Shown piece by piece: positions 1 to 64,000 of a DNA stretch of 64,000 nt. This DNA comes from Prototheca cutis (lineage: Eukaryota > Chlorophyta > Trebouxiophyceae > Chlorellales > Chlorellaceae), in contig BCIH01000009.1 in assembly GCA_002897115.2 (NCBI GenBank), positions 812,415-876,414 on the forward strand, in the 5' to 3' direction. A model generated the notes under the pieces. That model did not search any database, had not been told where the DNA came from, and was given only the letters and a program-made list of their open reading frames with translations. The position numbers were made by a program, and so were the translations under genes. Every line of letters starts with the position of its first letter. Within the stretch, counting starts at the first letter, position 1.

Positions 1-1669
1 GCCACAGGCGGCCTGCGGCCCACGGGCAGCAATGCAGTGCCCCTTTCCGCACCCGGGAGCATTCCACCAGCACCACTGAACTCCACGCGGGTCGCCATGA
101 CAGGTAGGTGGATTGGAGGGGTATACGCCTGTGTGGACCCGTCCCGGGAGGGACAGGACATGGCTGCTGTGTGGCGGGACGATACCGCTCTGTGCAGTGC
201 GCATGGCATGTGCCTATATGTTCATGCACTGCATTGTCACACTCTTTTCCTGTGCAATATCCCATAAAACTGCAGTGCTCACGAAAAACCCACTGGCAAC
301 GCCCGCGCCTGCCCCTGTGGCGGACGCTGCGAGGACTGTCTCCGGCGCGCTGAACTTTTACGGCAGTAACGAGGGCCTGCTCGTCCGTGAGCGTGGCGAT
401 GCGCACGATGCAGACTCCAGCGTGACGGATTCGGGGGCCAGCTCCGAGGAGGAAGCTGGCACGCCGCCGGCCATCGACGAGCTGCGGCTGCAGCTGCGCC
501 GGCGGCGGGGGGCCAGCGGCGGCGCGGCCCGGTCGCAGGCCGCCACACCCCTCGACCAAGACGCTTACATCGAGCACTTGGAGGACGAAAACCTAAGGTA
601 GGTGGGCTGGAATGGAGCTTTGGGGATGTGGTTGCGTGGTGTGTGCTTACTCAGCGTGGTGAAGACCACTGTCGTGGCTGCTTTGTGGGGACCTGCGATG
701 TGCCTGGCCATGATCCTTCAGCCCATGTCTCACCAAAATACATGCCAAAACCCATCACAGGCTTCGAGAACGTGTGGGCCTGTTGACCCAGGAGGTTCGC
801 GAGCTGAGGAGCCTGCTGGTGGGCGCCCCGCACACCGACTCGGCACGGACAGTGGAGCACCGGCGTGACGTGGCCACACAAGGCGAAGTGGCCAGCGAGC
901 CTGCCGACGACGGCAGCGTGGACCAGCGGTAGCTTCATTTTTGAGGGCGTTTTTGAGATGCCACTTCTGAGACTTGAGGAACGCCAACCTGCTTGAGGGT
1001 GGCGAGCAGGAGATGATGGTTTGGGTGGCACCACTGGACTAGAGACACATGGCAGCACTCTGCGACTGCCATGACACCACGGCAGCGGCGGCCGCGAGAG
1101 CCCCAAGGGCGGCGCCAGCCTGCGCTGTGCCCACGAGAAGTCGCATGTCGCCGGCTCGACGACGCACCGAGACTGAATGGCACAGCTCCGCGCCAGTCGG
1201 CACCGGGCAGTGCTTAGTGTGCCGTCTCCATTTCGTGACCATCCAGACAAGACGCTGCGTGGTGCGTTTGTGCTGTGATACTCTGATCCTTGACCTAAAC
1301 TGGTGTGTGCATGTTTTTGCGTTATTCCAGTGCCAGTAGTCCCGTTCCGAGTGCTCCTTTGATGACTCGGCCAAATCCTGCAGCAGCCACACTCCCTTTC
1401 TCGGCATCGGCTGGCAATGGAGGAGTCGTGGTCATGGCGCGGGCGCGGCCCCGAGCTCGCCGGGCATGAACTTCTTCACCGGCACGAAGCCGGACTTTCT
1501 GGCGCTGGGGAGGGGCGCTCCTCTCGACCTTCCTGACAGCTGGTTCGAGTCCGGAGACGCCGCCGGGGCCGGCACACACAAGGAGCTTCGAGGAGTTGTC
1601 AGGGGAGATGGCGTGGCAATCGCGTGGACCTTCAAGCGTGCCGTTGCTGCCAGCGGCGCCGAGCGCTAG
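1..1669 (+). CDS. Leucine-zipper/coiled-coil protein, 5' truncated, unrecognised
   Basis: The reading frame is open from the window edge, so the N-terminus lies outside. Exons 1-103, 276-597 and 761-928 join with consistent phases (donors GTAGGT at 104 and 598, acceptors CTGCAG and CACAG). They encode an acidic, Ser/Glu-rich stretch, an Arg-rich patch, then a heptad-like helix beginning YIEHLEDENLRLRERVGLL, which I read as a coiled coil or leucine zipper. No bZIP basic region with the invariant Asn/Arg spacing is visible, so it is not called bZIP. Beyond 928 the model is weak. A block near 1084-1173 and a longer one at about 1340-1669 (containing MNFFTGTKPDFLALGRG, stop TAG 1667-1669) have strongly G/C-ending codons and are probably further exons of this gene, but I could not fix every junction. 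If they are not, the gene stops at the TAG at 930-932. Function unknown. Confidence 0.5.
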
Positions 1670-2228
1670 GGCGACGCGGCCGCTGCCACGGGCGCCCAAC
1701 CCAAGCAGGCAACGCAGCAGCCCAATGGCACCCAGCGCAGATCCCACCCTGAATGTCCGAATTTTGGCCCTCCATGTCCCCCAAATAGGCTCTTGCCACA
1801 ATTCGGTACCATTGAACAGGTGCCGGGAGTCCCCTGCTTTGCAATGGAGCCTTTCTCTTGAGCGAGCCTGCAACTGCGTGCAGGCTCACGAGTCCGTCGG
1901 ATTCCTGAAGCCCGAAAGGTCAAGGTACTAGTAGTAGGGATATTATAGACATACCCGCTAAGGAAGTGGAGGCCAGGATTCTATATAATAGTCGGTCGAC
2001 CTCGGCATCAGGAAGAAAGGTTGCCCAGGGAGTAGTGTGGAGCGCCAACACTTTCGGACGTAAACTTTTTGTCGTGCTGGCAGCTGCCAACTTGCCACCC
2101 CGACACGCTGACGTCAGGCCAGCGAGCCCCTTGCATAAATACATCCCATCGGCTTCCTGTCGTGCAACCTCAACAGAATATTTTTTTCTGCTGCTTGCGC
2201 AGCGTGGCGCGTCCAGAGCTGATTCAAG
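1670..2228. other. Intergenic, 3' flank of the left gene and promoter of the Mpo1-like gene
   Basis: No frame here combines coding-like codon use with plausible splice sites. The stretch is comparatively A/T-rich, as expected of a UTR and promoter. No repeat or RNA gene was recognised. Confidence 0.5.
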
Positions 2229-2704
2229 ATGGTAGCCAATCCGCAGTACAAGCAGTTGCCCATCAGCAAAACAGGGTACAAGTCCTTCGATGACTTTTAC
2301 CCGTTTTATCTGGGTGCGCGGGGGCATGAGGGGCCGCGATGTGACAGATTGACGTTTTGTGAGTGCATTCCCTTTATGTTTAGGGCGTCGTGGGGGTTGC
2401 ATTCATGGTGCACCCGCTCAGCGTGCCACGTGGTCACACCGTCCCAGGGGAGCACTCCAATCTGACCTGCCGGAGGCTGCACATCGTGGGCACGACTCTG
2501 TGCACGGCGACCGCCATCACCGCCCTCGTCACGGGCAACTACAATCTGATGTGGGCGTACCCCGTCATCGGCTACGGGGCTGCGTGGGTGGGCCACTTCT
2601 TCTACGAGCTCAATCGCCCGGCTACTTTTAAACACCCCCTTTACAGTCTTGCGGGCGACTACAGGATGTGGTGGGAGGTGGTCACCGGCCAGCGTGCATT
2701 CTGA
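2229..2704 (+). CDS. Mpo1-like (DUF962) membrane protein
   Basis: Two exons, 2229-2313 and 2448-2704, encode 113 aa. The junction recreates the family motif FYLGEHSN followed by TCRRLHIVGT, and the second exon holds GYGAAWVGHFFYELNRPATF and the terminal YRMWWEVVTG, all typical of the DUF962/YGL010w-like family. Two hydrophobic segments lie between the first and last conserved His motifs, so it should be a small integral membrane protein, probably in the ER. Yeast Mpo1 is an Fe2+-dependent dioxygenase of 2-hydroxy fatty acid (phytosphingosine) degradation. The short form seen here is the bacterial/plant type, whose substrate is not established. The start is the first ATG ahead of the conserved region. 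The gene converges on the makorin gene, with 214 bp between stops. Confidence 0.88.
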
Positions 2705-2918
2705 GCGCCGGACCGGGGCAGCGGCCGCTGCATCCTTTTTGTGCGGATGGCGGCCACTCGATTTTGACGTCTGCTGGCGGGGCCCCCAACCCCGGCAGCT
2801 GTGGCCACTGACTGGCGGTGATTGCACGAGCCCAAAAATGTCCACTTGAAAGTGCCATCTTGCCCCTGTGGGCTCTGCGTGATGATTGCCCTGTCTGTTT
2901 TTCTGCATGTATCCAACA

Positions 2919-5006
2919 TCACCGCTTTCGGTTCCTGGCCGGACGGCGTGTAATGGCGATGAAATCCGACAGCCGCACCCGCTCCAGCACCTGAATGCCG
3001 CCTTCGTCTTTGGCCGCCAGTCGGGTGGAGCGGTCCTTTGGGGTGGAGTGGGTGTGAAGACTCGCGCTATGTCCCCACGGAAGAAGGCAATGCACAGACA
3101 TCCCGGGGAGAAGCGGGTCCCCAGAAGGAAGCAAACACAACTGGCAGCATCCCAGGTCCACCCCCCAACAAAACTCAATCCAAACCCCCTCTCCGTACTT
3201 GGAGTGTGCCGTCATCGTATGCATGTCTGTAGTGGCAGCTGGCTCCAAAGGGGCACATCCCTGCGCCGGCGAGTGCAAGGAGTGACTGTGAACATCACTC
3301 CCTGGGCCTCGATGCCGGTGCCTCTGTGTATTGACTCAAGCGTGCTGCCTCCCCATCACCGGCGCCCACAAAATCTCGAAATACCTACCACGGCCGTGGT
3401 CAAAATGCATGCAGTCGATGGAGGCGAGTCGCGTGCGGTAGCCATCGATGATGGCCTGGCGTTGCACCGCGTTTTCCGGCCACATGGTGCTGGGCGTGAC
3501 AAAATGCGCCGTCTGTCGACAGACGGGGCATGTTCGCAGCGCCTATGGTGTGTGATTTTTGGGGGAGGGGGTTATGTCTTGTGTATGTGTGTACGGAAGC
3601 AGAGTATTCCGTTGGTGCCTGCTGGCTGGTGCTGAAAAACAGCCCCTCCTCCTCTTCCCCTCAGCACATCCAAACTTGCAAACTCACGGCGTCTACGTCG
3701 ACTTCGCCCTCGGCACGCCAGGAGCGGATGCAGGCCAGGCAGAAGACGTGGTCGCAGTTGAGCAGGCCAAAGCGGCGCTGTGCCGGGTCGGGCTTGGCGA
3801 GGACACGCTCCATGCAGATGGCGCACTCGAGCGGCGCGGCCCGGGCCCGCGCCGCCAGCCGGGCGTGCCGCTCGGCGCACTCGGCCGCGTGTGCGGCGGC
3901 TGCGCGGGCGTCGGTGGGGTGCACCGCGTGCCGGCCACACAGCGTGCACAGCGTGCCATGCGGCCGGTCGCACGCGCCACCAAGCGGGCAGGCGCCCGTG
4001 GCCAGGTGCGCGGGGCACAGGCCCCCGGAGCCCGCCTGGGTCGCACCGGGCACGGGGCCCGTCCCGCCCAGGGCCGTCTGCGTGATGAGCGGCGACGCCC
4101 AGACCGCCGGCCGCACGCCGGCGCGGGCCGCTGCTTGGGCAGCAGCATTGGCCCAGGGATCAGCCGCCGTGCCATCGTGGCCCAAGCCCCCGACGACGTC
4201 ATCATCTACAATCGCCCACCCGGCGTCGGTGGGCTCGTCGTACAGATCCGCGGGTAGCTGCGCCTGCAGCGCCAGCAGCGAGGCCGACGGCGGCGGCCCC
4301 GTCGGCTGCTGTTCCGTCGGCACACCCCATCCCTCTGCCGCCTGCAGGCGCCGCGGCGCGGGTGCACCGCTGCTATTGGTGCCTGCTGTCGATCCTGATT
4401 TGACGGGCCGTCCATGGTCAAAGTGACACTGCGGAAGGAATGGGGGACAGGAAATTCATGGGCCATCTGATCGGTTCGCATGGATGCAGGCCTGTGCAGA
4501 CCTGCATGCCGGCAGCTCTATCGGCGGCGGGGCCCGACATCCACCCGCATGTTGATAGCACCGTCTGCCTGCCCAACCGCTCGCAGCAATACCTTGCTGC
4601 CATACTTGCAGTACCCTGCCGCCCAGTACTTGCAGACCTGCGTTGACCATTGTGAGGAGCCATGCTCAGTCCTGGCAACTGCAAACCCGCCTGCGACATC
4701 ACGCACGCGCTCGCCAATTGAAAGGACCCAGCCGGATACCAATCGACCACGGTTTCATGCACTTCCAGTGTGTACGCATGTCCGGGCTCTCACCATGGAC
4801 GGTTCATCCTTCAGATCGTGTGAGAATGCGCATGCGCTGCCATACCGGCAGGTGCCCTCCATGTAATACCGGCACAGGATCCTGCAGTTATTGGGACACG
4901 TTGCAGTGAGGGCAATTGATTGACCAATGTGTTTGGGCTCAACATGCAGCGCCCGTTTCAGGACTGCATGGCGTCCCGGGGTGGCTGGGACCCACTTGTC
5001 CGTCAT
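2919..5006 (-). CDS. MKRN: Makorin-type RING E3 ubiquitin ligase
   Basis: Six exons on the minus strand: 4794-5006, 4593-4637, 3688-4428, 3389-3542, 3199-3260 and 2919-3035; all junctions are GT-AG and in phase. Domain order matches makorins: C3H finger (CRYYMEGTCRYGSACAFSH), a second C3H finger split by an intron between its second and third Cys (CKYWAAGYCKYGSK, then CHFDH), a third (CPAHLATGACPLGGACDRPH), the makorin Cys-His cluster, a C3HC4 RING (CAICMERVL ... CDHVFCLACIRSW ... CPVCR), then a last C3H finger (CMHFDHGRGMCPFGASCHYRH) and the terminal VRLSDF motif. Makorins are RNA-binding ubiquitin ligases acting in nucleus and cytosol. The N-terminus is uncertain: an alternative acceptor (AACTGCAG) just before the first finger could connect to an unseen upstream exon instead of the ATG at 5006. 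From 5006 the protein is 443 aa, near family length. Confidence 0.93.
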
Positions 5007-7030
<2,024 letters not shown>

Positions 7031-7385
7031 TCACACACACACACAATGCACGTTGTTTATGGCACCAGTTGTTTTCTTTCTGCTTCCAAGCGAGCCATAA
7101 AGTTTTGATATCCACGGATTTTGACTCCGGAGTGAGCCTTTATTTATCTCCAGTGGGATACCCCCTGCACTGCACTGTCTACCCTCGCTACCATGTTGCC
7201 CACGTGTCCAACGACCTGCTGTGAATTGAGATGCCTCAGGAACGAGTTGCTTTTGCGGATGCGTGTGTGTATGGGGGGTGGTCGCCACAGGGGCACACCG
7301 CGCTGCGGGGTTCATGACGCCAGCCAGCCAGTGCTTGGCCGAACAGAGGGGCTAGCACTCCAGTTTCTTCTCCATAAATAGCCAA
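7031..7385. other. Convergent 3' flanks of thiolase and dephospho-CoA kinase
   Basis: This is non-coding sequence between two facing stop codons. A short (CA)n stretch follows the thiolase stop at about 7032-7045. Nothing else was recognised. Confidence 0.5.
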
Positions 7386-7737
7386 TCACTCCTGAAGGTC
7401 CACAGTGGCGTTGAAGGCTGATCGCGGTTGGCCAGGGAAGCTGATGACCAGGGCGTCCACTTGGGCCTCCGTATGCTCCAGCGTGGCCCCCTGAACCATG
7501 GATTTTCGACTCGAGGAGAGTGTGAGTTGGGTGGCATGGAAGCAGTGGGCTGCGCTGGCTTGGGACTGGCGTGTGCAAGTCCAGTCCAGGGCCCCTATAT
7601 TGAAGCTGCCGCAGCCCACCCCACCCGCACATCCACCCACAAATCAGCGCACTGTGTCGATGATGACATCGGCCTTTGACCGTCGTTCGGCATCGGGCAG
7701 CTGCCTTTTCAGCAGTGCCTCGAGTTTCTCTGTGTAA

Positions 7738-7797
<60 letters not shown>

Positions 7798-8806
7798 GCA
7801 TGTGGGCACACCATACCCCACACCCCGAGGCAAAACAATATGGGCGTCCACCATGGCCCCCCTCACCGAGTGTCATGCCCGGACGAGCGGTGACCCGGGT
7901 GCGCTGGACCTCTGGTGGCGCGCTGACTGTGACGGTGATGTCACAGCCGCCCTCCGCCCCCGTCTCGAACAGGAGCGGGATGTCCAGGACGATGGCTTCC
8001 GCGCCCTCGGCCGCCGCGGTCAGAATGCGGGCCCGCCGCGCGCGGGCCACCAGCGGGTGCACGATGCCCTCCAGGTCCTGCAGTGCAGCAGGGTTGCCGA
8101 CCACGCACCGGCTCAGCGCGCCGCGGTCCACGCCTGGGGGTATGTGCAGGAGTTTGCCGTGTGGCTCGTTGCTTGGCTGGGGGCTGCTGGTGCGGTCGGG
8201 CAAGGCCCGGTTGAATTCCATCAACCGGGCGCCAAGGGGGATATGGTGGCCTTAACTCACATGGGGGCGCCTCGCATGCCTCTTCCCCAAAAGAAATAAA
8301 TCTCATTCTTCCAGCACCCCATCTCTCTTGCCAGGTTCAGCCTCTCACACCTCCGTCATCGCCGATGCAGCTGGGGAACCGGGCACCCAGGGCATCGACT
8401 GCACCACCCCCAGGAGCATAGAGCTGATGCACAATCTGCAGCATGGGTTCGGTGGGTCTTGCATCCCGAGCACTTGGTCAAGTGTTGGTTGGTCGGTATC
8501 ATCCCAGGGGTTTCAGCCAGGCCCTGCCCACTTCCGACAACCCCTGGCGGTCACCCCACCGCCCCTCCAGCCCACCTGGTCTGCGTCGAGCAGTGGGTAG
8601 CCGCGCTCCACCAGCATCTTACCGACGGTCGTCTTTCCCATGCCGATACCGCCGGTCAGGCCCACGATGAGGATGGGCTGGTCTCTGGGCGCGCCCATCC
8701 TGCGGGCCTGCAGTACTGGGCTGGCCAGCCGTGCCCGGCCGGTGCGGGCCTTGGCGATCGGGCCAAGACGCGACCCTCTGCTGGGAGTGCCAATGCTAGA
8801 TATCAT
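7386..8806 (-). CDS. COAE: Dephospho-CoA kinase
   Basis: Five exons on the minus strand (8576-8806, 8351-8435, 7867-8133, 7653-7729, 7386-7490), phases consistent, 254 aa. The enzyme phosphorylates the ribose 3'-OH of dephospho-CoA, the last step of CoA synthesis. Seen: P-loop [13 protein letters not shown], the substrate-site [17 protein letters not shown] rebuilt across intron 1, [28 protein letters not shown] and the lid-side [12 protein letters not shown], in the order expected of CoaE. The first 36 residues, before MGAPRDQP, are rich in Ser, Arg and Ala and may be an organelle transit peptide; starting at that second Met would give a cytosolic form. It is divergent from MSH3, with only 227 bp between the start codons. 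Intron 3 holds a large microsatellite next to its acceptor. Confidence 0.94.
7741..7797. repeat. (GT)n-(GA)n microsatellite in a CoaE intron
   Basis: About 39 bp of GT repeat is followed by about 18 bp of GA repeat on the plus strand. In the sense of the host gene this is (TC)n-(AC)n ending 11 bases before the acceptor of intron 3 (7730-7866), where it may serve as the pyrimidine-rich tract. Confidence 0.95.
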
Positions 8807-9033
8807 GGGGTGTTGAGCGGGACATGATCACGGCATTTGGGTCCAAAGAGTTGTCGCGGATTACTCGTTGTGCCCACCTCCGCCGTGGAGCGTGTCGGAA
8901 TGCACTCACCCCCGCCCGAAATGAATTGAAAATGCCATGCAAACTCAATGCAGGATGCAAGAGACTGTGTCCAGGCGTGGGACATGCAGAACACACTGAA
9001 TCCTCATTATATGCACATGGATGTATCGTAACA
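8807..9033. promoter_or_regulatory. Short bidirectional promoter region, CoaE / MSH3
   Basis: These 227 bp separate the start codons of two divergent genes. Both promoters and 5' UTRs must fit here unless either start is wrong. No specific element was identified. Confidence 0.5.
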
Positions 9034-10467
9034 ATGCGTCGAGCGGGGAAGCCTGTGCCGAAGGCTCAGCGCCAGATCACTTGCTTCCTGACGCCAAACA
9101 AGCCCACTGTCGCAATCATCCCGGAGAATTCCTCCGATCCTTCTATCAAGACCTCGGAGAAGCGGCCGCTTGAGTCCAAAAAAAAGGAAACGGTCGAGCA
9201 GGAGGCCGATTCGCCGGACCACCTTGCCAAGCGCCCAAAGTCGGAGCAAGGGCCGGATGCCGCCCCTCCAGGGGCCCCTGCTGGGCAGGCGCCGCCTCAT
9301 CCACCCGAGAACGCGGAGCTGCATGACAGATTCCAGCGCAAGCTGGTTTCAGGCACTGGCATCACCAGGAGGGAGCGTGCCGAGGAGCAGCGCCAGGCGT
9401 GCGCGCTGGAGCCGGCGCCCGGCGCAAAACTGACTCCTCTGGAGCAGCAGGTCTATGACCTCAAGCGTCAGCACCCGGGGGTGCTGCTCATAGTTGAGGT
9501 GAGATACTTGAGGGGAGGGATCCCTGAATGGGGGACTGCCTTTGATTTGGCGGCTGGGTGTGTGGAAGATGGAGGTTGGAGAGCTCGCAAAGGCTGGGGC
9601 CATATGCTGCTCTGTGCTTTCTGCATGTTCACGTTGGCCCCCCCATCTCACAACGACAGTGTGGCTACAAGTTTCGATTTTTCGGTGAGGATGCGGAGAC
9701 GGCATCTCGGGTGCTTAATGTGTTCTCCTACCCCGACCACAACTACCTGGTGGCTTCCATCCCCACTTTCCGGTTGCACGTGCACGTGCGGCGCCTGGTG
9801 GAGGCAGGGCACAAAGTCGGTGTGGTGCGGCAGACGGAGACCGCGGCCATTAAAGCTGCTGGTGCCGGCCGCTCTGCGCCCTTCCAGCGAGCCCTTACCG
9901 AACTCTACACCAGTGCAACACTGGAGGTGAATATGTTGGGGGGCCGGAGGTTGGCTTGTGTGTGTGTGTGTGTGTGTTGGGGGTTCCTCATGCAGGACTT
10001 CTGACTGATCACCTACACTCCTGCGTCCATTCCCTGCATGATGCGCATGGTCCCATCTTTCGAGCCATGCCTGCAAGAAGCCCTACTTACCCCCACTCGA
10101 CTCATTATTCATTGTTCAGGCCGGGGAGCTCGGGGAGCCAGCGTGTGCGCCTGCAGAGACGGCGCCTCAGGACGCCGAGTTCCGGGACCTGTGCCGGTAC
10201 CTGGTCTGCGTGGTGGAGGACAGCAGCTCGGCATCGGCAGACGGCGTGGACGCCGCGATGGTTGCCGTTGACACCGCCACCTGCCTCATCCAGTTCTCGC
10301 AGTTCAGGTGGGTAGGTGTGTGTTGGGCCACGTTTGGTTTGCTGTTCAGGGATATGGGTAGTTCTTCGTGCTATTTTCTCCACGTTCTGTTCCTTGCGCA
10401 TGGGCAACGAGTTTGTTTGGAGACCTTTGACTATCTTCCCCAGCATCAGCCAATAACCAGCGATATG

Positions 10468-10517
<50 letters not shown>

Positions 10518-13500
10518 ACCACCTCCTCCTGTGTAGGGATTCGGCGCTGCGGAGTGAGATGGAGGCACGGCTGCTGTGCTGCCCGCCCAGCGAGGTGCTG
10601 CTGCCGGCCGATGTCAGCGACCCAACCCGGCGCCTGTTGGGCTGCGTGGGCGGCGCGGCCGCCGGCCCGGCCCGCACCGAGCTGGTCGACCCGGCACGCT
10701 TTCCCACTGTCGACGAGGCTCGGGCCGCTGTCATGAAAACAGCGGCTGGTGATGGAAGACAAGGCATGGAGAAGGACGAGTTTAGTGGAGGGGGTTTCGA
10801 TGGTGAATCCTCCGCCAGGACAGCGGCCTCTTTGCCACCTCAGCTGGAGGTGCTGCCACCGCTGGCACTTCGGGCCCTGGCGTACGTGCTCGAGTACTTG
10901 AGACCATTCAGGCTAGATGCCTCGCTGGCAGCCGGCGGACTGTGCCAGGAGCTCAACCCGCGGGCCGAGCTGTCGCTGTCACCCAACGCGCTTCGGCAGC
11001 TGGAGATCCTGGGCTCTGCTGAAAATGGCGTCAAGGGCAGCCTGCTGTGGGCCATGGACCGCACAAAAACGGCCTTTGGCGCGCGCCTGCTGCGACACTG
11101 GGTCGCACACCCGCTGCGCCATGCCGAAGCGATCCAAGCCCGCCTGGATGCCGTCCGAGAGCTCGTCGAAGACGGTAATTAAGGGTGTTCGTGTGTGTGT
11201 GTGTGTTGGGGGGGGGGGGGGGGGGGGGGGGGGGTGGAGTGGGGGGGGGGGGGGGGGGGGGGGGGGGGGATGATGGTTCTGGTAGTGGGGTCATGATTAT
11301 GTCAACTGGGCAGTCCAGGAGCAACCCTGCATCGAGGCTGTCACTTAGCGAGAGGGTTGACGTACATGCGAGAATCCCCCTCCCACTGCAACACAACAAG
11401 GGTTGACGCATGCGACGCTTGTGGAGCTGCCCGGGGTGCTCAAGGGCATGCCGGACTTGGAGCGGGGCCTGAGCCGCGCCGCACATGCGACGGCCACGCC
11501 CTCGGACTTTTGCGGCGTGCTGCGCGCGCTGCGCGACCTGCGGCGGGTACTGCGGGCCGACGCGGCATCGCCGCCACGGTCGGCGCTGCTGGCATCGCTG
11601 CTGCGCGCGGCAGCCGCGCCTGAGGTGGAAAGCGCGGCACAAGTGGCGCTGGCTGACGTGTGCGAGGACGCGGCTGCAAAGGACGACAAGCTGGGTTTAT
11701 TTGTCCCCGGCTCGGCCTTCCCGGCAGTGGATGAGCGGCGCGCGGAGCTGGCCGCCGCGCGGCAGGCGCTGCGCGACGAGCTGCCGGGCCTGCGTGCGCT
11801 GCTGGGCCTGCGGACCCTAGACTACGCATCCATCGCCAACCAGGGTGAATACCTGGTCGAAGTGCCCATCGACCTCGTTGGCCGCGTGCCCAAAGGTCTG
11901 TGGAGTTTTCTTATGTTTATTTTTTGGGGGGCGGCTGTCCTCATAACGAAGCCTGACGCCCTCCCTTGTTAAAGATCCTTTCCCCCTGCCCAAAACACAC
12001 GCACGACTCATGCACACACTCTCGGGGCACAGATTGGGAGAGGGTGTCAAGCGTCAAAAAGGCGGTGCGGTACCGCCCGCCTGCGGTCAAGGCCGGAGTG
12101 CGGGCGATGGAGCTGGCAAAGGAGCGGCTGGCTGCTGCCTGTCACGAGGCCTGGCTGGCCTGGCTGCGCCGGTGCTGCGCCGCTGACGGCGCAGCACTCC
12201 GGGCCGCAGCCTCTGCGCTCGCGCAGCTCGACTGCCTGCTCAGCCTCGCCTCTGTCGCCACCAACGCCGGGTGGGTGGGTCGTCATGATGTTGCCGTCGT
12301 TCTGGGGGGTTTGGCCGTCGTTCATGGGCCTTGTTAATTGGTTCAAAAGCATTGTTACTCACCTCGTGTGTGTTGTTACCAATCTCATGGGCGTTGTTAC
12401 CCGCCTCATGTCCGTTGTTACCCTTCCCTAAAACCATCCAAAACGCACAGGTACGTGCGGCCCGAGCTGGTACATCCTTCCGCAGCCAGTGCAGGCGCGG
12501 TGCTGGAGCTGCGAGGTGCGCGACACCCCGTCATGGAGGTGGCGCTGGGGCCCGCGTTTGTGCCCAACGACGTCGTGCTGGGCACAAGCGACGACGGTAC
12601 ACCCCGTGCGCTTGTGCTGACGGGCCCAAACATGGGCGGCAAGAGCTGCCTCATGCGCACCGCGGCCGTGGTGGCCATCATGGCGCAGGTGGGGTCATAC
12701 GTGCCCTGCACCTCGGCACGGCTGACGCCCATGGACGCGGTGCTGACGCGCATGGGCGCGTCCGACAACCTTGCGCTCGGCCGGTCGACGTTCCTCGAAG
12801 AGCTCGGGTGGGTGTTGTTGTCGGCAGCTTGGGAGCATTTTTTGAGTGTGGGAGGTGGGAAGGAGGGGAGAGGAGGGAAACAAAAGGGGTGTGTGTGCTT
12901 CCCAAGCAATCTGCACAGAAGAAAGAGGGACCTGTGGTGTGCTCCACCGCTGCAGGGAGGCATCAGCGATCTTGGCGCAGGCGACGCCAAACTCCTTGGT
13001 CATCATGGACGAGCTGGTGAGGGGGGGGGGGTCTTCTTCTGCCGAGATTGGAGCTGCGTGTTTTGTGCTGGTGGCATGACGCCTGAACCCCTTCTTTTGA
13101 GACCGCTGCAAACGCGTCCACAGGAGCATGGCACCGGGCTCCTTCACCGGTCGACGTGCCAGTGGTCCACCCACCGCAACCCCACGACAAAATCACATAG
13201 GGCCGGGGCACGAGCACGGAGGACGGCGTGGCCATCGCACAGGCGACGCTGGAGCACCTGGCGCTGCGGACGCGCTGCCTGACCATGTTTGTGACCCACT
13301 ACCCCGAGGTCCCTGCGGCGGCCCGGCAGGGCCCGCTGGCCGCGGCGGCACGCCTGGGGCGCATGGCGGTGGTAGAACAGGGGGGTTCCCCGCCGACCGT
13401 GACGTTCCTGCACAGGATGGAGCCGGGCGCGGCGGGCGCATCCTTTGGCCTCAACGTGGCGCGCATGGCAGGCATCCCGCCAGACGTGCTGGAGGCCGCG

Positions 13501-13677
13501 GGCACGCACGCCGCGCAGGTTGCAGGCGTGGAAGCTGCAGTCAGAGACTTGTTAGCCACCAGCAGGCGTGCGGGAGCGGATCTGGCCGCGCTGCAGGCCC
13601 ATGCCAGGGCAGTGCTGGCCCACGACCGCCCCAGCAATTCAAACCCTGTTGTTAGCAGAGACGAGCTGATCTCATGA
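9034..13677 (+). CDS. MSH3: DNA mismatch repair protein MSH3
   Basis: Nine exons (9034-9498, 9660-9926, 10120-10307, 10537-11174, 11401-11895, 12033-12270, 12451-12807, 12956-13016, 13201-13677), all GT-AG and in phase, encode 1061 aa, close to plant MSH3. MSH3 pairs with MSH2 (MutS beta) to recognise insertion/deletion loops in nuclear DNA. Evidence: a PCNA-interacting-like motif QRQITCFL at residues 12-19; a MutS mismatch-binding domain starting [16 protein letters not shown] and [32 protein letters not shown]; the lever/clamp regions; and an ATPase core with Walker A GPNMGGKS near residue 822, [10 protein letters not shown], the Walker B-like LVIMDELGRGTS and FVTHYPE. The hallmark FGEDAE and '[10 protein letters not shown]' wording point to MSH3 rather than MSH6. 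Introns 3 and 4 carry long C and G homopolymers. Confidence 0.96.
10471..10517. repeat. Poly-C tract, MSH3 intron 3
   Basis: A run of 47 C on the sense strand lies 19 bases before the acceptor (GTGTAG) of intron 3, in the position of the polypyrimidine tract. The exact length may be limited by sequencing accuracy. Confidence 0.95.
11208..11269. repeat. Poly-G tract, MSH3 intron 4
   Basis: About 60 bases of nearly pure G, interrupted once by TGGAGT, start some 33 bases after the donor of intron 4 (11175-11400) and follow a short (GT)n run. It has G-quadruplex potential on the sense strand. Confidence 0.95.
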
Positions 13678-14064
13678 CGAGTCCAGCGCCCTGTCGTGCC
13701 TCCCTGCTGCTCTCATGTCCTAGCTAAACGAGTTGTGAGGCGTTTCCGGGTGCAGTTGGCGCCGGTGGGGCTGGGATCGAGCTCCGCGAGAGGAAGAAAG
13801 GGGGCAGGAACAATTGACCCGGGTGAAACTTCTCAACGGACCAAGTGTTTTCCCTTCTCGAACGGATTATGCTGGCCAGCTCGAGCGAAGGCGTAACAAC
13901 TCTCTCACTGTTTATATTTTCTGTTGCGACGTTGATCAGGTACGATGAGCGCAAGAAGAGCGCTTCTCTGGGGCCGACGGGGCAGGCGGTCGTGGCCCTT
14001 CCCGGGAAGAGGATTTGGAAGTAGCTGACCCCGCGACCAACCCCCTCTTGCAGCAACAGGCATC
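13678..14064. other. Intergenic, MSH3 3' flank and H2A.Z promoter
   Basis: Non-coding. A short A/T-rich stretch near 13896-13925 precedes the H2A.Z start by about 150 bp and is a plausible promoter or 5' UTR. No clear histone-type 3' hairpin is seen here. Confidence 0.45.
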
Positions 14065-14912
14065 ATGAGCGGCAAGGGCGCAAAGGGATTGTCCGGAAAG
14101 GGAGCTAAGGGAACGCTCGGTGGCATCAAGGGCGGCGACAAGAAGAAGCCGATCTCTCGGTCCGCCAGGGCAGGTGCGTTCGAGTAGTTGGACTGGGCGC
14201 CTGTGCCTGTTGCAGACACACGCCACAACGCTGCTCGTTCTGTTTGTGATGCCCGGAGTGCGTTTTGGAGGTTCGGAGCGGTGGCAGCAACATCGCCCGT
14301 GCCCCCCTACCCCTACCTGCAGGCCTGCAGTTCCCTGTGGGTCGTGTGCACCGTCTGCTCAAGTCCCGTGCGACCGCCAACGGCCGTGTGGGTGCCACCG
14401 CGGCCGTGTACGCTGCGGCCATCCTCGAGTACCTGACCGCTGGTGCGCTGACAGCTGCTGGGGTGTTTGAATTTCTGGACCTGTCACCGGCCTGGACACC
14501 CTGCAGCGCTGCCTCACTGCGCCGTCTTGTGCATCAGAGCACACAACGTGATGATAACCATGTAATGAACCCCTGCAGAGGTGCTGGAGTTGGCTGGCAA
14601 CGCCTCCAAGGATCTGAAGGTGAAGCGTATCACCCCCCGTCACTTGCAGCTGGCCATTCGTGGTGATGAGGAGGTGAGAGTCAGGAGCTGGTTGGCTGTT
14701 GGGTGCTGCGTTATTGTCGTGCAGGTGCCATAATGAGCTGGGCACTGTTCCTGTCAACAGACTTCTCACATGGACGCTTCACCCCCGTTTGTCTGCAGTT
14801 GGACACACTGATCAAGGCCACCATTGCTGGTGGTGGTGTTATCCCGCACATCCACAAGTCCCTGGTGACCAACAAGCAGGGCAAGAAGGAGGGTCTGATT
14901 CCCATGATCTGA
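14065..14912 (+). CDS. H2AZ: Histone variant H2A.Z
   Basis: Four exons (14065-14173, 14323-14442, 14579-14673, 14799-14912) encode 145 aa. The core is nearly invariant: [80 protein letters not shown] and [14 protein letters not shown]. The GDEELD acidic patch and [14 protein letters not shown] ending mark it as H2A.Z rather than replication-coupled H2A, and the introns fit a replacement histone. H2A.Z is exchanged into nucleosomes at promoters and damage sites by SWR1-type remodelers. The N-tail is Gly/Lys-rich (SGKGAKG repeats). There is no SQ(E/D) H2A.X motif at the C-terminus. Confidence 0.98.
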
Positions 14913-15385
14913 GCGGACACTGCGATGTGAACCCTCTGATTTTCTTCTGACGGCGACGCTGACGGCCCTGTATGCCTTGTGTTCCAACTGACGCTGACCT
15001 TACATATGTTGTAAACCACTGGAAAAGTGTACAATGCGCTCGCTGTTGAGAAGAGCGCGATTCCTGTTTGTGTTGGGCATGGCGGTGGCCCGAGTCGTGA
15101 CAGTCACCCTGCCGTGCATGCTGCGTCCCGACGGTTCCCTCGAGTGGATCCATACGAATTCAACCTCGGCAGACACCTAGCGCGCCATGCATGTCGACCA
15201 CATGTGAGATTTCGAAATGGTGGTTGTTCTCGATGCATTATGACTCATCCATCGACCGGCGCCCCTGCGCTGGCCGGCTTTCTGTACGCCTTGCCTCACC
15301 AGCGGGTCCCGACTCCACGGTGCGTCGTGCCCGAGCGGCAATCCCTTGGGCTTTTCCCGGGGAGGGGCAGAGCGACAGGATTCCC
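14913..15385. other. Intergenic, H2A.Z 3' flank and RecQ promoter
   Basis: No coding-like frame is seen before the start proposed for the RecQ gene. Because that start is uncertain, part of this stretch may be 5' UTR or an upstream exon of the helicase gene. Confidence 0.4.
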
Positions 15386-18300
15386 ATGCATTTTACACTG
15401 CCCACAATGTGCAGGTCCGCCGAGAACTGGGATGTCGTGTCGGAGGCAGAGGTGCAGAGGGCTCTGTCCCTGCTCAGGGTTGCCAGGCGTCCAAGCAATC
15501 GGGAGTTTCGGCCATTCGTGTCCAGGTGAGCATGTGTTGCGGTGTGTGATACAGACATTTCAAGGGAATCTGTGAATCTGGCATTGTAAAGCATCAGTCT
15601 CCCTGCGTTCTCCCCTCCCAGAGCCGGCACAGCACAACCGGTACCAACTCCTGTGGGGACGTTGCCATCGAATGGATCCTGCCCACCCAGGCCCCAGCCC
15701 GCACCAGCGTCGCCACCAGCGTCGCCACCGCGGCAGGTGCAGGGTGGTCAGAATGAATCGACCCTCCGAACTGCCAATCAGTATGCAGCTGAGCAGCAAC
15801 AGGGTGAGCATGGGCAGCCGAGGCCAGGCCCTGGCCGCCGTGCGTCTGTGCCATCACCTGGTCACACCCAGGGTCAGGGACTGGGTGCTGGCATGCCGCC
15901 GGCAGCATCACAGCATGCCATACACAGAGACGCATTGCGTGACGGCATGGACGAGGATGAGGCGTGCTTTGACAGCCTAGACGTCGACCACCTTGTCAGC
16001 AAGAGCGAGCATCAGCGCAAGCAGCTGCCGTCGCAGCATGATCAGAAGCAACTGCAGTCACACCACAATGATCACCAGCAGCAGCAGCAGCATGCTCCCC
16101 GGAACTCGTTCGGGGCGCTTGCACAACCTCCATTCCAGTCTTCCAACGGTGGGGTCGCCGCACATGGTCGGGCCCCCTTTGCTGCGGCAGGGGCAGCAAT
16201 CGTCGATGCAGTTCCCAGCGCCGGTGTCACCACTGCGAGCAGTCCCTTGGCGGCGCGACTGGTGGAGATCTCGACGGCCCTGGCTCGGGGCGCGGAGCGG
16301 ATGTTGGACGCGGAGGACGACCCCACAGCGCTGGCCGGCATCCTGGCCGAGATGCGGCGGCTGCGTGAGGAGAAGCAGGAGCTCACAGAGGCTCTGGCTG
16401 TCAGTGGGGGTGTCCACGGCAGGTATACTAGCCAACAAGGCATCCAAGGCCCTTTGCAGCAACACCAGCAGGATTTTTCTGGGCAACTCGACGGCCTGGC
16501 CGGCGCAGGAGGCCAGTCGCTGGGCCGGATTGGGGACTTTGGAGGCCAAACCCCCGGGCCTCCTACGTTGCATGGGTCGGCACCTACCTATGGCCAGGCA
16601 GGGGCCCTGCCAGGGGCCACAGGGACACTGGCCGGGTCAGACGCCGGGTGGTCCTGGGGCTGCGGCGACGGCGACAACAGCAACAACAACCTCGGCGGCC
16701 GTAGCACATGGAGTGATGGAGACAACAATCGGGGTGGTGGCGGTGGCAGTGGTGCATCTCTCTGGAACGGCAGTGGCTCTGGGGACACCCCCTCCGACCC
16801 CCCTCCACCCCGGCCCACCTGGACGCCCGACCGCAACCAGCTGTCTCGTGCGGCGGCGGAGAGGGTGGACGCGACGCGTGACCCTGCCTGGCAGCGTGAG
16901 GACTATGCCTGGAGCGGCGAGCTGCGGTCGCTCAACGCGACGCGGTTTGGCAACGCCGACTTCCGGTGCGGCCAGCTGGGCATCATGAACGCCAGCCTGT
17001 CGGGCCGTGACGTGTTTGTGCTGATGCCGACGGGCGGCGGCAAGTCGCTGTGCTACCAGCTGCCCGCACTGTTGACGAGGGGGGTGACGATCGTGGTGTC
17101 GCCGCTCGTCTCGCTCATCCAGGATCAGGTGCACCACCTGGGCGTGCTGGGCATCCCGGCACTGTGCCTGGGGGGGGCGGCAACCTGGGAAGCCCAGCGC
17201 GCCGTATTCGATGAGCTCAGCGCCGACCCCGATGCCAGCCGGGTATGATGTCGGCGATGACGGGTCGTTGGAAGAGGGGGGCCACATCTATCTCGGATGC
17301 TGTTTTCTTCCATCCCCATCCACCCACCCCTACTGACCGCCCACGACGCACAATAGGTGTTGTTCATCACGCCCGAGAAGCTGGCGGCTTCGGGGCGGCT
17401 GCAGTCGGCGCTGGATCGGCTGCACGGCCAGGGCTGCCTGGCACGCGTGGTGATCGACGAGGCGCACTGCGTCTCGCAGTGGGGCCATGATTTCCGCAAG
17501 GACTATACGCGCCTGAGCTTCTTCAAGCAAAAGTACCCGGGCGTGCCGCTGCTGGCCCTGACCGCAACAGCCACGCCGCGTGTGCAGCATGATGTCGTTG
17601 CCCAGCTCGGCATCGTCTCCTGCCTCGTCTTCCGCAACTCCTTCAACCGGCCGAATTTACGGTGGGTGGGTCTGCTGGCTTGTTCATCTGTTGGGATTGG
17701 CTGCGGCCCCCCACCCCTCCGTCCCGATCCTGGGCAATGCATCTGGGAGCTGAGTGAAACGCCTGTCCAATCAAAGGGTGCCGGAATGACACCTCGATGC
17801 GCAGGTACGAGGTGGTGAAGAAGAAGAAGACAGACACGGTGTGCGAGGAGATTGCCACGGCCATTGTGGAAAAATACACAGAAAAGCTCGGGACGTCCAA
17901 GCGTGCCTGGCGCCTCCAGGTCAGAGGCCGAGTGGATTTTTGTCGAGTTCGTTTCCGTGGCTTTTCTTTGGGGGCGGGCCAGGGGAGGGATGGTGGTCTG
18001 GCTGCTGGCTGGCATTCTCTTCAGCAGCACCCTGTTTCATGCTCTTGGCCTTCCACGCATCGACCCCTGGAATGCAGTGCGGCATCATCTACTGCCTCAC
18101 GCGCGGTGAATGCGAGACCGTGGCGGACAAACTGGAGGTGGGGTTGTGTGCAGGTGGTGTGTCGGCGGTACAGTGGACTTGGACTGACTGGTTGCCCGCG
18201 TGCGCCATCCAGGCGCATGCCTTCCGTGGCGCCAGCGCATCCATGTTGTGACAGGCACCAGCCCACCCCCTCCCCATCACCACCAAACCCAAAACATGAC

Positions 18301-19561
18301 TCGTCCAGGAACGGCTTGGCGACCTGCTGTTCCCCGTCGGCCGCGGCCGCCGGCGTGTGAGGTAAGCCGGGTGTGGTGTGAACAACCCTGGCTTTGTGGC
18401 AGTGCAGGTGCATCACCCCCCGTACCTGTGTTGCAGCAAGTGCTCACCGTCCGTCTGCACACCAAACATGCATGATGCCAGGCACTACCACGGGAGCCTG
18501 ACGGCGGAGGAGCGGGAGAGCGTGCAGTCAGAGTGGACCAACGGTGAAGTGTCCATCATTGTGGCCACCATCGCGTTCGGCATGGGTGGGTACACGGCAT
18601 GGTTGTCCCGGTGTGGGGCTGCGGCTGCAAGTGCACTTCCACCGGGTTTACAACTCTGGGTGCACTTGCACCGGGGCCACAGCTCCGACTGCACTGGCAC
18701 AGCGTTGCGGTGCTTGGTTGCTTTCCAACACCAGATGCCTGCCTTGCCAACGCCCACAGGCATCAACAAAGCCGACGTCCGTTATGTCATCCACTTTAGC
18801 TTGCCAAAGTCGCTGGAAGGCTACCTCCAGGCACGGACATCCCGAGGGGTTGTTGGCACTGCGGGTTGGTTGGGAAGACCGCAAGGGTTCGGGATCATCG
18901 CCGCCTGCTAGCAGCAGCGGTGGTGGGGTACGTGACGCCTGGCGTCGTAGCACCTGGTGCGAGCCCCCATCATCACTGCTGCAAAACCCTGAAACCCTAG
19001 CAATCAATCACCAAGTATCTGCAGGAGAGTGGGCGGGCGGGGCGTGATGGCCTGGCCTCGGACTGCCTGCTCTACTATTCGTATGCCGACGCCGCCAAGT
19101 CAAGGCACATGCTGCGCCAGTCGGCGCAGGAGAACAACTCGCCCCTGGAGCAACTCAAGTCCAATGAAGAATCCCTGAATGCCATGGTGGGTTTGAGCGA
19201 CTGTCTTGTGGACCTGGTTTCGAGCTTGGGGGTGGGGAGGTGCTTGACCCCGGCAGAAAATGATCTCTCAGGGGGGCAACCCAGCCCCGTCACGCCTCTC
19301 CACCCCCTAATCCAAGCAACCGCCATCAACAAACACACCAGGTGGCATACTGCGAGGAGCAGGTGGAGTGCCGGCGGGTGATGATGCTGCACCATTTCGG
19401 CGAGTACGGCTTTGAGCGAGTCGCGTGCCAGGGAACGTGTGACAACTGTGCCCGTGCGGCTGCGGGGCACCGGTTTGTCTACGAGGACCACTCCCGCGCC
19501 GCCGCCAGTGGTATGAGCTGTGTGTGTGTGGGGGGGGGGGGGGGGGGGGGGGGGGGGGGCG

Positions 19562-19623
<62 letters not shown>

Positions 19624-21816
19624 GACGGTATCTTTATATATGTATGTATGTGCGTAAATTTGTAAGTATGTACATGTGCATGTTTGTCTGTAGTTTATTT
19701 TGTCGTTATTTGGTCTTAGGTCGTTGCAAAAGACGCCATGTCTGTCAGCTTTCTATTCTGCTCACTCGCACAGTCATCCAGGTGCTACGGGCGACGGGCC
19801 CGCTGTCACTGTCACTGCTGTCAGACGTCGTCCGAGGGGCCAACACGGCCGCAGTGCGCCGTGCGGGGCACGATGCGCTGCCCGTGCACGGCGCGGGCCG
19901 CGCTTTCTTCCAGCGCGGCGGGCCCGGCGAGGCGGAGCGCCTCGTACGGCGCATGGCCGTGCTGGGAATCCTGCGCGAGCGTACGCAGCGCCGCGAGGCC
20001 CACATGGCAGTGGTTGCCACGCTCGAGGTCTGCGAGGAAAGGGCGGCGGAACTGGCGGCGGGGAAACTTCAAGTCACCGTCGCTGTGCCTGCCAAGGGTG
20101 GAGCAGCGGGTGGTGGCGCTGTTGGCAGCAGTAATAAAGCTGCTGGGCCCAGACCGCCGGCACTGGACCTCGCGGCGCCGGCCCGGTTCAAGCAGCCGGC
20201 CGGGGGCCCGGGCTCCACACGGGGAGGGCGCGTCGCACCGGCACTGGCAATCTCAAGACTGCCCCTGCCCGGGACGATGGCTGCTGCTGAAGATCCCATC
20301 GATACAGAGGGCAACAACGAGGTGTGTGCTGTCGATGGGAGGGTGGGGGGGAAAGTGCTGATCCTGTTGTGATTGTTCGTGTCACCAGAGCACCAGCTGC
20401 CTCGACGACAACGGGCAGCTTGTCACCGTGTACCTAAACATCCACTTGCCGGCACGCTTCCTCCCCTGGCGCCTCATTAATGAACGAACCCTCGCCCGCC
20501 GCTCCTTCCGAAATGCAGTCGCCTGTCCGGACACAGCTGTACAAGGCCGCCCTGCACCAGCTGAACAGCGCTCTGCGGCGGCGACGGAACCTGGCGCGAG
20601 GACCCTTCACGGGTGCCGTTCAGGCCTCGGTGAGGGAGGGAGGGATTTCTTTTTCATGTCCTTGGGGATTCTTCTGAACGGAGGGTTGAATCCTCTCCAT
20701 ACACCCACATTCCCCCCTCCCCCCCCTCCAAAAATCCACGAATACGACAGTTGGCAGCCCATGCGCCCAAGTCGGTGGGGAAGCTGCAGGCCCAGGTCAT
20801 CAGCGGCGTGTCGGAGCAGATGAAGCGCCAGTACGGTGCTGTCGTGGTGCGTTGGGGCTGTTATGGGCCTTGTGGCGCTCTGAGCGGTGGCACCAATTGT
20901 GTGTGTGTGTGTGGTTGGGGGGGGGGGGGGGGGGGGGGGGGCGGCGGCGATGGTGCTGTCCCCCAATGCGGGGAACCAATCCCCCCGTTTCTCACTTCCA
21001 AGCTCCCCATCTGGCCCGTCTTTCCATGACACAGGTGGCGGCCATCTGCCAGGCAGACGCGTTCATGGCAATGGTGTCGGCGGGTCAGGCACAGCTGGAG
21101 GAGTTTGCTCTCGACGAGGACAAGCTGTTTGGCGGTGCCGGCCAGGTGCGGCTGTGGCGGCAAAGGGGTGATTGGGGTTGAGACGTCCTCGCTGCTGCCG
21201 TCTGCCACGCGGCGGCTGTCCACCTGCGGGCCTGCAGATCCCCGCAGACATGACCACCCCCGCACCCACAACACACAAACGTGTGCAGGCAACTGGGAAC
21301 ACCCCCGTGACGCCGGGGACGAAACGCCGAGCAGACGATTGTTTCTGGACTGACAGTGACGGCGATGACGAGGCATGGGCGGCCATTGGTGCGTGCAGGG
21401 CGTGGATGGAATGCATTTGGATGGCGCGGGGGTCCAGATCGTGGCAGTTGCCAGTTTCAACCCCCGCACGCTCTCCTCCTTGCACCTATCATAACCCAGA
21501 AATCGCGACAAGGGCACACGTGGCCGCGGCTTCGGCGCCCAGTCTGGAAGCTTTCCGGTACGGCCCTGCATCCCTGTCCACCCCCAGGCGCCAGCCGCTC
21601 CAAGAACCCAACGGCAGTGCTGGTGCATGGCACCCGCCAGGGGCTGCCCAGGGCCACGGCAACAGGCCCTCCCAGCTCAACTACCACCAGCAGGAACAGC
21701 ATTGTGTACAGGAAGCTGCTGGAGAGCACAAGTGGCAGCGAAAGAAGCAGCCCATGGCACAGTCGGGCTGGTCCAAGGTGCGCTACGAGGCCGGCGACAC
21801 CATCGACAGCTTCTAA
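15386..21816 (+). CDS. RECQ: RecQ DNA helicase, BLM/Sgs1 type
   Basis: About 17 exons. Main boundaries: 15386-15525, 15622-17242, 17357-17661, 17805-17919, 18077-18137, 18309-18361, 18482-18585, 18760-18830, 19025-19185, 19342-19510, 19774-20321, 20389-20427, 20519-20629, 20751-20846, 21035-21145, 21238-21388 and 21588 onward. It unwinds recombination and replication intermediates in the nucleus. A Gln/Gly-rich N-terminal half precedes the helicase core: Walker A MPTGGGKSLCYQLPAL (near residue 517), DEAHCVSQWGHDFR, ALTATATP, HYHGSLTAEERE, ATIAFGMGINKADVR and QESGRAGRDG. Then come the RQC zinc module (CEEQVECRR, CQGTCDNC), a winged helix and an HRDC-like domain (LAAHAPKS ... ISGVSEQMKRQYG). 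Intron 8 needs a GC donor. The 3' end is unsettled: the last exon's phase leads to a stop at 21955, whereas the best C-terminal coding signal (SGWSKVRYEAGDTIDSF) is one frame away and stops at 21816. The start codon is also a guess. Confidence 0.93.
19530..19622. repeat. Poly-G tract, RecQ intron 10
   Basis: About 90 bases of almost uninterrupted G start 19 bases after the donor (GTATGAGC at 19511) and follow a short (GT)n run. It is the longest homopolymer-like tract in the window. Confidence 0.95.
20917..20941. repeat. Poly-G tract, RecQ intron 14
   Basis: Twenty-five G on the sense strand, preceded by (GT)n, about 70 bases after the donor at 20847. Confidence 0.9.
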
Positions 21817-22326
21817 CAGCGCGTCCCAAAGCCGGGGGGAATGCTGGAAAGGCAGGCGCCTCGAACACCACATTTCAACGCTGTACGGTCTTGGTAGGCA
21901 TGAAAACTTTGGCCCACTGCACTGTGATGCCTGTCCCATGCGGGGATTTGTTTAACAGAACATTGCCTTGATCTGGCCAACCAGGTGGAATAATCGACAA
22001 AAGCCGGTACGAGCAGCTGCGAAGGTGAAGCTTGCCTGACCGAATCCGCCGGAGCTGGCCTCAGCTCTGCAAACAATGAAGGGCTTGGAAACGCGTCGAT
22101 TCCTTGTTAAACGCATTGGATTCTATCACGGCACAGCTTCGTTGTTGAATTCTTGCATAAGGATCGAAAGGCCCGAACTGGATCAACCTATCGACTTGCC
22201 TGCGAAGTGCCGGCGAGGGGGGACAACGCAGCGGCAAGTCCAAGACTGGCACGATTGCATTTAACCCTACTATTTAAGCCGCTCCTGACTTACAGTACAT
22301 AACGTACTCGTCATTACAAGCTCATC
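21817..22326. other. Intergenic, RecQ 3' flank and FAS1 promoter
   Basis: No convincing coding frame beyond the alternative RecQ tail that ends at 21955. From about 22080 the sequence becomes A/T-richer toward the FAS1 start, as expected for a promoter. Confidence 0.4.
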
Positions 22327-23486
22327 ATGAAGACGATCGGCCTCTTGATTGCCGTCGCGGTCTGCCTGGCAGGCGTGGCGGTGCCCGGCCGGGGCTGCGT
22401 GGTCGAGACATTGCAGAACCTGTCTGGCGTGCTGGTGACATCCCAGGCTCTCCAGGTACGCTAAAAGCGTCAAAATACTGGTTTACAACGTCAACGCACA
22501 ACGACACGCTCCGAACTGCCGTCCCATGGGGTCTGTGCAGGCCTCGGATATCGCGGGGAGCTTGGAGACCCCGACCACCAGCATCACTCTCCTCGCGCCC
22601 AGCGATGTTGCTTTCCAAAAGTTCCTGCTCCAAGTATGTAGACAGAAGTAGGATGTGATAAATGTACCCTACAGTTTGGCGGCTGCTGGGCGTGCTGGGC
22701 GTGTGCTGGTTTGTTGGAGGGGCAATCATTCAAAGGCTGCTGCATTCGGCCCCCTTGCATGTATAGACGGGGCTGACGCCTGCTGAGCTGTTCAACTCCA
22801 CCGCCGAGATCACCGAGGTGAGGATCGCACAGTGTGGCCAGACCTCTGCATTTTATGTGCATTAATGCGTGCATGTGAAAAGGAATTGACTGCCAGCCAG
22901 GCTGTCAGCCAATGCATGCATGAACGACTGCCCGTCCCGTCGTGCAGCTCTTGAATGTGCACATTCTGCCCGAGGCAGTGAATGGCAGCGAGCTCGTGAA
23001 TGACGCCAGCTTTGAAACCCTGGAGCCGGGCGTGAATGTCACGGTATGCATTCCTTTGGCCCGGAAAGAGCATGGAGGTGCTGGGTACAGTCTTGTCCCT
23101 GTGTGTGCGCGCGCGCGCGCGCGCCAGAAGAGGGGGGGGGGACGCAGTCGTATTCTGTCACATATATGTGCCAAAGCCCTTACCCTCATTCCGCATGCAG
23201 ATGCTGGTCCCGGCGTTCCCAAATCTTGTGTCTGCAGGGACATACATGACCGCCGGCTACGGGCCCCCCGCCCGCATCATCGCGACATATGCGCCGGACG
23301 ACTGCCCGAGCATTGTGTATATCATCGATCAGGTCAGGCAGGCTCACTGAACATTTCGGGATGAGGCATTGGAGTGCGGGGCTGGCGCTGCAGCCAGCGC
23401 GAGCGCGGTCCAAGGAACCTGTGCTCCTCCCCCTCCTGCAGGTTCTGATTCCGGAGCAGTTTGTGACCCCTCTCGGCCTCGATTAA
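22327..23486 (+). CDS. Secreted single-domain fasciclin (FAS1) protein
   Basis: Six exons (22327-22455, 22541-22633, 22767-22817, 22948-23043, 23201-23332, 23442-23486), every exon phase 0, encode 181 aa. The protein opens with a clear signal peptide (MKTIGLLIAVAVCLAGVAV), then one FAS1 domain: TLLAPSDVAFQKFL (H1-type box), TGLTPAELFNST, LLNVHILPEAV (the central VHILP motif) and YIIDQVLIPEQF at the end. FAS1 domains mediate adhesion and sit in cell-wall or extracellular proteins. No GPI-anchor tail is visible, so it is likely soluble and secreted. Two N-x-S/T sites are present (NLS and NST, plus NGS and NVT). The all-phase-0 structure is tidy and supports the model. The closest relatives cannot be named from sequence alone. 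Confidence 0.87.
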
Positions 23487-24310
23487 CCATGATAGCTTCG
23501 GCTCGGTTCTAACAAGATCCATTGCGCGCAGGCCGTCGTCCGTGTGCTAATCACGGCCGCTGTTCCCTAACACTTCTGTGCCCACTGCGGTCCCTTTGCG
23601 TTCTATGTCTGACCGCTGGGCAGCAGCGCGAACGTCTGGGTTTATTCCATGGTGGGCAATATGAAGATCATCTTTTCCATTGCAGTTTGGGAGGATTCTC
23701 CCATGACTAACCCCCCTTCATATATGTAACCATACCATGCAGGGCAAAAATAATGCAACCAGCTCAGCCAGCAACAGCGTCACATCACCCCGGGGGTCAC
23801 TGGGCATCACTGATGGCTGTGAATTGTCACCCCCCACAGGGCAATAGGAAGGTGGACCACCTCAATGATGGACCACCAAGGTGTGGCAATTGTCGTGCCA
23901 GGGTCAACTTCCAGGACCTTCTAAAACCTCCTTGCACGACCTGCCCTGCTATCAGAAGGAACCCAACTCATCCTCTGAGCGACGCGGCAAGGGAATGCGG
24001 TCCAATCGGCATTTTGTTTGAAAAACATGTCCTTGCTGCGCAGGTGGGGAGTCGATGAATCTCGACAAGGTTTCATCATTTTTGCCCTGCACCATAGGCC
24101 ATGCTGTCGGCACCCATCAATTCGATCCAAAAGGGCGTTAAGGTACATCACAGCACATGCCCTTCTTGGAGTGCTGTTTCAGATACGGGCTGTGGACATG
24201 CATGGGTGTCTGAGGGCGGGGCTTTTCGTTTCGATCAGGCCGGCCCTCTTCAGTCGTCCTCCCCACCGTCTCGGCACCGCGACCTGGGCGAGCACACCAG
24301 GTGACGACGC
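23487..24310. other. Intergenic region, 824 bp
   Basis: Frames open for up to about 100 codons here use non-preferred codons and match no family, so I treat the whole stretch as non-coding flank of the FAS1 and CutA genes. No repeat or RNA gene was recognised. Confidence 0.5.
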
Positions 24311-24941
24311 ATGCCGGTGCAGCTCGGCGGCCCTCTGCAGATCGTGATATTGATCCTGATCCTGAACGTCTTGTTTATTATGGGCCCCGATCACATCTCA
24401 GGCCAGCGCGAGATGGCAGATCCCCAGGCCCTGTCCGTGGTGCTCGTCACGGTGCCCAACAAGGACTCCGGCCGGAGCATTGCCCGCCACGTGGTGACCA
24501 ACAAGCTGGCCGCCTGTGTCAATATCGTTCCCGGCAAGTCTGTTGTGCACGAGGATTTTTGTTCTTGAAGAGGAGGGGATGGTGATGATGAATGACTCTT
24601 TGTGGGATTAGGGAGATCTGCTTGTCACCCACTGTGCATGCTAGCAGCAGAGATCCTTGAAGACCTGCCCCCCCCCCTCTTCCCAAGCATGCATTTCCTG
24701 GTCAGCAAACGTCCTCACTTGCAACGCAGGGGTAGAGAGCATCTACGAGTGGCAGGGCAAGCTGGAGCAGGACGAAGAATGCATGCTCGTGATCAAGACC
24801 CGGAGCGAGGGTGTCCTGGCCCTGACGGCGGCCGTCAAGCATCAGCACCCCTATGACGAGCCAGAGATCCTGGCCCTCCCCGTGACTGATGGCAGTGACA
24901 GCTACATGGACTGGGTTCGTGCCAATACCTGGAGCAGCTAA
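24311..24941 (+). CDS. CUTA: CutA-like divalent-ion tolerance protein
   Basis: Two exons, 24311-24533 and 24730-24941, encode 144 aa. The CutA fold signature is complete: VVLVTVPNKDSGRSIARHVV, NKLAACVNIVPG joined across the intron to VESIYEWQGK, ECMLVIKTRSE, HPYDEPEILALPV and the terminal YMDWVRANT. CutA proteins form very stable trimers; the role in metal tolerance is not settled in eukaryotes, where plant forms go to the chloroplast and animal forms to secretory membranes. Here a strongly hydrophobic leader (about residues 9-25, LQIVILILILNVLFIMG) suggests a signal anchor or signal peptide. The single intron starts with GCAAGT rather than GT, and only this choice restores the conserved NIVPGVESIYEW join. 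It converges on the YEATS gene, with 104 bp between stops. Confidence 0.93.
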
Positions 24942-25045
24942 TTTTGGTGGTGGAGTGGGAGGGAGAAGATAGACACTCCATCAGCTGGATTTTGTTGTCT
25001 CGCAACAACCGAGGCTCGTTGCTGGCTTCACCACCATCTTTGTTG

Positions 25046-25709
25046 TCAAACGGCTTGACCTGCCGGCCCCGCTGCTCCGATTTCGCCGTCGAGTGCCGCG
25101 AGCTGAGTCTTGACGTTGGCGGTGATGGCCGCCACCATTTGCCTCGCATGCTGGAGCCGGCGGTAGTCGTAGTCTGGATTAAACTGCGTATGGAACTGGG
25201 CGAGCTGGGACGGCGGCGCGGGAGCGGGGGCCCGGCCCGCCAGCCGCGTCCACAGCGCCTCGCTCGGCTCCCACAGCACCACTTCATCATAGGTCTCATG
25301 CACCACCTGTGATGGCGGTTTGTATGCTTGTGAAGGTGAAGGCGGCCGTCGTCAGATTTTTCTGCATGCATGTGGGCTTGGATGCGCCAGCCGGCAGGCT
25401 GCCATCCACACGTGCGAGTGCTGTAAACAAACACACGCATGCATGCATGTACGCACACAGAGGCAGGCAAGCAGAGCTCAAACCACCGCCGAACGCACCG
25501 GCCGCTTGGCGCTGTTGGCGCCGCTGGCATCGTAGAGCGTGAGGTGATGGTACAACTCCACTGGCTCCTCGTGCACATCCTCCAGAAAATTCAACTGCAC
25601 GGGGATGGTTGCGTTATTGCTTTATTTATTTATTCATTCATGTTGTGTGCAGCGAAGAAGAGGGTGGAAGGGATCCTGCTGTGCGCGCACTGCCGACCGC
25701 CAACATGCG

Positions 25710-25771
<62 letters not shown>

Positions 25772-26450
25772 CACACACACACGCACACGGATGGTGATGT
25801 CAAACTCGCCCCAGCCCACTTCTGTCAGCTCAAAGGGCTGGTACTCGACGTCCCGGGAAGGGTTGGAAAACGACGAGTGCAGACCAAATGTCACCTGCGA
25901 CCATCGTTGTGGTACCGGGGTGGGTGGATGGCTCAGATCGCCACGCTGCGGCGGCATATTACGAGGTGCACCCAAGCAGCCAACAATCCGTGAGCACACT
26001 GTCGTCTCTGCCACTCCCAACCAGTCAGTCACGACCCATCAAATCAACGAGTGTGCCTTGGACAGCAGGTAGCTGAGGTCTTCGCCGCTGGCGTGGCGGA
26101 TGTAGACCGTCCACTTGTGGGAGGCGTGCTCCGTTGCCTGCAGGCGTATGTAATGAAAACGTGCTGACTAGGTATTCATGATACCATTGATCGGGTGCAC
26201 GTACACTCCAAGGGTCCTCGCCCCACCGTCACCAGACACGACAGCTCACTTTTTTTGCTAGCCAGAAGGCGATCGTCCCCGTGACGACGGGGAGCACCAC
26301 GCTCACCCCCTTCATCCGACGCACGCCATTCTGTCGCGTGAAAGTAGGAGGGAAGGATTGCGATCGAGTTGCCGTGTCCATTTCCCGGCATGTTTCCCTC
26401 CGTGGGCTACTCACCTCGTCCGTGAACACCTCCGGCGTGGGGGCGGCCAT
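25046..26450 (-). CDS. YAF9: YEATS-domain protein, YAF9/GAS41 type
   Basis: Six exons on the minus strand (26415-26450, 26250-26330, 26057-26137, 25787-25894, 25499-25594, 25046-25306), all phase 0, encode 220 aa; yeast Yaf9 is of similar size. YEATS landmarks: GVSVVLPVVTGTIAFWL, HKWTVYIR, LHSSFSNPSRDVEYQPFEL, GWGEFDITIR, YHHLTLYD and YDEVVLWEPSE, followed by a helical tail. YEATS domains bind acylated histone lysines; Yaf9/GAS41 is shared by NuA4 acetyltransferase and SWR1, the complex that deposits H2A.Z. Intron 3 begins with GC (AAG/GCACAC); any GT choice hits a stop or breaks phase. Intron 4 holds a 60-base poly-G on the sense strand 17 bases after the donor. Its start codon lies only 70 bp downstream of the phosphorylase stop. 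Confidence 0.94.
25710..25769. repeat. Poly-C (sense poly-G) tract, YEATS intron 4
   Basis: Sixty C on the plus strand. In the sense of the YEATS gene it is poly-G starting about 17 bases after the 5' splice site, preceded by (GT)n. Confidence 0.95.
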
Positions 26451-26520
26451 GGCGACCCACCCCGCCTCGCCGTGCAGCTATTCCCCCGCGCTGGAGCAAC
26501 TGCCGATCACCCTGGCTTCG

Positions 26521-29500
26521 CTACATGTGTTCTAGGTGGATTCCTGTACCGTTCTGCCCTCCTCTGGCCGGAATATTACAGCTAGAGCATTTTGGCCGAA
26601 ACAAAAAAAAAGGGCAAAAATCTTCTCGATTCTCAGCAAGGGGCCAGCAAGGAAACTGGACCGGGCAACTTTCCGCGAAAGGAGCCAACCACGGGATCAT
26701 TCGGGGGGGGGGGGGGGGGGGGTGGGCACAGGCACGGGGGGGGGGGGGGGGGGGGGGCTGCAATGTTGCGTTGGGGGGGGGGGGGGGGGGGGNNNNNNNN
26801 NNNNNNNNNNNNNNNNNCCCCCCCCCCCACACACACACAAATTCATCCAGCGCACTTAGCATACTCCAGAATGGTGCGGTCCGAGGAGAAGAAGCCCGAT
26901 CCAACAGTGCTCAGGATGGACCGCTCGGTCCACGCCTCCTGGTCCTTGTACAGCTCATCCACCTTGTCCTGTCGGGTCATCATTTTTTGTGTGCGTGTTG
27001 GGGAGGGGGGTTGTTTAGGTGCTGTCGTTCTGTGCACATTGGCTGTCGCGTCCACCCGAACATGGGATGCCGACAGCTGTCGGACATCGATGCCATGGTG
27101 CCGCACAGCACGCGACGGCAGCATCCCCCCCCAAAAGGGAAGAACTGACAACAATAACCCCCCCCCCCCCCCCCCCCCCCCCCACCACCACCACCTGGGT
27201 CTCGATGTAGGGCACAAAGTCGTTGGCAACCAGGTAGTAGTCCGAGTAGGTGATGGAGTCCAGCAGGGGCACAAAGTCTGCGGCCCCGGTGTGTGTGGTA
27301 GTGGTGTATATGTTGGGTCATGGCAGGCTTCTCACGGCTGGCCTGCGCTCTGTGGGTACTCCTGCAGCCACAGCACACCCCAAAGAACTCTTTCCCCTCC
27401 CCCAAACTGCACCACCCTTCAAAGCATAGCACATCCCCCAACGCACAGTCTTCCCAGCCAAAGGTGCCACTCCTGATCAACTCCAGCGTCCTCAGGAACC
27501 GCGGGTCGAGCTGCAATCAAGAGCACGGGGTGTGGGATTGACGTGTTCATTCATGGAGCCACTGTCAAGCGAGAGAAGTCTTTCCTCGCTCCTCCCACAT
27601 CAGGCCCAGAGCTCATCCTCCCTCCCCCCCAGAATAAATACGTACCCCCCCTCCACATATCAACCCAATCCAATCAATCCAATGCCAAGCTCCCACCTGG
27701 AACTGTGGCCTGTTCTTGCGCAGCTCCGGAACTTCCTCGGCGGTCGCGCCAAAGATGAACATGTTCTCCTTGCCGATTTCCTCGGCAATCTCGATGTTGG
27801 CGCCATCCATCGTGCCGATGATGAGGCAGCCGTTCATGGCAAACTTCATGTTCCCCGTGCCTGAAGCCTCCGTCCCGGCTGTCGAAATGTGCTCGCTCAA
27901 CTCCGAACCTTGGGGGGGGGGGGGGGGGGGGGGGCGTGGATGGGCTTGTAGGCGTCGGGGACTGCATCCACCCACCCAACAAATTCCCCCCCAAAGCCTC
28001 CCCAAGGACCCAATTACCAGGGATGATGTCTTCAGCGACGGAGACGTTGTAGTCAGGGACAAAGGCAACCTTGAGGAGGTCGCCGACCGCGGGGTCGTTG
28101 TTCACACGCTCGGCGACGGCCGAGACGAGCTTGATGATGCGCTTGGCCATCTCGTAGCCCGGCGCGGCTTTCCCACCAATGGCGCAGACGCGGGGGACGA
28201 CATGCACCTTCTCTGCGGGCGTCATGTTCCGGATGCGGTCGTAGCGGTGGATGATGCCGAGGACGTTGAGTAGCTGGCGCTTGTATTCGTGGATGCGCTT
28301 GACCTGCACGTCCAGCAGCGCGGCTTTGTTGGGCAGCGACACGCCTGACAGCTTCTCGATGGCTTCCAGTGCGTGCTCCTTAGCGGCCTGCTTGACTTCC
28401 CGCCAGCGGCGCTGGAGCTCAGGGTCGCGGGACTTGGGCCGCAGCTGCTTGAGCAGGTCAAGGTGCGTGATCCAGGCCTCCGTCCCCAGCTGCTCGGTCA
28501 GCAGCGCCCGGAGGGGCTCGTTGCAAAACGCCAGCCAGCGCCGGGGCGTTACGCCGTTAGTTATGTTCCTGAATTTTTCGGGGAAGAGCTCGTAAAACGG
28601 CGCAAAGACGTCGTGCTTGAGGATCTCGCTGTGGATCTTGGCCACGCCGTTGACCGATTTCGCTGCAATCACGGCGAGGAACGCCATGCGGACGTATTTA
28701 TCCGAAGCAGGGGTCTCCTCGATGACCGACATGCGCGAGATGCGCGCCCAGTCGTCGCCGTAGCGCCCCCGCAGCGTCTGCAGGAACCGCCAGTTGATGT
28801 CGTAGATGATTTGCATGTGACGGGGGAGCAGCTTCTCGACCATGGCCACGGGCCAGCGCTCCAGCGCCTCGGGCAGCACGGTGTGGTTTGTAAAGTTGCA
28901 GCTCGCAGTCACCAGCTCCCATGCCCGCGTCCAGCCCAGCCGCTCCTGGTCCATCAGCACGCGCATCAGCTCTGGGATCAACAGCGTCGGGTGGGTGTCG
29001 TTCATCTGGAACGCCACTTTTGACGGGAAGGCGTCCCAGTCCGTGTGCGCTTCCTTGTACCGCCGGATGACGTCCTGGACCGTGGCCGAAGTGAAAAAGT
29101 GCTGCTGCTTGAGCCGCAGCTCCTTCCCCTCGTACGTGCGGTCGTCGGGGTACAGCACGCTGGACAGCGTCTCGGCGCGCTGCTTGGCCAGGATGGCCTG
29201 GACATAGTCGCCCGTGTTGAAGGCCTGCAGATCAAACTCGCGGTCTGGTTTGGCCGCCCAGAGCCGGAGATTGTTCGTATTGGACGTGGCGAATCCGGGG
29301 ATGGGCGTGTCGTACGCCACCGCGGTCACCTGCTCCCCCGGGTTCCACCGGAACGCCTGCCGCCCGGATTCCTCGTGGACCGACACGTGCCCGTAGAACG
29401 ACACCTGGTAGGCGATGCTCACAGACCGCTCCAGCTCCCAGGGGTTGCCAAAGTTCAGCCAGTAGTCGGGCTGCTCGTGCTGGAAACCGTCGCGCAGGAC

Positions 29501-30594
29501 TTGCCGAAACATGCCGTACTGGTACCGGATGCCATAGCCCCACGCGGGCAGCGACGTCGTGGCCATGGAATCCAAAAAGCACGCTGCCAGCCGGCCCAGA
29601 CCGCCGTTGCCCAGCGCCGCGTCCCGTTCCTTCCCGGCCAGCGTCTCCAGGGAATACCCGAGTTCCAACAGCGCCTCACGGTACTGCCCCGTCACTCCCA
29701 AATTATTCAGAGCGTTGAGCAGCGACCGGCCCATCAAAAACTCCATGGACAGATAATAAACGCGCTTGGGGTCGACCTCCTTGAAATACGTCTGTGTGTC
29801 GTTCCATGTCTCGATCAGGCGGTCGCGCACCGACATGGCCGCCGCCATGTAGGCCTCCAAGTCGTCGAATTTATACCGCGTCTGGGCCAGCGTGTACTCC
29901 ACGTGGTGCACGATGGACTGCTGGATGGCCAGCACGCCGCTGGGCGTGTACGTGTCCATCAGAGTGTGGAGCAGTCGTGCCGTCCCGGGCTTGCGCCCGG
30001 GCGCGTCGGCTGCCGACAGCTCGGGCCGAGCAAAGGCCGTGGCCCCGCTCGCCGCCGCCTTGACCGCACCCTCCAGCGACACACGGATCGCGTCGCCCTC
30101 CGCGCTGCTAAAGTCGCCGCCACCCACCTTGCTCACCCAGAAACGGTCGTCAGCTTCGCGGGCCGTGCCGTTGATGTCGGCGCGACTCACGTCAAGACCC
30201 AAGTCCGTGAACATGCTCGTCAGCGTCGTCAACAGACCTGTCGGCATGGTTTGGGCATTTTCTGGGCTTGGGTTTACGTGCACGAGTGAGCAAGTGTCGG
30301 TTGCATGGCACTCCCGCCCCCAAGCAAAACCCCTCACCACCACGGCCCCTGACCTGTGCGATTGGGGCACTGGATGCTGATCTGGGCCACGGACCCCTGC
30401 AGGTCCACGCTCACGCTGTTATCCGCGGTCTTGGAGGGGTTGGTGGCGGAGAGGAGGCGCAGGCGCGCGGCACCGGGGCGGGCATGGCCCAGGGCCTGCC
30501 GGGGAGGGCCAGCCGCGCGGCTGGGAGTGAAGGGCCGGACCAGGGGCGTGGTGCCCGGGCCCAGCCTGCAGGCGGGGAACGGGGCGATCTGCAT
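26521..30594 (-). CDS. PHO: Alpha-glucan (starch) phosphorylase, probably plastidial
   Basis: Seven exons on the minus strand (30354-30594, 28018-30237, 27697-27908, 27447-27510, 27195-27277, 26856-26968, 26521-26581), all in phase, encode 997 aa. It is a GT35 enzyme that releases glucose-1-phosphate from alpha-1,4-glucans using pyridoxal phosphate. Seen: [80 protein letters not shown] and the PLP-lysine motif [14 protein letters not shown]. Exon 1 encodes about 80 residues rich in Pro, Arg, Ala and Ser before the catalytic region, fitting a plastid transit peptide. The roughly 80-residue insertion of plant plastid Pho1 is absent between the catalytic domains. The last intron contains G/C runs and a 25-base N gap, so the final exon of 20 codons rests on phase and a weak match only. 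Confidence 0.95.
26702..26828. repeat. G-runs, 25-bp assembly gap and C-run in phosphorylase intron 6
   Basis: On the plus strand three G-runs (from 26702) lead into 25 N (26793-26817) and then a C-run and (CA)n. In the sense of the gene, (GT)n plus poly-G lies near the donor and poly-C toward the acceptor. The gap is therefore flanked by mutually complementary tracts that could fold back on each other and hinder assembly. Confidence 0.9.
27159..27183. repeat. Poly-C (sense poly-G), phosphorylase intron 5
   Basis: About 24 C on the plus strand, followed by CACCACCACC. In the sense of the gene it is GTGGTGGTGG then poly-G directly at the 5' splice site. Confidence 0.9.
27912..27934. repeat. 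Poly-G (sense poly-C), phosphorylase intron 2
   Basis: About 23 G on the plus strand. In the sense of the gene it is a C-run ending two bases before the AG acceptor of intron 2 (27909-28017), acting as the polypyrimidine tract. Confidence 0.9.
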
Positions 30595-31523
30595 CCCTCA
30601 GCGGCTGTGATCGGGTGGGTGGACAGCGTCCTGGACGCCCCGATGCGACGATCGGCTTTCTGTTGGCCAAGCACTCGCCTGCCCTCGCCCTGCCCCTAGG
30701 CCTGGGCTCAAACCCAACCGCAGCGGGCGTGCGCTCCTGGTTCACCGCTTGAGGCAAACTAGTTCTCCTAAATATTTACGCTCTGAGCACGCCGAAAGAG
30801 TAATGGGGAGTGTTGGAGCAGGGTCGGGTGGTGCGACCAGGTTTGCCGATGTTCGATGCTGGGGTTTGGCTGGTGGGAAGGGATCGCTCGCCCGAGGGAT
30901 GTGACAGCAGGGGCTTCCCAGCCACTTACTCGTCACCACTGTCTTCATGCCCAGCTCTGCACTGCACAGGCCCCAACTCAATGACAATGCTCTCGGGGAT
31001 CACGGATCCCATGATCTCTGTCGATTGCCATGATTCCCCAGAATCATACTGCCTGCCCATGGCTGCCATGCCACCCTGACGCTGCAAACCAGAGTATTCA
31101 TGTCAGGCGCATCCACGCAGAACGCCTCCCAGGCGCAACTCCTGGCAGGGAGAAATACGTGCGGACATGAGAGGTGGGTTCAGTACCCTCCTGACGCACT
31201 CGGTCTCCTCGGAGCCAGGGCAGTCGTGGGTCGGCCGATGCACATGCTGTCATCACATGCTGTGTTCAGAGAGACTCCTTACAAGGGGTCCAAGTGGAGC
31301 TCGAGCGAGTTCCGAATCAAATGGTCAGAATGGTAACAAAGGGGAAGACAACACAAACAACATGTGGCACGGAACAACGCCGAGAAATACGGCACACAGT
31401 GGGCGGGTGGGCCAGCCAGCATGCATCCACCGTCCATCAGGTCCTCTGGCATCAGGCAAGCACCGCCCGTAATCTCCAGCTCCAATCCTCACGAGGGTAG
31501 CCCGCGGGCAGCAAGCACGCTGG
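30595..31523. other. Intergenic, phosphorylase promoter and SF3B5 3' flank
   Basis: About 930 bp with no coding-like frame. Open frames next to the phosphorylase start are out-of-frame shadows of its GC-rich leader. No repeat or RNA gene was recognised. Confidence 0.5.
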
Positions 31524-31793
31524 TCACTCATCCTCGCGTTCGGGCGGCAACCCGCAGGGCAGCAGCATGTTCTGCATAAAGGTATACCGTACCCTGCCCA
31601 GGCTCTCGTTCTCCGCCACGGAGTGGTACATCGCCAGGGAGGTGTGGCCCACGAAAGAGGCGTACGTGTCCCGCCTGATGTTCACCATCCACTCGTAGCG
31701 GGTGGTGTCGGCATGGCCCGTGCCCGCGTACTTGGACTGCAGGTGCTCGAGCTGGCTGTTGATGTTCAGCCGGTCCTGCAGCGTCTGCGCCAT
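31524..31793 (-). CDS. SF3B5: Splicing factor 3B subunit 5 (SF3b10)
   Basis: A single exon of 89 aa on the minus strand, the same size as the human and plant proteins. Diagnostic stretches: INSQLEHLQSKYAGTGHADT, TRYEWMVNIRRDTYASFVGH, SVAENESLGRVRYTFMQNML and PCGLPPE. SF3B5 is a small structural subunit of the SF3b complex in the U2 snRNP, which recognises the branch point of introns; it contacts SF3B1. The chosen ATG (31793) gives MAQTLQDRLNINSQ, matching the family N-terminus; an in-frame upstream ATG would add 20 residues with no family counterpart. It is one of the few intronless genes in the window. Confidence 0.97.
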   Translation of the reverse strand: MAQTLQDRLNINSQLEHLQSKYAGTGHADTTRYEWMVNIRRDTYASFVGHTSLAMYHSVAENESLGRVRYTFMQNMLLPCGLPPEREDE

Positions 31794-32142
31794 GGCGCCC
31801 GGACCGCTCCAGAACGATACTGCGATGAATGATTCTGTAATTAATTGGAGCACAAGATGCAGGAGTGTGTTTCTGTGATCTCATCGTGGTATCCATTCAT
31901 TCTCAATGCCACGAGCGAGGTGACGACGATGCAGCGGCGGACCATCGGGTTGCGGAACTTCGGGGCCGACCCCCACCCAAGCCCACAAAATTCCAAGGGC
32001 GCCTCCTCGAAAGGACTACTACACGGCCATACTGACTGCCCTCGCCAGGAATGTTTACATGGCTTGCACTGCTGCCCATTATGCAGAATACAGCCGAAAC
32101 GGACACTTGCCATGCTGCAGCAAAGCCAAATACGGAGCGTCG
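31794..32142. other. Intergenic between tandem genes, SF3B5 promoter
   Basis: 349 bp between the nucleoporin stop and the SF3B5 start on the same strand, so it should hold the nucleoporin 3' end and the SF3B5 promoter. No element was identified. Confidence 0.4.
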
Positions 32143-35100
32143 TCATCGCCGCGTGGGGCGCTTGACCTTGACCTTTCGCCGGGCCGACTCTGAGTTGGTG
32201 GAGCCCATGGAAAAGGCGCCGGGCGCCCCCGCGCCACCAAAAGGCCCAGGCGCGCCCTGGGCCGTGGAGTTGGGGTCCGCACCCCCGCCAAAGGCAAAGG
32301 CCGGCGCCGCCGGGGCACCTGTAGGCGCAGAGTTGGGATCGATCGTTGCAATCGCTGAGGAGCATGCCGGCCAGGTGGTGGTTGGTTGCCACGAGTGGCA
32401 TTCCTAAGAACCCAAAAATCAAAGCATGCACTTCCCTTCCATCCCAGACTCCACGCACCTCCAAAGGCTGGCGCTGGCTGGCCAGCACCAAAGGCAAAGC
32501 CTGGCTGCTGCTGTGGCTGCGGCTGCGCCGACGCGCCGCCAAAAGCTCCAAATGCCGGTGCCGGGTTTTGCTGTCCAAACACGGGGGGGCTGGTCGCCGC
32601 CTGGCCAAATGCAGACGCAGAGGCAGCCTGGCCAAATGCAGACGCAGAGGCAGCCTGGCCAAACGCCGGTGTCGCGCCGGCGCCAAAGGCAAAGCCTCCG
32701 GCCGAGGGTGCCGGGGCGGAGGCCCCAAACGCAAACGTCGGGGCGGCAGCAGGGGCCGCGGTAGGAGCAGCAGGGGCCGGGGCACCGGCACCAAAGGCGA
32801 ACGATGCCGAGGGTGCTGCAGAGGGGGCACCAAAGGCAAATCCGCCGCTGCTCGGCGTGCTGGCCGGGCCTCCAAAGGCAAAGGTCGGCGCCGAGCCGGC
32901 GGCTGCACCCGTGCCAAACGTGCTGGCGGCGGAACTGGCCGCGCCGAAGGCTGGGCCCCCTGCTGGCGTCGCTGGCGCAGGGGCCCCCGCGCCAAAGGTG
33001 AATGCGCTCGTGGGAGCCGGGGCGGAGGCGCCAAAGGCAAACGAGCCAGCAGGTGCGGACGATGATGCTCCAGCGCCAAATGTAAACCCTGTACTGGGGC
33101 TTGGGGCCGCTGCTGATGCAGATTCTGCGCCGGCCGCCCCAGCACCAAACGTGAAGCTCGCGGGAGCAGCCGCCGGAGTTGTGGTGGTGCCTGGCGCGCC
33201 CGACGCGGTGCTACTCGCGCCAAAGGTGAAGGCCGGAGCGCTTGTACTGGTGGCAGCGGACGATGCAGGCGCAGACGAACCGGCGCCAAAAGCAAATCCG
33301 GGGGCCGGAGCGGAGCCGCCAAAGCCAAACCCGGCCGTGGGCGGTGCCGAGGGCCCGGCCGGCGCGGCGGACGTGGAGGGAGCACCCAGCTGGAACAGCG
33401 GGGTGCTGCTGCCTGCGGGCGCTGCCGCAGGCTCAGCCCCGTTGCCTGACAAAGCTGTCACAGTAGGTGCCGCGGACGAGGCACCAAAAGAAAAGCCCAG
33501 CGCCGGGCTGGAGGATGCGGTGGCACTCGATGCCCCGGCGCCAAAATTAAACGTGCTGGGGGCTGTCGTCGATGTGCTCTTGGGCCCCTCATTGGCTATT
33601 GTTGTTGCTGTTGCAGTGGAAGGTTCGACAGCAGGGACACTCGATGCACCCCCCACGCCAAAGCTGAATGCTGGCACGGAACTCGCGGCACCGAACGAGA
33701 ATCCCCCGGCCGCAGGAGCGGGGCCTTCTGCAGCGGCAGCTGGCGCCGCGGCCGAGTTGGTCGCCGCAAGCCCGGGGACGCTGCTGGCGCCTCCAAAGGT
33801 TAGAGGAGCTCCACTGCCAAACAAAGCCGTCGCTGGCTTGGACTCGGCAGGCTGCGCTGGACCGTTTGTCATCGTCGCTGGAATGGTGGAAACCACGTCG
33901 GCAGCTTTTGCTGTCTCGGCGTTTGTCACGCCGGCTCCAAACGACAACGTCGGCGCAGCGTCGGCCTTGACCACACCACCAAAGTTGAAAGCCGGCGCGC
34001 TCGACGGCTTGTCCATGCCGCCAAAGGCAAAAGCGGGGACGTCGGAAGCCGCAGCGCTGCTTGCCGCCGGCAGGCCAAACGAAAACTTGGGCGCCGCCAC
34101 GGCATCACCGGCTGCTGGTGCACCCGTGCTCAGCCCGCCATTCTTCTCCTCAATCTCCTTGGCCGCAGCGGCACTTGCGGTGTCTGCCGCGGCCTTGTTC
34201 GCCTGTTACGGTTTTTTGGGGGGACACTGACAGGTGGACTTGTCCATGCTTGGGACACACAGAACCACGGGCGGGTGGGTGGGCTGTGGAGAGAACAATG
34301 CACTCAGTAATGTTGCCCCATAGCAGGCCCAGTTGTCACCCAACCGCCTGGTTTCTGCACAACCGACTCTTGCATACCTTGAGGAAGGCATCGCCCCAGC
34401 CGCCAGTCGTGGCAGCGGGTGCCGGGGCCGAGGCCGCCGCCATCGACGCACCAAACAGCGGGGCTGGTGCTGCGGCAGCAGCGTCCGACGCAGCAGCAGT
34501 AGCAGCAGCAGGCTTCGAGGCCTCGGATGCCGGCGTTGTCTCCCCGGCTGGCGCGCTCGCAGCGCTTGCAGGGGGCACGCCAAAGCTGAACAGCGGCTTG
34601 GCGGCCGGCGCAGCACTCGCAGCGCTGCCAGACTTCTCCTCAATCTCCTTGCGTGCCGCCTCGCTTGCCTTGCTTGCGGCGGCGGCATTGGCCTGCAGGA
34701 ACGCGGCGCCCCACCCGCCACCCGCCGCCGTCGTCTCCGCGGGCTTTTCGACCACGGGTTCCTTGGGCGTGAAGATGGTGGATTTCACCACGGTTGCTGG
34801 TGGCTCGGGCACGACCTTGACAATATCACCATTCCTGGTTTCCACTTCTTCTTCAGCCGACGAGTCGCCACCCGGCAGTGGCAAGCGCGAGGCTTCAGCG
34901 ACGGCCTCAGCCGCCGCCCGGGCCGCGCCGGCACTGGGCGTACCCACCGCTGTGGCCTGCTGGGCGCGTTTGGCATCGCCGATGCCAAAGACAAATGGCT
35001 TGCCCAAGGCCGCTGATGCTGCAGAAAGCGCGGCGGGGTCCACGCCGTTCACCGCCGCCGCTGTGCGTGCCGCCAAGCCGGCGTCGCGCTTGGCCCCAAA

Positions 35101-35500
35101 CACAAATACCTGGCTGGTTCCATTTTCCTTTTCATCCCTTGACGATGGGCCTGGTTGTGGTGCGGTCGTGCCCAACGATGCCATGCCATTGGGCGCCTTG
35201 AGACTTGACGCGGCCGCAGCTGCCACAGGCGGTTCGTCCTTTTTGGCTTCTGTCCCTGCAGCCGGTGCTGCGCCAAAGCTGGATGCCGGGGTCCCAGTCA
35301 CAGCCCCGCCAAACAGCGGCTTGAGCTTTGGTGCCGGTTGCTGTTCCTCTGCGGCCTTCGTAGCAGCCACGGGTTCAATGGCTGGCTTCGATTTGTCCGC
35401 AACCTTGCTGGGCTCAGCGGGCTTGGGCTTGAAGATGTCGTCAGAGAACGTCACGCCTCCAAAGAGCACCTTGCCACCAGTGGTCCCGGCTGCTGCTGCT

Positions 35501-35542
<42 letters not shown>

Positions 35543-37565
35543 TGTGTGTGCGCGCGTGTGCGCGCGCCCGTGTGTATGTAGGAGGAGAAGAGCATCGTTT
35601 GGGTTTACCTGTTGCCCCAACAAATAGATAAACAAAAACAGGTCGTCCAACCAAAAATGTACCTCCAGTCTGGAGACTGGCTGTGGGAGGCGGCGTCGGC
35701 TTTGGGGGGTGAGCATCGGCGGTCACGGTCCGTTCCTCTGCGCTGCCCCCTGGCCGCAGACTGGCGTCCAGAGCATCCAGCGTAGCCAGAATGCGCCGAG
35801 CTGTTTCTGTTGTTGTGCGGATTCCTCCATCGACGCCTGGCGTCGCCACGCCAGCCCTCGCTGCGGGGCCCCCCACACCCCCCCAGGGACTGGCCGGCCC
35901 GCCGAGCAGCGGGAAGAGCTCCGGGGTCAAAGACCCCGCCCGCGGTGCACGGCCCGCCAGCGATACCGTTGATGTCACGCTCGCGCGGTAGGGCGTCCTG
36001 CCCGCGGTGCTTCGTGCCCGCGTCCGCCGCTGCAGGTCCAGGATGGAGATGGTGTCACCGCCACCGCCGCCGACAGCGTCTTCGACCGCCGCCGCGGGCT
36101 GCTCAGCCTTGCGCTTTGACCCGGGTGCCGCCAGTGGGCTGGCGCGATGCATGGGCGTCCAGGACAGCCGTGGCCTTACAGTCGCTGTGTCCGGCCTGGT
36201 TGCTGCTGCACCGTCAGTGACTGCTGGTCCCCCATTGGGGGTCCAGAGCGCCGTAGGAGCCGCAGCCCCCAATCCAACCGCCGGCGGCAGCCCATCGCGC
36301 CGGACGCCGTCACCCCCGACACCGCCGAGCCCCGAGGGCAGCGGCTTGCGCGGGAACAGCAACGGCTGTGACGGCGTCACCGCCGCCCCAAATTTCTGCG
36401 TCGGAGTCGCCGCCCCGAACTGGGTCGGGTCAGGCCATCCAGACGGCGTGGCCCGACCAAGCCCCAGTCGCGAGGCCCCCAGGCGGCGCTCGCCTCCAGT
36501 GGGCCTCAGGCCCATGCCACTGACGGTCAGGGGCCGCCGCCGGGCAGATCCCGGTCCCAGCAAACCCGGCGAACCCGAGGCCAGCGGGCCCGACCGCAGC
36601 AGGGCCAGCACGCCATCGTACGGCGTCTCCACGGCGCCATCTGCTTCCGGGGTCGCTGGTGCTGCGCCCAGGGGTGTGGACACGCCTCCAAACGCCGCAG
36701 GGCTCCGCGGCAGTGGGCTGGGCGTCGACATCGGGGCCTGGCCGCCGGGGCCGTCCAGGGCCCCGCTGGGCTCCTCAGAATCGCTGGACGGCTCCCGGAC
36801 GCCATTGGGTTTGCGCCCAGACTCTGGCTCTGCATGCAGGCAGACATAGAAGTGGGAATTGCAATGGCGTCTGTTCGCTGGGAGGTACGCAGTGCAATGG
36901 CCACCATTCCAGTGGGCGGCCGCTGCTCGATCCCCATGCCAGAAACTACCGGCCTGGGGCCACATCATCCATCGGCCAGCTGTGCCTCCACTTATCAAGC
37001 ATCCATCTATGATAGCATAACAATAATCATCACGGAACAGGGTCCTGCACCATCGGCGATGCTGCAAACCCCCCAAAGAGCCCTTCATTGCCCGATGACA
37101 CCCCCTCAAACATCAAGCAAGGCTCCAACCACGACCCTACCGTTCTTGTCAAGCTTGCTCGGGCTGCCAGCCTCCCCAAAGTAACCGCTGATCAGGGGAA
37201 CCTGAGGAAACAGGACAATGCAGCCGCTTCAGTGCCGTGGCCAACTCACAATCGGACAAAAATACCGGTTCCCTCCACTGCCGCCGGCTGGAGCTGTTCC
37301 AATGTGGCTCCCCCAGCAAACCAGGTCACGATTCCAGTCATACCTTATTGAGAACATAGGCTGCTGCCTTGAAAGGCGCTGCAAGCACGGATCCCAGGCG
37401 GGAACGGCGCTCCGGAGTGGTCAGGAACGGCACCGGCTGCTCCTCCTGGCGGTGCTCTGGCAGCGGAGCGGGCTTGGGCCGGGAGTAAGGCGTCGCAGTC
37501 GCCCCCAATCCCCCCCTATGCCGTCTGGACCTTGTCGCCTTGCCAAATGTCCCCTCGTCATCCAT
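32143..37565 (-). CDS. NUP1: FG-repeat nucleoporin, NUP1/NUP136 (Nup153-like) type
   Basis: Six exons on the minus strand (37344-37565, 37141-37201, 35663-36829, 34378-35498, 32459-34202, 32143-32354), phases consistent, encode 1508 aa. The N-terminus is Arg-rich with a short amphipathic helix (RLGSVLAAPFKAAAYVLNK), as in nuclear-basket proteins that bind the inner nuclear membrane. A middle region holds TARRILATLDAL, resembling the plant NUP1 motif. The second half is a dense array of FG, FxFG and PAFxFG repeats in Ala/Pro/Ser-rich linkers, the phase that nuclear transport receptors bind. The protein ends with a basic tail (RRKVKVKRPTRR). A module GGWGxAFLxAN followed by an Ala-rich helix and KEIEEK occurs twice, once across the exon 4/5 junction. 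Basket assignment is by architecture; FG proteins are hard to classify by sequence. Confidence 0.85.
35502..35580. repeat. (GT)n microsatellite, nucleoporin intron 3
   Basis: About 75 bp of GT/GC dinucleotide repeat on the plus strand. In the sense of the nucleoporin gene it is a (CA)n tract running directly into the CCAG acceptor of intron 3 (35499-35662). Confidence 0.95.
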
Positions 37566-37957
37566 GACCCCCAGCCGCGAGGGCCCTGGGCACCCGCTAT
37601 TCAAATGGCCGTACGGGGCTGCAAGGACCTGTCGGCGGCAGGATCCAGCGATCGCCCCGCACTTGTGAGCCTTGTTATCGAAAAACACGGATCAAATCAT
37701 GCAATTTTGATGGCGCGTTACCCCTGTCCCAAAAGCATTCCACGGCAATGGGAGTGGGGGGCCACCCCACGGTTTCGGGCCCGGCCTAGGCCTGGGCTGG
37801 GAGGGGTGTTCCCGCTTTCCCGATTGCCAGGCCCCACGCCCATGCATCATCGCGTGGAGGGAGCACCTCGTGCTGGCATGTCCTCGGGCCCCACTCCCCC
37901 CACCTCGCGCACATCCATATTCCATTGAGGTGCTGTACGCACGTTCAGTGCGACAGC
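37566..37957. promoter_or_regulatory. Divergent promoter region, nucleoporin / ClpC
   Basis: 392 bp between divergent start codons. It should carry both promoters and 5' UTRs. No specific element was identified. Confidence 0.45.
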
Positions 37958-39479
37958 ATGGCGACAGTGAGGACTTCCTCCAGGTCCTTGGCGGCACCAA
38001 GTTCTGGTGTCGCAAAGTCATCGAGCTCCAAGTCTCGCCTGTCCTTCGGCACCCTCACCACCTACACTGGCATTCGGCGGCCGAACAATATTGATCGGGC
38101 GGGCCAGCCATGTTCCAGCGGGCCCAAGACGTTCAAGGAGGCGGTGGACAAGGCAACCCGTGCCGTGAGCAAAGGGCCCCGCACCGATGCCCGGGGGGTG
38201 ACCACCATGATGTTTGAGCGCTTCACCGAGAAGGCCATCAAGGTGGTCATGCTGGCCCAAGAAGAGGCCAGGCGCCTGGGGCATAATTTTGTCGGCACCG
38301 AGCAGATCCTGCTGGGACTCATCGGAGAATCCACAGGTGGGTGAGGTGGGGTTGCTGGGGCCTTCCGTGCATGCCGTTGTTGGGGCATGGCGGTTCATGC
38401 ATGCGTCCCTCCCTGCTTTTATTCACGTGCATAGTATCGATGACATTGCCACCGGGATATGTGTATGCACGTGTGTGTGCGTGTGTGTGTTGATGCGAGA
38501 GCGATTGCTGTTTCTGGAAGCAGGCGGGCAACACCACACAACTGCACCCACATGCTCGCATCCTACCACCCCCCCTGGATTCTTCCAATCTCCAAACAAT
38601 CTCTGCGAACAAACAGGCAACCAAAGAGCAACCTCGCAACCCAGATTGTTTTTACACACGCCAACCAAGGATACCCATACCACCCAAACCTGACTCATAG
38701 GCATTGCGGCCAAGGTGCTGAAGTCGATGGGCGTGACGCTCAAAGACGCTCGAGTGGAGGTTGAAAAAATTATCGGGCGCGGATCAGGTTTTGTGGCGGT
38801 GGAGATTCCATTCACACCCCGCGCCAAGCGCGTGCTGGAGCTGTCGCTGGAGGAGGCTCGCCAGCTGGGGCACAACTACATCGGCACGGAGCACATCCTG
38901 CTGGGCCTGCTGCGCGAGGGCGAGGGCGTGGCCAGCCGCGTGCTGGAGACGCTGGGCGCCGATGCCCAAAAGGTCCGGACTCAAGTGGTCCGCATGGTGG
39001 GCGAGAGCCAGGACCCCGTGGGCGCGGCGGCCGGCGGCGCGACGGGGGCCCCCGGCACCGCGGGCGCGAACAAGATGCCAACGCTGGAGGAGTATGGGAC
39101 CAACCTGACGCTGCAGGCGGAGGAGGGTCGGCTGGACCCCTGCGTCGGCCGCGTCCGCGAGATTGAGCGCGTCACGCAGATCCTGGGCCGCCGGACCAAG
39201 AACAACCCGTGCCTCATCGGCGAGCCGGGCGTGGGCAAGACAGCGGTGGCCGAGGGCCTGGCCCAGCGCATCGCAGCGGGGGACGTACCCGAGACGATCG
39301 AGGGCAAGCAGGTCGTGACCCTGGACCTGGGCCTGCTGGTCGCCGGAACAAAGTACCGTGGCGAGTTCGAGGAGCGGCTGAAGAAGCTGATGGAGGAGCT
39401 GCGCCAGAACGATGACATCATCCTCATGATCGACGAGGTACACACGCTCATCGGCGCGGGGGCCGCGGAGGGCGCCATC

Positions 39480-39511
<32 letters not shown>

Positions 39512-41246
39512 ACGGGGGGAGCTCCAGTGCATCGGTGCCACCACGCTGGACGAGTACCGCAAGCACATTGAAAAGGACCCGGCCCTGGAACGCCGGTTCC
39601 AGCCCGTGGTCGTCGCAGAGCCCAGCGTCGAGGAGGCCATCGAGATCCTGCGTGGCCTGCGCGAGCGTTACGAGACGCACCACAAGCTGCGCTATGCGGA
39701 CGAGGCCCTCGTCGCAGCGGCCAAGTACTCACACCAGTACATCTCCGACCGCTTCCTCCCGGACAAGGCCATCGACCTCATCGATGAAGCCGGGTCGCGT
39801 GTGCGCCTGCGCCACGCCCAACTTCCGGAAGAAGCCCGCGACCTCGACAAGGAGCTCCGTGCTCTGTTGAAGGAAAAGGATGCCGCCGTCAGGTATTTTT
39901 TTGTTGGGGGGGGGGGGGGGGATTTTCCCCTTCATGGGGGGTTGATACTGTCTTTTTGCAAGCCAGCCGCGCAAAGCCAAGCCCAGCGACTCCAACCACC
40001 TCCAAACCGCCGGCAACCAACACAAACAAACCATAACAGGGGCCAGGACTTTGAGAAGGCTGGGCAGCTGCGTGACCGTGAGATGGAGCTGAAGGCGCAG
40101 ATCGCGGCGATCGCGGCTTCGGCGCGTGACGCGGGCGCGGCGGAGGCCGAGGCCCGTGGCGAGGCGGGCCCTGTGGTGACGGAGGCGGACATTGCGAACA
40201 TCGTGGCGCAGTGGACGGGCATCCCTATTGAGAAGGTCTCGACCGACGAGAACGACCGGCTGGTGAACATGGAGTCTGTTCTGCATGGCCGCGTGGTAGG
40301 GCAGGACGAGGCCGTGACGGCCATCGCCCGGGCCATCCGCCGCGCGCGGGTCGGGCTCAAGAACCCTAACCGCCCCATTGCCTCCTTCATCTTCTCGGGC
40401 CCGACGGGCGTGGGCAAGTCGGAGCTGGCCAAGACGCTGGCCAGCTACTACTTTGGCAGCGAGGAGGCCATGGTCCGGCTGGACATGAGCGAGTTCATGG
40501 AGCGGCACACCGTGTCCAAGCTCATCGGGTCGCCCCCGGGGTATGTGGGGTACTCGGAGGGCGGCCAGCTCACCGAAGCCGTGCGCCGCCGGCCGTACAC
40601 GGTGATTCTGTTTGATGAAATCGAAAAGGCGCACCCGGACGTGTTCAACATGATGCTCCAGATCCTGGAGGATGGGCGGCTGACAGACTCCAAGGGCCGC
40701 ACCGTCGATTTCAAAAACACGCTCATCATCCTGACGTCCAACGTCGGTTCCAGCGTCATCGAAAAGGGCGGCGCGCAGATCGGGTTCATGCTGGAGGCCC
40801 AAGACGAGGACCGGTCGTACAACCGCATCAAGACGCTGGTGAACGAGGAGCTCAAGTCGTACTTCCGCCCCGAGTTCCTCAACCGCCTCGACGAGATCAT
40901 CGTCTTCCGCCAGCTGACCAAGCTGGAGGTGAAGGAAATCGCGGGCATCATGCTCCGCGGCGTGCTGGCCCGCGCCGAGGAGAAGGGCATCCGCATCGAC
41001 CTCACCGACGCGTTCAAGGACCGCCTGGTGGACGAGGGGTACAACCCAGCCTACGGCGCGCGGCCTCTGCGCCGTGCCATCATGCGCCTGCTGGAGGACG
41101 CGCTCGCGGAGCGCATGCTCGCGGGGGACATTGGCGAGGGCGACAATGTCATCATGGACGTCGACGCCGAGGGCCAAATTACCGTGCTCAACGGGGACCG
41201 CAAGCACACCGCCACCATCGACACCATGCCCGCAGGCATCTCGTGA
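37958..41246 (+). CDS. CLPC: Chloroplast ClpC AAA+ chaperone
   Basis: Three exons (37958-38336, 38701-39892, 40040-41246) encode 925 aa, the usual ClpC length. It unfolds stromal proteins for the ClpP protease and helps at the import machinery. A Ser/Arg/Thr-rich leader of about 60 residues is a plastid transit peptide. Then follow two Clp-N repeats ([39 protein letters not shown]), AAA-1 with [13 protein letters not shown] (near residue 300) and [17 protein letters not shown], a UVR-like linker ([15 protein letters not shown]), and AAA-2 with [14 protein letters not shown] (near residue 644), [13 protein letters not shown] and arginine-finger region NRLDEIIVF. These points separate ClpC from ClpB, which lacks the UVR motif. 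Intron 2 begins with a G-run close to its donor. An in-frame ATG 33 bp upstream would add a Cys-rich leader and is less likely. Confidence 0.97.
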
Positions 41247-41843
41247 GGAAGCGGGGTCTGTGAGTAAAAAGAACGGGAGGCCCTGATTGCTTGCTTGCTT
41301 GTGCTTCTTCTCTTGTATGTCATCTCCCCTTCAGGCGCGTGCCCTGGTGCCGGCGCCACAATATGCCCGATGTGAGGGGGAGGGCGCTTCACTTGCTGGA
41401 CAGCCGTCCTGTGGTGGCTGGGGCGCCCCTCAGCTCCTGCCCCGACATGGCCACCTCCCAATGACGTACTATTCCCAAGAAATTAACAAAGAGCCCAAAT
41501 ACTTTTGAGAGGTAGCTGTAGACGGGGTGGATGGGGCTAGACCGGAGGAGTGGAAAGCGATGGGGCTCTCGGCCCTGACGCCCCTCCAGCAGGCGACCAA
41601 AGCATGATTGATTGTGGTGGCCGGCGGGAGGGGCGCCAGCACCCACCCACGCAAAAAGCCCGAACCTCGTGGCGAGAATCCCTGGCCTTAAATGTCACGC
41701 CATGCGTCCCTGAATCAATTGAACGACCAGATCATGATGTTATTTGACAGCGATGTCGTGATCATGAGGTAGACATGGCCTACAGCGCCAGCACATGATC
41801 ACTTCCTGACAAGCCGCACGGGGGCGACGGCGGGCCTGCAGCC
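41247..41843. other. Intergenic, ClpC 3' flank and RAD50 promoter
   Basis: About 600 bp without a coding-like frame. A TGCTTGCTTGCTTG run occurs right after the ClpC stop region at about 41287. Nothing else was recognised. Confidence 0.5.
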
Positions 41844-44800
41844 ATGGCCTGCGTGCTTGACAAGGTTGGCAATGGGATGTTGCAGTGCCATGTATGATGG
41901 CGCGCACCGAAGCGTGCCGTGCATGCAGAGGGCAGGCATGCATTGTTCGGTGCCACATCAGCCCACTGCCCCATTGGTTGCCACTGCAGATGCTCATCAA
42001 GGGCATCCGGTCCTTCAGCCCGGACAACCAGGCAGTCATCGAGTTTTACAGGCCCCTAACCCTCATTGTGGGCCAGAACGGTGCTGGAAAGACGGTGTGT
42101 GCGTGAGTTTGTGCCATGGGATGTGTTACGTGTGTGGCGGGGGGAGATGTGGGGGCCCGGTCTTCTGTCTTCCAGAAAGAAAAGAGCATGCACAGACAGA
42201 CAAAATTTCAGGGAGCACTACATCAACACTGCATCAGCCTTGCATCAGTCGCACATATAAACAGACGCAATCAGATCCCCACAGACAATCATCGAGTGCC
42301 TGCGCATGGCGTGCACGGGAGAACTCCCGCCCAACACGCGATCTGGGCAGAGTTTTGTGCACGACCCAAAAGTCGCCGGGGAAACCGAGGTCAAGGCCCA
42401 GATCAAGCTGCGCTTCCTCACCGCGGCGGGCCAGCCCGTGGTGGTCGTTCGTTCTTTCCAGCTGACGCAGCGCAAGGCCAGCCTGGCCTTTCGCGCACTG
42501 GACAACGTGCTGCAGACGGTCAACCGCGCGACGGGTGCGCGCGAGGCGCTGAGCTATCGTTGCGCCGACCTGGACCGGGCGGTGCCTGCGCTGATGGGCG
42601 TCCCCGCGGCCGTGCTGGACTCTGTGATATTTGTCCACCAGGAAGATTCCAACTGGCCGCTGGCCGATGCGCAAGCCGTCAAGCGCCGGTTTGACGACAT
42701 CTTTGCCGCCACAAAGTATACGCGGGCGCTGGAAGCCCTCCGGAAGCTCAAAACCGAAAAGGCCGCCGAAGCCAGGGAGCTCAAGCTCAAGCTCGAGACG
42801 CTCAGGGCACAGCGCGAGGCCGCCAGGGTGGGTCTGCCGGGCTGGGCTTGGTTGCTCTGTGCGTTTGACGGCGACTCGAGTGCTGGGGGTATCCAGGAAG
42901 GTGCTGCAGATCACCCAGGCATCTTCCCAACACCCCTTTCAACCAATCAGCCAGCCACCCAAACAACCGTACAAAACAACGCAGAGGCTGCGGCACGCGG
43001 TGGAGACGGGGCGGGAGGCGCAGGCCGCGCACGACTCCAGGGTGGCTGAGCTCGCCCAACGGAGCGAGGTGAGTATCTGCGCGCGTGTGTGTTCTTGGTG
43101 GTCGGGGGTTATCTTCTGCCTGCGAAAAACTATGATCCCCACAACTACAACCGACACACAGGTGCTGGAGGCGGAGCTGGGCGAGGTGCGGGCGCAGCTG
43201 GAAGCTGTCGAGAAGCTGGCGCGGGAGCAGGGCTCGCTCCGGGCCCAGTACCAGATGCTGGTGGAGCAGAATGCCACAACGCATGCGAGGCTTGTGGTGA
43301 GTTTCCGTGGATTTGGTGATGTTTGTTGGTGTCATCATTTGTAGTTGGCGCATGTGCAAGGTGCTTGTGAAGGTATCTGCAGGTGAAGACTGCGTGGCGC
43401 TTGCGCTGCGCTGGCCGTCCACAACAGCGACCCACCCACCCAGCTGGACCCATTACCTCATCCTGTCAGGCCGCGTATGGCGAGGAAGACGTGGGAATCC
43501 CCGTGGAGGAGCTGGAAGAGTGGAGCGCCTCGCTGGGGCCACAGACTCAGGCAGTGGGCGCCGACATCTCCAGGCATGATAGCAGCGTCTTCTGGTTTGT
43601 TTTGTGGTAGCAGACATTGCCAATAAGAGCAACAACAATGACAACTGTAACATGCACCAGTCCCACCTCGACCGTCGAAAATGGTGGTGCAGGCTGGAGC
43701 GCGAGATTGGCCAGAAGTCTGCAGAGGCCCGCGCCACGAAGGACCAGGCCGACCGCGAGCTTCGTCGCCAGGTGCAGCTGTCGTGGGAGTGGTGGTATGG
43801 TGAGGATGGTGGCATCCACAAAGACTGTGGCGACCATGCCCGACGCTGGTACTCGCGCACGGTTTCATGAGACATCCCCCCCCCCAAAACCCCTGATCAT
43901 CCATCAATGCAGGGCGAGCTGGCGGCCGAGGTGGCGGCCCATGCCCGCACGGTGCGGGATCGCGATGCCCTGCTGGACTCGCTCGTCCATGCCGGCGGTG
44001 GGAATGGGCACGATGACGATGGGGGGAGGTTGCTCGCCGGGTTCGAGCCTCCAGCGGGCCTCTCCCCACCTGCTATGGGCTCAGCCTGGCCAGAATCTGA
44101 AGCACAAAAGGCATCCGCGGCACTGCACACCTACGTCTCTTCAACAGCCACCGCGATTGCCATGATGCGGGAGCGGCACGCACGAGAAGAGGCCCAGCTG
44201 GCGGCGGCTCTGGACTCTGCGACGGCCGAGGCAGCCGCTGGCGGTGAGACCGCACGTCTGGGCCGGCAGCGGATTGGTCAGGCAGCGGCCCGGCTGGCGG
44301 AGCTTGAACGCTTGGCAGCCGAGGCGGCCGCGGGGATGCAGGGCGCAGGCGGGTTGACCCCAGCCGAGGCGGCGGCTCACGAAACAGCGGCGCGTGATGC
44401 ACTGGCTGCCCTGCAGGACCAAGGTGCTGCAGAGGCTGCTGAAAGAGAGCTCACCGATGCGCAGGCCACCGCGGCACAGGCCGGCGTGCGGCTGCAGGCG
44501 CTGCGTCGCGAGCGTGACCGGCTGGCCGCCGCGGGCGAGGGTGCCACGCGGGCACGCCTGCGCGGCGCGGAAGCCGCCAAGAAGCTGGCCGACGCGCGGC
44601 GTCTGATAGAGGCCAGCCGCCCGCGCCTGGAGGCCGCGCTGGTTGGGGTCGGCAGGTCTAATGCGAATGGCAGTCATCGGAGAGCGCCGGCAGTGGACTT
44701 GATGACAGACGGAGTCGTTTCACTGGGAACAGCATCGCGGACAATCCCAGCTGAGCTGGATGCAAATTCCATGCGAGCACTGCTGCCTCGCATGGAAGCG

Positions 44801-47800
44801 GCGGCGACTGCCCGTGCCGAGGCTGCAGCCGCGCGATCGGCGGAGCTGGCGGCGGCGCGAGCATCAGCAGCGCAGCTGGATGGCCAGCTGGCGAGCCTGC
44901 GTGCGCAAGCCGCGGCGGCGCGCAGTGAAGCCGAGCAGCTCGAGGCACGGCTGGCCGACGGCATGGGCAATGCAGGCGCCGCTGCTGCCGGTCATTCCAC
45001 CGACTTGCCGGCCTGCTTGCATAGCCTGGAGGCTGAAAAAGCTACCAATGTCCACAAACTCAAGACGGTGCGGACATTTCGTTTTGAGGTGGTGAAGTCG
45101 GGTTCGTCGAACGACGTTTGGCTGTATGGCAGAGGACGTCCCAGCTCCTTCCGTCTTTGCTACATTGCACAAACCTGTGCAGCAGCCGAGCGTTCTTTTG
45201 CATTCCTCCTTCTTTCCACACCGCCAACCCCCCAGGCGGACGCATTCCTGACGATGAACGAGCGGTTCCTGGCGGCGGCTCGTGAGCAAAACCTGTGCCA
45301 CACCTGCGGGCGGCCGTTTGCCGACGAGGGCCAGCGCTCGGCATTCCTGACACGACAACAAGGCGAACGGGCCAAGCTGCCGGCCATGCGCTCGGGCTGG
45401 GAGGCCGCCCTGCAGGAAGCCGAGCGGAAGCTGGCCGCCCTGCGCCTGCTCCAGCCCCTGGCCATGAGGTCTGTTGGTTTATTGCTGGAGGGTTGCACGG
45501 GCATATATGAAGAGAGTTGGGGGTTTGACTGGTCTCTCTCCGTCTTGGCCTATTACTCAAGCATTCACGCATGATGGTTTGCTTAACAACCAAAAAAATT
45601 AAATCCTCTCAACAAGCAAATACAGAAAGGAAATTAACCGACATTACATGCAGGTTAGGTGCGCTTCGGGACGAGCAGCTGCCGGAGCTGGAGACCCAGG
45701 TCCGGGCACAGGAGGCTCGACTGGACGTGGCCCGCTCCGAGGCGGAGTTTGCCGAAGCAGCCTTCGCCGAGGCCGACGCGATGCGCGCCGAGGCAGCCGC
45801 GCTGAAAGAAAGCGTGGCGTGGCCCGCCGCCGCGCTGCTGCGTGAGGCCGCCGAAATTGAGGCCGAACTGGCGGCCATGGCCCCGGGGCTTGCGCTGTCC
45901 CAGCAGTCGCAGAAACGCACAGGTAGATCTTTGCTTTCCCCTTTTTTTGTGTGTGGGTGGGGGGGGGGNNNNNNNNNNNNNNNNNNNNNNNNNNNNNNNN
46001 NNNNNNNNNNNNNNNNNNNNNNNNNNNNNNNNNNNNNNNNNNNNNNNNNNNNNNNNNNNNNNNNNNNNGGGGGGGGGGGTAAATGTTTTTGTTGGTATAC
46101 GTGAGAATTATTGTGCGCCACATATGCAGACGTTCCCACGAGCGACGAACCCCTCAACCAACCACGCACTCATACAGCCGCCGAGGTGGACGCGGAGATT
46201 GCGGAGCTGGAGGCGCAGCGGGGCGCGGCCGAGGCTGCTCGGGATGGCGCAGCGGCGCGCCAGGCCGCGGCACGAGAAGCCCTGGCGGCGGCCGCCGCGG
46301 AACTGGCGGCGGCGCGCGAGACGGTATTGACACTGCACGCGGCCACGCAGCGTGGCGAGGCCCTGCGCGCCGAGGCAACCGCGTTGCGGGAAGAAAGCGC
46401 GGCCCTGGCCGCCGACGTCGCCGAGGCGGAGGCTGCGCAGGGCCTCCGGACGGCCCGCGTGCGCGAGCTCTCGGAGCGACGTGATCGCAGCCGTGCAGTT
46501 GCATTGCGGGAATTGAACGATATTCAAGCAAGAGCGGCGGATGCCGCGACGTGGCAGCAGCGTTTACAAGACTATGACCGGGCGATTGCTCGTCACGCGG
46601 CGTCAGGAATTGAAGCGGAGCTGGCCCGGGTGGATGCGGAGTTAGCTTCGCTGCGGACCCGGTACGACGATGCCGAGCACGCCGTCCAGGTCTGTTGGGG
46701 TTGTAGTGTGTATGCGCGTTAGGGAACCCTCTCAACTTCTCTTATACATGCGAATAATAAGAATGCACCAGCGAGTCCTAAACCCGGTCAACCCCTACCC
46801 GCTTACCCAATCACCAGGTGCTGCGGGCGGAGCTGGCGGATGTGGAGGGATCGGCAGCAGAGCAGGAGGCGCTGAGGAGGCAGATCGATGACATCCTAGC
46901 ATTCAAGCGCGGCATGGGGCGGGAAGAGCGCATGGCGCGCGAGCTGGACGGGCTGGTGGCAACAGCTGCCACCGCAGGTGATGCTGATGGATTGCACGCC
47001 CGGGGCACCGAGCTTCAGGATGAACTGACGCGTCTGCGCAGCAAGCAGGACCAGAGCCTGGGAGCGCTGCGCACCATCCAGGACAATGTATGGCCTTTGT
47101 TGTTTTTAAAAGGTTTTTTCTTGAGGCGCAGGCGGTACATGACACTGCACCTGGCCATGATAACAATGTCGATGCCATCCTTGAACAACCATGACAATGG
47201 CAGGTCCGGCAGGCACGCGTGGAGCTGGGGCAGGCGCAGTACCTGGACATTGACCTGCGGTACCGCCGGCACCTCATCTGTCTCAAGACGGCCGAGCTCG
47301 CAAATGCCGACCTGGACAAGTACCACAAGGTAGTGGGTTGTGGAGGAGGGTTTTAGGGTGTGCAGGTGGTGTCCCACCATGTTGACCCACCCTACATCAC
47401 CCTTCATATGTGAAAAAAAGGAAAAGAAATCCTCCCAAAAGTCAATGTATCCCATCAATCATGCAGGCGCTGGAAAAGGCGTTGTTGACTTTCCACACCA
47501 ACAAGATGCAGGACATCAACAAGACGGTCAAGGAGCTGTGGCAGCAGACGTACCGCGGTGCAGACATCGACTACATCCAGGTTGGATGGGGGGCTGGGGT
47601 TGTGCATGGTGGGTCTAGGGTTTTGGGTCTTGGGCATGTTCATGATGACAACAACGAGAAGCTGACCAGAAGCTGCTCATTGCCCAAAAAACCGTCATTG
47701 TCAGATCAAGGCGGATGCCGAGGGCGCGGCGGGGCGGTCATACAACTACCGCGTGGTGATGCACTGTGGGGGCACCGAGCTCGACATGCGCGGCCGCTGC

Positions 47801-48976
47801 AGCGCCGGACAAAAGGTCTTAGGGTTTTCGGGGTTGTTGTGGTGGTGTGTGATCGGGAGTGGGGGAGGAGTGGAGTTCCAGGGGCGATGGAACGAATGCA
47901 CAGGGCTGGGTTGCTCATTCAATCTGGTAGCAATGGAAAGTCTGGTTGGGATGCAGCTTGTTGACTGCCGCGTCCAGCGCCCAGCGCCTGCCCGCCTGGC
48001 TGCAGCACCAAACCACTCCCCAAACCACATGTGACGACAGATTCTGGCGTGCCTGATCATCCGTCTGGCGCTGGCTGAGACGTTTTGCCTAAACTGCGGC
48101 ATCCTGGCGCTCGACGAGCCCACCACCAACCTCGATGCCGGTGGGTGGGTGTTACTGGGTCTAGGTTTCGTCTTTGGGGGTTGATGGGGGTGGGTGGGGG
48201 TGAAAGGGTTTACCGGAGGTTCAGGGGCAGAGGGGGGAGTCAATCCCGGGGGTTCGGGAAGGGAGCCCTGGAGGATGCGGAAAGTCTTCTGCGTTGGGGT
48301 CATTGCTGCATATCTCTCATGCCAGTAAAAGCGCGACCACTGCAAACCAAACAAGTCACACATCAAAATCTTGCACCCCCGTCAAACCCCACCCCAGCCA
48401 ATGCTGCGAGCTTGGCAGAGGCCCTGCGCCAGCTCATCCTTGCACGCCAGTCTCAGGACAACTTCCAGTGCGTTGGTTGGCATGCCTGACTGACTGTCTG
48501 TGGTGTGAGGTCCAAATGTTCTTTTTTCAGGTTGTTGTCGCCTGTGAAGGAATGTGGGTCAGGTGGTGTGGGGCTACGCGGGGCGGGCAGCTGCGGCAGC
48601 CATCGTCTCCCGGCATCTCTTGTCGCGAGGGATGACTAATGACCCGCAACCAAAGCCGACTGCAACTCTCACCCTTGTCACCCCGTAGGCTGATTGTCAT
48701 CACGCACGACGAAGCGTTTGCGAGGTGAGGCCGGTGTGCATGACAGACGCCGGTTGGGGGGTGATGACTCCATGCAATGGACATGCCACGCACGTGCGGT
48801 TCACATCGTCCATCAGAGGGTGCCGTGCCGCCTGACCCCAAATCATCACCTGCCATCCAACTGACACTGCGCGGCACAGGCTGATTGGCGTGCGGGAGCA
48901 TGCGGACTATCTCTGGCGCGTGATCAAAGACGAGCGACAGCACACGCTCATCACACAGGAGGAAATATCATCCTAA
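41844..48976 (+). CDS. RAD50: DNA double-strand break repair protein RAD50
   Basis: Nineteen exons, all in phase: 41844-41864, 41990-42094, 42285-42827, 42985-43068, 43162-43296, 43470-43573, 43693-43771, 43913-45067, 45236-45468, 45654-45922, 46130-46689, 46818-47087, 47204-47329, 47467-47580, 47705-47815, 48041-48140, 48398-48467, 48689-48724 and 48880-48976. They encode 1403 aa. RAD50 is the ATPase of the MRE11-RAD50-NBS1 complex, tethering DNA ends. Walker A GQNGAGKT lies at residues 35-42, VIFVHQED is the Q-loop-side motif, a long Ala-rich coiled coil carries the zinc hook CHTC (residues 763-766), and the C-terminal lobe has [18 protein letters not shown] and IVITHDEAF. The first exon has only seven codons (MACVLDK), rebuilding the eukaryotic [11 protein letters not shown] start. 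Intron 6 needs a GC donor. Intron 10 contains a 100-base N gap between G-runs. Confidence 0.96.
45958..46079. repeat. Poly-G tract interrupted by a 100-bp assembly gap, RAD50 intron 10
   Basis: G-runs flank exactly 100 N (45969-46068) some 35 bases after the donor at 45923, following a short GTGTGTGGGT stretch. The true tract length is unknown. Confidence 0.9.
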
Positions 48977-49447
48977 GGGAAGTTTTGCCGACCCACGCAG
49001 GTGTAAGCACGCGCAGGTTGTCAGATGGAGTTGATGGCCCGGAACAGTTCCTGGGAAAGATGAAAATTGGATAGACACAGCAAAGTGTGAGAAGCTAAGG
49101 TGGGAACTGCCTTCTTGTGCTCATCGTACCAGAGAGAGGTACGCCTATCCAGAGCCAGCTGGCTGCCAAGGGTTCTGCAGATCACCTTCCGCTTCCGGCT
49201 CGGCGGCCCATCAAAAAACAACAGTCGCTCGCCGGCATCAGATCATCACGAATCGCGGCACGCCCGGTGATCAGGGGTGATTGAGACACAAACACTCCAT
49301 GCCAGTGCTCTCTTAAAGTAACAGAGAATGTATGCTTGAGTGAAGCCCTGCTGGGGCCATCGTACAGCTGGCGCCTACTGACCCGGCCGGGAGTGTGGAA
49401 CTGGCCCTGTTTAAGACAACTGTCCTGCTCCACAAGTGCTGGCAGTC
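48977..49447. other. Intergenic, RAD50 3' flank and promoter of the next gene
   Basis: 471 bp with no coding-like frame and no recognisable element. Confidence 0.45.
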
Positions 49448-51327
49448 ATGGAGCAACCATCGACATCGAGAGCCAATACTATGGAGGTACGGGTGCGTAC
49501 GTCTTGCTGAAGAACTGGCCTTTTGGTGTGGGCTGGCCACGGTGCAGCATGAAATCTTGATCACTTCCCCGGACTCTAGCATCCTGCAGGACATGTTTTC
49601 CTCCAGCCTGCAGGCGTCCACCAACGCCTTGCCCCTGAGTGAAAGCAAGTGACATGGGCGCATGTGTTGCTGCTGGATTCTGCAAGACTCTCGAGGGATC
49701 TGTATGGCTGCGTGGTCATGGTCCCTGGGCCGCCACTGGATGTCCTTTGGGGCCCGCGCTTTAGCTCGCACCTGTACACTGGCCCCATTCCTGCAGAATG
49801 GTTGCAGCAACATGGCAAGGACATCATTAAAAAGGGGTTTGCGCGACGGAAACGATACCTTGCCGCATTCTGCATGCGCATCAACGCCGTCACCGGCGGC
49901 AGGCTGGTGGGTGGCGTGCAATTGGATGATGTGCCTGGCTGTCATGCACATCCTTTTTCCAAAGACACTGCTCCATTCATGCAGTCCCTCAGTTTGTCCA
50001 GGGTGCATTGTTTGAAATAAAGCTCCCCATTCCATTGCCGAAACGCTGATACAGGGGGTCCTGGGTGACCTTGACAGCGAAAGCCCAACGATGGTAGTGC
50101 CGCTACCCGAGGGGGCGCTCAAGCTGACAGGTGCACTTGAGACTGCACCATGGGAAATTGGGTGACTGCTGCACAAAGGTTCTTGCAGTCGCTGACAGAC
50201 CTCCCCAAATCATTGCTGTCGGCCAATGTTTTGGGACCAAGCGCTGCCAGTCGCCCTGTCCATCTGCAGGCAAGATCTGTTTTCCGAGGACAAAATACGC
50301 GGTGATGAAGATTGGACCAAAGCACATCCTGTGCGAAGACCTGTTTGATTCGCTGGTACGCTTTTTTGGGGGGGGGTCTCACAAGGTCGCCAGTATACCT
50401 CCCTGGATGGTGAAGATCGCTTGCGCAGCCACCGACCTGACGAATGGGGATGAACCGGAAGACAGAACCCCCTCCAAATGCATCAACGGCAATCCACCTA
50501 CTACCACCCTGTCGCTCTTTCCAGATTGTCTTTGATCAGTACCGGTGGTTGACCCCGGAGGAAGCTGCTGTGGAGCCAGAGGTGGGCCCAGCAGCGAGCC
50601 AGCCAGAGGAGCCTCTCGCAAAGGACGAAACATTACCAGACGCAGAGGAAACAGAGCCGGGTATGAACGTATGTGTGTGTGAGGTTGAGGCAGACAGTGC
50701 AGTGCATTTCGTTGTCCTCACTGCACGCTGCTCATCATTGACCATCGTGCCCGCCCACACCAAGGGACGCCTCCCTCATCGCAGCGTCTCAAAGCACACC
50801 CAAACGCACGCCCAGCCGGAAGCGCCGTGGAAACGATTCGGCATTCAGCCCCCTGGTTTTGACCCCGGAGATGCTGACGTGCGAAGCACTGACACGTCGC
50901 AGAAGCGAGGGGCCAATGGGGGAGGATGGAGTGCCTTCCCTGTCGTTCAGGAAGCGTGAGCCCAATTGGGAGAGCTCCCCGGAGGTCCTCCAGAGCAGGC
51001 CCAAGCGACGAGCTGTCGCCAACCGGACTGTTTTTTCAGGTGTGGCAGGAATTGGATTGCAGTGGGAAAGAGAAGAAGTGGGGCGTCCGTTCATGCAACG
51101 CCCGTGGCTTGATACTCGTCTATGGAATGTGCTGGGAAGGGCGTGTGTGCTGCACTGGAGCGCTGGGTGTTTGCCAAGCTCGTGGCAATCCCACATCTGT
51201 ACTCCTCTGAATCTCGACAGATGGCACGTCCTCGGAAGCCAGCAGCAGCTCTGGATCAGATTCCTCTGGCTCCGAGAGTGGCAGCTCCGGATCGGAATCA
51301 GATCGCGCTGGAGGCGGCAGCGACTGA
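49448..51327 (+). CDS. Predicted nuclear protein, possibly BIN4-like (topoisomerase VI partner)
   Basis: Eight exons (49448-49486, 49590-49648, 49687-49906, 50055-50130, 50270-50355, 50525-50660, 50785-51039, 51221-51327), all phases matching, encode 325 aa. A globular N-terminal half contains LGDLDSESPTMVVPLPEG, then LKLTGKICFPRTKYAVMKIG and EDLFDSLIVF. This resembles the central region of plant BIN4 (DLSGD... then LDLKG... PSRTFCVV... FGQTEAKIEAIM...), a DNA-binding partner of topoisomerase VI, but only in outline. The C-terminal half is acidic, then basic (STPKRTPSRKRRG, a likely nuclear signal), and ends in a Ser/Gly/Asp-rich tail. I am fairly sure of the gene model and unsure of the function. 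A profile search against the BIN4 family would decide it. It lies between RAD50 and CTU1 on the same strand. Confidence 0.6.
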
Positions 51328-51543
51328 TTGCAGAGACCGATTGCAACTTTCCTTTCACAGGCTTGATCGCGACCACGACAAGTCGGTGCATCCCGAGGAT
51401 AAAATTGTGAACCAATTCAATTCCAGGCCGAGCCTCGCTCAAGAAATGGGCTCGGACACCATCCTCAATTTCAGTGCACTGGACGGACAGCGATATGGGT
51501 TGCGCTTAATTTACGGCGATGGCATAGAGCAACGTGTGGCAGG

Positions 51544-53719
51544 ATGAAGCGCTGTGTCCGGTGCAAGGAAAAGGCCGCCGCCCTCCGCAGGCCGAAGAAC
51601 ATGGACGAAGTCTGCAAGGACTGCTTCTTCGAACTCATAGAGCTGGAGGTCCATGAAACAATTCAAGCTACTGGAATTTTTCGCGCAGGAGAGAGGGTGG
51701 CCGTTGGGGCCAGTGGCGGCAAGGACTCCACCGTGCTCGCCCATATCCTGACCACCCTCAACCGCCGATACAAGTGAGGGTGCATGGATGCTTCTTGCTT
51801 GGGGTCCTGGGCCGAGCAGATGCATGTCACAGCCGCTCTATGCATGCCGTCCTGTCTTGCTGGTTTCTTCGATAAAGGTGAATGCAGGACAGAGGCGCTT
51901 GCTTAACCCAACCCTAGAACACCCTTCTTCCGGTGACAGCTATGGGCTGGATCTGGTGCTGCTGTCCATCGACGAGGGCATCAAGGGGTACAGGGACGAT
52001 AGCCTGGAGACAGTGAAACGAAACGAGCAGCAATACAAGGTTTGCGGTGTGCACGCTTTCTTTCTTTTCTCCCCCTTGCCATCGACTCTGGCCGATGCAG
52101 CCTCCTGTATTGCAAGACACAGGGCTTGCTGATAAGGCCTTCCTCCGACCCAATCCAATCACAGATTCCACTGACGGTGTGTTCTTACAAGGACCTGTAT
52201 GGCTGGACAATGGATGAGATTGTCGAGAAGATTGGGACCAAGAACAACTGCACATTCTGCGGCGTGTTCCGGCGTCAGGTGGGTGGGGTGCTGTCGGGGT
52301 TGGTTGGAGGGTGGGCAGCCGCAGTCTCCATAAGAACTGCCTGCTGTCCAGCAGCATTGCAGTGCTTGGGGCTGGGAAGGAGTGCAGTGCACGTTGATAT
52401 ACAATCCGCCCACCCTGACTGGTTTTATTGCAGGCGCTGGATCGAGGGGCGGCTCTTCTCAAGGCCGACAAGATTGCCACGGGGCACAACGCTGATGACA
52501 TGGCCGAGACCGTGCTTCTCAACTTTCTGAGGGCAGACCTCTCACGGCGAGTTGGCGGCGGTGGGGGCGTGGGGGCTGGGGCTCGGAGGGGAGGGAAGCG
52601 AGCGAGCCTGGGGGAGGAGTCTTGTCGAGGCGCAGGCCCTGTGTGAATGTGATCAGCTGCATGATCTTGTGCGGTCGAGTAGCCTCGTGTCAACCCTGCT
52701 GCCCGGCTTTCTTTGCCATCCCCTCCAGGCTAGGGCGGTGCACCAGCATCATCACGGGGGCTGACTCCTCGTTACCCCGGGTCAAGCCGCTCAAATACGT
52801 GTACGAGAAGGAGATTGTGATGTATGCCTATTTCAAGGACCTCGACTACTTTAGTACAGGTGTTTTGGGTGGTGACAGTGGCGATAGGGTACGGTGGGTA
52901 GTGAGATTCATGTCTGCGCCGGGCGTGCGACGCAGCCAACCAATAATCACGGTGCCCACCGCCACCCTTGCCCATCGTATGCAGAATGTACATACTCTCC
53001 CTTTGCGGCACGAGGACTGGCAAGAGAGTTCATCAAGGATCTAGAGGTCGGTCCTTTGGTTGGGGCGGATGCTTGGGGAAGGGGCAGGGCCAGATCGGAT
53101 GTGTGCGGTGCCTCGATGGGGCTGGGCTTCCAGCCACCTCGTGATGACATCCGGAACACTTGGTCATGAGGCTGCTCTTCCTTGGCAGTACGACAGCAAC
53201 GTCACTGAAATCCATTTTCATTTGGCCGGCATGAGGGATGTGAACACCAGGCAGCCATTGCATCCTTCGATTCAACCAACAGGCCGCCCGTCCAAGAGCC
53301 ATTCTGGACTTGATTTCGGCGGCCGAGCAGTTTAGGGCCGCAGATGAAGATAAGGCGCCGGCATCGCAGCCAGGGGCCTGCACGCGGTGTGGATACCTGT
53401 CCAGCCAGGTCAGTTGTGTCTTGGCTGTGGGTGGGAGTGCAGGGGGGAGGGAAGTTCACTGCACTCCCGAACTCCTGGTGCATAATGTTGTAGGACGACA
53501 GCAAATACATGCCGTCGCAGCCACGTATCTGTGCCAATCAGTCTGCCCCTCCCCCGTTCAACCCTTCCTCAGGCTGTGTGCAAGGCATGCCTGCTGCTCG
53601 AGGGTCTGAACGGGCAGCGGCCGGGGCTCGGGGTCGGCCGGGCCAGGCAAGCTTCGAGCCGTGGGACCTCACAGCGAGCACAAATACACATCCACTCGGC
53701 AGAGAATGGCGGGGTCTAA
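51544..53719 (+). CDS. CTU1: Cytoplasmic tRNA 2-thiolation protein 1 (CTU1/NCS6)
   Basis: Eight exons (51544-51773, 51940-52039, 52165-52278, 52434-52546, 52729-52859, 52985-53046, 53283-53408, 53573-53719) encode 340 aa. With CTU2 it thiolates U34 of tRNA-Lys, -Glu and -Gln using sulfur from URM1. Seen: N-terminal zinc cysteines (CVRC at 4-7, CKDC at 24-27), PP-loop SGGKDST at 57-63, [12 protein letters not shown] with the catalytic Cys pair, [45 protein letters not shown] and a second zinc pair ([19 protein letters not shown]). Intron 4 starts with GCGAGT; no GT choice keeps the conserved join to [11 protein letters not shown]. The start is the first Met, directly before the conserved cysteines, only 216 bp after the previous gene. 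Confidence 0.96.
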
Positions 53720-54581
53720 GCCGAATACCTGCAATTGATTTGCATGCCAGTGATGAACTAGATAATATTTTGTCAAGGAATTGGCGACCGGCTCCGGTGG
53801 CTCTGAACACCCACCCAACCCACACTGGAGGCCAGAATCCCAACGCATGGTCTTAGTGCCAAACCATTGAAACACGCTCCGCTGTAGGAAAGACATCCGG
53901 TGCAACATCAAGCGGCTGCCCTGCCAGTGCATTCCATCTCTCCCATGGGTCGTACGCCCTGATCCATCCAGCGAATGGGGCACGCTTCTTGCCATCACGG
54001 GTTCTCCGGCGACTCAATGTTCTCCGCGCACATCCAACAGAGATTCCCGATCCCAAACTCTGCCAAAAGAGCTTCAATACATGTAAATGAAAAGGAAAAA
54101 AGCCCGGTTTGTGAGGTTGTCCGTGGCGATCGGAGTTTGGGCCAACCGGGAATTGGCCGTGTGCCCCTTCAAAGCTGGAGTGAATGGCAGCACAACTACA
54201 CCCGGGGTTGAGGAACCCTTCTCGTCATGCATTGCGCTTCTGCATCGGGAAATGGCGTTTGTAAAGTCCAGAAATAGCTGAGTGTGACGAGTGGCAGCCC
54301 AGGCGGGATCTTTCATGGGTTGTCAGATGGCCCCCTGATCCAGCGCACTCCGCGCCGGGGACCCTCGTGTGGAGCGCGGAATATTTCGTCTCGGATGTCA
54401 GCATGCCTCCCCACTGGGCAATCTCATTTCTATTCCATGTTGCAAAATTCATTGTCAATGAAGAATGGAAGTGCATGGCGAACGTGCTGGTGACGAGGAT
54501 AGTCCTCGTGGAGTGAAGCCCTATTAAGCCCCACAGGCACAGGGTCTCTTCGGGGCCCCTGCCCGGGGGCGTGCAGCAACC
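53720..54581. other. Intergenic, CTU1 3' flank and antiporter promoter
   Basis: 862 bp without a credible coding frame on either strand. Long antisense frames here use unfavoured codons and match nothing. Confidence 0.5.
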
Positions 54582-57500
54582 ATGTCGCTGGCAGGGGACT
54601 TCTCTAACTACACTGCTGCTCAGTGTTTCTCGATTGCGGAGACTGAGCAGCAGGTGGCATGCTCGGCACAGCATCTGAACCTTACGAACCCACCATCCGT
54701 ATATGGCTACGAACACTACGAGCAGCTGTGGCTCTCCACAGCCTGCCTGCTCTGGAACGTCACGACTGGCCACCGAGTGCGCGTTCATGGTGAGTAGGCG
54801 CGATCAAGGGATCCGGGGGCATCTGGCGACCTGGCTCCCAGGGTTCTTGAAGCTGGTCTCCCTCGTCCTGGGGTTTGATCTCTTGTCAGGCCCCCCGCTT
54901 TGGTCTCGGGACCCCCCTGGAAGGCGGTCAACACCAGGCCCCACCACCCCACCCCTTCGCCCCCTCGCGCAGATGATTTTGTGTGGTGCTCCGTGCCGCT
55001 GTCGGCTCAGGACGCTTTTCTTTTTGTGGGCTTGGCACTGTTGGTTATGAGCACACTGTTCGGGAAGCTGTCGGCAGTCTGGGTGCTCATCACAGGCACG
55101 TGGACTCGAGATGGGAGAGTGTTGGGAAGATTGCTTTGCCTTGTTTGTTTGCTGCAGAGGCTGTTCCCGCCATCAATGCATTCGTCTGTTGATGGTATAG
55201 GTCGTGGGCAGCTTGTATGGTAAAGGAGTTTTCTTGTGGCCTTGGGGTATGGATGGCGTCCAGTCTGAGCGTCGGACAGGCCTTGTTCACCCCGGAAATC
55301 CCCCCCCATTTCAATTGCACAGGTGGCATCGTCGGTATTATCAACTGGCAGGTGAACTTGGGCCTGATCTCCAATGCCATCAGCATATGGTGCGACGGTT
55401 GTTTGGGCCAGGGAGCCTGCATTTGTGGCTGGGGAACAGGGTGTGTGGGTTGTGCGGGCAGCGGCAAATTTTAAATTTTTTTTGGGGGGGTTCGCTGAAC
55501 AATCAAAGATCCTTGGGACCCCACACACGACCAATGCACACCCCTTGCACACCCGCAGGCTGAACATTGAGCCGCCGGATCTGTTCTTCTACGCCTTCCT
55601 GCCGCCGTTATTAGTAGATTCAGCTATACGAATTGATTTTTTCATGTTCAAGAAGGTGCGTTGGGTAGTTGATTTGCTTCTTCTGGTTGGTCGTGCATCG
55701 ACGGGCTCCAGCATCCCCAAACCACAAGGCTCTGGCAAATTAAGACCATTTCCTCTCTCTCCTGCAGCTGAGCCTGCACGCAGTGATGATGGCGTTCGTG
55801 ATGGTGGTGCTTTCTGCCCTTATCCTGACGCCGCTGATCCTGTTTGTCCTGGGGTTCCAGGACCGTGGGTGGTCTTGGGTGCACGGAGCCCTGTTTGCCA
55901 GCATGATTGCACCCACCGACGCTTTAGCAGCTGCCGCCATCCTCAAGCAAGGTCTGTTGGCGGTGATGGTGGTGGTTATATGGTGGCTGGTGGGGGGGAG
56001 AGGGCCTTGCCATGAATACTGGTGGGTGCTTGTCTGGGTTTGAACCCGCACGAACGAACTGGGGTACGCTGCTGGGCGAACGAGAGAAAGGGCACAAAAT
56101 CCGCCAATATGCACACATGCACCCAAAATGTAATAGGTGGCGGCCCCGAGCGCCTGGTGGTGCTGATGGAGGCTGAGGCTCTTCTGAACGACGCATCGGC
56201 CATCACGCTGTTTGAGGTGTTCATGCACGTCATCGAGGAGCACATCAACCCTGCCATGCCCTACCCCTCGGTCTGGAGTGTGCTGCCAACCATCATCACC
56301 CAGACCCTCAAGTAAGAGAATACTGTGGATGGGTGGGTGTGTGTTTTGGGGGGGACTGCGCGAGTACAGGCCGGCGGTTTAGACCCCGGGCGACACCTCC
56401 AACCCCTGATCTCGTTCCATGCTTGCTCAAAACCCCAAACGACAGGCTGGCTGGCATCGGGTTTGGCATCGGGCTGGCCATGTCCTGGTGCACCTTCCAC
56501 TTTCTGCACTGGCTGCGCTGGCGAGGGGCCAAGCCCTATGTTGAGAACAGCGTCATCATCGCAGTCGCATACCTGTCCTTTTACGTCGCCAACGATCCAG
56601 CTGGGGCAAGTTCTTTTTGGTGGCGGTGGTGGGGGTGGGGGGTTGTGGCACCAGAGATGGCTTTCCCCAGTCACTCCATCTCCGTCCCTTCAACTGCCAC
56701 ATCCACTCAACAACCAATAAATAAATGAATCAGGGTTCTGGCGTGATTTCGGTGGTGGTGTTTGGACTGTATGGCAACATGACTTCCAAGTGGGGCATGC
56801 TGTCGTCGGCAGAGGAGAGCGGCTCGTTTGATGCAGGTGTGGGGTATGTGTGCCGGTTGTTCTCTTGCTTGCGGGGCCGGGGGTTCACGGCGCTAGGGCG
56901 GCATGCACCCATGGCGGTGTGGCCTGTGAGCACTCCCTCGCTTGCTAATTCCTTTCTTTCTTCCCGAGCGCAGTGTGGGATGCCATCACGTTTTCGGCCA
57001 ACGGCCTGGTGTTCTTCTGGTCCGGTATTGCGGCGGTGAACTACACCGTCAAGTGAGTGCTTTTGGTGTCACGGGGTTTGGGCACAGCCACAACCCTGCC
57101 TCCCCACATGACGAATCCATTACATAACCCCCTCCCAAAAAACGTACCCGACGCAGCTCGGTGGCCATCCTGAACAACACGGCGTGGAGCTATGCCGCCA
57201 TCCCACTGATCTGGGTGTTTATGTTTTTCATCCGTGCGGGGTGCCTTGTGCTCTTCAATCCCATCTTCAAATGGGTCGGCGAAGGTAGGCATTGGTGTGT
57301 GGGTTTTTATTGGGGGTGACAGGGGGCTGGTTTGGGGGAGTTTCGCGCTTTTGGGCTCCTTTGCAGAGAGAAAGGCGGGAGACGCACTCCATGCAAACAG
57401 CTACACAAACGCCTGGACAAACCCTGTTTAAAAAAAAAATCCAATGCACAGCGCTGTCCGGCGCGGACATCATCTTCACCAGCTGGTGTGGCCTGCGCGG

Positions 57501-60500
57501 AGCGGTATCCCTGATCATGGTCGCCGACTTTGTGTCCAACAGGTCTGTCGCTGGGTTGGCGGGCTGCCTGTATGTCATTCTTGTCTGTCAATGAGTCATC
57601 TTCTTCCAGCACAACAGCAGAAAGGATTGAGACCCTATTCTGAACCCCCCCCCCCCCCCCCCCTCCACCACCCCTCCACACACACACGCCGACAAAAACA
57701 ACAGTCAATTCCACTTGGGCGACCGCAACAACCCCAACGACCCATACACCGTGCTGAACGCGGTGAACGCCGACATCAGCCTGTGGACCAGCGCGTTTGT
57801 CCTGCTGACCCTCGTGGTCAACGCGCCGTTCATCGGTCAGATAATGGTCCTGCTGCGCCTCAACCGCATCCCCTGGGAAAAGCGGGTCATGCGCTACAAG
57901 GCCAAGCGTGCGCTGGAGCGGTTCACGGTGGGGGCGCTGGCGGCGCTGAAGGAAGATGACGACGAATTCCTCCAGGGCGCCAACTGGGAGGCGGTGCTCG
58001 CCTACGTCGACATGTCTAAATCGATGAAACAATTCGAGCTGCCCAGCAAGAAGACAGAGACCAATCCCGATTTTGAACCCGGTATGTTTGGGGTGCTCCA
58101 TGCAAGGGCCACTTTTTCGTGCGTAAAGTCCAAAAATATGAAATCATCCCCCCCCTTCGTGAACAACCCCCCCCCCCCCCCCCCCAAAAAAAAAAAAAAA
58201 AANNNNNNNNNNNNNNNNNNNNNNNNNNNNNNNNNNNNNNNNNNNNNNNNNNNNNNNNNNNNNNNNNNNNNNNNNNNNNNNNNNNNNNNNNNNNNNNNNN
58301 NNNNNNNAAAACCCCCCCCCCCCCCCCCCAAAAAAAAAAAAAAAAACCCCGAAATAGGTGTACGTGGACTGATGAAGCGGGTCAAGTCGGCGATGCTGAG
58401 TCGGTTCACAGACAAGGAGACGAATGTGCTGGGGGAGATGCGGGACATGATCCCCGGGTTGCGACGCCAGACCGGGGACCGCGCCGGCGTGGCCCCCCCG
58501 GCGATGACCCCGGCGACGCTGGGCACTGTCAGGACTTGCGAGGACGACGGGTCGCCGCACGGCGTGCTGCACGATTCGCAGCGGTCTCCTGCAAGTGCGG
58601 GGGGGTATGCCAGCGACACCTCCAGTTCCGGGTCGAGCTCCGCGTTTACGATGTCTGATCTGTCGGAGATGGCTGCAGAAGCCGAGGGCGAGATCCCCTA
58701 CTTGAAGAAAAACAAGGGCTTTGTCGCGGGCCTGTGGCCTGGCGGTGGTGGGTCGTCCCCAGAATCCGAGTCGGGCGACATCGAGATGGGCATCGGCGGT
58801 GGCCGGACGGGCAACAGCAAAACAAACGGTGCAGCAGGGGCATTTGGGCCGCCGGGAGCGCGCATCTCGACGGAGCGTCCGCTGCTCACGCCCCGGCCCT
58901 CGCCCGCAGGCAGCGGCAGGGGTGGGGCTGGTGGCTTTGGCGGTGGGAGTGTCGAGGAAGAAGCAGGCGGTGGTGTGACTGCTGGCGCTGCGAGCGCAGT
59001 TGCCGCCGCACATGCCCCCGGCACCAACGCCGGGGTACCCACCATGAGAGCTGTGCCACAGGATAAGGAGCTGGAACATGAGCTGTACTACAGCACATTG
59101 CCCGCCGGCGGAGCGGCGGAGTTGGGTGCCGCGGTGCGGGATGTCCTCCGGCGCAGCAGCCTCAAGGGCAGCACCCCTGGCCGCGGGCCCTCTGGCACCG
59201 AGACCCCCGATGTCTTGGAAGCAGGTGGAGGCCAGATGCCCGCCCCAGGTCCGGGAGGGATGGACGCGCAGGCGGTGCACGAGGCGTATTACAGTTCGAT
59301 GCCCGCGGCGCTGGGCGCCGCGCTGGGTCGTGAACTCCGTGAACGCCTCAGCCGTCGGTCGCAGGAGCCCGAGGCCGAGGAGGAGCAGTTGGCAGTTGTG
59401 CACTCTTCTGCTGGCAGCGGTGGCGGCGGCACGGAGAACGAGCCTGGAGATGGCGAGACAATTGAACCACCCCTCAGCACTGCATCGTCGCCCGCAGAGC
59501 AAGCAGAACCGCAAGACGACGGCGGCGCAGCTTCCTCATCCCTCCCCCTCGACCATGGCGATTCGTCCGAGTCGGCGGCGCCAAAGATCGACTACTACAG
59601 CAGCATGCCCGCGGCGATTGGCCGTCAGTTGGCCAAGGAACTCGCCGAGCGCCTCCGCAAGGAAACTGGCGAGCCCATCGGTGCTGGTGCTGCCGATGAG
59701 ACGACGGCGACGACGGAGCCAGAGAAAGGCAAGCAGCCTGCGGCCACTGCGTCGGAGCCTCCCGCGGACGCAGCACCGGCGAGGATGAAGGCGCTGCTGG
59801 GCGATGCCGGCGACGACCAAGTCAACGATGACGAAGCCGCCGACGATGGCAATGAAGATGAGGCTGCGGCGTCACGGCTGACGCCTATGGCCGGGAAGAA
59901 ACTGCAGGCGGAGCTGGCCAAGCTTCTCCAGACAGGCAAGAAGAAGCCGGCCATCGGCGGCGGCCGGGCACTGTCCACCATCTTTGACGGCCAAGAGCCT
60001 GCCGAGCTCGATAAAGCCGTGGGGTCACAGCCGCGCAGTTTGTCTGACCCTCGGATGCAGACGCCCTTTGGGGGTGCCTCTGCAAAGGCTGCAGAGGAGG
60101 GGGCGATTGGTGGCGAGGAGGCTGAACGACACGGGGGGGAGAGTGATGAACCGTCCAACAGCCTGGCAAGGGCGGCCTCGGCCGAGGAGGCACCATCCGC
60201 CAGCAAGGTGGCAGCCGCAACAAGCTCCCAGCCAACAGAATCCGGACTGCCACTGGATGCCGCATCCACGATGCCGGCCAGGTTTGGGAAGAACCTGCAG
60301 GAACAGCTGTTCAAGGAGCTGGCCCGCCAGGAGCAGGCCGGTGGCGAGACGTCGGGATCTGCCCGCAGCGGGACCAAGCCCCCCCTGCCGCCCAGCGCCG
60401 GTGAGTAATATGGGGTGCACTTTTTTTGGTGGGGGGCCGCCATTGATGTGTGTGTTGTCTTTTCTAAGGAGAGGAGCGTTCTTATTGACCCTGAACCAAG

Positions 60501-60845
60501 CGAGCAGCTGCTCAGCAACAATCCTGTCCTTCCCACGATCCTTGCTTTCTTCTCTGCTGCTGCAGCACCACGCGACCGGCGGACGGTCAATTGGGACGTC
60601 CACACAACTGTCTCTGGCGTATCTGGTGAGTCCTAGTGGGTTTGAAGAGTGCACGTCAGTGTGGGCATTGGGTGCTCTCTGTCTGTCTGCTTGTGTGTGC
60701 TTCAATTCACCGACCCCGATTGCATTCCATTTGACCCCGGCAGGTCGGAAGCTGGCTTCGGAGCTCGCCCGTTCGAGGCTGGCGCGGGAGGACTCTGGCT
60801 CGCTAGCCCCGGCCAGCAGCCTCAAGAAGAAGGTGTGTGTGTGTG

Positions 60846-60878
<33 letters not shown>

Positions 60879-60881
60879 GTG

Positions 60882-60914
<33 letters not shown>

Positions 60915-60917
60915 GTG

Positions 60918-60981
<64 letters not shown>

Positions 60982-63900
60982 TGTGAGTGTGAGAGAGAGC
61001 TGACTCCTGCTGGCGATCAATCAACCAACTGCTGAGATGCCAATGCAATTGCAGATGCTGGAGGGCCCGGCGGAGCGTCAGGACAGCACGCTGCCCTTTG
61101 CGGCCCCCATCTCATCACACCGGCATGCCATGTGCGCTTGCTTTTTGAATGGGAGAGATTGCGTGCAGAACGTGATGCCTGTCATGAACGGAAGAAGACA
61201 AGAAAAGCAATAGCATTCAAACTGCGAGTCCCTCCCCCGAATTATCACCACCGCCACCACCACCACCCATCTACCCTCCCAGGCACCGGCGGCACCCGTC
61301 GCTGGAGAGGCCTTCGGGAACGATGGTGCATGGCAACACGCCGTTTGCCAATGTGCTGGCCCGGCATCGTCTGAGCCACTCACGGAAGAGCTTTGATGCC
61401 ATCCCCGAAGGCGGATCGGAGCGTGGCTCTCGTGCCGGAAGCCCCCAGCCCATCTCCTCTCCAGTGGGTAGCCTGCAGACAAGCGGCGTTGCGGGCATGC
61501 AGCGGGCAGGGAGTGGGACTGTGGCGATGCTGTACTCTGGCAGCGGCCCGGTCACGCAGGTCGGCGCCGGAGGGATGGGGTCTGCTGCCAGCACCCCGCG
61601 ACACCACCAGCCTCAGCAGCTTAATGTGGTGGAGAGCGTGGTGGTGCGGTCGTGGCGGGCCAAGCAGGATAAATCCAACCTGCACAAGCTCCCTGTCCGC
61701 GGGCACATGCCCGCTGCGGCCATGCCCGGCGGCGGCAGTGCGCCGGCGCCTTTGGTTTCGGGGCATCTGACATCCCGCGACCTCGCCCTCGGTCTGCTGC
61801 CCTCCGCCTCTGCGGCGCTTGGTGGCAGCGCCGATACGCCTCGCAGCGACTCGATGGCGTCAGCGTCCGTCCACCGCAGCATCATGTTTGGGGCCCATGG
61901 TGCTGGTGGCGGCGATGGGCCCGTGTCGCCACACGACAGCTTTGTCATGAGCGACGATGAAGCGGTTGGAGGCGAACCATTGGAGGAGCACCGGCCCGAG
62001 CTGTCCGTGGCCCAGCGCGTGGAGATGCGGGGACGCCTGGTGTCGGGCCTGAAACGCTACTTCCACGGCAAGCGCATCCAGGGGCTGTTGAGCATCCGTG
62101 GACTGCGCATTTTGGACTATGCCTGCGACCACGCTGCAGAGCACCCGGACGTCCCCATCCACATCTGGCAGCGTCTCCAGCGAGAGATCAAGGTAGTACT
62201 ACGCATGCTGTTTTTTCTTTTTGCCTGTGTGCATGCCCACAAAGGTTTTTCCGCACGAACGGGTGTTATCGTTGCACGCTCTTATGCACGCGCCCACCCA
62301 GCGAACGAACCAACAGAATTTCGCCGCCGCCAAAACCGCGAAACAGGGTGACTACGTGTCGCGGTTTGTGGCGCGGGTGCTGATGTGGACAGCCCGTGGT
62401 TTCCGGGCCCTGCCTCACTGGGCGCAGTGGGTCTTCCAATGGCCCATGCGCCAGTTTACGGGCGTGCTGCGTGCGTCGCTGGGCCGACGCATGCTGCTGG
62501 CTTGCGAGGTGGCGGTGGAGTTTTACCTGGGCCTGCTGTGGAGCCCCCAGGTCGCGTGGCTGCGGGGCGTGAACGGCGGCGACGTCCTGCTCCACGAGGT
62601 CGAAGTCGAAACCGACGCAGCATACCGCTTCATCATCGACCGCGAGATCGAGGCACCGGATCGTTTTGGGGCCATCCAGTCGTACCGCGCAGCCATGGCC
62701 CTGCTCAACCAGCAGGCCGGGTTTGTGGAGGAGATGTTTGACTCGGGCATGGTGGACTCGGCCGAGCGCCGCATCATGGCCGAGGCCGTGGACAAGAAAG
62801 CGCGGCACCTGGAAATCACGGGGCCCGTCTGGCGCCCACCCCGGCCCCGCACTCTGGTCAGGGCCATGCCATTCCTGGAGGGGGTCAGTGAGGCCTACTT
62901 CAGGTCCCTTTTCAATGCCGGATCCATCAAAGGTGTGTTTGTTTTTGTGTGGGGGGGGGGGGGGGGGGGGGGGGGGGTCACTCTGAAATTTTGAGAAATA
63001 CGCACAGAAACAAAATGAAACCACCATCCACCCTTCCTCCACCTCTCTCTAAAAATACACCGAACACTACTCTTCAGAGTTTCGGACTGGGGAGGTGTTT
63101 TGGTGTTCGACGGACGAGGTGGCGGAGAGCCATCGGCAGCAGGGTCCGGGGGCATTTATCGTCCTGTCTGGCGTGGTCAAGCAGGTGCACGTGCACCCCG
63201 ACGGCACCAAGCGCGAATACTTTCAGGGCATGGGCGGTGTCGTGGGACTGGTGCTCATGCTCACGGGCTCGCACCTGCCCGGGCGCCAGGTGGCCGTCGC
63301 CCAGGGCAATGTCCTGGGCAAGGGACCCGTGCTGTTCCACCTGCCCCAGCACCTCGCGCCTACGCTGCGGTCGCAGGCCGCCGCGGGAGACCCCAACGCC
63401 CGCATGCTGGAGACCGCGCTCTGTCGGCTGGCCGCGAGCTATGCGATCCAGGGTATGGAGGCGGAGGTGCGAGCGGACATCGCGCAGCACCTTCTCAGGC
63501 TGGCGACGGCGCGCGAACAGCGGCGGCGGTCGCGGCACGCACGCTACGCCAGTCACGGGAAATCTGCGGCCGACGAGCGTGGGGCTGCGGGTGCGGCGCC
63601 GCGGGTTGCGAGGGCGCTGCCTGTCCCCGGCCCGGGGGGTGCGGATCGCGGCCTGGCCGCACGCATGCAGTCCCTCGTTGCCGCGGAACTAAGGGCCCTG
63701 GCAGCCGCAGAGGACGCCGCGAGTGTCGGCGCTGGTGACGACGATGGTACGACAACCTCCACGGGCGACGACACCAGCAGAAAGCGATCATCAACGCTGC
63801 TTCGCCGGGCATCTGCTTCGTCGTCGGTCGAGCACCTGACAAGAGGAGGCTCTTCCTCTCTGGGCCGCTACTCGGCGCCGTTTGGCGACAGCGCTGGGCC

Positions 63901-64000
63901 CTTCTCCCATGCCCAAAGCTCCAGTGCCAATGGTGGAGCGGCACCACCCTCGGGTCCGTCGCTGCTGTCCCGGGCGACGGCCGGCGCGGTCCTGGGTGGG
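54582..64000 (+). CDS. SOS1: SOS1-like plasma-membrane Na+/H+ antiporter, 3' truncated by the window
   Basis: Nineteen exons are seen, running past 64000, with at least 2,160 codons, against roughly 1,150 aa for plant SOS1. Exons: 54582-54789, 54973-55095, 55323-55389, 55559-55655, 55768-55951, 56137-56311, 56446-56605, 56734-56836, 56974-57052, 57157-57284, 57452-57542, 57705-58081, 58358-60400, 60566-60625, 60744-60832, 61055-61131, 61283-62192, 62347-62932 and 63078 onward. The N-terminal membrane domain has CPA1 marks: [51 protein letters not shown] and [15 protein letters not shown] cytosolic part (AVLAYVDM) follows, then about 1,000 low-complexity residues with repeated modules, a helical region and a cyclic-nucleotide-binding-like fold ([17 protein letters not shown]), as in SOS1. 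It exports Na+ at the cell surface. Two introns use GC donors (55096 and 56606). Confidence 0.88.
57647..57662. repeat. Poly-C tract, antiporter intron 11
   Basis: A C-run on the sense strand in the last third of intron 11 (57543-57704), followed by CACCACC and (CA)n, in the place of a polypyrimidine tract. Confidence 0.85.
58168..58346. repeat. C- and A-runs around a 105-bp assembly gap, antiporter intron 12
   Basis: Poly-C then poly-A precede 105 N (58203-58307), and A, C and A runs follow before the acceptor at 58357. The repeated C/A block on both sides suggests an unresolved tandem repeat of that block. Confidence 0.9.
60833..61002. repeat. (GT)n microsatellite starting at the donor of antiporter intron 15
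   Basis: About 160 bp of GT repeat with regular GC and GGG interruptions. Blocks of roughly 33-34 bp recur three times, so it is a higher-order repeat. The first GT is the 5' splice site itself. Confidence 0.95.
62951..62977. repeat. Poly-G tract, antiporter intron 18
   Basis: Twenty-seven G on the sense strand, 18 bases after the donor at 62933, following GTTTTTGTGT. Confidence 0.9.

Follow-up and report, generated by a model that had tools for sequence, protein, structure and literature searches.

The window, i.e. the whole stretch of 64,000 nucleotides analyzed here, contains a series of genes whose introns carry long homopolymer and dinucleotide tracts, which are given below as read on the sense strand. 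An intron of the dephospho-CoA kinase gene (CoaE; PF01121; 7730..7866, minus strand) harbors (CT)n and, just downstream of it, (CA)20 at 10 nt from the acceptor. In MSH3 (plus strand), intron 2 (9927..10119) contains (GT)10 at 30 nt from the donor, intron 3 (10308..10536) C47 at 19 nt from the acceptor, intron 4 (11175..11400) GT16, G27 and G29 in its donor half, and intron 8 (13017..13200) G11 at 4 nt from the donor. The junctions of these four introns are confirmed by homologues, as the protein joined across them aligns with four algal sequences. Three introns of a RecQ-like helicase gene (plus strand) bear GT12, G30 and G60 in the donor half (19511..19773), C8 at 24 nt from the acceptor (20630..20750), and GT16 and G25 in the donor half (20847..21034); a 1-nt exon at 15803 is a known error in the model of this gene. 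On the same strand, an intron of a CutA1 gene (PF03091; 24534..24729) has C10 in its acceptor half, and an intron of a fasciclin-domain gene (PF02469; 23044..23200) goes against the rule described below, with (CG)9 and G10 at relative position 0.59. Intron 4 of a YEATS gene (PF03366; 25595..25780, minus strand) carries GT10 at the donor with an adjoining G60.

The glucan phosphorylase gene (minus strand) has G26 at the donor of intron 5 (26969..27185), the true donor of which lies, as homologues suggest, 9 nt further upstream, at 27194. In intron 2 (27909..28017), which contains C23, the gene finder placed the intron end at 27879, while according to a homologue the intron stops 30 nt sooner, which leaves 3 nt between the C run and the exon. 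Hence, two of the four junctions within the part aligned with the homologue were misplaced (by 9 and approximately 30 nt), both beside tracts, with neither shift moving its tract into the opposite intron half. The supposed intron 6 of the original prediction is 3′ flank in the present gene model (26703..26842, minus strand, no intron modelled): GT, G11, a 25-N gap, C20, C22 and C20 follow one another, such that the gap lies between G and C runs. Further downstream in the window, intron 3 of a nucleoporin-like gene, named by eye from its FG repeats (35490..35662, minus strand), bears (CA)18 at 12 nt from the acceptor. All remaining cases lie on the plus strand. ClpC (Clp_N/AAA) contains GT10 at relative position 0.41 of intron 1 (38337..38700) and G16 at 13 nt from the donor of intron 2 (39893..40039), RAD50 C10 at 27 nt from an acceptor (43772..43912), and a small-protein gene G9 at 12 nt from a donor (50356..50524). 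Introns of an antiporter gene harbor A10 at 12 nt from the acceptor (57285..57451), C19 and CA11 in the acceptor half (57543..57704), and, in the last intron found (62933..63077), G27 at 18 nt from the donor. A 159-bp GT-rich array extends from the donor to beyond the middle of another (60833..61054); it begins at the donor, yet its longest pure piece sits at 0.60 and thus breaks the rule. Two tract-bearing introns named in the original prediction do contain their tracts, but each is interrupted by an N gap: in RAD50 (45923..46177), G10 and G11 flank a 100-N gap (45969-46068), and in antiporter intron 12 (58082..58357), C19-A17 is separated by a 105-N gap from C18-A17, the two runs of which lie 28 and 11 nt from the acceptor, and the first copy may be a gap-flank duplicate.

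For a broader view, 125 genes and 481 introns were taken from de novo gene models over 314 kb of this GC-rich genome, which is that of a green alga of the Auxenochlorella/Prototheca type. The gene finder was self-trained, scored tracts neutrally and used short splice motifs alone, converging on CAG/GTRNGT for the donor and RCAG/G for the acceptor. With every intron represented by its longest tract (at least 8 nt) of each type, the rule that the donor half holds G, GT and T and the acceptor half C, CA and A was obeyed by 104 of 112 tracts. When the 7 introns with N gaps were left out, it was 100 of 103 (binomial p 4e-26), with 5′ to 3′ half counts of 33:2 for G, 18:1 for GT, 9:0 for T, 0:21 for C, 0:12 for CA and 0:7 for A. 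The earlier claim that sense G and GT keep to the donor side and C and CA to the acceptor side is thereby borne out, and T and A runs can be added to it. On the gap-free basis, 25 of 27 tracts conformed within the 64-kb window, 75 of 76 in the rest of the sample, and 24 of 25 in a 50-kb block from a second contig. The assertion that no long tract departs from the rule was slightly overstated, since the rule has a few exceptions inside and outside the window, such as a G34 at relative intron position 0.57 outside it; five of the eight rule-breaking tracts sit in introns bearing N gaps. That the rule holds whatever the gene strand is correct but carries no information, because G on the left and C on the right look identical when read from either strand. 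Around gene 3′ ends, no polarity was seen among tracts up to 150 nt away (6 of G or GT, 7 of C or CA).

The tracts are not the primary feature, however; this is a base skew at the splice junctions. On the sense strand, approximately the first 40-60 intronic nt past the donor are rich in G/T and a stretch of like length before the acceptor is rich in C/A, irrespective of tracts; the skew fades within about 60-80 nt. In tract-free introns (n=259), G+T declines across the intron from 0.67 on the donor side to 0.39 on the acceptor side. Decoy GT..AG pairs from exons and intergenic DNA were flat (G+T 0.48-0.52), compared with 0.68 and 0.36 at the two ends of real introns. In each of the five intron length classes, the skew depends on how far a base lies from the splice site, and first, middle and last introns carry it alike, with no effect of gene position. 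The sign of the skew flips in mid-intron, and the GC skew of whole introns is about zero (-0.001 to 0.011).

Run lengths connect this skew with the tracts. The side ratio of G runs amounts to 1.1, 1.7, 2.9, 3.1, 3.9, 6.4 and 5.4 for lengths 1 to 7, and the side counts are 27:5 for runs of at least 10; the bias thus climbs to a run length of about 6 and is on the whole flat thereafter, which agrees with slippage extending seeds that were already biased. Runs of 8-9 (14:0) lie off this plateau and count against a levelling-off. Runs of at least 20 were seen 19 times for G and 8 times for C in introns, with none expected from composition.

Several explanations have to be weighed against these data. 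An artefact of gene finding or assembly could be considered, given that 9 of 10 N gaps of at least 2 bases adjoin a homopolymer (a cluster at 3451-3474 of block A being uncounted), which makes tract lengths uncertain, and that the two misplaced phosphorylase junctions lie beside tracts. It is hardly credible in view of the flat decoys, the agreement of the second contig, the MSH3 junctions confirmed by homologues, and the tract polarity under five other gene-finder settings (97:5, 85:8, 100:3, 92:3 and 107:7). Likewise, a search of the whole 19.9 Mb without gene models found, 5-35 nt after the donor motif, G10 at 29 and C10 at 2 forward-strand sites, and (GT)5 at 33 and (CA)5 at 2 sites; the matching acceptor search, with a motif of 5 bases, gave no clear difference (171 vs 157). 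Ordinary transcription-linked mutation skew combined with slippage, as had been proposed, fares little better and is very unlikely. Its slippage component fits the run-length data, but ordinary transcription-linked skew has one sign along the transcript and is contradicted by a skew that is tied to splice sites, reverses within introns, sums to about zero over whole introns and is blind to intron order and gene position.

The other proposal was that pairing between the complementary ends (G/GT and C/CA) draws the two splice sites close to each other in the folded intron, in the manner of zebrafish AC/GT introns. A few observations point in this direction: composition gives start-end pairing slightly above that of neutral (-26.6 vs -24.6) and mid-intron sequence (-25.8), real introns fold slightly better than 20-nt local single-base shuffles (-61.6 vs -59.8, p 1e-6) with their ends slightly nearer (12.4 vs 13.2, p 0.02), the T count at the start correlates with the A count at the end (rho 0.29), and own ends are marginally above swapped ones in 238 tract-free introns (p 0.044). 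Co-occurrence and end-swap tests nevertheless lend no support. Long donor and acceptor tracts shared an intron in 2 of 462 cases (3.0 expected, p 0.76); for GT with CA alone, 2 were found with 0.5 expected (p 0.09). Own ends paired better than swapped ends in 162 of 304 introns (p 0.18) and, in a second test, in 161 of 319 (p 0.50), and in 66 tract-bearing introns the difference even had the wrong direction (-32.0 own vs -32.8 swapped, p 0.45). Folding was equally good after swapping intron halves (p 0.65). Six arm combinations across the junction, within exons and within introns, with arms swapped among 319 junction sets, gave no excess of own pairing, and intron starts with next exon starts were slightly below chance (p 0.04). 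In a human intron, mutation ruled out a G/C stem model (PMC2481429). A fold-back of the intron thus appears improbable as the cause of the pattern.

A more serious competitor emerges from the exons. Fourfold-degenerate sites are C-rich before donors (GC skew -0.24, CI -0.28 to -0.19) and G-rich after acceptors (+0.24, CI 0.19 to 0.29), a step that matches the intron skew in direction and is weaker. A similar fourfold step is found before stop codons (-0.21, CI -0.30 to -0.12) and none after start codons (0.03, CI -0.05 to 0.13). Moreover, intron starts and reverse-complemented intron ends are nearly alike, both in base content (G.39/.39, C.17/.16, T.29/.25, A.15/.20) and in 4-mers (r 0.88, split-half ceiling 0.92-0.94). 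These features could be accounted for by a junction-centered DNA or chromatin process, blind to the direction of transcription, that sets C/A to the left and G/T to the right of every junction; candidate examples are nucleosome-boundary sequences with a direction, or biased mutation or repair around linkers. A precedent of sorts is offered by yeast promoters, where oriented poly-A and poly-T tracts flank nucleosome-free regions, although the trend in mouse and human is the opposite (PMC4212969). Several results weigh against such a process: in exons G/C alone flips, with T slightly above A on either side; the mirror relation of exon ends and exon starts holds for bases and dimers and is lost for 3- and 4-mers; exons of at least 400 nt contain no inner repeat of the skew, as was sought for nucleosome phasing; the AG depletion is specific to the acceptor end; and the tracts at gene 3′ ends lack polarity. 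It is therefore rated as possible, but rather unlikely.

The intron ends themselves show traits of splicing signals. The zone behind the donor is the usual place of G-run enhancers. Self-folding of the last 50 intron nt is far below neutral (-6.5 vs -11.6 kcal/mol), AG-containing trimers at the acceptor end are depleted beyond what the mirrored 5′ end predicts, and T-rich trimers before the acceptor are somewhat commoner than so predicted. The pyrimidine tract invoked earlier for the 3′ end was not recovered in its normal form: with A at 0.25, T at 0.20 and C alone clearly raised, this end is C/A-rich, and the excess of A over T counts against the splicing-signal view. So do the correlations of skew with donor or acceptor score, of which 11 out of 12 had |rho| of at most 0.13, among them G behind the donor with the acceptor score (rho -0.13, p 0.017) and G and GGG behind the donor with the donor score (rho 0.08 and 0.02); the strongest linked GGG behind the donor with the acceptor score (rho -0.17, p 0.003). 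As for the chordate-type G-run polarity, which would be stronger at weak splice sites, the donor-score values show no such trend and the acceptor-score values a weak one. A search for branch points in the introns gave no clear motif. An origin from introners was rejected, as comparison of all 481 introns against each other returned one 26-nt match between different introns (E<1e-4).

On balance, the tracts are probably the tip of the junction-tied skew, grown by slippage. Short seeds would be sorted by side through the skew already present and then lengthened by strand-neutral replication slippage, yielding G/GT runs at intron starts and C/CA runs at intron ends. More tentatively, the skew itself may be maintained for the most part by selection on splicing, with the G/U-rich zone behind the donor acting as a G-run enhancer region, and a C/A-rich landing zone, poor in AG and of weak structure, possibly replacing the U-rich pyrimidine tract at the acceptor of this GC-rich genome. 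Three features would not follow from a splicing-signal model: the likeness of intron starts to reverse-complemented intron ends, the exon step and the step before stop codons.

Parts of the pattern are known from other organisms. In Chordata, sense G4 motifs lie behind the donor and template-strand G4 motifs, i.e. sense C runs, before the acceptor (Quadrupia, PMC12581993), just as G and C runs do here. A human study associates donor-side sense G4s with short introns and describes an acceptor strand asymmetry that is just weak and slightly toward the sense strand (PMC9065059). Both studies concern G4 motifs, whereas in the alga the whole composition, T/A, GT/CA and exon sites are involved. Introns of Chlamydomonas and Volvox are similarly rich in GT/AC repeats that concentrate toward both intron ends (PMC3887541); the strand motif of each end and the tract-free gradient are described here and not in the accessible part of that work. 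AG avoidance before the acceptor is shared with introns whose 3′ ends are rich in pyrimidines (T, or C and T; PMC10946897), in contrast to the C/A-rich 3′ end, mirrored 5′ end and exon step of the alga. The splicing-coupled strand asymmetry of Touchon (2004) is reportedly tied to intron ends, and the alga's skew is likewise bound to them. In the zebrafish work of Lin et al. (2016, Genome Res; reviewed in PMC9198270), AC and GT repeats reportedly co-occur in one intron, pair and so bridge it with no need for U2AF2. The alga resembles this case in having GT at one end and CA at the other, but its repeats neither co-occur nor pair specifically. Precedents in other organisms thus exist for the polarity of G runs and for GT/AC repeats near the ends of introns. 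What seems to be new is the exon step, together with the mirror-like relation of the two intron ends, and no published report of such a fourfold-site step was found among the matches listed.

For the alga, odd repeats are thereby turned into a measurable rule, in which a single skew foretells the type of tract that can grow at either end of an intron. A donor and acceptor step of one direction that extends into synonymous exon sites would not be expected from U1 or U2AF binding, and it would allow cases of intron loss to separate splicing, chromatin and mutation as forces that shape the bases near junctions. A more speculative generalization, which we consider doubtful, is that every junction, donor or acceptor, and the stop codon carry one and the same C-to-G step (within introns, C/A to G/T) as a property of the junction DNA, set by chromatin or mutation, with the tracts as slippage products. 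If the generalization were true, the mark would belong to the junction in DNA rather than to splicing signals or the transcription strand.

Long low-complexity tracts in these introns follow a side rule: on the sense strand, G runs and GT repeats lie in the donor half and C runs and CA repeats in the acceptor half, T runs siding with G and A runs with C. Taking the longest tract of at least 8 nt for each type in each intron (87 of 481 introns carry one), the rule is obeyed in 104 of 112 cases, and in 100 of 103 once the 7 introns with N gaps are set aside, which bears out the original observation of G/(GT)n at the 5' end and C/(CA)n at the 3' end. Agreement by region, gap introns excluded, is 25/27 in the window, 75/76 in the remainder and 24/25 on the second contig. 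The three ungapped dissenting tracts sit at relative intron positions of 0.57 to 0.60, and the other five all fall within four gap introns. Genes on both strands agree, which is unavoidable because a G-left/C-right arrangement is unchanged under reverse complementation.

These introns were predicted, in place of an annotation, by a purpose-built hidden Markov gene finder trained on 314 kb (the window, 200 kb adjoining it and 50 kb from another contig) of the 19.9 Mb genome, which comprises 23 contigs including the window. Against circularity, tracts were scored neutrally, splice motifs spanned only 9 and 5 positions, and the non-coding model was strand-symmetric. The gene finder converged on 125 genes and 481 introns with the motifs CAG|GTRNGT and RCAG|G; five altered settings gave 97:5, 85:8, 100:3, 92:3 and 107:7 tracts for and against the rule. 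Window GC (62%), genome size and mean intron length (173 nt in the gene models of the 314 kb) all resemble the values given for Prototheca wickerhamii in the available part of its genome report (64.5%, 16.7 Mb and 162.8 nt; PMC7941945). The MSH3 protein from the window is 63% identical to an Auxenochlorella hybrid protein, other trebouxiophyte algae ranking next. Pfam confirmed the CoaE, YEATS, fasciclin, Clp and CutA1 genes and, on single exons, matched the helicase gene to DEAD, the RAD50 gene to AAA_23 and, below the cut-off, the antiporter gene to Na_H_Exchanger; beyond these single-exon matches, the names RecQ, RAD50, antiporter and nucleoporin are by-eye assignments.

Across the tract-bearing MSH3 introns 2, 3, 4 and 8, the spliced protein aligns with four algal homologues, with small alignment gaps directly downstream of the intron 2 and intron 4 junctions, which the nearest homologue also shows. 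In the predicted glucan phosphorylase (window 26843-30594, minus strand), the stretch that aligns with a solved homologue contains four junctions, of which two fit. The misfit donor lies about 9 nt too late, adding three residues, and the misfit acceptor about 30 nt too late, dropping ten residues that are found in frame directly upstream. Both errors adjoin tracts; after correction the tracts keep their halves, and C23 then ends 3 nt from the exon. This model also carries an ACT-like domain N-terminal to the catalytic part (PF22754 slightly over the cut-off, PF01842 slightly under), which reflects either a fusion or a gene-model joining error.

Tract lengths are uncertain, since assembly gaps adjoin homopolymers: in the 314-kb sample this holds for 9 of 10 gaps of at least 2 N (one short cluster left out). 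All 230 N of the window fall in three gaps (26793-26817, 45969-46068 and 58203-58307) inside or beside homopolymer tracts. The last, of 105 N, has the same C-run/A-run unit on either side (58167-58202 and 58312-58346), suggesting a duplicated contig end rather than a true tandem copy. Isolated single N bases, few in the C9 block, are numerous in C1:1200001-1250000 (L029-L033), where they are possibly ambiguous (heterozygous) or masked positions.

Motif searches over the whole genome dispensed with gene models. Within 5-35 nt of a donor motif, G10 follows at 29 forward-strand sites versus 2 for C10, and GT repeats at 33 versus 2 for CA repeats, the GT count being helped by donors that themselves start with GTGTGT. 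Reverse-strand totals (212, 0, 132 and 1) were discarded as a single tract was counted many times; the backwards-pattern control, on the strand where each site is judged to count once, gave 7, 3, 3 and 2. The acceptor-motif version did not discriminate (171 vs 157).

The tracts form the extreme of a compositional gradient that is anchored to the junctions. With tracts masked, 462 introns of at least 80 nt have a G+T of 0.68 over their first tenth, which drops to 0.37 over their last; the fall is from 0.67 to 0.39 in 259 tract-free introns, i.e. those without runs of at least 6 G or C and without a four-unit GT or CA repeat. The skew follows distance from the splice site, being flat for about 40 nt and mostly lost by 60-80 nt, and occurs in every length class, though it is a little weaker at both extremes of length. 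Decoy GT..AG pairs picked for good motif scores (524 sense and 581 antisense in long exons, 946 intergenic) stay at 0.48-0.52 throughout. Among 343 introns of at least 130 nt, both ends and the middle are enriched in CA and TG (observed/expected 1.2-1.8) and depleted in TA (0.41-0.46) and CG (0.63-0.71).

Composition does not account for the longest tracts: 24 G and 13 C runs of at least 12 nt were observed against 0.08 and 0.15 expected from position-specific composition, so that some lengthening process, slippage or one like it, must be at work. The donor-to-acceptor-half ratio of G runs rises from 1.1 at length 1 to 5-6 at lengths 6-7 and stands at 27:5 from length 10 upwards, despite 14:0 at lengths 8-9; C runs mirror this trend with greater scatter. 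Levelling off of this kind is expected if biased seeds are lengthened without regard to strand. Plus-strand G runs number 0.46 per kb in introns, 0.16 in intergenic sequence and 0.03 in exons. The evidence argues strongly that slippage would act on seeds already biased by the skew. Transcription-linked skew combined with slippage had been proposed originally; the run-length plateau and long-run excess uphold its slippage half, while the transcription-linked half conflicts with a skew anchored to splice sites and alike in first, middle and last introns.

A fold-back uniting the splice sites, also put forward originally, fails when tested: long tracts of both kinds share an intron twice versus 3.0 times expected, pairing of 60-nt ends in 304 introns is no better for own than for swapped partners (-32.5 vs -31.9; the own partner is ahead in 162 introns, p 0.18), and halves exchanged between introns fold no worse than real ones (p 0.65). 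Some results point in the opposite direction: own ends have a marginal advantage in tract-free introns (p 0.044), folding of real introns is stronger than that of single-base local shuffles (p 1e-6) and leaves the ends slightly nearer (p 0.02), and the T content of intron starts correlates with the A content of intron ends (rho 0.29). On the whole, the intron ends lack specific pairing. Because of the skew, starts and ends pair about 2 kcal/mol more strongly than neutral sequence and 0.9 more strongly than mid-intron sequence, but self-folding at the 3' end is almost halved; structurally, its clearer effect is therefore to leave the acceptor region open.

A real rival is a DNA process centred on the junctions, for which the mirror symmetry of the introns, the exon step and the stop codons speak. 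Fourfold-degenerate sites 3-40 nt before donors have C 0.47 and G 0.29, those after acceptors C 0.295 and G 0.485, and exon cores C 0.38 and G 0.41; this step has faded some 80 nt from the junction and is not repeated further inside long exons. GC skew is -0.21 before stop codons (852 fourfold sites within 60 nt, 78 multi-exon genes) and neutral, 0.03, after start codons (616 sites, 70 genes). The 60 nt downstream of stops are mildly G/T-rich (0.59 to 0.53), with no such enrichment upstream of starts (81 genes). A C-to-G step is therefore common to donors, acceptors and stops and absent at starts, but the tracts found up to 150 nt from gene 3' ends have no polarity (6 vs 7). The reverse complement of intron ends is similar to intron starts (r 0.88 for 4-mers, against a split-half ceiling of 0.92-0.94), and exon ends mirror exon starts for bases and dimers, though not for longer words. 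Against such a process, T is slightly ahead of A at exon sites both before donors and after acceptors, so that G/C alone flips there, and the depletion of AG is confined to one side, near the acceptor. This main departure from the mirror matches the avoidance of early 3' splice signals described in the accessible text of PMC10946897; the second, an excess of T-rich trimers at intron ends over the mirror expectation, is a trace of a pyrimidine tract. With moderate confidence, selection on splicing would keep the skew.

Both G-quadruplex (G4) polarity at splice sites in Chordata (PMC12581993) and the pile-up of repeats at intron ends with abundant GT/AC motifs in two green algae (PMC3887541), as far as the available portions of these papers go, are known relatives of the side rule, while no earlier report of the fourfold-site step or the mirror-like intron ends was found in the literature searched. 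On a somewhat favoured overall account, junction-tied skew would seed the tracts, slippage would lengthen them and selection on splicing would mainly keep the skew.
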